Shown piece after piece: positions 1 through 64,000 of a DNA stretch of 64,000 nucleotides. The DNA is taken from positions 41,918,188 through 41,982,187 of the forward strand of contig OZ024872.1 of assembly GCA_964017185.1 (NCBI GenBank), given 5' to 3'. Each line of letters begins with the position of its first letter. Position 1 is the first letter of the stretch. The position numbers were made by a program, and so were the translations under genes. Source of the DNA: Rugalucina vietnamica (taxonomy: Eukaryota > Mollusca > Bivalvia > Lucinida > Lucinidae). The notes below the pieces were generated by a model. That model was not told the DNA's origin. It made no database searches and saw nothing but the letters and a program-made list of their open reading frames with translations.

Positions 1-52
1 TTACACGGACATGTTTTCCTGATGACAATTGAGGTACACCGTGGTGTATCAG

Positions 53-807
53 TTATGCACCAGTCCCAGGGGGGCCGGGGATAGCGGGGGTATAGCGGGG
101 TTTAAGTGCCGGGGTTGAACCTGCGATTTGTCCCGGCAGTGCCGGGGATGTGCCGGGGTTTTAACTTCCCGCCAATATAGCGGGGGGGGGGAAATAGCCG
201 GAGTTTTACTATATATGTATGTATCAGGTTATAAATTCAATAAGGTTGGAAATAAAGGTGTCTGCAGAAACTGTAATGTGTGCAAAGTTTGTCCTCTTCC
301 ATTGCTATATGCAACATTTACAGATATATTTGGTCTGTGTCAACACTCATTGATTCATTTCTTGCATTGTTGTGTCCAACCACACTTTCAAACATAAATG
401 TCTCGCATTAACTGCCAGAACTATTTAGCTGTATTTTCACATTCAATTTCATGAAAACAAGTCACATCTGTTGTATTCCAGTAAGCAGTGTGTGTGTGCG
501 TGCGTGCGTGCGTGCGTGCGTGTGTGTGTGTGTTCAAATTCTCTGAAACCACTAGGCAAACTTATGCCTAATCTCACCACCATAGAATAGGTGATTTAAG
601 ATTAGTCAAACAGCTTAAGGTCATTTGTTGTTTCTCATTATATAGTCAGTCCCCGGGGGCCGGGGCTTTTACCAGGGGTTTAACCAAAAATTTGGCCTCC
701 GCAGTGCGGGGCTTTTACCAGGGCTTTAAAATAAATTTGAAAAGTTAAAAGCCCCGCTATTCCCCGGTCCCGAGGGGGGGGGCGGGGATACAAATGACTG
801 GTGCATT
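53..807. mobile_element. G-rich inverted-repeat element
   Basis: Both ends carry TGCACCAGTC followed by a CCGGGG/GCGGGG-rich segment in opposite orientation. The interior repeats short units such as GCCGGGG and GGGGTTTTAAC and includes a (GT/GCGT)n tract at 488-533. No coding capacity recognised. Terminal similarity is imperfect. Confidence 0.45.
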
Positions 808-1260
808 ATAAAACTATCAATGTATGTAAAACTATAGAAGCAGATACAACATTCGAATGAGAGAAAAAAAAACAACAACAATGTGCTAGAATACTTAAAA
901 GATCTCGACAACGCCCATGAAAGAACTAAACTAGGCACACTGTACTGAAATGTCAATGCAAAGATAAATATATACTTTCCAAACGGATTTCGAAAAGCAA
1001 CATCTGTGATATCAAATATGCATTTTTTTATATTTTGTGTGCCCACAATTACAATATTCATTAACGTTTAGGTTGACCCTAGTTTAGTTGACAAATGTCT
1101 ACAAAAAAATAACGTTTAGGTCGACCTTGTGTGACTAATTAAAACAAAAATGCATGTATACATTTGAAAAATAAGGAAAATCAAAATTATCAAATTGTAT
1201 TTATTAATTTACTAATTCATTCATTCATTCATTCATTCATTCATTCATTATGTTACTCAC

Positions 1261-1407
1261 AAAGCTGCTATGTAAGTGTTTGCTTCGTCTTGGTTGAAAC
1301 CGTTCCACTCCCAAGGTTGATTATTTTTGTTTGCGGGCACGGGGATAGTAAGATGTGAACTCATCACTCTGAAGTTGGATTTACCACCGTCGTTCGTTAT
1401 ACCCATG
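1261..1407 (-). CDS. Gene A exon 11: reprolysin domain, Met-turn
   Basis: Acceptor tattccag, donor GTGAGT; phase 2 to 2, 147 nt. It starts MGITNDGGKSNFRVMSSHL and ends GFNQDEANTYIAAL. The Met-turn (RVMSS) is kept, the third zinc His is Asn, and the two framework cysteines seen in gene C are missing. Confidence 0.84.
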
Positions 1408-3986
1408 CTGGAATAAAAAAGTATTTTTATGTACAAAGTATAGTTGGTACGATTTCTGCATCATAAATGCCGTTGCACTTTAAAGGTACTCTCAGTTGAG
1501 CCGCCGCATGGGAAAAGCAGCAATCTGCATAGGCGAAAACAAAGGCGCAGATCAGCTTCGCAGTAACTGCGAAGCTGATCTGTGCCTGTTTTCGCATAGG
1601 CAAAAATCCGGGTTTCTGATGATGCGGCGCATTTTGCCTAAAATGAAAGGATAGCTGTTATAGAAATGTAATATGCCTTATTTTGCTTCAATTTTTGTAA
1701 TTCTCCTCAAGAGGTCGCGCTTTGTCAAAGATTCACGTATACGAATAAGACCCAAATGCAATGCGGAGAAATATTTGCCACGCGTATTTTAGTCCTATAG
1801 TTTAAACCCTTATGTAGCTTTCTGCAGAAACAAAATGAGTCGCTGCATCAGAAACCTAGCACTTTGCATATGCGAAACCAAAGACGCAGATCAGCTGTGC
1901 AGTAACTGCACAGCCGATCTGTGCAGTAACTGCACAGCCGATCAGTGCCTTTGTTTTCACTACTCGGATAGTACAATTCCTCTTTTATTTATATCCAAAA
2001 TTTCAAGCTTTTAGCCTGCTTCTGTGACTGTACAGGCCGGTTTGTGTCGGACCTGGTCGGAAACCCAAATTATTGGGTTTTCTTGTGCGAATGCTTAAAT
2101 GTGCCGCGACGCGAGAAAACCGGTCTTCGGGGTTTCCGACCAGGTCTGACATAAACCGGCCTGTACAAGCTCAGAAAAGAGCTAGAAACTTGAAATTTCG
2201 GATTTAAGTAGAAGAGGAATTGTACTATCCGTGTAGCGAAAACAAAGGCGCTGATCAGCTTCGCGGTTACCGCGAAGCTGATCTGCGCCTTTGTTTTCGC
2301 ATAGGCCAAAATCCGGTTTTCTCACGATGCGGCTCATTAATGTAACTTACGAAAATGCAATAGCTTGTACAACTGCCTTCAAATAAAATGGGGTGTTAAC
2401 TTCTGCAAGGGAAACCGATCCACCCGTACCACTGGTGCACATAGAGTCCACATTGGAAATGGCTGAAAAAATAAAAACAACGTCATAAACCCATATATGA
2501 CGAATGGATTTCCCATCGTTGTCATTTGGGTGAGTCAATTTTCAGTTTTAGGTGCTTTATGTGTGATTTTTAAATTGTATTCAACTTTTCGATGAAATTC
2601 CTCGAAGCAAACAGAATAGCCCCAGATGGGACGCCGCGTGTTGCGGCGGCACATCTGGGGCTATACCGTTTGCCTATGTCCCACAAAAGGCACGCCAGGC
2701 TTAAGTGAGTTATCGGACAAATGACTACTTTTCGTGGTTATCCTATATATATAGAAACGCATTCTGCAACTTGTGACATAGTCATAACAAAATTTAGTTA
2801 TTCTACCAAAGCTTTGGTTAATAATTACCCAAAACAAGAAAAAAATCAAATGAAAGTGTTAAGTTTACATACAATTTCCACTACTTTATAGCATTTATAG
2901 ATAAACGAAAGGTTAAACGAAATGATTCCAAAGGAAATGGTCTAATGACAAGCCTTTGGCTTACTCTCAGATCCTGGATACACCGTATTGTCTGCCATTA
3001 TATCTGAGATGGGTAACAATCAAAATAAAGTTTAAACCAAAGAATTCCAGGTCCCGAGGTTATAAAACTTTTTTCAAGCTCAGCTCAGCTGAGCATGAAA
3101 TTTCAACTGCTCATAAATGCTGAAATAGTCAAAATCAGTGAAAAATTCAGGTGCAAACCTCAAAAACTAGTAATTTATCCTGCTGATAAATGAGCCACCC
3201 CATGGGAAAACCAACAATCTGCATTTGCGAAAACAAAGACGCAGATCAGCTTCGCGGTAACCGCGAAGCTGATGAGCGCCTTTGTTTTCGCTACTCGGAT
3301 AGTACAATTCCTCTTCTACTTAAATCCGAAATTTCAAGCTTCTAGCTCTTTTCTGTGCTTGTACAGGCTGGTTTGTGTCGGACCTGTTCGGAAACCACAT
3401 TGTTGGTTTTCCCACGAGGCGGCTCAAATGTTAAAATGACAACAATTGTTGGCATTTTAACATTTATCAGCAGGATAAATTTCAAGCTCAGCTGAGTTGA
3501 GCATGAAAAAAGTTTTATAACCTCGGGACCAGGAGTATGATGTTGAAATTATCAGATCGAAAAAAATCAGGTTAACATCTTGCAATGTATACCCCCTCAT
3601 ATCCCACTTTTATATAGTTAGACAGGGCTATACAGGAATAGTCTATACATATTTTCTTAATCCTGCTTCAAAACAAAGAGTAAGAGAACGCATTAGAACC
3701 GCGGGAGCGGGGCGATTATAATACATTCTCATTATCTATGTTTGAACAAAATAAGAATAACGAAACATTTTTTTTCAGCTGTAACAGAAATCTGTATATT
3801 GTATGGGCATGCTGCCATCATGATCTGCACTTACCAATTATTTCGGGGTCCACGCCTATTGACGATTGAATGTCGTATCTGAAACAGCATTTATTATCTG
3901 CATTTACTGACACATACATTAAATTCTATGGCATATCCAAAATAACATAAAGCAGTCCAGCATGTGATTTTCAGGCACACATTCGT

Positions 3987-4018
<32 letters not shown>

Positions 4019-7000
4019 TTTTTTTGTTTTTTTTTGTTTTTTTTTTATGCAACATCTGTTCTTGTATTTTGGTTATACATCTTTAAAAATTGTCGTTCAT
4101 TTTCAGCTTTCAGAAAAAAAGAAACGCAAAATGGGACCATTAAACAAGAAGGTCAAATTGTAATGTTGTACTTGAACACAGACGCATGCAAACTGGCAAT
4201 CGTCATTACGAAAACATGCAATATACAGAGATTTTATAAGTTGTAAAAATTGAAAATTTTCAGAAGAAAATCTTTGATATTTTTCTTATTTTTGCTCAAA
4301 ACATAGATTGTGGATAAACGTTAGAACCGCCTCACCGGGGCGGTTCTAACGAGTACCCACAATCTATGTTTTGGAGCAAAAATAAGAAAAATAGGTATAC
4401 CCCTGCATACCCAAGTTTTACTAAATAAAAGTGGGATTATAAGGGGGTATATATTTCACGGACGTTTTCCTGATAAAATAAATGCATTAGATGTAACAAC
4501 ACGTTGTTATAATTATGTGTGACCTATATTAACTTAGAGATTAAACGTTTTGATTCCACACTGAAAAGTGTAGAAAACTAACAAAGAGCTTTCTAGGTTC
4601 ACCATGAGTCTCTGTCAACTTTCGTCGCCAGTTTTAACCCGTATTTAAGGAATGGACTTTCCCATCATTATCCTTTGGGTGAGTCCACATTGATTTTAGG
4701 GGAATCAGGATTGATTTTTAATTTCTACACCATTTTTCGATGAAATGTCTCTAAGCAAACAGAATAGCCCCAGATGGGACGCCGCGTTCTGCGGTGTCAC
4801 ATCTGGCGCTATTCTCTTTGCCTATGTACCATAAAAGGGACGCCAGGCGTTTGCCTATGTACCAAAAAAGGGACGCCAGGCTTAAATGAGTTAAGAAAGT
4901 TACCTTGTAAGACCAACAGCGTGATCGTAGACTGTAATGTCAGTGTTAGTTATCAGGCCCTGAAGATAGGTGGTGAAGTCTGCCAGGGCTGCCGTTCCAT
5001 TCAAGGCACCACCGGACACATGGTTAGATAACCAATCTGCCTCTCCCTATAATGTTAATCAAATACATAGTTCATCTTATATTCCGCTTCCTGTTTAGAA
5101 AATGATTCAGTTGCGTACCAAATTAATGTCCACAACGTCAAAATCACCATCGACTTCAATGTATTTTCACGTTTACAAGAAGATTTTCATGATTTTGTTT
5201 CGTTTGAAAGGTGAATAAATAAAGCAATAAACAAGTCATTTTCATTCAATTCTATGCATGCGTTTCAAGGCTGGAATTATTTAAAGAAAACATGAGATTA
5301 TTTTTTACAGTTTTTGGGCAAAGTTACCATTGACGTCAATGGGAAAATGAGTTTTTCAAAATTCTCTACAGTTTTATATTGTTGTATATAAAAATGCAAA
5401 GTCTGAAAATTTCACCGAAAATCTTATTTATTGCTTTATTCATTTAGCTTTCAAATGACACCAAAATTATGAAAATACATTGAAGTCCATGGAGCTTGGG
5501 ACGTTGTGGACATTATATTCCTATTTCGTATATGATCCTAAATTAAATTCGAATATTTTGTAATTTTTTTTAAAGAAGTCTCTGCTTGAGTTATACAAAA
5601 CATTACATGTCTAAAAACAATAGAAACTTGTTTTTCATCTGCAATAAACTTTATTTTAGAGCCTGGAACTTGAGATTTTATAAACTTCTTGGGCAATCTT
5701 CCAGAAGTCTTCCGAGATCCTTTCCATTTCACGTCCTTTAGAATAAAAATAAAACTGAGATCCTTTAAGAGCAGTGAGCATACTATCTTTATAAAACTAA
5801 AACATGTTAAACTTTTGTCGAGGAGTATAGTTTCTTACCTGATCGTTGCCGTATTGCTGAAGATAAACACGAACAGGTGTTGTACCAATGCTTTGAAAGA
5901 CCAAATCAACCTATGAAATAAAGTAACAAATGAGCCGCCTCGTGGGAAAACTAACAATGTGGTTTCCGAACAGGTCCGACACAAACCGGCCTGTACAGCT
6001 ACAGAAGCAGGCTAGAAGCTTGAAATTTTGGAATTAAGTAGAGGAGGAATTGTACTATCCGAGTAGCGAAAACAAAGGCGCTGATCAGCTTCGCGGTTAC
6101 CGGGAAGCTGATCTGCGCCTTTGTTTTCGCATATGCAGATTGTTGGTTTTCCCATGGGACGGCTCAAATACGTGCAGTAGCTATATGTATGATTACTACC
6201 CTGGGTACACCAGCTTTTACTAAATACACTCGTGGATGAAACATGCAGACTCATTGATACGACGACTGATCATAGCACTCGCAGCGCTTTGCTAACAATA
6301 CCACAAAGTCAGGTCCCGAAATTATAAAACTTTGTTCATGCTCAACTCAGCTGAGCATAAAATCCAAACTGTTCATAAATACCGAAATAGCCCAAATATA
6401 TTGAAAATGAAGGTTTAGAACTTGAAACTGCCTGTAATTTATCCTACTCATAAATGTTAAAATACCAAAAATTGTTGGCATTTTAACATTTATGAGCAGG
6501 ATAAATTTTAGTCTCAGCTGAGCTGAGCATGAAAAAGGTTTTATAACCTCGGGGCCAGTTTTCTATAGATATTTTTCCAACTCATCGGTAATGTAGAAAT
6601 GTTGAAACTTAAAGTTTGATTCAGAGCTCGCTGATGCAATTTAACGTGTCACCAAACATCTTTTGCATCACCGAGGCAAAATAGAATGTAAGCAAAAGCA
6701 AAATAGAATTAACAATGAAGCGATTTGTAGACTGCGACAACAAATAAACTTTATTCGGCCCGGGATCATGGACTGTAATCACTAGGTCCCGATGTTATAA
6801 AACTATTTTCATGCTCAACTCAGCTGAGCATAAAATTTATAATGCTCACAAATGTCCAAATTTTCCCAAATAAATTGGAAGTCCAGGTTTATACACTTAG
6901 GGGCACTTCTAACGCAACACTTACATTTTTGGACATAACTCAAAAATCGTTCAACTGATCTTCATGAAATTTTCAAGAAATTAAGTTCATCTATTTTTGC

Positions 7001-10000
7001 TTACTGTCTGTAATTTTCACAAAAATCGGTGGTCTATAATGCAATAAATTGGATGTTTATATAATATGACTGAAAAACAAAAAGTCACACAATTCCGGTT
7101 GAACTGATAATTAAATGCAAGTAATTCGGATATCACAGCGGTGAAGTGTATCATAGACAGTTAATATCCCGTGCGTCCCGAATGGAACTGGACGACACAA
7201 GGACACCTCCTCCTCATGGACAAAACATATTTATCAATTTCATACCAAACCCCTGTGGGATGTTTCTCCACTCCTCCACAAGGATCTACTTCAGTTACTG
7301 CGAATTTCTTGATACAACACGGTGTTTCCGCATACGCCTGTTTTTTAAACGCATCCCAGAGATGACCAATAACGCTAAATTTCTTGGAATAAACACGTCA
7401 TATTTTCTTATTGCTTGGAAACTTATTTTCAAGCTCGTGGTGTTGGGGATACGGGATATGAGCTGGATATGATACTTTTCTGAGACGCCGCTGTGATACT
7501 ATTAAATTCTTCAATGGAGTGGCTTTTTGCGACTTTTCATTTTTGAGTCTTGTTAGATAAACTAAATATTTTATAAGTTGTGGACAATCAATTTCAATGA
7601 AAAATACAGACAACACGCAAGCATAATTGATTTATATTTGCGGAAAATTTAAATAAATTTGGTGGTTTAAGTTTTTAGATATGATGGAAAATGTAAGTGT
7701 TGCGTTAGAAGTGCCCCTAAGTGTATATCAAAGCCTGTGCTAATACATATTTAAATGCCAACAATTGTTGGCATTTTAACATTAATGAACAAGATAGATT
7801 TTAGTCTTAGCTGAGCTGAGTATGAAAATGTTCATAACCTCGAGGCCAGAGCGCGTAGTGATGAAATTATTGACTTACGTCTCTTGCTAGAGCTTGGTAA
7901 AACGGTATAAGTTCTTGAGTTGTCTGTTTCTTCGAAACGCCGAGTCGGCTCTTGTGACTGGAATGTTCAAACAATACATTATTTGGAGCGGCTTGCGAGA
8001 GCACCTCTGATCAGGGCTTATAAAAACACTTATGATTACATATTCGAATAATTGCTTACGATTCAGTGGGACCGGCACTTTAAACGTCACTGCCAGATCA
8101 GACACCGACGCATTTGTCTAATTTAGATGTATACTTTCCGCATTTCTCTAAACCCCTGATATTAAATATCTTTACTCTTAAATATGTTAAACTGAGTTAA
8201 TGTTTTCAAAGCGGCATGCTACAGTAGGTGTCTGTATAATGGAGGCACAGTACTCACAAACTCCAAAAGTCCCCTGCTCCCCAAATTAAAAGCTCGATGA
8301 TGTTATCAGATCCTGGCGTAGCTGTCTCTGCTGCAAATTAATAAATATAGAAATATCGTTTTTTTTTGTTTTTTTTTAAAAAAAAGACTTTTTGCATTTG
8401 TGTTCCGATTTAGAACCGCCTATGTACACGCCAACGTTCTGTAAGCTCTTACGCAGTGACTTTATCTTTTTAATAGGAACAAAGAATGTCAAATTGTAAT
8501 TTGATAAGAAATGGATAAAAATGCTATTTAAGTTTACGACTACCTAACAAAAAATTGTATGGCTGAAAATGTCTTATTTCAACTGTCGACCATTTCCGCC
8601 CACATACTACAGAACACTTTGCATTTATCTAATGGTAGAATGTTAAAGAGAAAGGTGTTACACCTTAATGGCTATGGTTTGCCATTCCATGCTGCATGAC
8701 ATGGTAAAAATAAAAACATGCAAAATCATCTGCATCAAGATCTGGTACACTCGATGGTAACTAACCCACGTAAAAATTCTACTGAAGTATTCTTTCAGTA
8801 TTAGTAATATAATAAACCCAACCTTGATAAGAAATCCCATCTCTATTTGATATTACAATTTATAATGGATTAAACTAAAGGACGAACTTTGTTTTTCTTG
8901 GTGTGGCGACCACCGCATTTGTTGGAGCAGAAAATGTACAAAACAAAAATCAGCCTGAAAGCCGTACAGTCGGAGTTGGACAGTCGTGTCACGCATCATT
9001 TTATATCACACATACTGCAATATTGAAATATATATATATATAGATATAAATACCGCTTATGAGGTCTGAACCAGTTGATCTCCGTATGCGATGTTTTCGT
9101 CCCTCGTCCGGGGCAATATAGAATTTTTCACCATTTCTGTTCATGGCACCATACTGCAATAATCGTTATGCAGATAGTCTTAACAGTAATGTCAATGATA
9201 AAACGAAGTTGCAAGTTGTTTCTGGTATCCGTTGCCCATGAAGTCAGTTTTATTTTTCCTTAAGTAATTAATTCAAAGGGACTGTCATTTAGTTTGTACT
9301 GAGGTATCATGAGCAGGACTTGAATGCTTTCTGTTATTGCTATTAAAAGTGATGATTTTTTTATATTCGTTGATCTCTGTTTATATATAAGTAACTATAT
9401 GAAAGGTACAAGAAGTGCCGAAATAAAATACTATGGCCTCTCCCAGAAAAATGGAAACTTACGAAAGTCGCTGGGTTATCTGTTTCGGGCTTGTGAAGGA
9501 CGAAATGGGCTCGGAATGGCGAGTCGGTCTCCTCTCCATTATGGTAGAACGAAAAATCCTGAAATTTAAGATATTATGGTCACGTTACTGAGTTCAATGG
9601 CAATTGCAGTTTGGTCATCAAAGATAATGCGTCAAGTGAACAAACAAAATCAAAAACATTCACTAATACATGTACAAAATGTACATGCTTTGCAAACTTA
9701 TTTCTTTATTTGATTCTGGGAATATCATGCTCATGATTGTCATCAAACATGTTGTATTGAAAACAAGTGTCCCTAGCTAAACTGTCTAAATTTTCGCTTG
9801 ACCAAGATGACATAATGTGGTCATGCCGAATCGATCAGTTGTTTTAACCACATGATTCTTGGACTTTGTAAGCAACCTTCAGTGGCTACCAACAGTCCCT
9901 GACCCTTGTATAATCTAGAGCCATAGGCAAACTATTATGATAAATGAAAAAGTAAATGAGCCTGTGCGTGAGAAAACCAACAATTTGCATGGGCGAAAAC

Positions 10001-11611
10001 AAAGACGCAGATCAGCTTCGCGGTAACCGCGAAGCTGATCAGCGTCTTTGTTTTCGCTACACGGATAGTACATTTCCTCCTCTACTTATTCCCAAATTTT
10101 CAAGATTCTGGGTTTCTTCTGTGACTGTACAGGCTGGTTTGTGTTGGACCTGGTCGGAAACCCAAATTGTTGGTTTTGTCATGCACAGGCTCAAATATTG
10201 CTTGTCCCAGATATAAACTCTCGAGAGGTAGGCTAGGCACGCTACAGATACGTAACTTTTGCTGTCACTAGGTCCCCAAGACCATGTTTGAACATGAGCC
10301 TGTGCATGAGAAAACCAACAATTTGGGTTTCCGACCAGGTCCAACACAAACCAGCCTGTACAGTCACAGAAGAAACCCAGAATCTTGAAAGTTTGGGTAT
10401 AAGTAGAGGAGGAATTGTACTATCCGAGTAGCGAAAACAAAGGCGCTGATCAGCTTCGCAGTTACTGCGAAGCTGATCTGCGCCTTTATTTTCGCCTAGG
10501 CAAAAGTCCGGTTTTCTCACGACGCGGCTCATGTATGAACATACCAGGAAAACATTTCCATGAAAATGAAATATACCCACTTGAACCCCAATTTCATATA
10601 GTAAAACTGGGGTAACAAGGGTAAACATTATTTCTTATTTTTGATCCAAAACATAGATTGTGGGTACTCGTTAGAAACGCCTCAGCGAATGTACCCACAG
10701 CATTTATATGAAAATATCAAACTTTTACAACTAAAGATTTTCACTTTTCATGATAGCTGAAGAGATTGCATGGATATGCTTTCGAAATATACAATCTAAG
10801 GACATAACCTGTTCATTTTCATCCGTCATCAGATCGTCCGGTAAGTATTTGGACAGTCGAAAAAGGTCGGGACTCAGTGCGCTTGTGATGACGTCATCTC
10901 GCTGTAGTTCGTAGAAAACAGGGGTGTTGCCATGGTAAAACCAGATGGACATGCGCTCTGGGAATTTCTCGTCAGACACCGACTGGCCATTCCCAGAGGA
11001 TTGGTCGACCCACACTACGTCTTGAATGTTAAAAAGAATTGTAATGATGATAATAAAAACAATAAAGGACACTGGAATAGCACAATTACGTGTATAAGCA
11101 AACACCTTGTCCAATGACTATTTATGGGAAAGTAAAAGTAGGTAATTTGCACACGAAACTTATCGCGGTTCATGTTAATTGACATTTGTATCATCACTTA
11201 TGAATTTATTTAGACATTGGCCTTATCACGTTTCTTGAAACCATCAGGTATACATGTCCATGAAACGTATAACCCCTTCTACACCAATTCTATACAAATT
11301 TAGTAAAACTGAAGTGTGAAGGGATTTATAATTTTCCTTTTTTTTCATCCAAAACATTGATTCTAGTTACTCGTTAGAATCGCCTTTGCGATGCGGTTCT
11401 AACGTGTACCCAAATTTACATTTTGAGTAAAAATACTAAAAACACCATTTTCCCAACGAACTTTTCAATTTTGAATGCTGAAATTATTTTCTTGTATGGG
11501 CAAGTTTTCGTAATGCCGTGAAAGGATTACCGGTACTATTGCCTCATTGGAAGTTAAAAATTATGTATATTATTGATGTCGGAATAAAGGTTTTTGGACA
11601 CGAAAAAATGA

Positions 11612-11656
<45 letters not shown>

Positions 11657-11803
11657 CATCGAAAAGCAAAACTTACCGGCAGCGTTTTCTATAGCATCTT
11701 CGCCATTAAAATACCCATGTCCAAAACTTAACGAAATTAAAAAGCATATAAAAACCGAAGACATGGGTCCGAGAGCAGCCATCACGAATTGACTTTGTTT
11801 CAA
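1261..11803 (-). CDS. Gene A: secreted ADAM/ADAMTS-like pseudoprotease (3' end outside window)
   Basis: Eleven exons: 11677-11803, 10809-11014, 9463-9558, 9054-9153, 8258-8330, 7879-7957, 5839-5910, 4904-5046, 3835-3878, 2351-2462, 1261-1407 (about 400 residues). Layout: signal peptide, propeptide, RIRR site, reprolysin domain as far as the Met-turn region. Intron phases 1,0,0,1,2,0,0,2,1,2,2 equal those of gene C wherever both can be seen. The zinc helix reads QAIAFSMGITND, so no metal site is left. Cysteines that gene C keeps around the Met-turn (TACD, YSLCS) are absent. A Cys-rich exon, and any mucin exon, would lie beyond position 1. I could not find a convincing next exon in 1-1260. Confidence 0.83.
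1498..1630. mobile_element. M1 palindromic MITE, short copy 1
   Basis: Deleted copy of the main MITE of this window. Full M1 copies are about 237 bp with termini GAGCCGCC..TGGGAAAACC. They have an off-centre perfect palindrome reading AAAGGCGCAGATCAGCTTCGC and its complement. Here the palindromic half dominates. In gene A, below exon 10. Confidence 0.8.
1837..2094. mobile_element. M1 MITE copy 2
   Basis: Degenerate termini, with a duplicated CTGCACAGCCGATC segment that enlarges the palindrome. Abuts copy 3 almost end to end. Confidence 0.75.
2099..2336. mobile_element. M1 MITE copy 3
   Basis: Opposite orientation to copy 2, ends 14 bp from the gene A exon 10 donor region. Intact GCGAAGCTGATC palindrome. 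Confidence 0.8.
2351..2462 (-). CDS. Gene A exon 10: reprolysin domain with degenerate zinc-site helix
   Basis: Acceptor ttttttcag, donor GTAAGT; phase 1 to 2, 112 nt. It reads ISNVDSMCTSGTGGSVSLAE and ends YLKAVVQAIAFS. The Cys-Thr-Ser turn is shared with gene C. Gln replaces the first zinc His, at the same position as in C. Confidence 0.87.
2490..2700. mobile_element. M3 fold-back element copy 1
   Basis: Contains an inverted repeat (AATAGCCCCAGATGGGACGC and complement) next to a GAATGGATTTCCCATC leader. Shared with copies near 4640, 51445 and 54040. Intron of gene A. Confidence 0.65.
3050..3530. mobile_element. M2 inverted-repeat element copy 1, split by an M1 insertion
   Basis: Ends GGTCCCGAGGTTATAAAACT and its complement, then a CTCAGCTCAGCTGAG palindrome. 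An inner hairpin of CAACAATTGTTGGC type is interrupted at 3192 by an M1 copy. Confidence 0.78.
3192..3425. mobile_element. M1 MITE copy 4, nested in M2
   Basis: Flanked by AAAT on both sides. The uninterrupted M2 copy at 6311 shows the empty site ATAAATGTTAAA, so the 4-bp duplication and element limits (GAGCC...GGCTC) are defined here. Confidence 0.85.
3835..3878 (-). CDS. Gene A exon 9: 44-nt micro-exon
   Basis: Acceptor ctgtttcag, donor GTAAGT; phase 2 to 1. It reads YDIQSSIGVDPEII. Same position and phases as the 35-nt exon of gene C. Confidence 0.78.
4195..4480. mobile_element. M4 fold-back element (minus orientation)
   Basis: Contains TTAGAACCGCC...GGCGGTTCTAA inside ACATAGATTGTGGG inverted repeats, then a TATACCCC segment. 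The fullest relative is at 50565-50870. It lies in gene A between exons 8 and 9. Confidence 0.65.
4640..4888. mobile_element. M3 fold-back element copy 2
   Basis: Same leader and hairpin as copy 1, with a local duplication of the terminal GGGACGCCAGGC unit. It stops just short of the gene A exon 8 donor. Confidence 0.65.
4904..5046 (-). CDS. Gene A exon 8: reprolysin domain
   Basis: Acceptor aacattatag, donor GTAACT; phase 0 to 2, 143 nt. It starts GEADWLSNHVSGGALNGTAA and ends DITVYDHAVGLT. YDHAxxLT is one of the best conserved ADAM/ADAMTS signatures outside the active site. An M3 repeat ends about 15 bp from the donor. Confidence 0.88.
5839..5910 (-). CDS. Gene A exon 7: reprolysin domain
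   Basis: Acceptor tatttcatag, donor GTAAGA; 24 codons, phase 0 to 0. It reads VDLVFQSIGTTPVRVYLQQ, matching MFEYMETYSSLNIRLYLLN of gene C. Confidence 0.86.
5931..6166. mobile_element. M1 MITE copy 5
   Basis: Flanked by AAAT/AAAT. Sits about 20 bp upstream of gene A exon 7 on the coding strand, near its acceptor at 5911. Confidence 0.83.
6311..6556. mobile_element. M2 inverted-repeat element copy 2 (uninterrupted)
   Basis: About 245 bp, GGTCCCGA...TCGGGGCC ends. Serves as the empty-site reference for the M1 insertion at 3192. Confidence 0.75.
6784..7849. mobile_element. M2 element copy 3, split by a Tc1/mariner-like element
   Basis: M2 termini at 6785 and 7848. The middle is occupied by the TIR element at 6892-7725. 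Confidence 0.72.
6892..7725. mobile_element. Tc1/mariner-like non-autonomous element, 834 bp
   Basis: Near-perfect terminal inverted repeats of about 35 bp starting TACACTTAGGGGCACTTCTA, flanked by TA on both sides, as expected for Tc1/mariner insertion. No transposase signature recognised. The 108-residue frame at 7146-7472 has no family resemblance I can name. Confidence 0.75.
7879..7957 (-). CDS. Gene A exon 6: reprolysin domain
   Basis: Acceptor acattccag, donor GTAAGT; phase 2 to 0, 79 nt. It reads HKSRLGVSKKQTTQELIPFY then QALARD. A longer version with the acceptor near 7999 breaks phase with exon 5. Confidence 0.8.
8258..8330 (-). CDS. Gene A exon 5: first strand of reprolysin domain
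   Basis: Donor GTGAGT, phase 1 to 2, 73 nt. It reads ETATPGSDNIIELLIWGAGD then FWS. The acceptor is a NAGNAG site (gcagcag), so a 70-nt version differing by one residue may coexist. Confidence 0.84.
9054..9153 (-). CDS. Gene A exon 4: propeptide end with RIRR furin-type site
   Basis: Acceptor gattattgcag, phase 0 to 1, 100 nt with donor GTATTT. It reads YGAMNRNGEKFYIAPDEG then RKHRIRRSTGSDLIS. An upstream donor (ACTG|GTTCAG) keeps the same phase and is possible. RIRR sits just before the catalytic-like domain, as RRKR does in gene C. Confidence 0.75.
9463..9558 (-). CDS. Gene A exon 3: propeptide
   Basis: Acceptor aaatttcag, donor GTAAGT; 32 codons, phase 0 to 0. DFSFYHNGEETDSPFRAHFV continues LHKPETDNPATF. 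Confidence 0.86.
9957..10193. mobile_element. M1 MITE copy 6
   Basis: TGAGCCTGTGCGTGAG terminus variant. AAAT/AAAT flanks. In gene A intron 2 with copy 7 about 100 bp away in inverted orientation. Confidence 0.83.
10295..10531. mobile_element. M1 MITE copy 7
   Basis: Inverted relative to copy 6, so the pair could form a large intronic hairpin. Complete palindrome. Confidence 0.83.
10535..10705. mobile_element. M4 element, partial
   Basis: Follows the MITE directly. CAGGAAAACATTTCC leader, AAAACATAGATTGTGGGTAC and a deleted hairpin. Confidence 0.5.
10809..11014 (-). CDS. Gene A exon 2: propeptide, first part
   Basis: Phase 1 to 0, 206 nt. It reads VWVDQSSGNGQSVSDEKF and ends LPDDLMTDENEQ. 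The donor is the non-ideal CAG|GTTATG, chosen because the gene C counterpart ends PSDVFTEENRH at the same point and phase. The acceptor lacks a strong pyrimidine tract. Confidence 0.75.
11240..11525. mobile_element. M4 element in gene A intron 1
   Basis: Degenerate but full-length: TATACATGTCCATGAAACG leader, TTAGAATCGCC...GCGGTTCTAA hairpin, then TTTTCGTAATGCC tail. Confidence 0.55.
11677..11803 (-). CDS. Gene A exon 1: start codon and signal peptide
   Basis: Donor GTAAGT; 127 nt, phase 1 out. The first Met (MKQSQFV) is used here. Met8 (MAALGPMSSVFICFLISLSF) gives a shorter, more typical leader and is an equally good start. The leader is followed by GHGYFNGEDAIENAA. An (AAT)n tract starts about 20 bp into the intron. 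Confidence 0.82.
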
Positions 11804-12289
11804 GAGCTTCGAGCTCGGTGGTCAAAAAGTTACTATTTAGTTTAATTTAGAAACGTCATTTCATGCGTCTGAATACACCTCTAAATAATTGTACGTAATA
11901 ATTAATTTTTTGATTGTGTGGTATGATAATATTAATTTTTGACCATAGGGGGCTAGTGTTGTACCTATTCGACCAGTTGTTAGCCCCAAGGTCTCCTGAT
12001 GTGGTTATTATAAGAACCGTTAATTGCAATTGAAACTAACTTGAAATTAAAGATCTAATTTTGATAACATATTAAACGAGCAAAGTCATTGGCTTACGCT
12101 TCATCCAACCAACGATTTTCCTATCGTTTCTGGCGAAAATGCGTTTGGTGGCTGGGATGGTTCCAGTTGATTAACCTGTTTATCTGTGCACTCTTCTTTA
12201 ATATGTATGTAGTTTCGCTTTGCGCTCTGTGGATACCGCGAAGACTTTGTACCAAATACTATATGGCAATGAAGAATGTTATGGCTTTA

Positions 12290-13247
12290 TACGGGGGTCA
12301 TTCAAGAATTAATGACAATGATTCCATAAAACTTTATTCTTAACACCTGTGTCCTTTTCATCAACTATCAACCAAATTTGAAGATGTATGGTATTCAATT
12401 GTTCCTCGTAAAGTTCGCTGCGATGCCGGTTCTGTGGTTGCTAAGCAACCAAAGAATACAAGGTAAAAGAGCTTGGACACGACATACTGTTGTTTATAAA
12501 AGCTAGTACTTGCCTGGGTGGAAGACCAGTATCTTGAATCTGTTAACAACATTTCATGAGGATTGTATATGTGGTTGTTGTAAGCATGACTGTCAATGGT
12601 ATTGATCACAGTGACACTGTACACAGAGTTTCAAAAAGAATCAGCACCGTCTCCAGTTCAAATTTAACTGTATCAAATCTAGCCAGTCTTTTTAAAATCT
12701 AATACTTGTACCATAACAGTCTCAGATTTTTTGAATTTTTGTTTTTGTTAAGAAGCCATGGAAATACCTTTAAGAATAAACACATCATTAGCTGTTTGAT
12801 TTTATTTGTTTGTTTCATTATTTGGTTTAAAACACACTGTTAGGCTCAGAATGGGTTTATTTTGTCCTGTTCTGCTGTTGCTTAGCAACCACGCATGCTT
12901 CAAATCAGGAAATTGACATGAATGCTATGGTTGCTGCTGTTGGCCTCTGGTGCTATCATTTATCATCAAAAATCACTGATTAGACTGTCCAAGCAACAAT
13001 CCTACACGTTTTACTTACCCTACCCCCATACAAAAATGAGTAAAAATTGACTTTTTCGCGTCCATGGACGCTTCAGGGGCCATATTCAAATTAGTATAGC
13101 GTCAAATCTAGACTTGATAAAAGCACACAATTTTCAGCACGAATGCATAATATGTGTGTCCATATGTAACATATCAAATAAAGCCGAGTTTAATTTTACT
13201 TTCCGAGATATGGATCCATTGTCATTAATTCTTGAATGACCCCCGTA
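12290..13247. mobile_element. TIR element, about 958 bp
   Basis: Termini TACGGGGGTCATTCAAGAAT and onwards match for about 35 bp with one mismatch in inverted orientation. Internal perfect palindromes GGTTGCTAAGCAACC (12436) and TTGCTTAGCAACC (12887). No coding capacity and no clear target duplication. Confidence 0.7.
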
Positions 13248-13527
13248 CAAGATGGACGAGACATTTTTTTTTCAGAGTTAACATGAGACTGTCCCGTCTT
13301 CATTTTAGAAAGCAATGTAATGATAAGATCAGCATTAGCCGCTACATAATTAAATCTTATTTAAGCCTATGCACACACTTATTAAGTAATGCCAGGTCTC
13401 TATGTTTACTCCTCTCCACGAGGAAGTTCATGTAACGGAATGGCACTAACTTCATAACTTCACTTTAAGCATGACCGGGTTATATTGGTTTAAACATTTT
13501 TTTTTATATAAATGCACACTATTATAT

Positions 13528-14187
13528 ACAGGGTGTCCCAGAAAACACGATACATCTTAAAACTCTAATAAAAAGATCAATTCCCTTATTTTGGTACTGT
13601 GAATGTCAGATTTTCTTTTTATTTTATAGCATTGTCAGGTTTGCTCTTTCTCAATGGTGTGTTTCCAGAGGCATCAAAGAATTTGACCAACTGAAATATA
13701 CTGAAAATCACGGATGTTTTAGTCCCCTGCCTCAGTTGTTAAAGCAAAGTTCTGAGTATTTACTGCATTAAACAAAACAACACCATTTCTGAGTATTTAC
13801 TGCATTAAACAAATCAACACCATCTTTCAAAGACATTGCATGTTTTTGTTTCGTTGCACTCGCACCTAAATGTTTATGACAGGTCAAACAATACACTCGG
13901 TATCAGCAGTCACAATAGTGAAAAGTGGGTGGGGTAACACAATTTGGTACTCTTGTTGATAATGAATGGTTCAATTCGTCACAAGATATCGATGATCTTT
14001 ATGGTATACAATTACTCAAGTATAATTAAACAGCATTGAAATGGCAACATGATGGTTACTAAAAGGTAACAGTATACGGCAAGTTTTCAAAAATTTACAT
14101 TGATCAGCAAAACAATTTGCAGTGTATCTATTTCGCGTGAATTCTATTTCAATTTCAAAATATATCATGTTTTCGGGGACACCAGGT
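13528..14187. mobile_element. Possible TIR element with GGTGTCCCxGAAAAC ends
   Basis: Left end CAGGGTGTCCCAGAAAACAC, right end is a looser complement (GTTTTCGGGGACACC). A tandem duplication of a 39-bp TACTGCATTAAACAAA unit lies at 13745-13822. Confidence 0.4.
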
Positions 14188-14326
14188 ACATACAATACAT
14201 AGTAGGATTCAGAAAGAAGTCATACGGCTTATGCGAATGTTTTTTTCCTTACAAATTACAAACAGCCAGTGACATAAAATTAGCTATGATTATAACATGA
14301 TAGATATACATGTAAACACATAACAT

Positions 14327-14327
<1 letters not shown>

Positions 14328-14387
<60 letters not shown>
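14328..14387. repeat. (GA)n microsatellite
   Basis: Uninterrupted GA dinucleotides for about 58 bp. Confidence 0.95.
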
Positions 14388-14390
<3 letters not shown>

Positions 14391-15536
14391 AAGACTTAAA
14401 CGTCCGCTGTCAGAAATGTACGTCTGCATGTAGCAATAAATATCGCCACAAATTTCGCTGCGAAAAGACGAAATGGCACTAAAAAGCCACACACCAAATA
14501 CCAAATAGCAAACAATTCAAAACAGGCCTACACTATCTTGATACTTCATTTATCATTTTCTCGCGTATTTATCTATATCTTGACATCAAAATATTAATTT
14601 CTGGCGGTTTCAACTGAACCACATTGACCACGCATGTCGTTTTTTTACACCGTTGTTAAATGTCTGTGTGACAATAAATATGAAATCTTAAAGTTTATGT
14701 TCCGATATAGTTGTACGGACAAATGTTTTTGCGTCTGATTTATCCGGCACAATTTGAGTTTTACAAACTTGTCGACGTATATGTGCCGTGACGTGACGCC
14801 ATATCTGTCATCGTTGACGCTAAATTACTTCAGTTACGTAGACCATGACCATTCAGACAAGCTAGCATCAGTGCCACACAATCAGCGCAACCGGCAAAAC
14901 ATCTTTTAATGCGATAGCGATATCTTCCAAGGGGCGAATTTTAGTCTTGCTCAATATTGTTTGCATTTTCGGATTTATCGGGTATTGCTATATCAAATAC
15001 TGTTGCTCTCGCATTACTCATAAGTTTGATACGAAATTCACAACACAGTTTGAAACATATCAATATTTATGTTTGTCAAATTTCATTGAAATGACTACAA
15101 ATATGTAAAACATTTTGATATCATTTTTTTGCGTTTTTTAAAGCTCATCAGTGTATAAAGGTAGACGTCACTGATACAAATACGAGCACAAGACGCATTT
15201 GAGAACCACAACCGAAGAAGCCACTTGGAACGAGCAGCAATTTCATATAATAATTTCTCCCACGTGTATCTCACGTCTCTGAGGTTTCAGGACAAAATAT
15301 TTCACTAACGTAGACAGTATGGCTTGGGAAGCATTGGTATGAACTAATCGCTTTAGCAAACAAAGTCGCAGGTCAGCGGCAAGGAACTTGTTTACACCCC
15401 TCTTACATTTTATCGACGCCCTATATTCTAAAAAAAATGAGCTGTTTTATTACTCACCAGATTGTTACACACCAGTTTATTCAAATAAAGGCAATTACAA
15501 AATTAATGTATTATTTTGTTTATACAGAATATTGAT

Positions 15537-15773
15537 TGAGCCGCCGCATGGGAAAACCAACAATCTGCATAGGCGAAAACAAAGGCGCAGATCAGCTTCG
15601 CAGTAACTGCGAAGCTGAACAGCACCTTTGTTTTCGCTACACGTATAGTACAATTCCTCTACTTTCTAAATCCAAAATTTCCAGCTTCTAGCCTGCTTCT
15701 GTGACTGTACAGCCCGATTTGATTCGGACCTGATGGGAAACCCAAATTATTGGTTTTCTGATGCACAAGCTCA
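15537..15773. mobile_element. M1 MITE copy 8
   Basis: GAGCCGCCGCATGGGAAAAC terminus. Palindrome nearly perfect. Intergenic. Confidence 0.82.
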
Positions 15774-15835
15774 ATTCATTTTATTCACAAAGGGTAGGTT
15801 ACCATCGAGTGTGCCAGTTCTTGATGCAGATGTCC

Positions 15836-17345
15836 TGAGATGTTTTGGTCTTTACCATTGGATTGAGTCGGTCGGGCATCAGGCTCTATGATGGACCCGA
15901 CTTAAAGTTATTCATTTTAGTTGGTTAGGGCCGGAGATGTTTTGGTCTTTACCATTAGATAGAGTCGGTCGGGCATCATGCTCTTTGATGGCCCCGACTT
16001 AAAGCTATTCATTTTACTTGGTTAGGACCGGAGATGTTTTGGTCTTTACCATTAGATAGAGTCGGTCGGGCATCAGACTCTATGATAGCCCCGACTTAAA
16101 GCTATTCATTTTAGTTCGTTGGGACCGGAGCTTCTTTTCTGTTGTTTGGCACACTGGGGTTCAACTGGTGTTTTTCCTTTGCTCCAGATTTTCAGCGATG
16201 TAGTTTGGCTTTCCAGGGATCTCCAATCAACAGGGCCCAGTTGTTCAAAACTTCGTTAGCTTAACGCTGTTGTTAAGCCCTCTATTTGTTAACTATATAT
16301 CGGCTTCAAAAGCAAATGCACTGTTATTTTTTTTGTTGCACTGCAAAGGATTCTTACATTTTTTAACACAAAATAACAGTGTATTTGTAATATGGCCATT
16401 TGAAATTTTAACGAATCGTTAACTAACGACATCGTTAATTTTGAACAACTGGCCCCAGGCAGCTTCTTGATAGAGATTCCATGGATTCACTAAACCATGA
16501 CAATTAAGCTGATGTTATCGAGGCTTTTAATTCGACTTCCAGGTATCTCGATGACATTTTGAACATTGACAATCCTTATTTTGGAAGCATATCCAATCAA
16601 ATTTATCCACTAGCCTGAACTACAATTGAATAAAGACCGAAGCGCCCTTTTTAGATTTGCATCTTTCTATTGCAATTGGATTTGTTACTTCTAAAATTTA
16701 TGATAAACGCGATGACTCTGATTTTGATATAGTAAATTTTCCGTTTTTGGATGGTGACGTTCCTCGCCGTGCTTCTTATGGTGTATACATTTCACAACTT
16801 ATTAGGTTCGCTAGAGTCTGCAATTATGTAGCGGACTTCAACGCGCGAATTAAATGTTTAACAGCAGGGTTATCGGTATCATAAACTTAAACAAAACTCA
16901 AAATTTTATCGTAGACACAATGAATTGATTTCTTTTTTTGACGCGTCAACGTGAGGGCCGTTCGGAACCAGAACTTTATGGTTCTTGGTTTATAAATTTA
17001 TGAAACTTATAGGAAGGAATGTTGTTGTTTTTTCTTTTCAGTTATACGTTACAAACGTATAGGACATAACTTAAATGTTATGCGACAGTCTGCATGCTTA
17101 GTTTTAACCCATTTATGGTTGATAACTATGCTGCCTTCTTACACGCCCGTGGGTCGGACGCTAGACTCTATCATGGCTCCGACTTAAAGCTAATCATTTT
17201 AGTTGGTTGGTGCCGGAGCTTCTTGTCTGTTGTTTGGCCCACCGGGGCTCAACTGTTTTTTTTTTCTCTCTCTCTCTTTTGCACCGCATTTTCAGTAAGT
17301 TATTGGGCGCCCAGGGATCTCCATCTTCGAGCAGCTTACTAAATC
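15836..17345 (+). pseudogene. Penelope-like retroelement remnant
   Basis: The centre (16522-17090) reads as broken reverse transcriptase on the plus strand. TSRYLDDILNIDNPYF carries a YxDD catalytic motif. After frameshifts come APFLDLHLSI, SKIYDKRDDSDFDIVNFPFL, VPRRASYGVYISQLIRFAR and HNLNVMRQSAC. At least three frameshifts or stops are present. Flanking copies of a CCCGACTTAAAGCTATTCAT unit, tandem at 15836-16130 and single at 17160-17220, resemble the pseudo-LTRs of Penelope-like elements. Assignment to that class is from memory of similar proteins. It could be another RT clade. Confidence 0.65.
16233..16456. mobile_element. GGCCCAGTTGTTCAAAA fold-back MITE
   Basis: Inverted ends GGGCCCAGTTGTTCAAAA and TTTTGAACAACTGGCCCC, about 224 bp, nested in the retroelement remnant. 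Interior pairs around AACAGTG...CACTGTT. Confidence 0.7.
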
Positions 17346-17390
17346 TGTAAGTCCTGGTTTTGACGGAGCATCCAAGGGTATACGGTAAGC

Positions 17391-17432
17391 TCATCTATTT
17401 ATGAGCCGAAGGCTCAAGTGAGCTAATAATTA
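17391..17432. mobile_element. Solo Helitron-like 3' end
   Basis: AGCTCATC...GAGCCGAAGGCTCAAGTGAG ends in CTAA. Same hairpin plus CTRR arrangement as the ends near 30900 and 34690. Confidence 0.4.
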
Positions 17433-17560
17433 CTTACTAGTTATCCCTGGGGATTCCGGGTTCCTCCACTACCGCAGACCAAAATAATTCCATGTATATG
17501 CAAAAGCAGATTATTATAAAAATTTATTTGCGATCTCGTATTTGTATTGCGCCATTTATA

Positions 17561-17797
17561 TGAGCCGCCGCATGGGAAAACAAACAATCTGCATAGGCGA
17601 TAACAAAGGCACAGATCAACATCGCAGTAACTGCGAAGCTGATCAGAACCTTTGTTTTCGCTACACGGATAGTACAATTCTTCCACTTATTAAATCCAAA
17701 GTTTCCAGCCTCTAACCCTCTTCTGTGATTGTACAGCCCGTTTTTTGGTGAGATCTGGTCGGAACCCAAATTGTTGGTTTTCTCACGCACAGGCTCA
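17561..17797. mobile_element. M1 MITE copy 9
   Basis: ATAT/ATAT flanks. One mismatch in the palindrome (CAACATCGC). Intergenic. Confidence 0.83.
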
Positions 17798-18439
17798 TAT
17801 CGATTTAGGTTGCCATCTGGTGGCTGATGTCCTGGCTTATTTTGGTCTCTACCAGTATATGACAACTAGATTTAAAATTCCATTGCATTCAACATGTCAA
17901 ACTTTACACATATGCCAATTTTTAACAGCGAATATATATGATGTGAATAAGTAATATGCAGGCATGTGCATGAAAGCGTTAGCCATATAAGTCTAGCTAC
18001 TGTCAATACACAATCTTTCATAAACCACCTTTTTCTGAAATATCTCAAGAAAAATATGACGCTCTCTTCCTATTGCATTCCAAAAGTCCTAGATCTAGTA
18101 GGACATTATCTTGAATAGGTCTTTTGCGTGAACAATTGAGGTAATCCTGACGCCTCAAAGAACAAAGAATCGCTAGTAAATCTGTGGGATTTTTTTTTTT
18201 TTTTTTTTGGGGGGGGGGGGGGGGCGGGGCGCTCAGTTATGTATATACTACAATTTCATTTTTGGCCTGGTGCATATCAAAAAAAAAAAAAATGGCCAAT
18301 TTTGATTTTTCTTCCGGAAAAACGTCGCTTGATCTTATTTTCACAATGGGAAATAGCCCTATTCAAGATAATGTATTGACATAAAAAAATTTATATGCTT
18401 GTGATTCAATTTTCAAAATGTTTTCGGGATTTTACAAAC

Positions 18440-19526
18440 TTTTGAAATGGAAATTTACTTGAGGTGTTTCAGAAGAGTGGCATTTGGAAATAGACAGTTT
18501 CTAAAAGATGGTGTGAGAACAGTTTATCATATACATGTCCGTCCAACTTCTTATTTTTCCTTTACGTGTTTTACATGTATAGCAAGATGCTATTGAAAAG
18601 TTCAAGTGATTTCCTTCTCATTTATCTAATACTTTTGTTGATAAGATAATTAACAAATCCATGTGTTTGAGTGAGCTTTCAGGAAGCAGCCTTCAGTGAC
18701 CATTCTATGCCTGTCATTGCCACATATCTAGGTTTGTGCTGAGGACAAACTGATACGCGTTCACAAACTGCGTACAATTCAAATATGAAACGCTGGTAGA
18801 CGGCAGAGCGTTTTGAGGATAAAACACGAAATTAAGAATAATATTTTTTATTAGGATTCTGGATGACATTATGGCTAACACTGTTACATAATTTTCTCGA
18901 GGCGTTTCAGGAGAGTGACGTTTTTAATTAAATAGGCAGTTTTTAAAAGATTATATGCGAGCAGTTTATGCTATACAACATTTTTTTGGTTACTTTAGAT
19001 TTTTTCCTTTTTATGTTAGTTTCATCAGATGAAAGCCTAGGTTGCCATCGAGTGCTCCAGTTCTTGATGCCAATGCTTTGGCATATTTTTGTCTCCACCA
19101 TTGAATGCCAAATAGATTTACAATTGCTATGCGCTAATTTTGGTGTTAATTTACATACTGATATAGCTGTTTCTTAACAAATGTACAAGAGGTGTTCAAG
19201 TAATCTACGAGAAGATGAAACAGTGCGTTGGGCTTTACATATAGCAACAAGCTATGGAACAGTTTTCAAACTTTTTTCTCTTTTCATTTATCTAATACTT
19301 TACCTGATAAGATAGTAAACAAACCTATGTGTTTGATTGCGCTTTCATGAAGCAGTTTACCAGCATGCAGTGTCCATTCTACATGTGTGTCCGTCAATGT
19401 CACATCATTAAGGTATATGCTGAGGACAAACTGGTACACTTTCATAAACTGCTTACAATTCAAATCTATGAAACACTGGTTGATGGCAGAAAGTTTTGAT
19501 AAAAAAAACTGGAAATGAATGATCAT
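18440..19526. repeat. Diverged tandem duplication
   Basis: Blocks at about 18440-18830 and 18895-19500 share TTTCAGxAGAGTG, CATTTATCTAATACTTT, GCTGAGGACAAACTG and AATTCAAAT in the same order. On the minus strand the second block has an open frame containing YQFVLSIYLNDVTLTDTHVE; the first is interrupted. Not recognised. Could be an old repeat or decayed exons. Confidence 0.5.
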
Positions 19527-20315
19527 GAATTATCATTAGGGACGGGATACCACTATGTTTAACAATTTTACATGTAAGTCTTAATCTGACAGTTTAACAG
19601 ACGAGGTATTAAAGCGAATATGGCTTTCTTTAGTTTTATATGATTTGAATAGATACAATCCGCAATGGAGTTCAACTATGTACCTTTCTTTGTGGTTTTA
19701 TTGCTATTGCTACTTCCTTAAATGCGAACTAATTCAAGACCAGTTTAGCACTAAATTTTGTAATTGATGTTAAACTCAGTTTCATAAACCATGTAAACAA
19801 ACATGCCGTACAAAATGGAACTTTTGTCCCGTGTTCCATTAACTCTGTAGGTATAATGCCACTTTGTAAAGAAGTCGTGTCAAAGGTCATTTTGATACCG
19901 TGTTTCATTACTACGTAAACAGTTAAAACGGGACAATGCTGATCACAGTGAGGCGACAATAAACAATGTGGCCACTGTTAAAATGGGCACTGCAGATCAC
20001 GTGAAGACGACAATAAACATGTGTGCTCCGTATGCTTTCTTATGTCATGCATTTGCTGTTTCTGTTAATCGTAAAATGTCTCACACAAAATACTCTCACA
20101 TGCATAAATAAAACAACTGAAGGCTAATAACGATAATCAGTTTTATTTCCCATCAATTATCGTTATTGCAAAACTAACACAATGCTGAAACTTTTACTAA
20201 GAAACAAGTTTTAATATGGTGCACATCAGGAAAAATAATTTAATGCGAACAAGATGCTGCATAATTATTAATCAACCTCCTAGATGCATCTTTGCAGAAT
20301 GATCGTTGTTCGCTG

Positions 20316-20321
20316 TTTATT
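20316..20321 (-). promoter_or_regulatory. Candidate poly(A) signal of gene B
   Basis: AATAAA on the minus strand about 90 bp downstream of the gene B stop codon, a typical distance. Confidence 0.5.
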
Positions 20322-20408
20322 GTTCAGATGGTAGTCTGTAGTCGCTCTTTTTGAGTAGCTTTAATAGTTGACCCCAGTCGAAATATAAACCGGTGTGCAC
20401 GTAATCTG

Positions 20409-20592
20409 CTAAAATATGTATGACGGTGGTGGTGGCATATCGTCCATCCTGTCTTTAAAGACCACCTGCCATTCCATCCCATCGTTGTAGATTACTGCTT
20501 TCTCTCGATGCAGATCAAAATCATCGTAAATTGGGATTAATTTAGTGCTTGGTCCGTTCTTATAGTTGGTTCTGCAGCCGTCAGGTACCCAC
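20409..20592 (-). CDS. Gene B exon 4: Cys-rich terminal module, second half, stop codon
   Basis: Acceptor ttttttcacag, phase 2, TAG stop at 20411-20409. It reads WVPDGCRTNYKNGPSTKLIP, then DGMEWQVVFKDRMDD. The order of the aromatic and acidic positions follows FIPDGCDV...NTWNVKFKEC of gene C. Confidence 0.88.
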
Positions 20593-22105
20593 CTGTGAAA
20601 AAAAGTGATACACAATCAATCAATCAATCAATCAATTTATCACGCTTAATTTCAATCGATCAATCAAGCAATTTATAAAACAAACAATCAATCAATCAAC
20701 CAACCAATAAATCTGTCATCAACCAATCAATCATGTATTATCAGCGTCCTAATTAACGGCAAAACATAAAACGCAAAAAAAAATGTTTGTATACTGCTGT
20801 ACATATATAAGGTATACTCACAATGATGTAACTCTCACTGTCCCAGTGCAGCAGTTTCTCCTGGGTGTACACGTCTCCCCATCACCTTGAGGACCACCTC
20901 TTAATTTGTCAGGTCCACCGGGACCCCGGCGGATGGTGTGCAACGCCCGCGACTCTCGGCCCATGTACTCCTCGGCCCCTGGGTAAAACATTCCGCCCGG
21001 GTCCCCACAGTTCTCACAGGTTGCATTGCAGCCACACCCGCCGCAGCAGCCACAGCCTGAAAGTCAATTGAAAAAATGTTCTCTAACATGACACAAATGA
21101 GCCGCCTCATTGGAAAACCAACAATGTTGTTTTTGAACAGGTCCGACACAAACCAGCCTGTACAGTCACAGAAGGTGGCTAGAAGCTTGAAATTTTTTAT
21201 TTAGAAAGTAGAGGAATCGTACTATCTGTGTAGCGAAAACAAAGGCGCTGATCTGCGCCTTTGTTTTCGCCAATGCAGTTTGTTGGTATTCCCATGCGGC
21301 GGATCAAATAAAACTGAGATCCTTTAAGAGCGGTGAATACATTAATGAGAAAAGGGATGGGTCATACCGCGGTTTCGGCTAATTAAGCCTCTTCAGTGAC
21401 CCTATAGATATGGCAGCATGGAGCCAAAGAGAACTACTGTAATTTTGCATCATTCAAAGGGTAGTCCCCGTCCTTCGGCGCTGAGAAATAAATAAAATTC
21501 CACACTAAAGGTAACCGCTTAAGTTAAAGTCAATGTCAATCATTCGTACATATCAGCTTTTAGTATTTACTTGGTTGATGTTAAACTGCAGCGCTTTGCG
21601 AATGATCGACGCCCTGACATGACCATAGCTACTGACCGTAACGATAACTTTGGCAGCCCCCGCACCGAAAAAAATAAACATAATAATAATAATTTTCCTA
21701 TGACAAGTACAATTCATACATTGTCTTCAGGGATTACAACCAGGTCGGGTTTAAAAAACAAAACAACACTATTACAAAAACGTTTCTTTCTCAGTGAGCC
21801 GCGTCATAAGAAAACCGGATTTCTGCATATATGCGAAAACAAATGCGCAGATTAGCTGTGCAGTAACTGCACAGCTGATCAGCGCCTTTGTGTTCGCTAC
21901 TCAGGTAGTACAATTCTTCCTCTACTTATACCCACAATATCAAGATTCTAGCTTTTTCTGTGACTGTACATGCCGGTTTGTGTCGGACCTGGTCGGAAAC
22001 ACCAAAGACCGGGTTTCTCGCGTCGCGGCTCATATGATACCAGAGGAAGAGAGGACCTCAGGGAAGATTGGTTCACTCCAAATGTGCTTCCTCTTTAAAC
22101 AAAGC

Positions 22106-22148
<43 letters not shown>

Positions 22149-25100
22149 TATCAACTGCATATTTGGCGGAATGGGTTGCACTATGTTCAATAACTGAAAT
22201 CTCTATCAGACTTTAGATTTGAATTGGACAATGAATGATAAAATAAAATGCTTAGTATTATTGGTAACACTATCAGTTGCAGCTCCAGAGCTATTGAATG
22301 ACACTGTATGCTAACGTAAAGAAATGAGTGATGCACAAGCTCTATGTGTCGACAACCATACACTGTGATATATAAATGTCAGAAATTAATGTACATGTAG
22401 TTATATACACAAATGTGCATACCATCTTTTCAGGCATGTTGACAGAGGAAAATTACAGTGATTCAGATTATTAAAAGGAATTTAAGTTGCATCTGTTCAA
22501 ACATACTCCAGCCCTTACCCATGCATTTCTAGATTTGTATGCATAATGTAATATTGACAAAGAAATACATACATGAAAATATTTTAAAAAAAAGATAGAT
22601 CTAAGTCTTTTAGCTTCATTTTTTAACTGTTTTGTTAGTAAACAAAGATTAAAGGACACATGCGGCTTATTTTTTGAAATGCTATATTTTGACGGCCTTC
22701 TTGGATGCCCTTTTGAAAACCGGAGTTATGCTGGGTTTGCAGAGGCGGCCAACGCTGGATTTAAAAGCTTCAAACCTTCAAAAAGCTTGCAAGACAAAAT
22801 ATTTGGTATATAGAATCAATAACAATCATGATTCAAGAGCCTATAATGTATAGGAAAATTTGTATTTTTGTTCTTTTTTGCCTTGTCAGTAAGATCTTAC
22901 TCCATTCATATCTAGAATATACATAATGTAGTGTCAACAATGGAAAACACATGAAAATAACAATAATAAGATAACTCTAAGTGTTTATAGCTCAATTTAA
23001 GCATATTTGTTTCTAAACAAAAGTCAAGGGACTAGATCAGCTGGCTAACCTGCCCTCCGATACACTTCGTGACCTCGCTCCTCTCCCGTGACATGGAGAG
23101 GTCTAACGGAATACCGATGGAAATTTTTATGCTACAAACCAATACCAACACTAACACTATGGTATATAGAATCATTTTAGAGCGTATTTTGTATAGGAAA
23201 ATATGTACTGTTTGTTGTTTTTTCCGTGTTGGGTTGGATGTCTAAAACCTGTTTTTAAGCATGAATATTATATATAGAAATAATTTCTGTTTCTATAAAA
23301 TCTTTAAAAATATTATATTTGATAGAAAAGAAGTAAAATAGCAGCCATAACTATCTGATCATAAATAATGAGCCATTAAACAAACATTCCGAGGTGAAAA
23401 ACCTTGGGCACGTGCATTTGTGAATTTAAGCCTAGGTTACATTTGCCCTACGATTAACTTGCGATGATCGTACGATGCCATTTTTTGTATTTTCGTGCGG
23501 TCTCCGCAGGGTGACCCTACGATGCCCCTACGATTCTACGGCTTCCTACGATCTCCGTAGCCTCTACGATTTTGTAGTAGTCTGTACTTTTACAAATTTT
23601 AAAAATCGTAAGACCATAGCCCGTAGACACGTCGTAGGTAGCATCATCGTACGGACGCCTTACGGAAACCCCGCGATGATCGTGCGGTCACCGCACGGTT
23701 TTATGATAATTTGGGGACTAAAATAATAAGATAATCGTAGACCTTTAGGGTGATCGTGCGGCATCCGTACGGTTATATCACAAGTTTATTAAAATCGTAC
23801 GGACACCTAACATCGTACGGCTATCGTAGGGAGACCGCAAGAAATCGTAAGGACTCCTCACGGCCATCGCACAGGCTCCGTACGATTTCAACTTAAAGGG
23901 TGCGGAGACCCTTTGATTTCCCTACGATCTCCAAACTGTTCCGACTCAGGACATCAAAGAAAGCTAGAACAAGAAATCGAACGATGCCCGTATGAATTGT
24001 AAACACCTACGTCGTAGCCCATGATCACATTCGATTTTTAAAAAATCGTAGGGAAATCGCGGACCGAAAAATCGTACAATGATCGGGGCAAATGTAACCT
24101 ACTAGGCATGACCCCTTGCGGCCTCCCTACGATCACTGAACGATTTTTGTTCCCAAATTATCATAAAAAAATCGTGCGGTGACCGCTCGATTATCGCAGG
24201 GTATCCGTACGGTGCCCGTATGATGCCCTACGACGTGTCTACGGTCTACGGTCTTACGATTTTAAAATTTGTAATAGTGCAGACAGAAAAAGATCGTAGA
24301 GGCTACGGAGATCGTAGGAAGTCGTAGAATCGTAGGGACATCGTAAGGTCACCCTGCGGAGGCCGCACGAAAATGCAAAAAATGGCATCGTACGATCATC
24401 GCAAGCTAATCGTAGGCCAAATGTAACCAAGGCATCAGTCAGAAGTCCAAGGGACTCCGTACGATATCCACTAACAGTCTGCGGAGACCCTACGACTACC
24501 GTTCGGCCTCCTTGCGTTTTGTATCAAAACGTATAGGGACTCCGTACGGACAACGCACGGGATCCGTACGATATCTACGTACTATCTGCGGAGACATACG
24601 ACTGCCGTACGATCGCCTTGCGTTTTTGTATGAGAACGTCGACAAATGGCAGATCAAAAAAAAAAAAAAAAAAAAACGCACGATGCCCGTATGAATTGTT
24701 AACACATACGTCGTTGCCCACGATCTCCTACGATGTCTAAAAATCGTAGAGTAAATTGCAGACCGAAAAATCGTACGATGATCGGGGCAAATGTAACCTA
24801 GGCTTTAAATATGATTTTTACAACTGTTTTACCTAAACTGTCAGGTTTTTTACTTGAAATAGACAAATACATCATTCTTACATGAAATGGGGCATTAAAT
24901 ACCATTACAATGCAAACACATGAAAATTATGATGCATTTTTGTATAGGGGTTGATTTTAAGAAATGGCAGCCATCTTGGACGCCATCTTGAATGCTAGTT
25001 ATGCAAGGTTTACCAAGGTGGCAAACGCTGGATTTTAAAACTTCAGACCAATACGAACATTTTGGTATATAGAAACAAATGTGGTACTCCAAAGACCACC

Positions 25101-26057
25101 CCCTTGAAAGATAGCATATGATATTTGCTCCACTAATTCTTATTCATTACCTGGAAGTCTAAATTCGACCACTCCAGTCTCCTGAGCACAACCGTTAGGA
25201 TCAAGGTCTAATATTGAGTCCACGGTACTTGTAGGATACATTCCTGAAATTTAAGAGAAAACACATTTGAAAAGACGATACTCGCGTCATTTTATAGTAA
25301 GGTATTTGAACAGACTCCACTGAGTATTGATAATACTACTAAAGGGCCAGGTGTTTTCGCTTTCTTAATATTGCATATCGGGGCCAAAGAAATGACCCCT
25401 AAATTAATATTTAGACACTCGCATAGCGATCTTAAGCAATCTTAAGCGCAGTGGGACTGGCACTTAAGTTGTGCATTGGCAACTTGGGTTTCGACTCAGC
25501 GGCTGACGCCTAAGATTTGATTACAAATTGCTGACCATGCTTTTGTTTAAAGAAATTGTTTTAATGCCGAATTTTCTTTTACACGGTTTTTAGTTTAGTT
25601 TAATCGTCAGAAATAGTATGCACTCTCTTTGTCTGGCTATTATCGTTTACACCGCACTTGGCAAAAGTCTTCACTCTTTGAAGCGCCATATTTCTTACAC
25701 TTGTAGGGATACTTCCTAGCCTTGTGGCGGCTTTAACCATGTTTGGTGTCGGTTTAGATTCAATACTTTGTGTTGTTTGTGTTTTTCATTAAGGCTACAA
25801 TAGATTGTTTTATCTATATAATATAAGATTTGATTAATTAAATTTGATAAATCAAACAACTAATTTAGTTTCATCTAGACATATCCATAAAATAAAAGAA
25901 ACTGCGACTATAAAACAAGTTGTTCGGCGAAAACGAATTTCAATAACGAAACAAACTTACCAAACATATCGGCGGCATCATGACACTGACAGCAGCAGAC
26001 GAAAATAGTTACCATGGTTACACACGCGTGCGCGTATTTCAACATCAAAGAGCGCAT
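20409..26057 (-). CDS. Gene B: small secreted protein made only of the Cys-rich terminal module (complete)
   Basis: Four exons, 25961-26057, 25151-25243, 20822-21056 and 20409-20592, sum to 609 nt (202 residues plus stop). Intron phases are 1, 1 and 2. The protein has a hydrophobic leader, a 30-residue linker ending CAQETGVVEFRLPG, then CGCCGGCGCNATCENCG, a Gly/Arg-rich stretch, RNCCTGTVRVTS and WVPDGCRTNY, and ends MPPPPSYIF. Exons 2-4 correspond to the last three exon parts of gene C with the same phases. It is effectively gene C without the protease-like and mucin parts. Function unknown; it may be a partner or competitor of the gene C terminus (inference). Confidence 0.85.
20822..21056 (-). 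CDS. Gene B exon 3: Cys-rich terminal module, first half
   Basis: Acceptor gactttcag, donor GTGAGT; phase 1 to 2, 235 nt. It begins CGCCGGCGCNATCENCG and is longer than its gene C counterpart through a Gly/Pro/Arg-rich insert (RRGPGGPDKLRGGPQGDGE). Confidence 0.88.
21099..21306. mobile_element. M1 MITE copy 10
   Basis: Palindromic core mostly deleted (GGCGCTGATCTGCGCC remains). In gene B intron 2, 43 bp upstream of the exon 3 acceptor. Confidence 0.8.
21795..22032. mobile_element. M1 MITE copy 11
   Basis: Core reads AGCTGTGCAGTAACTGCACA, a compensated variant that keeps the palindrome. Gene B intron 2, followed by an (ATT)n tract at 22107-22148. Confidence 0.82.
23429..24804. mobile_element. 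PIF/Harbinger-like element, CGTACG-rich, 1.38 kb
   Basis: TIR AGCCTAGGTTACATTTGCCC at both ends, flanked by TTA on both sides (3-bp TWA duplication typical of PIF/Harbinger). The inside is made of many degenerate TCGTACGAT/CTCCGTACGG units and carries two inner GCAAATGTAACC ends (about 24085 and 24415). It may be two nested or fused copies. No transposase frame. It fills part of gene B intron 2. Confidence 0.65.
25151..25243 (-). CDS. Gene B exon 2: linker
   Basis: Acceptor aaatttcag, donor GTAATG; phase 1 to 1, 93 nt. It reads MYPTSTVDSILDLDPNGCAQ and ends VVEFRLPG. The end is equivalent to the last residues of the gene C mucin exon (SCVQDFGYVEFDSPG). Confidence 0.83.
25961..26057 (-). CDS. 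Gene B exon 1: start codon and signal peptide
   Basis: ATG at 26057-26055, donor GTAAGT; 97 nt, phase 1 out. The residues HACVTMVTIFVCCCQCHDAA look like a signal peptide core and cleavage region. An internal Met15 (VTMVTIF) is an alternative start. Confidence 0.78.
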
Positions 26058-27228
26058 ACTTGCAAGTGATTTCTCGCTCTTAATTCGAAAATCAAAGAAT
26101 CATCCTGATAGCGAATAGTGTTATTTTCAGTGATAATTAATTTGCCTCGTGAAAAAGGTCAGGAATAGTTTTTGACGCAAAGAAGGCGGGGAGTGCTGTT
26201 TATTTCTTTAAGGCATTGTTGATTTTCTAATTAGTGACAGGCAACAAATTGTTTAGATCTGATGATAAAAATGTTTTGATTTTTCTTGATAAAAATTAAT
26301 TCACATTGACGTAATTTTTAAAACCTTGGTCAGATCTTGATGTTCGTATTAATTTGATGAAATGTTGATGCTTTAGGGCGTTGCATTAATCACAAACCAG
26401 AAATTCAGTAGTAACCTACTTGAAACTTCAACAATCAAATATGTAGTAGTTTACAAAAATGCAATGTACCGAAATCGTGGTCAGTCTGATTGCGGTCCAA
26501 TCTCTCGAAACCGTTTTAGTATCCACCGTGTGGTTTGTACTCCTCCTAAAATACGGTCACACAAGTGTTTTGACCAGTCAATAAAAAAAAGTGTGTTAAC
26601 TGTCTTTGAGCATACTGTGTATGTCTGTTGCGCAAACTGAGTATATAAACCGCAGAAGTTATATGGTTTATTATGATATAAATGGGAGAGGTTATCTGAA
26701 AGGTCAGCAATCAATTCCATGCTTGCTTCTTCCTGTATAGCTTTTCGCTATGTAATCTAGGGCTCGTGGGTTCGATCGGATAAGATGTTTTAACAATTAT
26801 TCAATTTTTGGTTTGGAAAGAAAGTAGCCAATGTCATTAACATATCAAACTCATTTAAAAGTATGCAAAAAGCGAAGAAGGTTTACAATTCGCACAAGTT
26901 TGGTGACCTCATTTTTAGGAAAAGCGAGAAGAAAACAAGAAGAAAACATTATAAGTTGAAAAAAAATAAGCAATGACCAGGGATTAACGTATGAACAACA
27001 AATTACCATCCTTGAAATTTGAACGAGAAAAAAAAAACAACAAAAAAACAAAAAAAAAACACTAACTAGACAAGATACAACTCGAATGTGAACTTATGGT
27101 AAACGAAAGGAGCAACTGTTTCCAAGAAAATGACCATTCAGCCATCTTAGCGGAATGATATTCTGTATGAACATACATGTACATAATGACATCACTAAAA
27201 CTGACATCAAAACGAAAATATAAAAGAA

Positions 27229-27385
27229 GCCTCCGTGGTGCAGTGGTTATGTCACTCGCCTTGTAAACCAGGGGTCGCAGGTTCGATCCCGGGCTTCTCC
27301 AGTCCTTCGGATGGGACTATAAACCGAGGTCCCGTCTCCATATGACGTTAGCTGTTGGTGGGACGTTAATCACCAATCAACCAAC
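27229..27385 (+). mobile_element. tRNA-derived SINE
   Basis: Head GCCTCCGTGGTGCAGTGG (A box) and GGTTCGATCCC (B box) with a Thr-UGU-like anticodon arm (CTTGTAA). Tail GTCCTTCGGATGGGAC plus GGGACGTTAATCACC, a tail type common in invertebrate SINEs. The acceptor stem does not pair, so this is not a functional tRNA gene. Confidence 0.78.
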
Positions 27386-27394
27386 CAAAACGAA

Positions 27395-27540
27395 AATACA
27401 CATTACGAAGACATGGCCATACAATATACAGAATTATTTTTGGTTGTAAACAATCTAAAATTTCATTAATTTGTTTTTTTTTATACTTTCTTATTTTTGC
27501 TCAGAACATAGATTGTGGGTACTCGTTAGAACCGCCTTGG
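27395..27540. mobile_element. M4 element, truncated
   Basis: CATTACGAAGACATGGCC tail and TTAGAACCGCCTTGG; half of the hairpin is missing. Confidence 0.5.
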
Positions 27541-28019
27541 AAAAATCCAAGAGACAAAGGTATTGATGTCTCGTTTTTAAGTTCAGTCGTGACTTGCATA
27601 ATATACTCAGTACATAAAGTAACGCAAAAGGTATATTTTCTGTCATAACTTGTACAATTTTACAGATAACTATTTCAAATTTACAGAAAACGAAGAATGA
27701 CATGTCTCCTACCCGCAGACTGAATTCAATAATTTTTCAAACACAGAAACATTATGTTTTTGGCGTCAATAAAGAGTACCCATAAACCCCGCCATAAACA
27801 AAAAGTCGCAAGAATTTGTGATAATGAATACACATTTTTAAACGCTTTAACAACCTCTTCTGTTCACTTTTTTGCCTTAAAACGATAATTCATCAGTTTC
27901 TGATTGCCTTTTATAAATCAGAATTGAGTTTGTGATCTTTGGCTGCTATAGTCAACAACATAAATAAGTGGCCAAAATGCTCAAAACGATGGTCAATCTG
28001 GCACACTTTGAAAATTTGT

Positions 28020-30904
28020 GTCATAAGTAAAACCAGAGGACCACTGGTCCTGAAATCGCTCACCTGAGATTCGGTCTTGCAAGACCTTTGGCTAAGGTCA
28101 TGTTGGTCAATGTAAAAAGTAAACTTGACCACTAATACTCAAATAATTAATGAAAATTTACCTTTTTGGGGGCCCCAGCAACCAATCAAAATAAGGTAGT
28201 AGGGCAAAAGTAATATAAAACATAGAGGACTACTAAATAAACATTTCTGCAAAATCTCCAATGAGACTGCAGAAATAGCAAATTTTCACTTTTCCCCATT
28301 ATAATTCTATGGAAGCTGAAAGTAGCCATAGCAACCAGAGCTCTTATCTGACTGGAACAAAAAACATTTTTGTAGAGGCTAATGCCAGGAACATGTATGC
28401 AATATCAGCTTCATAAAGCAAACAGTTTCTGAGAAGAAGATTTTTAAAGATTTTTTTCGAAAATTTGCCCTTTTTGGGGCCCCAGCAACCAATCAAAATA
28501 AGCGATCAGGATGAAGGTCATCTGAAACGTAGTGCATTACTCAATAAACATTTCTCTAAAAATAAAAATGAGACTGCAGAAATAGCAAATTTTCACTTTT
28601 CCCATTATAAGTCTATGGAAACTGAAAGGTGCCATAGCAACCAGAGTTCTTATTTGACTGGAACGAAAAACAACTTTTTTTGTAGAGGCTAATGCCAGGA
28701 ACATGTATGCAAAGTATCAGCTTCATAAAGCAAACAGTTTCAGAGAAGAAGATTTTTAAAGATTTTTTTCGAAAACTTGCCCTTTTTGGGGCCCCAGCAA
28801 CCAATCAAAATAAGCGATCAGGATGAAGGTCATCTAAAACGTAGTGCATTACTCAATAAACATTTCTCTAAAAATAAAATTCGAATATCTCCAATGAGAC
28901 TGCAGAAATAGCAAATTTTCACTTTTCCCGTTATAAGTCTATGGAAACTCAAAATTGCCATAGCAACTAGAGTTCTTATCTGACTGGAACAAAAACAACT
29001 TTGTTGTAGAGGCTAATGCCAGGAACATGCATGCAAAGTATCAGCTTCATAAAGCAAATAGTTTCTGAGAAGAAGATTTTTAAAGTTATTTTTCGAAAAT
29101 TTGCCCTTTTTGGGTCCCCAGCAACCAATCAAAATAAGCGATCAGGATGAAGGTCATCTGAAACATAGTGCATTACTCAATAAACATTTCTCTAAAAATA
29201 AAATTCAAATATCTCCAATGAGACTGCAGAAATAGCAAATTTTCACTTTTCCCATTATAAGTCTACGGAAACTGAAAGTTGCCATAGCAACCAGAGTTCT
29301 TATCTGACTGGAACAAAAAACAACTTTTTTGTAGAGGCTAATGCCAGAAACATGTATGCAAAGTATCAGCTTCATAAAGCAAACAGTTTCTGAGGAGAAG
29401 ATTTTTAAAGATTTTTTCGAAAATTTGTACTTTTTGGGGCCCCAGCAACCAATCAAAATAAACGATCAGGATGAAGGTCATCTGAAACATAGTGCATTAC
29501 TCAATAAACATTTCTCTAAAAATAAAATTCAAATATCTCCAATGAGACTGCAGAAATAGCAAATTTTCACTTTTCCCATTATAAGTCTATGGAAACTGAA
29601 AGTTGCCATAGCAACCAGAGTTCTTATCTGACTGGAACAAAAAACAACTTTATTGTAGAGGCTAATGCCAGGAACATGTATGCAAATTATCAGCTTCATA
29701 AAGCAAACAGTTTCTGAGGAGAAGATTTTTAAAGATTTTTTCGAAAATTTGTCCTTTTTGGGGCCCCAGCAACCAATCAAAATAAACGATCAGGATGAAG
29801 GTCATCTGAAACGTAGAGCACTACTCAATAAACATTTCTTTAAAAATAAAACTCAAATATCTCAAATGAGAAAGCAAAAATTTGCAATTTCCACTTTTTT
29901 CTATTATAAGTCTATGGGACGTATAAGTTGCCATGGCAACCAGAGTTCTTATCCGATCTGAACAAAAAACAAGAGTTTTGGTCCCCTCCTTCTGTGGATG
30001 CTTTATGCCAAATATCAAAAGTTTTGGCCACACAGCTTCAGAGGAGATGTCATTTGAAATTATTTGTAGAGGCTAATGCCCGGAACATGTATGCAAAGTA
30101 TCAACTTCATAAAGCAAACAGTTTCTGAGAAGAAGATTTTTAAAGATTTTTTTTTTCGAAAATTTGCCCTTTTTGGGGCCCCAGCAACCAATCAAAATAA
30201 GCGACCAGGATGAAGGTCATCTGAAACATAGTACATTACTCACTATGTTTCAGATGACCTTCATAGTACATTACTCAATAAACCAGAGTTCTTATCCGAT
30301 CTGAACAAAAAACAACATTTTTGGTCCCCTCCTTCTGTGAATGCTTTATGCCAAATATCAAAAGTTTTGGCCACACAGCTTCAGAGGAGATGTCATTTGA
30401 AATTATTTGTAGAGGCTAATGCCAGGAACATGTATGCAAAGTATCAGCTTCATAAAGCAAACAGTTTCTGAGAAGAAGATTTTTTTTTCGAAAATTTGCC
30501 CTTTTTGGGGCCCCAGCAACCAATCAAAATAAACGATCAGGATGTAGGTCATCTGAAACGTAGAGCACTACTCAATAAATATTTCTTTAAAAATAAAACT
30601 CAAATATCTCCAATTAGAAAGCAAAAATTTGCAATTTCCACTTTTTTCCATTATAAGTCTATAGGACGTATAAGTTGCCATGGCAACCAGAGTTCTTATC
30701 CGATCTGAACAAAAAACAACATTTTTGGTCCCCTCCTTCTGTGAATGCTTTATGCCAAATATCAAAAGTTTTGGCCACACAGCTTCAGAGGAGATGTCAT
30801 TTGAAATTGTGGACGACGACGGACGACGACGGACGACGGACGGACGACGGATACCTACCTATCCTATAAGCTCACCTTTGAGCCTTCGGCTCAGGTGAGC
30901 TAAA
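28020..30904. mobile_element. Helitron-like non-autonomous element with tandem body
   Basis: Left end GACCACTGGTCC...CGCTCACCTGAG. The body is about eight copies of a 305-415 bp unit beginning CCCTTTTTGGGGCCCCAGCA (starts near 28163, 28468, 28779, 29104, 29428, 29752, 30168, 30500). The right end has a GGACGACGGACGACG tract, then GAGCC-TTCG-GGCTC hairpin and CTAA. Short frames inside are repeat translations. Class inferred from the 3' hairpin plus CTRR. Confidence 0.55.
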
Positions 30905-31462
30905 ATGGGCTTGGCTGCAAATGATATGAGTAAACACTTCTTTCAGAAGAATAATACTGTCTAAAACACAGCTGTATACTGTTCATAAAATGTAACGCAC
31001 CTTACATTTTGACCAAAATTGGCATAATTTCAAGAACGTTTAAAAAATAATTCAGGGGACTAGCAAATTGCAAATTACGCTAAACTGGCGTCGAATACTA
31101 TAGTAAAGCATCATGCTATCAAAGTCTAAATCCTTGTGTTAACCTTGATTTTATCACCCAGAGAAACTGTTTTCAATGAACCGGAAGTTCTGAAAAACGA
31201 CCAGAAATTTTAACTGAGGGTAAGCTTTGAGAGAGTCACATTTATGTTAACTAACATTATTTAATCGAAATAGGGGCATCATTTACGGAGACCAAAATGC
31301 CGAATTTCGAAAGAGCTTGCTATTTTACATAAAACACATTTTTGAAAATCCTAGAAATTTTTTTCTTTTAATGAAATTCAATTTATTTTGTGTTTTTATG
31401 ATTTGCTGGACCATAATGATCATACTCGAAGCAAACTTTTATTTAATTATTCTCTCAATTGT

Positions 31463-31510
<48 letters not shown>

Positions 31511-31840
31511 GAGAAAAATGTTTATTTCAAAGGTTTTGTAAGGAGAAAATGCTGTCCTTTACTTTGACTCGACCTTTTCTGTACTTTCAAGAAAGAATGA
31601 GCTTGGATGCATCGTAAATTTCTGCCAGATCCGACCAAGGACCACCAAATGAGCATTTACTGTAATACTGCTGTGTCTGTATTCCTGTTGCAGTCTCTCA
31701 ACGTCCACAATATTTCCGGAAACCACCTGCTCTTTATCCGAAAGAAGAAGAAGAAGAAGAAGAAAAGGCCCATAGACTTGAATAGGGGAAATGTTGTCCG
31801 CGCCTTAACTTGGCCGTCTTCATAACTTTATAATATCATA

Positions 31841-31956
31841 TGAGCCGCCGCGTAAGAAAACCAACAATCAGACTCTAGCCTGTTTCTGTGACTGTACAGC
31901 TTGGTTTGTGCAGAACCTGGTTTGAAACTCAGATTGTTTTCTCACGCGAAGGCTCA
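31841..31956. mobile_element. M1 MITE copy 12 (core deleted)
   Basis: Only the two ends, lacking the palindrome; ATAT/ATAT flanks kept, so the deletion is internal. Confidence 0.78.
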
Positions 31957-32065
31957 TATTTTATACTTGCAGGGAATCAACATCTGCTCAAAACTTAAAA
32001 TGTAGGTACACATTAGAGACGCCACAGTGAGTCGGTTCTAACGACTACCCACCCTCACTCTATAT

Positions 32066-32292
32066 AGAGCCGCCTCGTGGGAAAACCAACAATGTGGTTT
32101 CCGAACGGGTCCGACACAAACCGACCTGTACAAGCACAGAAAAAAGCTAGAAGCTTTAAATTTCGGATTTAAGTAGAAGAGGAATTGTACTATCCGAGTA
32201 GCGAAGACAAAGGCGCTGATCAGCTTCGCGGTTCTGATCTGCGTCTTTGTTTTCGCCTATGCAGATTGTTGGTTTTCCAATGGGGCGGCTCA
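32066..32292. mobile_element. M1 MITE copy 13
   Basis: Palindrome shortened on one side (GCGGTTCTGATCTGCG). Follows a truncated M4 piece at 31975-32060. Confidence 0.8.
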
Positions 32293-32855
32293 TATGTTTT
32301 GGATTGAAAATAAGAGAGATTGTTAACCCTTGTATGTCACAGTTTTACCATTAAAATGGGGGTTGAAGGGAGTATATGGGCAAGTTGTCCTGATGGGATC
32401 GGAGACTTCGAAATTCTGCCACTTCCAACCACACGTTTGAAAGTTACTGTGGTCATCCAATAAGTTCTGACAATGGTCTCACATCTCCCAAAAGGTGTAT
32501 AAAATCAGAATAATTTTGTTAATCAAATAAGGCCATGGACGTTGCCTACTGGTGTGTGAGATATGAAGTCTCTATCACAATCTGATTCGATGCTGTAACA
32601 ATTTGATTGCAGCACTGTTAGAGCTCATGGCGCGATAATTGCGACTTTGTCATTTTTACTGGGGGTAGGGTAAGCAAAAGGGTCAATGTGTTTCTTTTGT
32701 TTGTAATGTTAGTGGTTTGTGACACATTTTGAATACCTAACAGGCCAACAAAAGCAGATATTGCAATAACATTGACTCAGTAGCTTTCGGTATGCACAGT
32801 TGCAAGGCAACAACCTAAAATTGACAATTTTCCTCACTGTAAGTGTTACTGTATA

Positions 32856-33091
32856 TGAGCCTGTGCATGAGAAAACCAACAATTTGGGTTTCGACCAGGT
32901 CTGACACAAACTGACCTGTACAGTCACAGAAGATGGTTAGAGGCTTGAAAATTTGCATTTAAGTAGAAGAGGGATTGTACTATCTGTGTAGCGAAAACAA
33001 AGGCGCTGATCAGCTTCGCGGTCACCGCGAAGCTGATCTGCGGCTTTGTTTTCGCCTATGCAAATTGTTGGTTTTCCCATGAGGCGGCTCA
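32856..33091. mobile_element. M1 MITE copy 14
   Basis: ATAT/ATAT flanks; core GCGGTCACCGCG keeps the palindrome with compensating changes. Confidence 0.83.
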
Positions 33092-33394
33092 TATTTTGAA
33101 TTATTCCGTTACCTTTACCAAACAACTAACATGTTAATGGATACATTCTTTGATGAAGCCATTGTATGGTCTTCTCAACACAAATAAAATGTGACTTTCA
33201 ACGACTTTTATATGCAAAATATATTACACTTTGTAGTACAACCTTAATTTTAAGGTAAATTCCATTGTCAAATGGTCAAATGTCAAAAACAAATCCATAC
33301 AAAAGTTGCAATTGAAGACAAAACCACTCACTATGGCAGTCAAACCTGACATACATAGGGTATTTACATGTATGTATTTGTATAAAACATTTTA

Positions 33395-34180
33395 ACCGGA
33401 GGACCAATGGTCCCGAGAACGCTCACCTGAAGCATTATCTTGGAGTATTTAGTCATCATGAAATGACCTTGACCTTGAATACTCACACACCTTTATTGAC
33501 TTCATAAGTTGTCTGCATCTACCAAGTTTCATGTCTCAGGCTGCAATAATTTCCAAAATATCCATTGTTTTCACTATTTTCCATGTAAAAGTCTATGTTT
33601 CCAAAATTGACCTTACTGTAAAACAGATCAAGGTCATCCTTCGGTCATCATTTGAGCAAACTAAGATGGGCTGGAGTGCCCCGTGCTGCATACCAAGTTT
33701 CGTGGAAATCGGCTCACTGGTTCTGGAGAAGAAGATTTATAAAGAGTTTTTACCATAAATGGGTATGGCGGCCATCTTGGTTATGTGACCAAGATATCGC
33801 AAACAAAATACAATTTCAACTTGATCGCCCAAGCGATTTCAGAGAAGAAGATCTTTGAAATTGTGACTTAATTTTGATATTTCAATGACCTTGTGTCAAG
33901 GTCAAGAAATGACTTTAAACTTAATCAAAATATATTCATTCATTGACTCTATTAGTTAACTGCATCTAGCAATCTAGCAACTTTCAAGCCTCAGGCTGCA
34001 ATAGTTTCCAAATTTTCCCATGTAAAAGCCTATGTTTCCAAAATTGACCTTGTCGTAAAATAGGTCAATGTCATTCCAGGTTCATCATTTGATCAAACTA
34101 AGATGGACTTGAGTCCCGGAAACTACATGCCAAATTTCATGGAAATCAGCCCACCGGATAAGGAGAAGAAGATTTCTGAC

Positions 34181-34227
<47 letters not shown>

Positions 34228-34695
34228 ATATATTGGCATGGCGGCCATCTTGGTCATGTGACCGAAATATTGCCTATAATATTTCAGTGAGACTACTCAA
34301 GAAGGATCCACATAAAATTTCAGCTTGATCCGTCAAGCGGTTTCAGAGAAGAAGATCTTTGAATTTGTGACATAATTTTGATATTTCAATGACCTTGGGT
34401 CAATGTCAAGAAATGACCTAGACCTTAATTATAATTATATACCTTCATTGACTCCATCTGTGGTCTGCATCTAGCAACTTTTAATATATCCAAATATATG
34501 ACCAAAATATATCGCGAACAAAATTTCAGTGTCACTACCCATGGAGGCTCCAAATAAAATTCCACTGGATCGACCAAGTGGTTTCAGAGAAGATCATTGA
34601 AATTGTAGACGACGGACGGACGACGGACGGACGCCGGATTATGACAATCCTATGAGCTCATCTTGTGAGCCTTCGGCTCAGGTAAGCTAAAAGGG
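33395..34695. mobile_element. Second Helitron-like element
   Basis: Left end GGACCAATGGTCCCGAGAACG, right end GACGGACGGACGCCGG, GAGCCTTCGGCTC hairpin and CTAA, as in 28020-30904 but with a different body (two diverged units with TTCCAAAATTGACCTT and GGCGGCCATCTTGG). A 43-nt poly(T) at 34182-34224. Confidence 0.55.
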
Positions 34696-34784
34696 ACTTA
34701 GACAGCTATGTCTGTAAACAATGGGCCATGAAAATGGTTTATAATGGCGTGGCCATGGTCTTTTACCATATGCTCACATTCAGC

Positions 34785-34940
34785 AGGACATCCATGAAAT
34801 GTATACCACCTTACAACACACATTTTTACAGTAAAACTGGGATATACAGCTCTAGGTATACCTAAATTTCTTATTTTTGATCCAAAACATATATTGTGTG
34901 TGCCACAATCAATGTTTACAGCAAAAGCAAGAAAACTATC
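34785..34940. mobile_element. M4 element, degenerate
   Basis: CCATGAAATGTATACC leader, CAGTAAAACTGGG and AAAACATATATTGTG; hairpin lost. Confidence 0.4.
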
Positions 34941-35044
34941 AAAATTATTCTATTGAAAATTACAACTTAATTTGGCATTGCCAAACAGGTGTAGGTCAAG
35001 CTAAGGTCATCATTTTGTCCCAAATGACATAAATGACATTTTAA

Positions 35045-36109
35045 TACTGCGTTTACACTATGTTCCCGGTGGTCACGGCGTCCACGTTTCAGACAACCGT
35101 GATCAAAACGGGATAACCGTGAGGCAACGCAGCGGAACGGGATAGGCAAACTAAACGTAGCACGCCGTGATAACCGTGGACATCGTGGCAATTTTTTTGA
35201 CAGTTTAAAAATCTGCCACGGCAGTCACGGCGGAAATGAGAAACGCAATGGGCTTTGATGAAACGGGCTAAACGTAACACACCGTGACAGAACGTAACAG
35301 TTCGTAGCAAAACTTGGAGACGGTCCGTAGTGCAGCGGGAAGAGTGAATAACCCGGCAAGCTACAGATCTTCCACGTTCTGCTGTGTTTGATCACGGTCG
35401 TCTCACGTCTCTACCGTTTCCTACGGAATACTCAGCACGTTTTGTTGAGTTAAGTTACGGTACATTACGGTCTTTGGCTATGTTCACCCCGTTCTACTAC
35501 GTATTTCACGTTATGTTAAAGTTATCACGGCGCGTGAAGTTTATAGATATAAATTGGCATAACATGGTGACAAGTCCTTCATATTGGAGCAGTCACTATA
35601 GTAAACAATAGAGACCATACGCTGCACTATGCAATTGAAGAAGAAAGACAATCCCGAACTTTCTTAATCAACTCTGCAGTCGGTTGTTGAGGAGCGCGGT
35701 TCTTATTATTTCAAAGGACTTATTCGTATACAAAAGGCACAAAAGAGCTTTAAATTGTATGGTGTCTACGTTTCGTCCGTAGCTGACCTTGACAGAACAG
35801 GAAAACGTGTTTCGCCTTGGTCAAAACGCAACTGACCGCAGCAGACGTAACAGGCCATAATAGAACGTGCTAATGATCGTGATAGATCGTGGATAACCGT
35901 AACGTACCTTATATTAGAGCCACCGTGGCACACCGGCTTATCACATCACGGCTTGTTACGGATATCGGTAAGACAACGTAAGAAAACTCAATAACAAGAC
36001 GTAATAGATCTTGAAAAACAGAGAAATATATGACCAAATTTCCACGGCAAGCTACGTTTCGAGCAAACGGGGCTGCCGGGACCGCCGGGATCATAGTGTA
36101 AACGCAGTA
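35045..36109. mobile_element. PIF/Harbinger-like element, 1.07 kb
   Basis: TIRs TACTGCGTTTACACTATG and complement, continuing into CCCGG-rich sequence, flanked by TAA on both sides. The interior is rich in CACGG/CCGTG and ACCGTGA units, with no transposase frame. Same 3-bp duplication class as 23429-24804. Confidence 0.68.
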
Positions 36110-36182
36110 TAATGTTCCAAGCGAGATGTTAAGTTCACAAAAAGAAGAAAACAAACACGCTTTGTTTATCTATTTGTTATTT

Positions 36183-36225
36183 TGTTTCTTGTTGTTGATT
36201 TTGTTGTTGTTGCTGTTGTTGTTGT

Positions 36226-36287
<62 letters not shown>
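36183..36287. repeat. (TTG)n(ATG)n microsatellite
   Basis: About 50 bp of TTG-rich followed by about 60 bp of ATG repeats. Confidence 0.93.
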
Positions 36288-36288
<1 letters not shown>

Positions 36289-36375
36289 CTGGCGGAGACA
36301 GCGGAAGATAGGAGAGTGCAAGGGGACGTCCGGCCTTTTGCTATAAGTCTTTAGTGACTCAGGTGTCAAATCAAA

Positions 36376-36612
36376 TGAGCCGCATCGTGAGAAAACCGGT
36401 CTTCGGGGTTTCCGACCAGGTGCGACACAAATCGGTCTGTACAGTCACAGGAGCAGGTTAGATACTTGAACTTTTGGCTATGATTAGAAGAGGAATTATA
36501 CTATCCGAGTAGCGAAAACAAAGGCGCTGATCAGCTTCGCGGTTACCGCGAAGCTGATCTGCGCCTTTGTTTTCGCCTAGGCAAAAATCCGGTTTTCTCA
36601 CGATGCGGCTCA
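36376..36612. mobile_element. M1 MITE copy 15
   Basis: AAAT/AAAT flanks, perfect GCGGTTACCGC core. Confidence 0.84.
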
Positions 36613-37249
36613 AATGTTTTTGATTCATCTCAGCCATGAGCCATTCAAAATAATGAATGCATATTTGTTTCAACCAGCATAAACATGACACACAGGCAAA
36701 CGTACACACATATATTCACTGATCACTGATGACGTTGCATGGGCAAAGTGATGTAACAAAAATGTATATTTGTTAATTTTGAACTAAATAATAAAACTTT
36801 GTAACTACTCTGACAACATGACCACTGGACCTCATTAAAAACACCACTAGCTCACTTAATGAAAAACCAAGATGGCGTTCAAAATGGCTGTAGCCAAAAT
36901 TGTAAGTAAGGATAAATTATGTGGATGAGCACATAAACACACATGGTCTGGTAAGTTAAAGACAAACTGAAACATTCTTTTGCATTTTTATTTGTGTATT
37001 TACCACTACCTCCATCAACATTTATAAATAAAGCATTTTAAGCTTTTATAAATATTTAATAGTCTTATCCAAATAAGTACAATATAACTCAACCTCAAGT
37101 TCAAGTAAGAAATGTACAAAATTCATTTCAGGTTTTATCTCTATGAATATGTGTATACAATCAAAATGTGAAATGATAATGTTTAACCCTAGTTTTTCAA
37201 ACATTTACATGTTAAAGGAAAAATCCATTTTGTGCACTACATAATAATT

Positions 37250-37484
37250 GAGCCACCTCCTGGGAAAACCAACAATCTGCATAGGCGAAAACAAAGGCGC
37301 AGATCAGCTTCGCGGTAACCGCGAAGCTGATAAGCGCCTTTGTTTTCGCTACTCGGATAGTACAATTCCTCTTCTACTTAAATCCGAAATTTCAAGCTTC
37401 TAGCTCTTTTCTGTGCTTGTACAGGCTGGTTTGTGTCGGACCTGTTCGAAAACCACATTGTTGGTTTTCCCACGAGGTGGCTCA
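37250..37484. mobile_element. M1 MITE copy 16
   Basis: About 520 bp downstream of the gene C stop codon, beyond the candidate poly(A) signal. Confidence 0.82.
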
Positions 37485-37638
37485 TATCATAGAGTTCATT
37501 ATCATGTCATTTTACAGCGTCTCTGAGTTTATCTATAACAAGCAACATCCACGAGCCTCCTCCAATGAAACCATCTTTAACATCTACAAAAGCTTTTTCA
37601 ATTTTTATAGAATATGTTTTATATCTCATTATATATCT

Positions 37639-37644
37639 TTTATT
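37639..37644 (-). promoter_or_regulatory. Candidate poly(A) signal of gene C
   Basis: AATAAA on the minus strand about 360 bp past the stop codon. It is the first canonical hexamer I found. A variant signal closer to the stop is possible. Confidence 0.35.
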
Positions 37645-38000
37645 GTTGCAAACTGGAATATTTCTACGTATTCAAAACTAAAACGTCATGAATTATATGT
37701 CAGTAATGGAGTTTCTGAGTCAATAAAAACCTTAAAATTGCACATTCCCAGGACTATTTTACATAAATTCTCGTTTGTTTTAAATTATTTTAAGAAAGAC
37801 AAAGAAGAAAAAGATTCCAAAATGCCGCCTACGTGACCACTTTGCGGCACTTTAACTATCGATCTATAACGATCCATATTTGGTCGCGCAACTAGCGGCA
37901 ATCTGAAATCCATACGACGTTACCGACACTTGTTGTTACGTTTATCGACTTGTTAGAACGTTTAAAATTTCATCATTTATGATCTATTGAAGAAGCTAGA

Positions 38001-38208
38001 TCACAAAAATATCGGCAAACTGAGTCTGTATGGACACTCGCCAGATTCATAATCTGCACATTCTTTAAACTTTACGTTCCACGTGTTGTTTGCGTAGAAG
38101 ACCTGTCCGGTGACGTCAATATCGACGTTTACGTCGTCCTCGTATTTCTCGATGACGAGTACGGCTGGTCCTGGCTCGACCGTAACGTCACATCCGTCGG
38201 GTATAAAC
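38001..38208 (-). CDS. Gene C exon 16: Cys-rich terminal module, second half, stop codon
   Basis: Acceptor catttcag, phase 2, 68 codons then TGA at 38003-38001. It starts FIPDGCDVTVEPGPAVLVIE, has a tract of alternating Asp/Val, and ends YRLSLPIFL. The PDGC start matches WVPDGC of gene B. Confidence 0.88.
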
Positions 38209-41200
38209 CTGAAATGAAACGAAGGAACAAAAATAATGTCAGTGTATTCCATAATATAGGCAACTGAACCAAAACTTAACCAAATTCTAAACCCTGGATT
38301 ATCCTAACACAGGTAACTCTTATACCATGCAAAATAAAAAGAGTTGTTCCACTTTTTCTTCATAACACTGTTGATCAAAATGAAAAAAAGGAGGTTCAAT
38401 CATTAAAAAGTCATTGTTTTCCAAGGTACCTTACCGTTTCAGCCATCTAGCTATTAAACCCAGATGACCATTGTACCTGTAAATGCTTACATGTATCTCA
38501 GATTTGGCATTTATTCGAATACTATTTATTACACATCATAGTATACTTGCCCAAAGGTAATACCCATTTAACCAAAACAAAGAGACATTGTCTTACCTTG
38601 TTGAAACACGAATCTTTCCCGGGCAGCAATCAGGAGTTGCTGGGCAAATGTCATTTCTGAAGACCCCGGATGTGAGTAGGTCATAGACCGACAATCTTGT
38701 AGGATTGCAGTCACAGGGAGCATCACACGCACAGCCCCCACAGCAACCACACTCTAACAAAAGAAAAAAATCATTTCACCAACATGCACGTGGCAACTTC
38801 TGTCATTCGAAATCCACTTTCATTAAGTTTTGGGACATTCCAAAAATAAAATGGTATTCATCTTCTTAACTAGATATTCTCTCACCGATCCCATGCCGTT
38901 TGAAAATCACCAAACAATAATAGGCTACGCCTAATCCGAGTAGCAAATGATGTTTAAATCATTTATGTTTCTATGTTATGTTTGTAAAAATTCAGTCTGG
39001 TGTATGTCTGTAAATGTAAATGAAATGAAATTTCGGAATGAATGAAAACCATTGTTTATTAATCAACACAATTTCAATGAAAATTGTCTAGAATTTGAAC
39101 TTTTCTACACTCAAGAACCTCTGCTATGTGCTATTATGACACAAACCAGACTATGCTGCTGCCAAGGCTGGTAAAAACTCATGCTGTAAAAACATCACAT
39201 TGTTGAAAATGACGCTGCTCTTGGAAAGGGCTGAGCCGATGTACACGAATACCAACAACATGCTTAGGCTAAAACAAAGACGCAGATCAGCTGTGCAGTA
39301 ACTGCACAGCTGATCAGCGTCTTTGTTTTTGCTACGCAGACTTACAATCCCTTGTCTTATTAAATCCAAAATTCTAAGTTTCTAGCCTGCTTCTGTGATT
39401 GTACAGGCTGGTTTTTGTCAGACTTGGTTGGAGACCCAGATTGTTGCTTTTCTCTCGCAAAGGCTCACTGGTAATACGTACCCGGAGAATCAAATTCCAC
39501 ATAGCCAAAATCCTGTACGCATGAAGGTTGTGGCGTGCTCTGTATCAGCGTTGACGGTAATTCTGACGTCTGTGGCGCTATACTTGATGCATGCTGGCTA
39601 CTACTTATAGGCGCTTCCGACGTTTGAGGTTTTAGACTTGAAAAGACATTGGTAGATGGAGGCGTCGTACCAAGACTTGGCGAAACAGAAAGTTCCGTTG
39701 TAAAACTTTCTGTTGAACGGACTGTTACAGGAGGTTCTGTCGTGTCTGGTTTTCCAGAGCTTGGAAATTGTGATGATATTGGTAACTCCGTAGAGCTAGT
39801 AGTTTCAGTTGATGCCGACTCTGACGTCGAAGCAGTACTAGGTAATGGAGACGAGAATGGTAATTCACTCGACAACAATGCGGTTGACTTACTAGCCTCG
39901 CTTGATGTCGACTCTGACGTCGAAACACTACCGGATATTGGTGACGAGATTGGTATTTTACTCGATGGTAATGCGGTCGAGCTAGTAGCCCCAGTTATTG
40001 TCGACTCAGACGTCGATACGCTGCTGGGCAATGGTGAAGAGATCGGTAATTCACTCGACGGTAACTCGGTCGAGCTTGTGGCCGCAGCTGATGTCGACTC
40101 CGACGCTGGGGCGCTACTAGGCAATGGCGACGAGAATGGTAACTCACTTGACAGTAACTCAGTTGAGCTTATTGTCTCACTTGAGGGCTCTTTTGATGTA
40201 AATGGTATTTCACTTGTTGGTAATTCAGATGAGATGGTAAACTCACTAGATGGTACTTCTGATGTTACTTCAGTACTGGGCAGCGATGAAGATATTGGTA
40301 ATTCACTCGTAGGTATCTCGGTTGAAAACGTTACCTTGCTCGTGGGCAACGTGGATGTAAAGTTTCTACTAGGGAAAGGTGAAGATATTGGTAATTCACT
40401 TGTTGGTAATACAGATGACATTGTAAATTCACTTGACGGCAATTCAGACGTAATAACGCTACTTGGCAATGGTGAAGACATTGGTAACTCACTCGAGGGT
40501 ATCTCGGTTGAAAACGTTCCTTCGCTCGTGGGAGGAAACGGTGAAGATATTGGTAATTCACTTGTTGGTAATTCAGATGATACTGTAAATTCACTTGACG
40601 GCGATTCGGACGTAATAACGCTACTTGGCAATGGCGATGAGTCCGGTAGTTTACTTGTTGGCAATACAGATGAATCTGTAGTCGATTGCGAAGTTACAAC
40701 GCTGCTAGGCAATGGGGAAGAGCTTGGAATTCCACTTGACGGCACTTCAGATGATTCCGTAGTTTGACTTGTTGTCGATTCTGAAGTCACAACGCTGCTA
40801 GGCAATGGTGAAGAGCTTGGAATTCCACTTGACGGCACTTCAGATGATTCCGTAGTTTGACTTGATGTCGATTCTGAAGTTACAACGCTGCTTGGCAATG
40901 TTGAAGTACTTGGAATTCCACTCGTCGGCACTTCAGATGATTCCGTAATTTGACTTGATGTCGATTCTGAAGTCACAACGCTGCTAGGCAATGGTGAAGA
41001 GGTTGGAATTCCACTTGACGGCACTTCAGATGATTCCGTAGTTTGACTTGTTGTCGATTCGGAAGTCACAACGCTGCTAGGCAATGGCGAAGAGCTTGGA
41101 ATTCCACTCGTCGGCAATTCAGATGATTCAGTAGTTTGACTTGTTGTCGATTCTGAAGTCACAACGCTGCTTGGCAATGTAGAAGAGCTTGGAATTCCAC

Positions 41201-44200
41201 TCGACGGCACTTCAGATGATTCAGTAGTTTGACTTGTTGTCGATTCTGAAGTCACAACGCTGCTTGGCAATGGTGAAGAGCTTGGAATTCCACTAGTCGG
41301 CACTTCAGATGATTCCGTAGTTTGACTTGTAGGTTCTGAAGTTACAACGCTGCTTGGTACCGGTGACGTTTCTGTCGTTGTCGACTTTACTTCGCTGGTT
41401 GGTTGAGGAGAAGAAATTGGTATTTCACTTGACTGTGTAGTTTCTGTTGTTGGTAGTGAAAATCCCGGTTTTCCACTTGTCTTTGTAGTTTCTGAAGTTA
41501 CAGCGCTGCTTGGCAATGGCGAAGAGCTTGGAATTTCACTTGACGGCACTTCAGATGATTCTGTAGATAAACTTGTGGTCGATTCAGAAGTTACTACGCT
41601 GCTTGGCAGTGGTGAAGAGCTTGGAATTCCACTTGTCGGCACTTCAGATGATTTAATAGTTTCACTTGTTGTCGATTCTGAAGTTACAACGCTGCTAGGC
41701 AATGGCGAAGAGCTTGGAATTGCACTTGACGGCACTTCAGATGATTCAGTAGTTTGACTTGTTGTCGATTCTGAAGTCACAACGCTGCTTGGCAATGGCG
41801 AAGAGCTTGGAATTTCACTTGACGGCACTTCAGATGATTCTGTAGATACACTTGTGGTCGATTCAGAAGTTACTACGCTGCTTGGCAGTGGTGAAGAGCT
41901 TGGAATTCCACTTGTCGGCACTTCAGATGATTCAGTAGTTTGACTTGTTGTCGATTCTGAAGTTACAACGCTGCTAGGCAATGGCGAAGAGCTTGTAATT
42001 CCACTTGACGGCACTTCAGATGATTCAGTAGTTTGACTTGTTGTCGATTCTGAAGTTACAACGCTGCTTGACAATGGCGAAGAGCTTGGAATTCCACTTG
42101 ACGGCACTTCAGATGATTCAGTAGTTTGACTTGTTGTCGATTCTGAAGCCACAACGCTGCTTGGCAATGGTGAAGAGCTTGGAATTTCACTTGACGGCAC
42201 TTCAGATGATTCAGTAGTTTGACTTGTTGTCGATTCTGAAGTCACAACGCTGCTTGGCAATGGTGAAGAGCTTGGAATTTCACTTGACGGCACTTCAGAT
42301 GATTCATTAGTTTGACTTGTTGTCGATTCTGAAGTCACAGCGCTGCTTGGCAATGGTGAAGAGATTGGAATTCCACTTGACGGCACTTCAGATGTTTCCG
42401 TTGTTTGACTTGTTGAAGATTCTGAAGTTACAACGCTGCTTGGCAATGGTGAAGAGCTTGGAATTTCACTTGACGGCAGTTCAGATGATTCAGTAGTTTG
42501 ACTTGTTGTCGATTCTGAAGTCACAACGCTGCTTGGCAATGGTGAAGAGCTTGGAATTTCACTTGACGGCACTTCAGATGATTCCGTTGTTTGACTTGTT
42601 GAAGATTCTGAAGTCACAACGCTGCTTGGCAATGGTGAAGAGCTTGGAATTTCACTTGACGGCACTTCAGATGATTCAGTAGTTTGACTTGTTGTCGATT
42701 CTGAAGTCACAACGCTGCTTGGCAATGGTGAAGAGCTTGGAATTTCACTTGACGGCACTTCAGATGATTCAGTAGTTTGACTTGTTGTCGATTCTGAAGT
42801 CACAGCGCTGCTTGGCAATGGTGAAGAGATTGGAATTCCACTTGACGGCACTTCAGATGATTCCGTTGTTTGACTTGTTGTCGATTCTGAAGTCACAGCG
42901 CTGCTTGGCAATGGTGAAGAGATTGGAATTCCACTTGACGGCACTTCAGATGATTCAGTAGTTTGACTTGTTGAAGATTCTGAAGTTACAACGCTGCTTG
43001 GCAATGGTGAAGTGCTTGGAATTGCACTTGATGGCAATTCAGATGATTCAGTAGTTTGACTTGTTGAAGATTCTGAAGTTACAACGCTGCTTGGCAATGG
43101 TGAAGTGCTTGGTATTCCACTTGACGGCACTTCAGATGATTCAGTAGTTTGACTTGTTGTCGATTTTGAAGTTACAACGCTGCTAGGCAATGGTGAAGAG
43201 CTTGGAATTTCACTTGACGGCACTTCAGATGATTCCGTAGTTTGACTTGATGTTGATTCTGAAGTTACAACGCTGCTTGGCAATGGCGAAGAGATTGGAA
43301 TTCCACTCGACGGCACTTCAGATGATTCAGTAGTTTGACTTGATGTCGATTCTGAAGTTACAACGCTGCTTGGCAATGGTGAAGTGCTTGGAATTCCACT
43401 TGACGGCACTTCAGATGATTCCGTAGTTTGACTTGTTGTTGATTCTGAAGTTACAACGCTGCTTGGCAATGGTGAAGAGATTGGAATTCCACTCGACGGC
43501 ACTTCAGATGATTCAGTAGTTTGACTTGTTGTTGATTCTGAAGTTACAACGCTGCTTGGCAATGGTGAAGAGCTTGGAATTCCACTTGACGGCACTTCAG
43601 ATGATTCAGTAGTTTGACTTGTTGTCGATTCTGAAGTCACAACGCTGCTTGGCAATGGTGAAGAGCTTGGAATTTCACTTGACGGCACTTCAGATGATTC
43701 AGTAGTTTGACTTGTTGTCGATTCTGAAGTCACAACGCTGCTTGGCAATGGTGAAGAGCTTGGAATTCCACTTGACGACTCTTCAGATGATTCCGTAGTT
43801 TGACTTGTAGGTTCTGAAGTTACAACGCTGCTTGGTACCGGTGACGTTTCTGTCGTTGTCGACTGTACTTCGCTGGTTGGTTGAGGAGAAGAAATTGGTA
43901 TTTTACTTGACTGTGTAGTTTCTGTTGTTGGTAGTGAAAATCCCGGTTTTCCACTTGTCTTTGTAGTTTCTGAAGTTACAGCGCTGCTTGGCAATGGCGA
44001 AGAGCTTGGAATTCCACTTGACGGCACTTCAGATGATTCTGTAGATACACTTGTGGTCGATTCAGAAGTTACTACGCTGCTTGGCAATGGTGAAGAGCTT
44101 GGAATTCCACTTGTCGGCACTTCAGATGATTTAATAGTTTCACTTGTTGTCGATTCTGAAGTTACAACGCTGCTAGGCAATGGCGAAGAGCTTGGAATTG

Positions 44201-47200
44201 CACTTGACGGCACTTCAGATGATTCAGTAGTTTGGATTGTTGTCGATTCGGAAGTCACAACGCTGCTTGGCAATGGCGAAGAGCTTGGAATTCCACTTGA
44301 AGGCACTTCAGATGATTCAGTAGTTTGACTTGTTGTCGATTCTGAAGTCACAACGCTGCTTGGCAATGGTGAAGAGCTTGGAATTCCACTCGTCGGCACT
44401 TCAGATGATTCAGTAGTTTGACTTGTTGTCGATTCTGAAGTTACAACGCTGCTAGGCAATGACGAAGAGCTTGGAATTCCACTTGACGGCACTTCAGATG
44501 ATTCAGTAGTTTGACTTGTTGTCGATTCTGAAGTTACAACGCTGCTTGGCAATGGTGAAGAGCTTGGAATTTCACTTGAAGGCACTTCAGATGATTCCGT
44601 AGTTTGACTTGTAGGTTCTGAAGTTACAACGCTGCTTGGTACCGGTGACGTTTCTGTCGTTGTCGACTGTACTTCGCTGGTTGGTTGAGGAGAAGAAATT
44701 GGTATTTCACTTGACTGTGTAGTTTCTGTTGTTGGTAGTGAAAATCCCGGTTTTCCACTTGTCTTTGTAGTTTCTGAAGTTACAGCGCTGCTTGGCAATG
44801 GCGAAGAGCTTGGAAATTCACTTGACGGCACTTCAGATGATTCTGTAGATACCCTTGTGGTCAATTCAGAAGTCACAACGCTGCTAGGCAATGGTGAAGA
44901 GCTTGGAATTTCACTTGACGGCACTTCAGATGATTCAGTAGTTTGACTTGTTGTCGATTCTGAAGTCACAACGCTGCTTGGCAATGGCGAAGAGCTTGGA
45001 ATTCCACTCGACGGCACTTCAGATGATTCCGTAGTTCGACTTGTTGTCGATTCTGAAGTTACAACGCTGCTAGGCAATGGTGAAGAGCTTGGAATTCCAC
45101 TCGATGGCACTTCAGATGATTCAGTAGTTTGACTTGTTGTCGATTCTGAAGTTACAACGCTGCTAGGCAATGGTGAAGAGCTTGGAATTCCACTCGACGG
45201 CACTTCAGATGATTCAGTAGTTTGACTTGTTGTCGATTCTGAAGTTACAATGCTGCTAGGCAATGGCGAAGAGCTTGGAATTCCACTCGACGGCACTTCA
45301 GATGATTCAGTAGTTTGACTTGTTGTCGATTCGGAAGTCACAACGCTGCTTGGCAATGGCGAAGAGCTTGGAATTCCACTTGACGGCACTTCAGATGATT
45401 CAGTAGTATGACTTGTTGTCGATTCTGAGGTTACAACGCTGCTAGGCAATGGCGAAGAGCTTGGAATTCCACTTGACGGCACTTCAGATGATTCAGTAGT
45501 TTGACTTGTTGTCGATTCTGATGTCCTAGCACTGCTTGGCAATCGTGAAGAGCTTGGAATTCCACTTGATGGCACTTCAGATGATTCCGTAGTTTGACTT
45601 GATGTCGATTCAGAAGTCACAAGGCTGCTTGGCAATGGTGAAGAGCTTGGGATTCCACTTGATGGCAATTCAGATGATTCAGTAGTTTGACTTGTTGTCG
45701 ATTCTGAAGTTACAACGCTGCTTGGCAATGGTGAAGTGCTTGGACTTTCACTAGACGGCACTTCAGATGATTCAGTAGTTTGACTTGTTGTCGATTCTGA
45801 AGTCACAACGCTGCTAGGCAATGGTGAAGAGCCTGGAATGTCACTTGTCGGCACTTCAGATGATTCCGTAGTTTGAATTGTTGTCGATTCTGAAGTCACA
45901 ACGCTGCTTGGCAATGGCGAAGAGCTTGGAATTCCACTTGACGGCACTTTAGATGATTCAGTAGTTTGACTTGTGGGTTCTGAAGTTACAACGCTGCTTG
46001 GTAGCGTCGACGTTTCTGTCGTTGTTGACTGTACTTCGCTGGTTGGTTGAGGAGAAGAAATTGGTATTTCACTTGACTGTGTAGTTTCTGTTGTTGGCAG
46101 TGAAAATCCCGGTTTTCCACTTGTCTTTGTAGTTTCGGAAGTTACTACGCTGCTTGGCAGTGGTGAAGAGCTTGGAATTCCACTTGTCGGTACTTCAGAT
46201 GATTCAGTAGTTTGACTTGTTGTCGATTCTGAAGTTACAACGCTGCTAGGCAATGGCGAAGAGCTTGGAAGTCCACTTGTCGGCACTTCAGATGATTCAG
46301 TAGTTTGACTTGTTGTCGATTCTGAAGTTACAACGCTGCTAGGCAATGGCGAAGAGCTTGGAAGTCCACTAGACGGCACTTCAGATGATTCAGTAGTTTG
46401 ACTTGTTGTCGATTCTGAAGTTACAACGCTGCTAGGCAATGGCGAAGAGCTTGGAATTCCACTTGACGGCACTTCAGATGATTCAGTAGTTTGACTTGTT
46501 GTCGATTCTGAAGTCACAACGCTGCTGGGCAATGGTGAAGAGCTTGGAATTCCACTTGACGGCACTTCAGATGATTCAGTAGTTTGACTTGTTGTCGATT
46601 CTGAAGTTACAACGCTGCTAGGCAATGGCGAAGAGCTTGGAATTTCACTTGACGGCACTTCAGATGATTCAGTAGTTTGACTTGCTGTCGATTCTGAAGT
46701 CACAACGCTGCTAGGCAATGGTGAAGAGCTTGGAATTTCACTTGACGGCACTTCAGATGATTCAGTAGTTTGACTTGTTGTCGATTCTGAAGTCACAACG
46801 CTGCTAGGCAATGGTGAAGAGCTTGGAATTTCACTTGAAGGCACTTCAGATGATTCAGTAGTTTGACTTGTTGTCGATTCTGAAGTTACAACGCTGCTAG
46901 GCAATGGCGAAGAGCTTAGAATTCCACTTGACGGAACTTCAGATGATTCCGTAGTTTGACTTGATGTCGATTCTGAAGTCACAACGCTGCTAGGCAATGG
47001 CGAAGAGCTTGGATTTTCACTTGACGGCACTTCAGATGATTCAGTAGTTTGACTTGTTGTCGATTCTGAAGTCACACCGCTGCTAGGCAAAGGTGAAGAG
47101 CTTGGAGTTTCACTTGACGGCGCTTCAGATGACTCAGTCGTTTGACTTGTGGATTCTGAAGTTACAACGCTGCTAGGCAATGGTGACGAGCTTGTTATTG

Positions 47201-49986
47201 CACTTGATGGCACTTCAGATGATTCAGTAGTTTGACTTGTTGTCGATTCTGAAGTCACAACGCTGCTAGGCAATGGTGAAGAGCTTGGAGTTTCACTTGA
47301 CGGCGCTTCAGATGACTCAGTCGTTTGACTTGTGGATTCTGAAGTTACAACGCTGCTAGGCATTGGTGACGTGCTTGGTATTGCACTTGATGGCACTTCA
47401 GATGATTCAGTAGTTTGACTTGTTGTCGATTCTGAAGTCACAACGCTGCTTGGCAATGGTGACGAGCTTGGAATTCCACTTGACGGCACTTCAGATGATT
47501 CAGTAGTTTGACTTGTGGTCGATTCTGAAGTAATAATGCTGCTTGGTACTGGTGACGTTTCTGTCGTTGTTGACTGCTCTTCAATGGTTGTTTGAGGAGA
47601 AGAAATTGGTATTTCACTTGATTGTACAGTTTCTTCTGTTGTTGTTTCTGTTGTTGTGGTCTGTGCTTCACTGGTTGGTTGAGGAGAAGAAATTGGAATT
47701 TCACTTGACTGTACAGTTTCTTCTGTTGTTGTTTCTGTTGTTGTGGTCTGTGCTTCACTCGTTGGTTGTTGAGAAGAAATTGGTGTTTCACTTGACTGTG
47801 TAGTTTCTGTTGTTGGTTGTGGTGAAAATCCTGGTCCATTACTTGTCTTTGTAGTTTGTGTCGATGTTGTTTGCACTTCACTGGTTGGTTGATGTGAGGA
47901 TATTGGTATTTCACTTGACTGTGTAGTTTCTGTCGTCGTTTCTGTTGTCATAGTCTGTGCTTCACTGGTTGGTTGAGGAGAGGATTCTGGTATTTCACTT
48001 GACTGTGTAGTTTCTGTTGTGGTTTTTGTTGTTGTAGTCTGTGCTTCACTGCTTGGCTGAGGAGATGAGAATGGTATTTCACTTGACTGTGTAGTTTCTG
48101 TTGTGGTTTCTGTTGTTGTAGTCTGTGCTTCACTGCTTGGCTGAGGAGATGAGAACGGTATTTCACTTGACTGTGTAGTTTCTGTCGTGGTTTCTGTCGT
48201 TGTAGTCTGTGCATCACTGCTTGGCTGAGGAGATGAGAATGGTATTTCACTTGACTGTGTAGTTTCTGTCGTGGTTTCTGTCGTTGTAGTCTGCACTTCA
48301 CTGGTTGGCTGAGGAGATGAGAACGGTATTTCACTTGACTGTGTAGTTTCTGTCGTGGTTTCTGTCGTTGTAGTCTGTACTTCACTGGTTGGCTGAGGAG
48401 ATGAGAACGGTATTTCACTTGACTGTGTAGTTTCTGTCGTGGTTTCTGTCGTTGTAGTCTGCACTTCACTGGTTGGCTGAGGAGATGAGAACGGTATTTC
48501 ACTTGATTGTGTAGTTTCTGTCGTGGTTTCTGTCGTTGTAGTCTGTGCTTCACTGCTTGGCTGAGGAGATGAGAATGGTATTTCACTTGACTGTGTAGTT
48601 TTTGTCGTGGTTTCTGTCGTTGTAGTCTGTGCTTCACTGCTTGGCTGAGGAGATGAGAATGGTATTTCACTTGAAATTACTGGCAGTCCGCTTGTCTGAA
48701 CAACTGTAGGTACTCCACTGCTCGGTACAATTGAAGACATCGGTACTGCCGTTGAGGGAGGACTGCTAGGATCATCACACCTGATTACAATGTCAATACT
48801 GACGTCACCAAGGTCAATAGGTTCTAGTATAAAGGGCATAGTCACGGGCATGGTTGAAGCCAAGGGTGTGGTAGTTACAGTGCTACTGGAGGTGGTACTA
48901 CTGGAGGTGGTACTCGTGGTACCTGTAGTGGTACTCGTTGTTGAAGTGGAACTAGAAGTCGAAGTGGAAGTTGTGGTCGTTACTGTTGTATTAGGCACAA
49001 ACTCACCACAAACTCCAAATGTACATTGCTGAAATGGGAAAAAGATACCTTTCATAAATAAGCCTTTGCATGAGAAAACGAATAATTTGTGTAAAGCGAA
49101 ATGAAAGCGCTGACAAGTTGTGCAGGTACTGAACAGCTGATCTGCACCTTTTGGTTTCGCATGTGCAAAAATTGGTTTTCTCATGCCGTGTCTCAAATTT
49201 TATAATGAATAAAAATCAATTCTGCTGAGTTTCAAATGAAACCTTAACATTATTATTTATCATTATCATCAGTGGCTGTATGCTCTATTTGCAATAAAGT
49301 TTTTGCTGTGAGTGCGGAATCTTTTAAAATAATCATTTTAATTGAATATTTAGGTATCCTATGCATTCATCACAATACATATGTTACATTATATCAGGTT
49401 CAAATTGTAAAAATTTAACTGATTTATGGAAAATTCTAGTCTGCATTCAGTTGAGCGTTATGATATTTCATCATAAATAGATCATAAAACTGAATAAATC
49501 ATTAAAAATGAATAAACAGCAGAAATGAATAAGCAGTAAAAATGAATAAACCATGAAAATAAATAAATAAATCATAAATCGAATTAAAACGAATTAATCA
49601 TAAGATAAATAAATCATAAAAATGAATAAATCTAAAAAAAAGGATAAATTATGAAATCGAATAAATCATAGAAATGAATAAATCTAAAAAAATGAATAAA
49701 TCATAAAATTGAATGAATCTAAAATAATGAATAAATCATGAAATTGAATAAATTTCAAAAATGAATAACTGATCAAAAAATTGAATAAATCTAAAATAAT
49801 GAATAACTGATCAAAAAGGTGAATAAATCTAAAATAATGAATAGATCATAAAAATGAATAAACCTCAAAAATGAAGAAAAAAATGAATAAATCACAAAAT
49901 TGAATAAATCACAAAATTGAATAAATCATATAAATAAATAACTCTCAAAAATGAATAAAATGTAAAATTCAAAAAAAAAAAAAAAA

Positions 49987-50022
<36 letters not shown>

Positions 50023-53000
50023 AATAAATCATAAAATTGAATAAATCATAAAAATGAATAAATAATAAAGCAACAACCAACTTACCAGGCCTTCGGTGGC
50101 ATTACACGTTGTGTTGAAGCCAACGATGACATTCACACATGAGTCTGTGTTCTCGTCGTAGCAGTCAAGACCTTGACAATCTACAGCAGATGTCTGAAAC
50201 AGAAGATGATTGTCATCACGAAAACAGACCATTCAATATACAGTTTATTTATCAGTTTCTTTTTTTTTTTTTTTTTTTTTTCATAGTATAAATTGTGGGT
50301 TCATGTTAAGATCGCCTCGCCTAGGCGGTTCTTACAAGTACCCTTAATCTTGGTGAGTAATCTATCACAGATGAGAATCACGTGACCTACCGAAGGTAAA
50401 ATGATCGGTGACGCATATTGCAACTGTCACCGAAGTTGAGGTGAGATGTTCGAGTTTTCTCCTATAACGTTTACTTTATTGACTTATAGATATCTGCAGA
50501 CAGTGCAGAAATTGAATATTTATTGAATGAAAGTAACAAAAGGAATACAGGTTATTTCGTTTTCGCAAATGCTACGAGGATCGGTCAACATCAGGAAAAC
50601 ATGTCCGTGCAATGCATACCCCCTTAAACCCCATTTTTATATAGCAAAACTGGAGTATGCGGGGGTATACCTATTTTTTCTTATTTCTGCTCCAAATCAT
50701 AGATTGTGGGTATTCGTTAGAACCGCCTCGCCGAGGCGGTTCTAACGTGTACCCACAATCTATGTTTTGAGCAAAAAAAAAAAAAAAATCATTTTTTCCA
50801 GTGAAAATTTTCATATTTACAACCAAAATATTGTCTGTATATTGCATGAGCGTGTTTTCGTAACGAAAGATTCTGTCACAGTCGTATTTATTGTAGTTAA
50901 TAGACACGATATGCTACTTTATTATATGTTATTTAAAAGGGTAGCATTTTGCCTTTATAATGAAAGTCATGTCACCACGACAAGTTGATTTCAACATTTC
51001 AATTGAATAAATTTGATTTTAGCAGGATATATTCACTAATATTCAAAAAATATTTAGCACTAATTGCATGTTTTCGTAGTCATTTGTCTGTACATTTTAC
51101 ATCGTTTTCTTTAAACCATGTCAGTATCAGAGGGTCACCTCTTTTAGAATGCCAGTTTCCTTTCATCCCGAACAGCCAACCAAATTTTTATCACAGGTTA
51201 TAGCCAGGGAAATGGTATTTCAGATATAGATATTTAAAATATTTTGCAATGATAGATACTGAGAACTACAGGGAGTGACAGAACATTTTGACCTATCCTC
51301 GTATAGGAGAAAACTCGAAAATCTAACCTCAACTTCGGCCTCAATTGCAATTTGCGTGTCACCGATCATTTATCGGTTTGTGTGTAAACAATACCACGTG
51401 ATTCATAAGAAAGGAATGTATACCCCGGTTTTACTTAACGTTTAAGCCTAGCGTACTTTTTGTGGGACATAGGCAAACAGAACAGCCCCAGATGTGACGC
51501 CGCATAACGCGGCGTCCCATCTGGGGCTATTCTATTTGCTCAGAATTTTCATCGAAAAAATGAATAAAATTTAAAAATCACTCCTGATGCCCCTAAAAAA
51601 GAAAGTGGACACCCAAATGATAATGATGGGAAAATCCATTCGTCAAATATGGGTTAATACACATGTGGTGTCAGGGACATGTTATTTTGAACTACTTACA
51701 CATTTGGATGATGTTCTGCCAAATACATTCTGGCACTGGTCTTCAACAGAATATCTTTCACCCATTGTGGGTATCTGTAGAAAACTCGCATAGTCGAAAA
51801 ATTCGTCGAAAACGGTCAAACAATTGTTCTCCAACCTGAAGCGTACAAATAGGTTACTCTACAAGATTGAGCCTCGAAGCGAGAAAACCGGTCTTCGGGG
51901 TTTCCGACCAGGTCCGACACAAACCGGCCTGTACAAGCTCAGAAAAGAGCTAGAAGCTTGAAATTTCGGATTTAAGTAGAAGAGGAATTGTACTATCCGA
52001 GTAGCGAAAACAAAGGCGCTGATCAGCTTCGCGGTAACAACCGCGAAGCTGATCTGCGCCTTTGTTTTCGTCTAGGCAAAAATCCAGTTTTCTCATGGCG
52101 CGGCTCACTGATAGTTGTGCAGGAAACATGTCATGTAATACAAGTTTAAACACAGTTGTAAGTTTCATAAGTGGATGACACATAAACATTCGAGGATATT
52201 TGAAGGCATTATTATGTTCTTGGTAGTATGAAATCATTTCTCGTTAAAATTCACTGGGTCATTAAGCAACAGCAGAATGTAGACAATAAAGCAATGCATG
52301 TTTTAAACATGGATTTGAAAATGAGAAATAATTGTTTGTTTGTTTGTTTGTTTGTGTGTTGTTTGTTTGTTTGAATTGATGCTTTACGTCCCAGTCAACA
52401 GCTAAGGTCATGTCTGGTCTTTGCCTCCATTTTATGGGACTGTTAACCAAATTGAGGATGTCATGACATCCAACAAGTGCTTAAAATATGACCATCCAAT
52501 GTAGTCACAAATAGATTAACATGAACCATTTTTCTGGGCAGGCTCAGACGTGAGCTGTTAAACAGTAATCAGATGGTCAGTCAGTCGTGTATAAACCTTG
52601 CCTGGAGGCACACGCAGACCATCTATTTCTTCAGGCCAAAATTGGCGGAGCCCATGCAATATCATAAGCATCTGAGAACATATAAGATTTTACAAATACA
52701 CCTACATTTTGCCATCTGATTATACTGTTTTTTACTGTAATAAGACCAGAATGTAGTTGAGGCTGATTTTAAAATTTAATCTAAACCTACCCTTTGATAT
52801 ACTCTCTCATACTTTCTCTGGAGCAAAGGGAATATTCGTAAGGGTTCACGGGCACGGGGGCTGTGTTTTCAGTAAATATATCAGACATTATGTACTGGGC
52901 GCTGTTGTCACAGGCAGTATTGGTATCATAGTCAGCCCCTAACCTGAAAATAATAGTCACTATGTTGTTGTTATCGGTCTTCTTCTTCTCTTTTTATTAT

Positions 53001-53072
53001 TTGTCTTTCTTCTTCTTCTTCTTCTTCTGCTTCTTCTTGTGTTGTTGTTGTTGTTCTTCTTCTTCTTCTTCA

Positions 53073-53133
<61 letters not shown>

Positions 53134-56100
53134 GTTGTTGGTGGTGGTGTTGGTGGTGTTGGTGGTGTTACAATGGTCATTGTGTTGTTTTATTATCATT
53201 ACTATTATTTATCTTTATTTTTATTTATTTATTTATTTATTTTTTTTTTGTATTATCAACGCCACTAATGATAACTAAGCATATGAAAGAATAAATATCT
53301 TCAAATCATTAAAACTAAAATGCCAATACATTCTAGTCAAAAATATGGGTTTAATGAACATCATACATACGACAAGGCTAGCACTTGAGCTATATATCTC
53401 GGCAAATTTCCATCCATTGTAATAATAGACGAAGACAGTGTGCTGCTTGAGGTGCATATAGGTGTACCAAGCAAGTCTGAATAACAGAACAGAACATGTC
53501 TTTTTATTAAAATGTCAAGTCGTCATTTACATTGACATGAGAGTAATAAAATACACAAAATAATAAACACTATTTAAGCTGAGGGCATATTCAATCCTGA
53601 TTCAGAATTTAATTATGACTTGGCAACCATCTTGAAAAATGGCCGTCAACTTAGAATGCCTAACGGTTAACATTAGTATTTGTGCCAAGTTCCATGCTTG
53701 TATCGCAAAATGTACAATTCTCATACGAAAACAGGGATTAATCTGCCCAGCCATATATTATGTGAAGTTGATGATACAATTTGCTTATTGCTTGGCATAC
53801 TTGACGGCAGAAGAGTTTCTGCTCCAAAGTGGTTTTATTGTGTATACACTGCCAAATAATGATAAAGATCATTATTACAAAACTCCTATTATACGTCAAT
53901 ATATACAGAGGAATATTCAAAGACTTCCTTGGATAATTATTTGGGTTTAAAGCTGTAGATTATACAAACCATCTTGGATACCATATTGAATTTCTAAAAA
54001 TAGAAAAAATGGTCAATAAGGGTTGCAAATTAAGGTATTAGTAACGAATGGACTCATCCGTCTATGAGTCTACCGCGTCACATCTGGGGCTATTCTGTTT
54101 GCCTATGCCCCCAAAATAGGACATCAGAGTTCATATTAGACTGATGCAAAAATGAATACATGGTAAAAGTAACTTACAATTAACGCTGCTTCCCTTGTAT
54201 ACCAGCGGCAATCTGAAATTGTCAAAATTAATGGGACTCTATCAAAGTAGTCACAGCATACTGAGCACATGTTCTAATTGCATAATATATATATCGTTAT
54301 ATGTTTTATGTGCTCAAGTGCCTAATGGCCTATTGCATGAATAAATTACTCTAAAATCTGAAACAGTGAAACGTAATAACATTTTATGAATTAAATTGAA
54401 ACACTCCAAAGCAGAAATGAAAGACAAAGCAGAAATGAAAAAAAGAGCCGCCACATGGGAAAACTAACACTCTGCAAAGGCGGAAACAAAGGCGCAGATC
54501 AGCTTCGCAGTAACTGCGAAGCTGATCAGCGCCTTTGTTTTCGCTACACGGACAATACAATTGCTCTACTTTTTTAATCCAAATATTTCCAGCCTCTAAC
54601 CATCTTCTGTGACTGTACAGCCCGGTTTGTATCAGACCTGGTCGTAACCCAAATTATTGGTTTTTCTCATTCACAGGCTCAAATAAATTTGAAAGGTTGT
54701 CGGGAATATTTGGCTTAAGAGAGCTTCTTTTTTCGTAATGAATACCTACTTTGTTAGCGCTATGGTATGGTCTGGCACAGGAAAATTCAGATATGAAATG
54801 AGGAAGTTTGCTAGTGCTGTTACATCCGTTAAAGCCTTGTTGGCTATTAGGGTCCCGTTATCCCTGTTTTTATTCTTGGTCCAGCTTGATTGGAATTTAT
54901 TCTGAAAATAATACAAGTCCATTTCATTTAAAAATTTCGTTTGAAAATTTCATCAAGACTGGTTTGTGTGTCTAATAAATGCTTCCGCTAAATCTAATTT
55001 AACATATACTCCTCCTCAAAACAATTCGGTCACCCAAAGTCGTTCCCATTCTGTATATATTGTTATAAACTTGTTTGGTGTGCTCATACCCTTTCCTATC
55101 CTATTCCCAACCCAAAACTTTGATAAAGTGCTTCTACGTCCTATTAACATCTTTTGTCATATGGAGATAGAGCATGCTGAAAATGTTATCCGAAGGGCTG
55201 TAGGAGCCCTGGATCAAAACAACGACCCCTGAATCAAAAAAAAAAAAAAAAAAAAAAAAGCGGCGAGAAGCTTTACTATTAGACACCACAGAGGCTTCTA
55301 CACTGTATATGTATCCTGTGGAAGCTAGCATGCGTTAGTCGCTAGAATGGAGTGACCTTTCAGATTCCTCACCCTTTTGTACCCTATAACTACCATATAA
55401 CATCTACTTTTTTAAACCGAGCATGCGCAATAGACATACGCTGCATGCGAAATGACTGTTTATACACTCGATTTTGTCAAGTGTTTCAAATTTACTAGCA
55501 ATAGAACACAATTTTCGTTTATTTGTTGGGTGGTTGCAACACAACTGGGTGACCGGATTTTTTTGAGGAGGAGTATATTTATAGCATTAAAGGTTTGTTG
55601 GAAGCTAAAGGAGTATTGTGAATAGCGAGTGTTCGCAATAAAAACAGTGAGGTAGTAGTGAGAAACGTATATTCTATTAACGACTGTTGACATGCCAAAT
55701 GCCTGGATAAATCACACATCTCCCGCAATTGAGAACTGCCTGAGGACAAAAAAATGGGTCAAAGCTTAAAATGCAATCTTTACATACTCGAAACACCCAT
55801 ACAGAAATGGACTCAGATTACCCGAACTAGAATGTCGGACTCCAGAAAATAATCGAACTATGGGCTAAAGTAACTGTATCCCCGTAGATATGACAAAAAA
55901 CGGAAGAAAAAAAAAAACAACATTCGGTAAGGAAAAAGAACCGTCCATCGGAGGGGGGGGGGTCGATTCCGTTTTGTAATACCGCTAATATTTTTTACAT
56001 CGAAAGCCAGTCTGTCAAACCACAACAAAGGCTTGAAATATTGTCTATGTCAAAACCGAAGTAGATCAGAAGCTTAAAGATTAATGTCAAATCCTGTGCC

Positions 56101-59100
56101 ATGAGAAGAGAGATAGCTGAGACAAACGAAAATTGAGTTGTGGCTTAGCGTCCCAGTCAACAGCTATGGTCATGTCAGGACGTTGTCTCCATTTTATGGG
56201 ACTTCTACCCAACACTAAGATGTCATGACACCCAAACTGTGCTTTAGAAATTTATTACCCAATGAAATTGCTTGACTTTAGTCATTTTTCTTGGGCAGGC
56301 TCAGACTTGAGCGGTTAACCAGTCAGTCAGTCACCCATACACTTTGCCTAGACTCACCAGTAGCCCATCTATTGTGGCCCTGAGAGAAAATGGTGGGTGT
56401 ACTTTCTTAGAGAAAATGGTGGGTGTACTTTCTTAATAAATAAACTGACACTGCATGAATAGAGCCGCCCCATGGGAAAACCAACAATCTGCATAGGCGA
56501 AAACAAAGGCGCTGATCAGCTTCGCGGTTACATCAGCGCCTTTGTTTTCGCTACACGGATAGTACAATCCCTCCTCTAAATTTCAATCTTCTAGCCTGCT
56601 TCTGTGCTTGTACAGGCCGGTTTGTGTCGGACCTGTTCGGAAACCACATTGTTGGCTTTCCCACGAGGCGGCTCAATTATAGTAAGATGTCCTACCCGAC
56701 GCTCTGTATATCATGGTAACTTACTATGAGATTAAATGGGCGAAAAAAATCATGTAAAGTGTATACCATATTTTAAGTAAACAGTGTTTTTAAAACCAAG
56801 TAGCGCTTACCATGGCAATCTGTGTATTAAGCAAGTAAAGTCGGATATTAAGGGAGCTGTAGGTCTCCATGTACTCGAACATCGTGTCTGTCTGAAAGAA
56901 AAGTGATACTCATTAATACGCATAGAAGAGAATTGGTTGGTTGATTTCGTGTTTTACGCGCGCAGCTGTGTCATTTGGAATCGGGTTTTGGTTTAAAGTC
57001 TCATCCGAAAGACCGGTGAGATCCAAGATCGAATTTACGACCACTGGTTTTCAAGGCGAACGGTGTTTTGCGCGAATCAACTTTCTTATGCATATACTTA
57101 AAACTGACAAAAGCAGGCAAAGCTTTTCTTCCATTTGTCCGATTTTCTGTTTACTGGTTCGTTTTCACTCCTACACTCATTAAAGGCAAAATTGTTGATT
57201 TTTTTATGCGAAGGCTCACATGTTTGTTTGTTTGTTTGTTTGTTTGTTTGTTTGTTTGTTTGTTTGTTTGTTTGTATTGATGTTTAACGTCCCAGTCAAC
57301 ATTTTTTCAGTCATGTCGGGACAACGCCATCGCTTCCTGGGTTTTAACCAGTACTATAGGGAGTTAATGTGTCTTGCTCAAGGACAAAAGGCTCATATGT
57401 GAATCACATACCTCACGTGTGAGCGACTCTAAATAATTTTGAATATAGTTTGAGACGTCACTCGCTGGAGAATCTGACAACGCTGGGAGATTGTTGTAAC
57501 TGAAATAGAGATCAACCATACAGGTTTTAATGATTTTAAACTGCAAAGATAAATAAATAAATACTTTGAGTGGTGCGTCCCAGTAAACAACAATGTCCAT
57601 GTCTGGACGTTACCTCCATTTTGGGACCTCCATCCAACATTAGGATGCCACGACGCCTAAAATGTGTTTGAAAAAGAAAATCACCCAAGTAAACCAAAAA
57701 GGCTTATTTGCGTGTATGTTTTGACTTGAACCACTTTTCCTGGGCAGGCTCAGACCCTCTAAACGGTTAGCCAGTTATATATTAGATTGTCAGTAATTCA
57801 TAAGCTTTGCCTGGAGGCACATTCAGCCCATCTATTTCTCAGGGTCCCAATGGGCGGGGGCCCAGTGCATTTGTTCGCTTAACTTATTTGATCATTCTAA
57901 GCAAGACCGCAAGAAACTGGTATATATGTGAAATGACATGCAGAGTTTTAGAATTAAAGGGATCAATAGGGAAAATGTTATTGTGAGTCTCTGTAATTGG
58001 CATAATTTGTTTACAAGGTGAACGCATTTGTCGTTCAATTACCATACACTCCGCGGACCAAAAAGGCAGAAAACAACCATACATGTGACCAAACACTGCA
58101 ACTAAAAGTTTCCATCCTAATTGGACTTACAATTGAAAAGTAGAAAAGTCTGTCATAATAAATAGTTCTATCACATTGTCAAGTTTTGTAGCTTCGCTGC
58201 TTTCTTGTCGTTTTCTTCTGTGGTGAATATCTGTTCAAAAGGTATAAGGCAAAAATAAATTAATGCATGTCAATGTAATTACAATATATACAGTCAGACA
58301 TAAGTTAAGCATCACCCAAATATTATTCTTGAAACGGTTTTGAGATAACAACAATTATTCTTTGAAGGCATTTTACCAGTGTCTTTTCTAGATCTGCTTG
58401 ACCTGTCAGAATGACATTTGCCCCAATCGCTTAGATTCTATGGGGGCATTTATACATTTACCCCTTTTGGGGGGTATGTCCTTAGTAATTGTATATAATT
58501 CATTAATAGATATTCAATTTGACTTTGTATGAGCTCGAAAAGAGTTAAAATATAGAAAAGTTCCAAGAGGCTTTTTGATAGACTCAGTGGTTTATGTAAG
58601 TTACAGGAATAGCCATCCAAACTTATTCGCTTGTTATTTAAGCATTACGTTTTCACTTTGTAACATACGATTCATGAACCTTTCATAATGTAACGGGATA
58701 GTCTCCCTTGTAGAATACGTTGGTGCAACGTAAAAGCGGCATATTAGCGGGTAGTAATATGCAAATTAGAAACTCGAAACTTTGTGATTAGAGTAAGTGT
58801 TAGGTATATAGCGCAGTAAACCACCCTTGGTGGATGAGCATGCTTTTCCACCGACGGGGTTTGCTGTGGCTCGGCTCGGCTGTACGTTACATTTGGTGGC
58901 AGCGGTGGGATAATGACAACTGCCAGACCGGGGTTGCCTTACCCATGTAGTCCCCAGGCCAAGACTCGGGGCGAGTCTTCTCGGAGGGGGAAGTAATGTA
59001 ACGGGATAGTCTCCCTTGTAGAATACGTTGGTGCAACGTAAAAGCGGCATATTAGCGGGTAGTAATATGCAAATTAGAAACTCGAAACTTTGTGATTAGA

Positions 59101-62100
59101 GTAAGTGTTAGGTATATAGCGCAGTAAACCACCCTTGGTGGATGAGCATGCTTTTCCACCGACGGGGTTTGCTGTGGCTCGGCTCGGCTGTACGTTACAA
59201 TAACATATCAGTTCGCATTTTCATGGTGGTTAGGGTGGACTTGACATTGTATTAAAACGACATTTACATTTTACATTTTTTTTGGCGAATTGAACATTTC
59301 AAATTTCTGGGCTATTCCAGAGTATGTTAGCATAGTCAGGTGTTTTAAGATTTGTTGTAAATTATCATAATTGATATATCAAATGTCATAAACGTCACAA
59401 GTCCGATGGTTTGTCTCAAGAGATGTCGTAGTTGCATTTGAATCATAAAGGATTCTACATTGTATATAGCGGGTCCATGAAAAGCAAGGTACAGTACATG
59501 TACCAAACTTGTGTTCAAGTTGAATTCATGGAGGGTAGGTAGGATGATGCATCCGGTTATAACGACAAATGTTTACATGTCTTTGACAGTTGCTAAATAC
59601 CACTTTACTCCTAAATAATCACGCTCGGTTGGTAAAGAAATGGCATCTAATATGAAATAAGGCACCACCTTTGGCGCGACCTCTGCTCCTATTGCGCCAA
59701 TGATTTTAAAAGCTGATAAGTTCCTCATCCTCACCCTGGGGCCCTGCCAGGTGTTTTGCGGATCTGGGGAGAAGGTCATTTATTTTCAGGGACCTGGGGA
59801 GCAAGCATTACTGTAACGTTTGGAGATTTAGGGAGCAGAGGAAAGGGCAATTAGGAAAACAATATTCTTTCAGAGAGCAGGCACTTAAAAGACCCACCGG
59901 TAGGACCTTACCCAGATGATCAGGGACACACAATGGCATGGGCCATAAAATTCTTCAGTTTTTCTTTTTGCACAATTTACAATGATTTCCGTACAACATA
60001 AAGTTCTTCTAGATCTGCATTTTTAGGATAGACCATTCTGAAAAAAGGGAGGTCGTTTTGTTTCATACGAAGCTTCGCCGCTCGGTGCGACAAAGGTCGT
60101 GCACTATGCAGTTAACCGAACGCAACCATGTGACGTCATACTAAGCAAAACTGTGACGTCATGTTGTCATGATCTATATGGAACAAAAACGACAGTCCAC
60201 GACAGATATTCTTGAGTAAGTAGCTTTGTTTAATTCGTTCATTTAGCAGCCGCAGTCGAACAAACAGTTTGTCAACACAATATTTCGAATGTTTCGACGT
60301 GAATAGTTGTTGCTATTCGCTACCCCGAATTCCGGTTCCTACTGACTAAAGATTTTTCATCTAGAACAGAATAGAACAGAACATTTTTACCACGTTCTAC
60401 CATTAGACTCGCACACTCAGCTGATGAGTACAATCTCCATGGAGCGAAACGTCTCTTCACCATTCCGAATGTACTTTCAGCCTCGTGTCCATCCGTAAAA
60501 CAAGATGGCGAAAACAAGTGGTTTTTACACACCGATTGATTTACATAGAATTCCATCGTTAATAAAAAGAAATGCTCACCGACACTTCGCTATTTGATGA
60601 AACACATATTTAAATTTCTATCAATAAAATTTTCTCCTCAAAATTCTGCGTTTTCTCTATCTAACAGATTCATTTTTGAGCTGTTTGTCATCGTGTTCAC
60701 TCGTGTGGGGCCGAACACATATGCCGACGTTTACGGAAACTGGCGTCGAACATTAATTTATTCCAGTTGAAAGGTCAGGATTTGGCCTTGTCCAATGATA
60801 TGCACGTATTTCTACAAATGACGTCAATCAGGTCGGCCATTTTGAATTCGGCGCGCGGCGTTTGACGTCAGCAACACGCGCTGCATTATACTAATTGGTC
60901 AATTAAATATTAATTGACAATTAACTTTCCTTATATGGAAATGGTCGGAAGTCAATTCTCGGCGTAAACATACGAACATATAAGGACGATTTAGTGCACT
61001 GAAAGAATGACAACCAGAAGTTTTTAAACGAGAATAAAACCGCTAAAAACGGACGAAATATGTTGGATTTTTTCTAAAAGCACATTAAACATGTTAGTAA
61101 TGCATTGGTGAAGTGTATTCTTCTTGATTTATCTTGAAAAAGTTGCAATTATCGACACTTCGTTTCACCATTGAAAAGCCAACTGGGATCGCAACGAAGG
61201 GATATGGAACATGTATGTGTAATATAGCGGAGTGAGATCTCGCAACTAGTTCTACCATAAGACTGAGAGCGACGTAGGAGCGTCGCTATTAAAAAAAGGT
61301 TATGGCATAATATGTTCAGGTGATGCATAACTTATGTCTGACTGTATATCATTTACATGTATAGACGCTTTGGTCTATTCAGTGTAGTTTTGTCAGTTTG
61401 CCAGATTTTTAAGGGGTGGGTGTTAAAGGAGTCAATGATATTCGTATACATTATTGGGAAGAACCAATGCAGACCTATGCAATCAAAATAAGGCAGTGGG
61501 ATGCAAATGACTGTTAGTGGTCATCACCACGGATGAGGCGTTTATTTCCTGTTGCCGTGTATTGATTTCGGGGCTTCCGCATTCGGAGAATTTCGCCTGT
61601 GTTGATTGTTCTCCGAGGACAACCGAACAACGGTGTGATAATCGTATTTATTCAAAAAACTTTCTCTCTAGAGAGAGACTATAAATTACGGTGATCAAAT
61701 TCTTCACCGTTCGTCTCTGGCAGTGTTTTTCAACACACCCAATCCATGCTCAAAAATGCTATTCAGAAATAAATCAGACACTCAAAGGAGGAAAATACTT
61801 TTAAATCTTAGAAAGTGTACATTTATGTACTTCATTTTATTATTTTTTTCTTTCAATTTACTCATAAATGTTAGATCTTTTAATCTACCGACAAGTAAAA
61901 CTAAGTCGAGGTCCATAATTATAAATTTGGGTTGACTGGACATCTAATGATCAAACAAATTATTTCATAAAACATATACGCCTTCATTATGAATGATTCC
62001 CCTCTACTTAGTTAAAAAAAAAACTAAAAATAATTTATCAAGCTATAGCTTTTTTAAATACAATTGTATTTTTCCCCGGATTTTCATCCATTAACCTTGA

Positions 62101-63262
62101 CAAATCAAAGACTTACTTTTGATATTCTGTTCGCTCGGTATGAGGAGGTGGGTAGCGGGGGGTAGGAGAAATTCATGGATGTTGTTGTTGTTGGAAGTTG
62201 GTATCACTTCTGGTATAATATCGTAGGTTTCATCGTCAATCGTATGGCGTCCATACTGAAACAGTAACTTAACAATAAAAACTAGTGCAGAAAAAAAGCA
62301 AAATATGCCCCTGCTCTTATTTGTCTGTTAAAACGAAGAATTCTTTAAAACTGAATTTGATTGAAAATGATTCCGTTTATTTCACAGCTTCTTTAAGTAG
62401 GTTATTATGAAATTCAAGATGGCATCCAGGATGGCTGCAAAAACACAAGATTTATTCTAAAGAGAGTCAAGAAACGCGAACTCCACATATGTGCGTCCGT
62501 TTCAAACTATTGAATCAACGTGCACGCTAAATGTTTATTCTAGAAGATGACCCTGACTGGCAGCATATAATTTTCTTGCAACTAATGATCAAAATACAGC
62601 GACTTCTCATGTAATACAGAGAATAACAAAGTGGCTTACCATAAAGTGTAATATTGTGTCATTTTGATGTTTCGTGTGCAATACAAATTTTGTTTCGGGG
62701 CTGTGGTAAAAGCCAAAATTCTGAAACAATGATATAATAGCAGCATTAGGATTATATGACCAAGGCAAACTGGCTTTTTAAACCTTTAGCACTTATATTA
62801 TTTAGGGGAAAATAAGTAATAATGCGCGATTAAGATTACACATATAATTGTAACGATGCATTGAAAAAGCGACAATTCCAAAATAACATAAACTAGAATC
62901 ATTTGTGGTGTTTTAATGTAACTTGCTAACGTAAGCATATCTATAAAATCTTCATTAATAGTAAACATGTAAATGTAACAGAAATATAGTTAACATCATG
63001 ACAGGCAGACAGCACAATGAAAAGGATGAAGGTCTTACATGTCTATTTTCCTCGGTGAAAACATCGGATGGTAAAAATGGGACAGCTTCAAAGAATGATT
63101 CACTAAGGAGGCTAGTGGCAAATTCATCATATGTAACATTGGTAAAGAAACAAGAAGGAGCATCTGAATCGTAAGTCCGTTCAAACTGGGCCGTCAGCTC
63201 GGTGGGGAACCCGTTGTGGTAGCTACCAAACAGGTCGTTTCCTGATCTTATAAATATGGAAA
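38001..63262 (-). CDS. Gene C: secreted ADAM/ADAMTS-like pseudoprotease fused to a giant mucin domain (5' partial)
   Basis: Fifteen exons are visible, each with AG/GT borders and compatible phase: 63039-63262, 62640-62720, 62117-62255, 58131-58230, 57412-57499, 56811-56891, 54750-54901, 54178-54212, 53371-53476, 52791-52943, 51700-51835, 50086-50193, 39482-49028, 38597-38753, 38001-38208. Together they encode about 3,770 residues. A signal-peptide exon is expected above 63262 and is not seen before the window ends. Domain order: propeptide, RRKR site, reprolysin-type domain opening with VIELFIMTDFSTF, ADAMTS-type Cys-rich segment, Ser/Thr/Pro repeats, Cys-rich terminal module. The zinc motif is destroyed, so proteolysis is not expected. 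No thrombospondin type 1 repeat is visible. The exons share phases and sequence with gene A, and the last part matches gene B. The family call is from motifs; the matrix or mucus role is inference. Confidence 0.85.
38597..38753 (-). CDS. Gene C exon 15: Cys-rich terminal module, first half
   Basis: Acceptor tttgttag, donor GTAAGA; phase 1 to 2, 157 nt. It starts ECGCCGGCACDAPCDCNPTR and ends TPDCCPGKIRVST. The same skeleton (CGCCGGC...CC.G..RV.[ST]) is in gene B exon 3 with the same phases. I cannot assign it to a named family. Confidence 0.88.
39232..39467. mobile_element. M1 MITE copy 17, beside the mucin exon donor
   Basis: Ends 14 bp past the 3' border of the giant exon. The in-frame stop reached without splicing (39465) lies inside this MITE. 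Confidence 0.83.
39482..49028 (-). CDS. Gene C exon 14: 9.5 kb mucin-like Ser/Thr/Pro repeat exon
   Basis: A single open exon of 9,547 nt. Acceptor ccatttcag precedes QCTFGVCGEFVPN, which closes the Cys-rich domain. Then come about 13 repeats of 28 residues (SSEIPFSSPQP, then acidic Thr-rich) at 47560-48680. Next are roughly 65-70 repeats of 31 residues (TESSEVPSSGIPSSSPLPSS, then VVTSESTTSQT) at 40690-47560, and finally degenerate SSELPISSPLPSS-type repeats. I see no Cys between the N-terminal CGEF and the final SCVQDFGYVEFDSPG. The exon is assigned to end at donor GTACGT (39481-39476) because gene B has the same VEFxxPG|intron junction. Without splicing the frame would stop at 39465. Dense O-glycosylation is expected from composition. 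Confidence 0.92.
40690..47560 (-). repeat. 93-bp coding minisatellite of the mucin exon
   Basis: Roughly 65-70 units of 93 bp (31 codons), highly similar at DNA level. A longer cassette containing TSGKPGFSLPTTETTQSS recurs four times (near 41340-41500, 43820-43980, 44620-44790, 45980-46140), giving a higher-order arrangement. Confidence 0.92.
47560..48680 (-). repeat. 84-bp coding minisatellite of the mucin exon
   Basis: About 13 units of 28 residues (SSEIPFSSPQPSSEAQ followed by Thr/Glu). The last few units are length variants with TTTEETVQ. Confidence 0.9.
49060..49195. mobile_element. M1 MITE copy 18 (degenerate), beside the mucin exon acceptor
   Basis: AGCCTTTGCATGAGAAAAC start and GGTTTTCTCATGCCGTGTCTC end, core decayed. 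It begins about 30 bp upstream of the giant exon. Confidence 0.7.
49490..50070. repeat. AT-rich minisatellite plus poly(A)
   Basis: Irregular ATAAATCATAAAAATGA-type units of about 17-20 bp, with a 48-nt A-rich run at 49973-50020. Ends at the donor side of gene C exon 13. Confidence 0.85.
50086..50193 (-). CDS. Gene C exon 13: end of Cys-rich segment
   Basis: Acceptor tctgtttcag, donor GTAAGT; phase 0 to 0, 36 codons. TSAVDCQGLDCYDENTDSC and FNTTCNATEGL continue the 'CxxLxC......C......GTxC' series. A 600 bp AT-rich minisatellite abuts its 3' side. Confidence 0.87.
50270..50350. mobile_element. M4 element, short
   Basis: AAATTGTGGGTTCATGTTAAG and CGCCTCGCCTAGGCG hairpin with a poly(T) on one side. 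Confidence 0.5.
50565..50870. mobile_element. M4 element, fullest copy
   Basis: CATCAGGAAAACATGTCCG leader, TATACCCC/GGGGTATAC arms, then ATAGATTGTGGGTA arms around TTAGAACCGCCTCGC with its complement, and TTTTCGTAACG tail. Gene C intron between exons 12 and 13. Confidence 0.68.
51445..51660. mobile_element. M3 element copy 3 (inverted)
   Basis: AATAGCCCCAGATGGGACGC hairpin and ACCCAAATGATAATGATGGG tail, 40 bp from gene C exon 12. A partial copy is at 54040-54130. Confidence 0.65.
51700..51835 (-). CDS. Gene C exon 12: ADAMTS-type disintegrin-like/Cys-rich segment
   Basis: Acceptor acgcttcag, donor GTAAGT; phase 2 to 0, 136 nt. It reads LENNCLTVFDEFF...PTMGERYSVEDQC then QNVFGRTSSKC. This fits the ADAMTS pattern 'CLxD...lpGxxYxxxxQCxxxFGxxsxxC' and is the best evidence for an ADAMTS-like rather than classic ADAM origin. 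Confidence 0.88.
51868..52107. mobile_element. M1 MITE copy 19
   Basis: Core has a 4-nt insertion at the centre (GGTAACAACCGC). Lies 32 bp upstream of the gene C exon 12 acceptor. Confidence 0.82.
52337..52665. mobile_element. M6 element with (TTTG)n head
   Basis: TTTACGTCCCAGTCAACAGC start, then GGTCATGTC, TGCCTCCATTTTATGGGAC, GGGCAGGCTCAGAC and TTGCCTGGAGGCACA blocks. Related copies at 56135-56410, 57275-57400 and 57560-57870; a short piece at 21570-21645 is similar. Perhaps SINE-like; no A/B box seen. Confidence 0.6.
52791..52943 (-). CDS. Gene C exon 11: reprolysin domain, Met-turn and CS motif
   Basis: Acceptor attattttcag, donor GTAGGT; phase 2 to 2, 153 nt. It reads LGADYDTNTACDNSAQYIMS, then PYEYSLCSRESMREYIKG. 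The Met-turn (YIMS) and the xSxCS...xxI motif of ADAM/ADAMTS domains are kept. The third zinc His (GxxHD) is Tyr (GADYD). Confidence 0.9.
52978..53250. repeat. Compound microsatellite (TTC)n(TTG)n(ATT)n(GGT)n
   Basis: About 270 bp of changing trinucleotide motifs and TTTA repeats in the intron between gene C exons 10 and 11. It produces several meaningless homopolymer frames. Confidence 0.93.
53371..53476 (-). CDS. Gene C exon 10: reprolysin domain with degenerate zinc-site helix
   Basis: Acceptor tattcag, donor GTATGT; phase 1 to 2, 106 nt. LLGTPICTSSSTLSSSII fits the 'GxAyvgxiCsxxxs' strand. It ends RYIAQVLALS, where active ADAMs have an xxAHELGHNLG-type helix. The first zinc His is Gln (53385-53387), the catalytic Glu is Val and the second His is Leu. 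Confidence 0.88.
54178..54212 (-). CDS. Gene C exon 9: 35-nt micro-exon
   Basis: Acceptor caatttcag, donor GTAAGT; phase 2 to 1, encoding about 11 residues (LPLVYKGSSVN). The other two frames either contain a stop or break phase with the neighbours. The 44-nt gene A exon at 3835-3878 occupies the same place with the same phases, which is the main support for so short an exon. Confidence 0.78.
54445..54681. mobile_element. M1 MITE copy 20
   Basis: Perfect GCAGTAACTGC core. Gene C, between exons 8 and 9. Confidence 0.83.
54750..54901 (-). CDS. Gene C exon 8: reprolysin domain, LxxFxxYL...DHTIALT segment
   Basis: Acceptor attattttcag, donor GTAGGT; phase 0 to 2, 152 nt. It ends ALANFLISYLNFPVPDHTIA then LT. 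This matches gene A exon 8 (ALADFTTYLQ...VYDHAVGLT) and the common reprolysin pattern 'LxxFxxyxxxxxxxxDhaxLlTg'. Confidence 0.87.
56135..56410. mobile_element. M6 element copy 2
   Basis: TTAGCGTCCCAGTCAACAGC start; the last block GAGAAAATGGTGGGTGTAC is duplicated. Confidence 0.58.
56462..56675. mobile_element. M1 MITE copy 21
   Basis: Half of the palindrome deleted (GCGGTTACATCAGCGCC). Gene C, between exons 7 and 8. Confidence 0.8.
56811..56891 (-). CDS. Gene C exon 7: reprolysin domain, NIRLYLLNTQI strand
   Basis: Acceptor tttctttcag, donor GTAAGC; phase 0 to 0, 27 codons. TDTMFEYMETYSSLNIRLYL corresponds to the helix plus strand of reprolysins that usually reads 'nxvnxiyxxlxIrvxLvgleiw'. 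Confidence 0.88.
57221..57400. mobile_element. (TTTG)n tract plus truncated M6
   Basis: About 54 bp of TTTG repeats followed by TTTAACGTCCCAGTCAAC and a decayed body. The microsatellite sits at the same M6 end as in 52337-52665. Confidence 0.6.
57412..57499 (-). CDS. Gene C exon 6: reprolysin domain
   Basis: Acceptor ctatttcag, donor GTATGT; phase 2 to 0, 88 nt. It reads YNNLPALSDSPASDVSNY then IQNYLESLTRE. Gene A exon 6 ends LIPFYQALARD at the same intron position. Confidence 0.85.
57560..57870. mobile_element. M6 element copy 3
   Basis: GTGCGTCCCAGTAAACAAC start to GGGCGGGGGCCCAGTGC end, about 310 bp, the longest copy here. Confidence 0.58.
58131..58230 (-). CDS. Gene C exon 5: furin-type site and first strand of the reprolysin domain
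   Basis: Acceptor ttttgaacag, donor GTAAGT; phase 1 to 2, 100 nt. It encodes IHHRRKRQESSEATKL and then DNVIELFIMTDFSTFQ. RRKR is a consensus proprotein-convertase site. The segment after it is the usual opening strand of ADAM/ADAMTS catalytic domains (xxVELxIVxDxxxF). Gene A exon 5 (DNIIELLIWGAGDFW) has identical phases. Confidence 0.88.
58291..61344. mobile_element. 3-kb TIR element in gene C intron 4
   Basis: Ends CAGTCAGACATAAGTTAAGC and complement (26 bp, one mismatch), flanked by TA on both sides, so Tc1/mariner-like. It contains the TRIM insertion at 58689. No transposase signature seen in the rest. Frames at 59573-59779 and 60320-60556 (minus) are unrecognised. Confidence 0.65.
58689..59199 (+). 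mobile_element. TRIM: terminal-repeat retrotransposon in miniature, intact
   Basis: Two 203-bp direct repeats (58689-58891 and 58997-59199) appear identical on reading, start TGTAACGGGA and end ACGTTACA. A primer-binding site TGGTGGCAGCGGTGGGAT (58894-58911) is complementary to the 3' end of tRNA-Leu including CCA. A purine-rich tract GGAGGGGGAAG precedes the second repeat. ATAA flanks both sides (4-bp duplication). The 105-bp interior cannot code. Confidence 0.88.
62117..62255 (-). CDS. Gene C exon 4: end of propeptide
   Basis: Acceptor ctgtttcag, donor GTAAGT; phase 0 to 1, 139 nt. It starts YGRHTIDDETYDIIPEV and contains a run of four Asn. The start matches YGAMNRNGEKFYIAPDE of gene A exon 4. 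Confidence 0.85.
62640..62720 (-). CDS. Gene C exon 3: propeptide, NFGFYHSPETKFVLH segment
   Basis: Acceptor gtttcag and donor GTAAGC; phase 0 to 0, 27 codons. NFGFYHSPETKFVLHTKH matches DFSFYHNGEE...FVLHKPETDN of gene A exon 3. This match first showed that the two loci are paralogues. Confidence 0.85.
63039..63262 (-). CDS. Gene C exon 2: propeptide, first part
   Basis: Acceptor cttttcag at 63263-63270 and donor GTAAGA at 63038-63033; phase 1 in, phase 0 out, 224 nt. It reads SIFIRSGNDLFGSYHNGF, later SESFFEAVPFLPSD and ends TEENRH. It aligns with gene A exon 2, which ends LPDDLMTDENEQ in the same phase. An N-glycosylation sequon (NVT) is present. An M1 MITE lies only 14 bp upstream of the acceptor. 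Confidence 0.85.
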
Positions 63263-63276
63263 CTGAAAAGAGAATA

Positions 63277-63512
63277 TGAGCATGTGCGTGAGAAAAACAA
63301 CAATTTGGGTTCCGAACAGGTCCGACACAAACCGGGCTGTACAGTCACTGAAGATGGTTAGAAGCTTGAAATTTCGGATATAAGATGAAGAAGGATTGTA
63401 CTATCCGTTCAGCGAAAACAAAGGCGCTGATCAGCTTCGCAGTTACTGCGAAGCTGATCTGCGCCTTTGTTTTCGCATATGCAAATTGTAGGTTTTCGCA
63501 TGCGGCGGCTCA
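63277..63512. mobile_element. M1 MITE copy 22
   Basis: Its end lies 13 bp beyond the AG of the gene C exon 2 acceptor, so branch-point and pyrimidine-tract sequence must be partly MITE-derived. Confidence 0.82.
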
Positions 63513-64000
63513 ATATAAGATGCGTTTAAGTTGGAGGAATAGAAAATTGATGACAGTTGTAAATGTCGTTGTCATTTCGCTGCTTTACATGCTGCTGCTT
63601 TACATCTAGCTGAGCTGCTCGACAAGCTGCTCGACAAAATGCATTTAAAGAAATAAAATGCTAAATGCTTTCTTTACATGCAGTGCCGTAGTGTCATCAT
63701 CGCTAAATTATGAAAATATGTAGACAATTGTAATTCAATTGACAATTATTTATTATCATAATCGTCATCAATTTTTATAATTTTTATGGCCCTTAACGTG
63801 CCTATAGCTCATGTTGAATATATGCCCGAGGCAACATTTTATGTCCGTCCGCATTTATGAAGCGCATACGGGGCCGATACGTAACAAAATGTACATGTAT
63901 GCCATGGCAAATTTATGCACGTGCAAATTGCATGTCATAAACATCACGCGCATGTCTGACATTCACCAGTCTAAGATGTAAACCGGTGGAAGAAAAAAAA
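63513..64000. other. Unassigned sequence at window end
   Basis: Expected to be intron 1 of gene C. No donor-flanked signal-peptide exon was found on the minus strand. A short AGCTGCTCGACA repeat at 63610 is the only local structure. Confidence 0.4.

Follow-up and report, generated by a model that had tools for sequence, protein, structure and literature searches.

Organization of the locus

The window analyzed here is a 64,000-nucleotide stretch of the genome of the lucinid bivalve Rugalucina vietnamica (C4:41918188-41982187 of a 1.09-Gb assembly in 47 contigs), and it carries on its minus strand a giant gene (gene 1), a short neighbor (gene 2), and part of a paralog (gene 3). The 15 in-window exons of gene 1 were rebuilt from the raw sequence from position 63262 down to 38001, with GT–AG borders throughout and matching phases, and encode 3,770 residues with no internal stop before a TGA at 38001; the fifteen phase-compatible exons of an earlier sequence-only reading were thus re-derived. 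Exon 1 enters in phase 1 without an ATG, and the start codon is placed in a signal-peptide exon, MKNVVGYISLILFLSGCSQADQPILT, at 64117-64039 on the window scale, 39-117 bp past the window edge, which ends in a phase 1 donor. Within the 19.7 kb scanned upstream of gene 1, this exon was the sole candidate to pass a filter combining an ATG, a hydrophobicity above 2, and a GTRAG donor in phase 1. Over 320 kb of strand, the filter passes 7 candidates, or 0.022 per kb, among which the signal exons of genes 2 and 3 may be counted, and a chance signal exon so near gene 1 is therefore unlikely. With this sixteenth exon, the complete gene encodes 3,797 aa (388 kDa before glycosylation, pI 4.05). After the signal, the protein has no transmembrane-like stretch, its most hydrophobic 19-mer averaging 1.3, and RGD is absent from it.

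The propeptide is encoded by exons 1 (63039-63262, phase 1 in and 0 out), 2 (62640-62720), and 3 (62117-62255), the first supported by a match to a protein of the bivalve Mya arenaria across the exon 1|2 junction, and the other two by counterparts in gene 3. Exon 4 (58131-58230) holds a furin-type site, RRKR|Q, ahead of the reprolysin-like domain, which starts with DNVIELFIMTDFSTFQ and continues through exons 5 (57412-57499), 6 (56811-56891), and 7 (54750-54901), followed by the 35-bp exon 8 (54178-54212). All five have gene 3 counterparts, that of exon 7 found by tblastn of the raw window (E 6e-4) and that of exon 8 sharing phases 2/1, and exon 6 has a counterpart in gene 4 as well. Exon 9 (53371-53476), placed by comparison with genes 3 and 4, encodes the first part of a dead active site (IAQVLAL), and exon 10 (52791-52943), 74.5% identical in gene 4, encodes its second part (LGADYD) and a retained Met-turn, YIMS. 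Exons 11 (51700-51835; disintegrin-like/ADAMTS_CR_2 start) and 12 (50086-50193; ADAMTS_CR_2 middle) are supported by Pfam and by gene 3. The 9,547-bp exon 13 (39482-49028) carries, in order, the end of the Cys-rich domain (QCTFGVCGEF), an IDLGDVSIDI block, Ser/Thr/Pro repeats, and the first residues of a tail module (PSCVQDFGYVEFDSP), which is continued by exon 14 (38597-38753; ECGCCGGC...CCPGKIRVST) and completed by exon 15 (38001-38208), where the stop lies and which also matches the Mya protein. The first AATAAA after the stop, a possible polyadenylation signal, is at 37639-37644. As judged from these exons and from Pfam, the domain order claimed earlier (propeptide, furin-type site, degenerate reprolysin domain, Cys-rich segment, mucin, Cys-rich end) holds.

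Other features of the surroundings include abundant short palindromic repeats (26 matches in the window to the core AAAACAAAGGCGCAGATCAGCTTCGCGGT and its mirror, often paired), MITE-like by appearance and without a match in viral or in bacterial/archaeal contigs, and a tandem array at 28250-29972 with a 324-bp unit in 5.4 copies (92% matches). Beyond the left edge of the window, at a distance of about 16.9-19.6 kb on the minus strand, a 905-aa open reading frame (ORF) looks like the reverse transcriptase of a retroelement, with a GIY-YIG-like segment at its C terminus, and we take it to be Penelope-like.

The inactivated protease head

HMM searches of the joined protein place Reprolysin above its cut-off (E 3.9e-5, 24.2 bits vs. 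20.8; head residues 323-393, profile positions 130-197 of 200) and ADAMTS_CR_2 just under its own (E 9.1e-6, profile positions 2-68 of 69, 26.4 bits, 0.9 below the cut-off of 27.3). Where HExxHxxGxxHD, the zinc motif, would be expected, genes 1 and 4 both read QVLALSLGADYD, in which all three His and the Glu are lost while the glycine and the final Asp are kept, and the degenerate, noncatalytic reprolysin domain proposed earlier is thus substantiated by the replacement of every zinc ligand and of the catalytic Glu. The reported absence of thrombospondin repeats also stands, as no TSP_1 match was found in the head or tail at E ≤10 (HMMER filters drop most matches above ~0.1) or in the mucin ORF at E ≤1. 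No EGF-like domain was matched in Pfam by the head or tail. The only PDB sequence matches of the head are three ADAMTS13 chains, over the Cys-rich segment (best E 0.61), and none of 3,398 protein-database candidates of 0.55-1.75 times the query length, a range shutting out single-exon predictions, reached E ≤0.001. A Reprolysin search of the home genome gave seven matches, gene 1 not among them.

Genes 1 and 4 were compared over 197 codons at 70% amino acid identity; the codons come from six stretches free of gaps, in exons 6 and 9-12 and at the beginning of exon 13, with exons 5 and 7 excluded. The dN/dS ratio ranges from 0.11 (NG86, LWL85) to 0.14 (YN00), with a raw pN/pS of 0.26 and a dS of 1.5-1.9, which is near saturation. 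Because the two genes have an identical dead motif and so low a dN/dS, the head is taken to be a maintained pseudoprotease, purifying selection being shown over these codons despite the dead active site. The simplest reading is that the loss of catalysis predates the split of genes 1 and 4 and that the fold would have been held since.

The dead site of gene 1 resembles that of the inactive mammalian ADAM32 (QMLALSLGISYD), and that of gene 3, where the zinc motif is also lost (QAIAFSMGITND), resembles that of ADAM2 (QLLSLSMGITYD), as the active-site replacements are tabulated in Table 2 of PMC11266112. Since the Cys-rich segment is ADAMTS-type, the likeness is read as probable convergence. It may point to a recurrent way to lose the zinc site.

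The mucin exon

The Ser/Thr/Pro domain of gene 1 comprises 3,156 residues, mostly 31-aa repeats with the unit consensus ESSEVPSSGIPSSSPLPSSVVTSESTTSQTT, and the repeat anchor is spaced by exactly 31 aa in 54 of 63 cases. Serine and threonine make up 52% of the domain, proline 12.6%, acidic residues 10.7%, and basic residues 1.0%. Differences from the consensus fall on codon positions 1, 2, and 3 in the numbers 45, 45, and 131, with a dN/dS-like ratio of 0.26, and the other five frames of the exon are interrupted by 80-333 stops. Exon 13 therefore behaves as coding, with in-frame constraint in its repeat array, and the giant Ser/Thr/Pro domain of about 3,150 residues put forward earlier is confirmed by codon-position bias, by this ratio, and by the frame stops. 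A 379-aa ORF antisense to the exon (39628-40767, plus strand) probably arises as a side effect of the repeats.

The tail module and gene 2

The tail of gene 1, 136 residues with 14 Cys, has no match in Pfam and only two chance-level matches in PDB (E 0.44 and 1.4), and a PDB profile search with the second half of the module returned none. More specifically, the CGCCGGC module has no sequence match to any Pfam mucin assembly domain. The novelty claimed for the Cys-rich end is upheld in that no credible Pfam or PDB match exists; the module is not peculiar to gene 1, as the neighboring gene 2 encodes it alone.

Gene 2 lies between genes 1 and 3 and has four exons on the minus strand, encoding 202 residues that consist of a signal peptide and the module. 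Exon 1 (25961-26057) encodes the signal peptide MRSLMLKYAHACVTMVTIFVCCCQCHDAADMF; exon 2 (25151-25243; GCAQETGVVEFRLP) matches the 3′ end of the gene 1 mucin exon and has the same donor phase, 1; exon 3 (20822-21056; GCGCCGGCGC...CCTGTVRVTS) encodes the Cys-rich module with phases 1/2, as in gene 1 exon 14; and exon 4 (20409-20592) ends the module with a TAG stop. The product matches the gene 1 tail at E 9e-11, the intron phases agree with those of gene 1 exons 13-15, and the mature part of the product has 12 Cys by a by-eye count, the two extra Cys of the gene 1 tail lying near the end of that tail. Relatives of the module were found in P0002 (E 4.6e-13) and, by profile, in P0003 (4.3e-6), which is the Mya arenaria protein, P0004 (3.0e-4), and, weakly, P0005 (0.055), none of the four having a credible Pfam match; on another public contig, P0004 includes an exon similar to gene 1 exon 14. 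Used as a query against the home genome, the gene 1 tail gave three matches and gene 2 gave four, each set confined to its own gene. Because these searches missed each other's gene, further copies of the module in this genome are possible.

Paralogous loci

Gene 3, a paralogous pseudo-ADAMTS gene at 1261-11782 on the minus strand with further exons left of the window, was assembled by tblastn and hand-set exons. The latter lie at 11782-11677 (signal), 11020-10809, 9558-9463 (counterpart of gene 1 exon 2), 9153-9054 (exon 3), 8330-8258 (exon 4), 7957-7879, 5910-5839, 5046-4904, 3878-3835 (exon 8), 2462-2351, and 1407-1261. Unguided tblastn recovered the counterparts of exons 1 (E 9e-5) and 11 (left flank, E 7e-8) in addition to that of exon 7. 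The products of genes 3 and 1 are 25.8% identical over 500 aa, with a score of 121 bits where the highest among 500 shuffles reached 27.7. Their junction phases agree in 13 of 13 cases, including the Cys-rich-to-Ser/Thr junction, an agreement that is not blind because the exon borders of gene 3 were set by hand with gene 1 in view. At the position of the furin site, gene 3 reads HRIRRS. It has no Reprolysin match in Pfam, and its ADAMTS_CR_2 match falls 6.9 bits below the Pfam cut-off. Within a few residues of the last CR_2 Cys, and in the same exon, the sequence turns to Ser/Thr. After one more likely intron, the gene would end about 10 kb left of the window with a TTSS-type Ser/Thr array of ~125 residues, open in the phase demanded by the proposed donor and acceptor, and a stop. 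No tail module was found in the 20 kb of left flank that were read.

Gene 4, a close paralog on the plus strand at about 8,624,700-8,635,800 of contig C3, was located there except for exons 1-4 and 8. Its exon 13 opens with TCSFGVCGEFVPNTTVTT and encodes 106 residues before a stop, including the IDLGDVSIDI block and one SSPLPSSV...SSELP stretch that resembles a single gene 1 repeat; this tail may hold a single seed of the 31-aa repeat. About 19 kb read downstream contain no tail module. Since the flanks of genes 3 and 4 showed no module, the complete domain order occurs only in gene 1 among the copies seen. The simplest account of the gene 1 mucin is that a short Ser/Thr/Pro linker, still present in gene 4, may have been enlarged by repeat duplication, and the short linker of gene 4 beside the expanded one of gene 1 provides a natural series along which the birth of a mucin domain might be traced.

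Other relatives are also present. L007 (C2:40437518-40437877) is a single-ORF, 561-aa reprolysin gene with an intact HELGHSLGADHD motif and a Cys-rich segment, in whose ORF no thrombospondin repeat was found, and it matches gene 1 locally at E 0.007 over a region including SLGADxD. Exon-10-like matches occur on C14 (SLGSSHDGED) and C10 (SLGADHDGED), from copies that may be active or dead, exon 9 being found at neither site.

Integrity of gene 1

Since the head is split by many introns and the mucin sits in one giant exon, it is tempting to divide the locus into two neighboring genes: the first, a pseudo-ADAMTS, would stop around exon 12, and the second, encoding the mucin, would begin within exon 13 or ahead of it. 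It should be noted, however, that the ADAMTS_CR_2 match crosses the exon 11|12|13 junctions, its last two Cys (QCTFGVC) lying in the mucin exon itself, and that the same junction and the same onset of Ser/Thr recur in genes 3 and 4. Moreover, the sole named homolog found, Mya arenaria LOC128207488 (P0003, 272 aa), a database gene model that may be incomplete, joins a gene 1-type propeptide directly to the tail module, and comparison with molluscs has thus yielded a bivalve protein carrying both ends. By two-sequence E-values, P0003 matches the propeptide across the exon 1|2 junction at 23 of 40 residues (E 2e-12) and the module at 47 of 115 (E 2e-29). As a query on the entire home genome, P0003 yielded four matches, three of which are gene 1 exons 15, 14, and 1 (E 0.27, 0.30, and 0.65); none is significant singly, and the weight lies in three of the four falling in one gene. 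The fourth, on C1 (E 0.11), was rejected on inspection as a chance match. A structure prediction for P0003 from five sequences was unusable (mean pLDDT 42). On this comparative evidence the division was rejected, and we regard it as very improbable; the sequence-only reading had named two separate genes as the finding that would overturn it, an objection now largely answered by the CR_2 span, genes 3 and 4, and Mya, and not by cDNA.

The lost zinc motif could also suggest a decaying pseudogene, the reprolysin site having gone as the gene dies. Against this, gene 1 has 16 exons without an internal stop, a dN/dS of 0.11-0.14 relative to gene 4 with an identical dead motif, in-frame constraint in the repeat array, and an exon 14 with a similar exon in P0004 on another public contig. 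Decay was likewise rejected and is, if anything, the hardest of all to credit. Gene 1 is read here as probably one transcription unit of 16 exons, whose predicted product comprises a signal peptide, a propeptide, a pseudoprotease, a Cys-rich segment, an acidic mucin, and a tail.

Proposed function and significance

Given the furin-type site, the noncatalytic head, the long acidic rod, and the disulfide-rich tail, the likeliest role of the gene 1 product would be as an acidic secreted mucin that binds through its head. Furin would remove the propeptide in the secretory pathway, and the head may then bind, but not cleave, a partner protein or matrix component. Judging by its composition, the mucin domain would carry O-glycans and form an extended rod, hydrated and negatively charged, which the tail could anchor or cross-link, with the free-standing tail protein encoded by gene 2 as a possible partner. 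Such a molecule could serve as a structural secreted mucin of mucus, the glycocalyx, or the extrapallial/shell matrix. The gel-forming or matrix role suggested in the sequence-only reading thus keeps the standing of an inference that the reading gave it. We hold it moderately probable that gene 1 encodes one secreted protein in which a propeptide, a pseudoprotease, a Cys-rich segment, a mucin, and a 14-Cys tail follow one another and which acts in this structural way.

Two other roles have to be weighed. A dead metalloprotease may be adhesive, as in the sperm ADAMs (fertilin-like), and gene 1 would then encode a gamete or egg-coat recognition protein with the mucin as coat or acrosomal stalk; the resemblance of its dead site to that of ADAM32, and of gene 3's to that of ADAM2, would fit, both ADAMs being treated under sperm maturation in PMC11266112. 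Nevertheless, the family signal is the ADAMTS-type CR_2, no transmembrane-like segment accompanies it, and the motif likeness may come from convergence, which makes this role unlikely, if worth keeping in view. Alternatively, the head might be a decoy or inhibitor that competes with active ADAMTS-like enzymes for substrate, the mucin and tail merely holding it. Such a relative exists in the same genome, as L007 keeps its motif intact and matches gene 1 locally, and pseudopeptidases often act by binding according to PMC11266112; yet nothing indicates shared substrates, and a mucin of 3,156 residues is far beyond the needs of a tether, so the probability of a decoy is low. The structural mucin remains the preferred reading.

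Extending it, one may speculate that bivalves evolved their own giant assembling mucins from an inactivated ADAMTS serving as recognition head, a 31-aa-repeat rod expanded from a linker, and a cross-linking 12-Cys CGCCGGC tail, with gene 2 as a soluble partner, a proposal that is tentative and rather doubtful at present. What the locus offers in any case is an ADAMTS-type protease domain in a secreted protein, which selection has preserved beyond the loss of the active site and which is joined to a giant mucin, together with an unnamed Cys-rich module that is common to another bivalve and is also encoded alone next to gene 1. Genes 1-4 and the Mya protein form a starting set for studying how molluscs might assemble polymers of mucus or matrix without recourse to von Willebrand-type domains such as those of vertebrate mucins. 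The architecture was not found in open-licence PMC papers by title or the start of the abstract and may still be published elsewhere.

Comparison with known systems

Gene 1 shares with ADAMTS proteases a propeptide, a furin-type site, a reprolysin-like domain with a Met-turn, and a segment that matches ADAMTS_CR_2 just under the Pfam cut-off. Unlike them, it lacks the zinc motif, no thrombospondin repeat was found in it, and a mucin and a new module replace the ancillary domains; an ADAMTS is defined by at least one thrombospondin type 1 repeat in PMC549037. The gel-forming mucins of the MUC2/MUC5AC type likewise have a giant Ser/Thr/Pro repeat domain between Cys-rich ends, but no von Willebrand D, CysD, or cystine-knot domain was matched in Pfam by the head, tail, or mucin ORF of gene 1. 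Mya arenaria LOC128207488 has the same propeptide type and C-terminal module in one chain, whereas its database model is devoid of a protease domain and a mucin.

ADAMTSL proteins are secreted, noncatalytic relatives of ADAMTS that lack the propeptide and protease domain and keep the thrombospondin repeats. Gene 1 shows the opposite arrangement, having a propeptide and a protease-like domain with no thrombospondin repeat found. The inactive ADAMs, ADAM2, ADAM32, and others, resemble it very closely in how the active site is replaced, as listed in Table 2 of PMC11266112; these are transmembrane proteins, whereas the gene 1 product looks secreted and combines an ADAMTS-type Cys-rich segment with a mucin. 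With no zinc motif or thrombospondin repeat found as in ADAMTS, no VWD, CysD, or cystine-knot domain as in gel-forming mucins, and no membrane anchor as in ADAMs, gene 1 is best described as a mucin that has a pseudo-ADAMTS head and carries an unnamed module.
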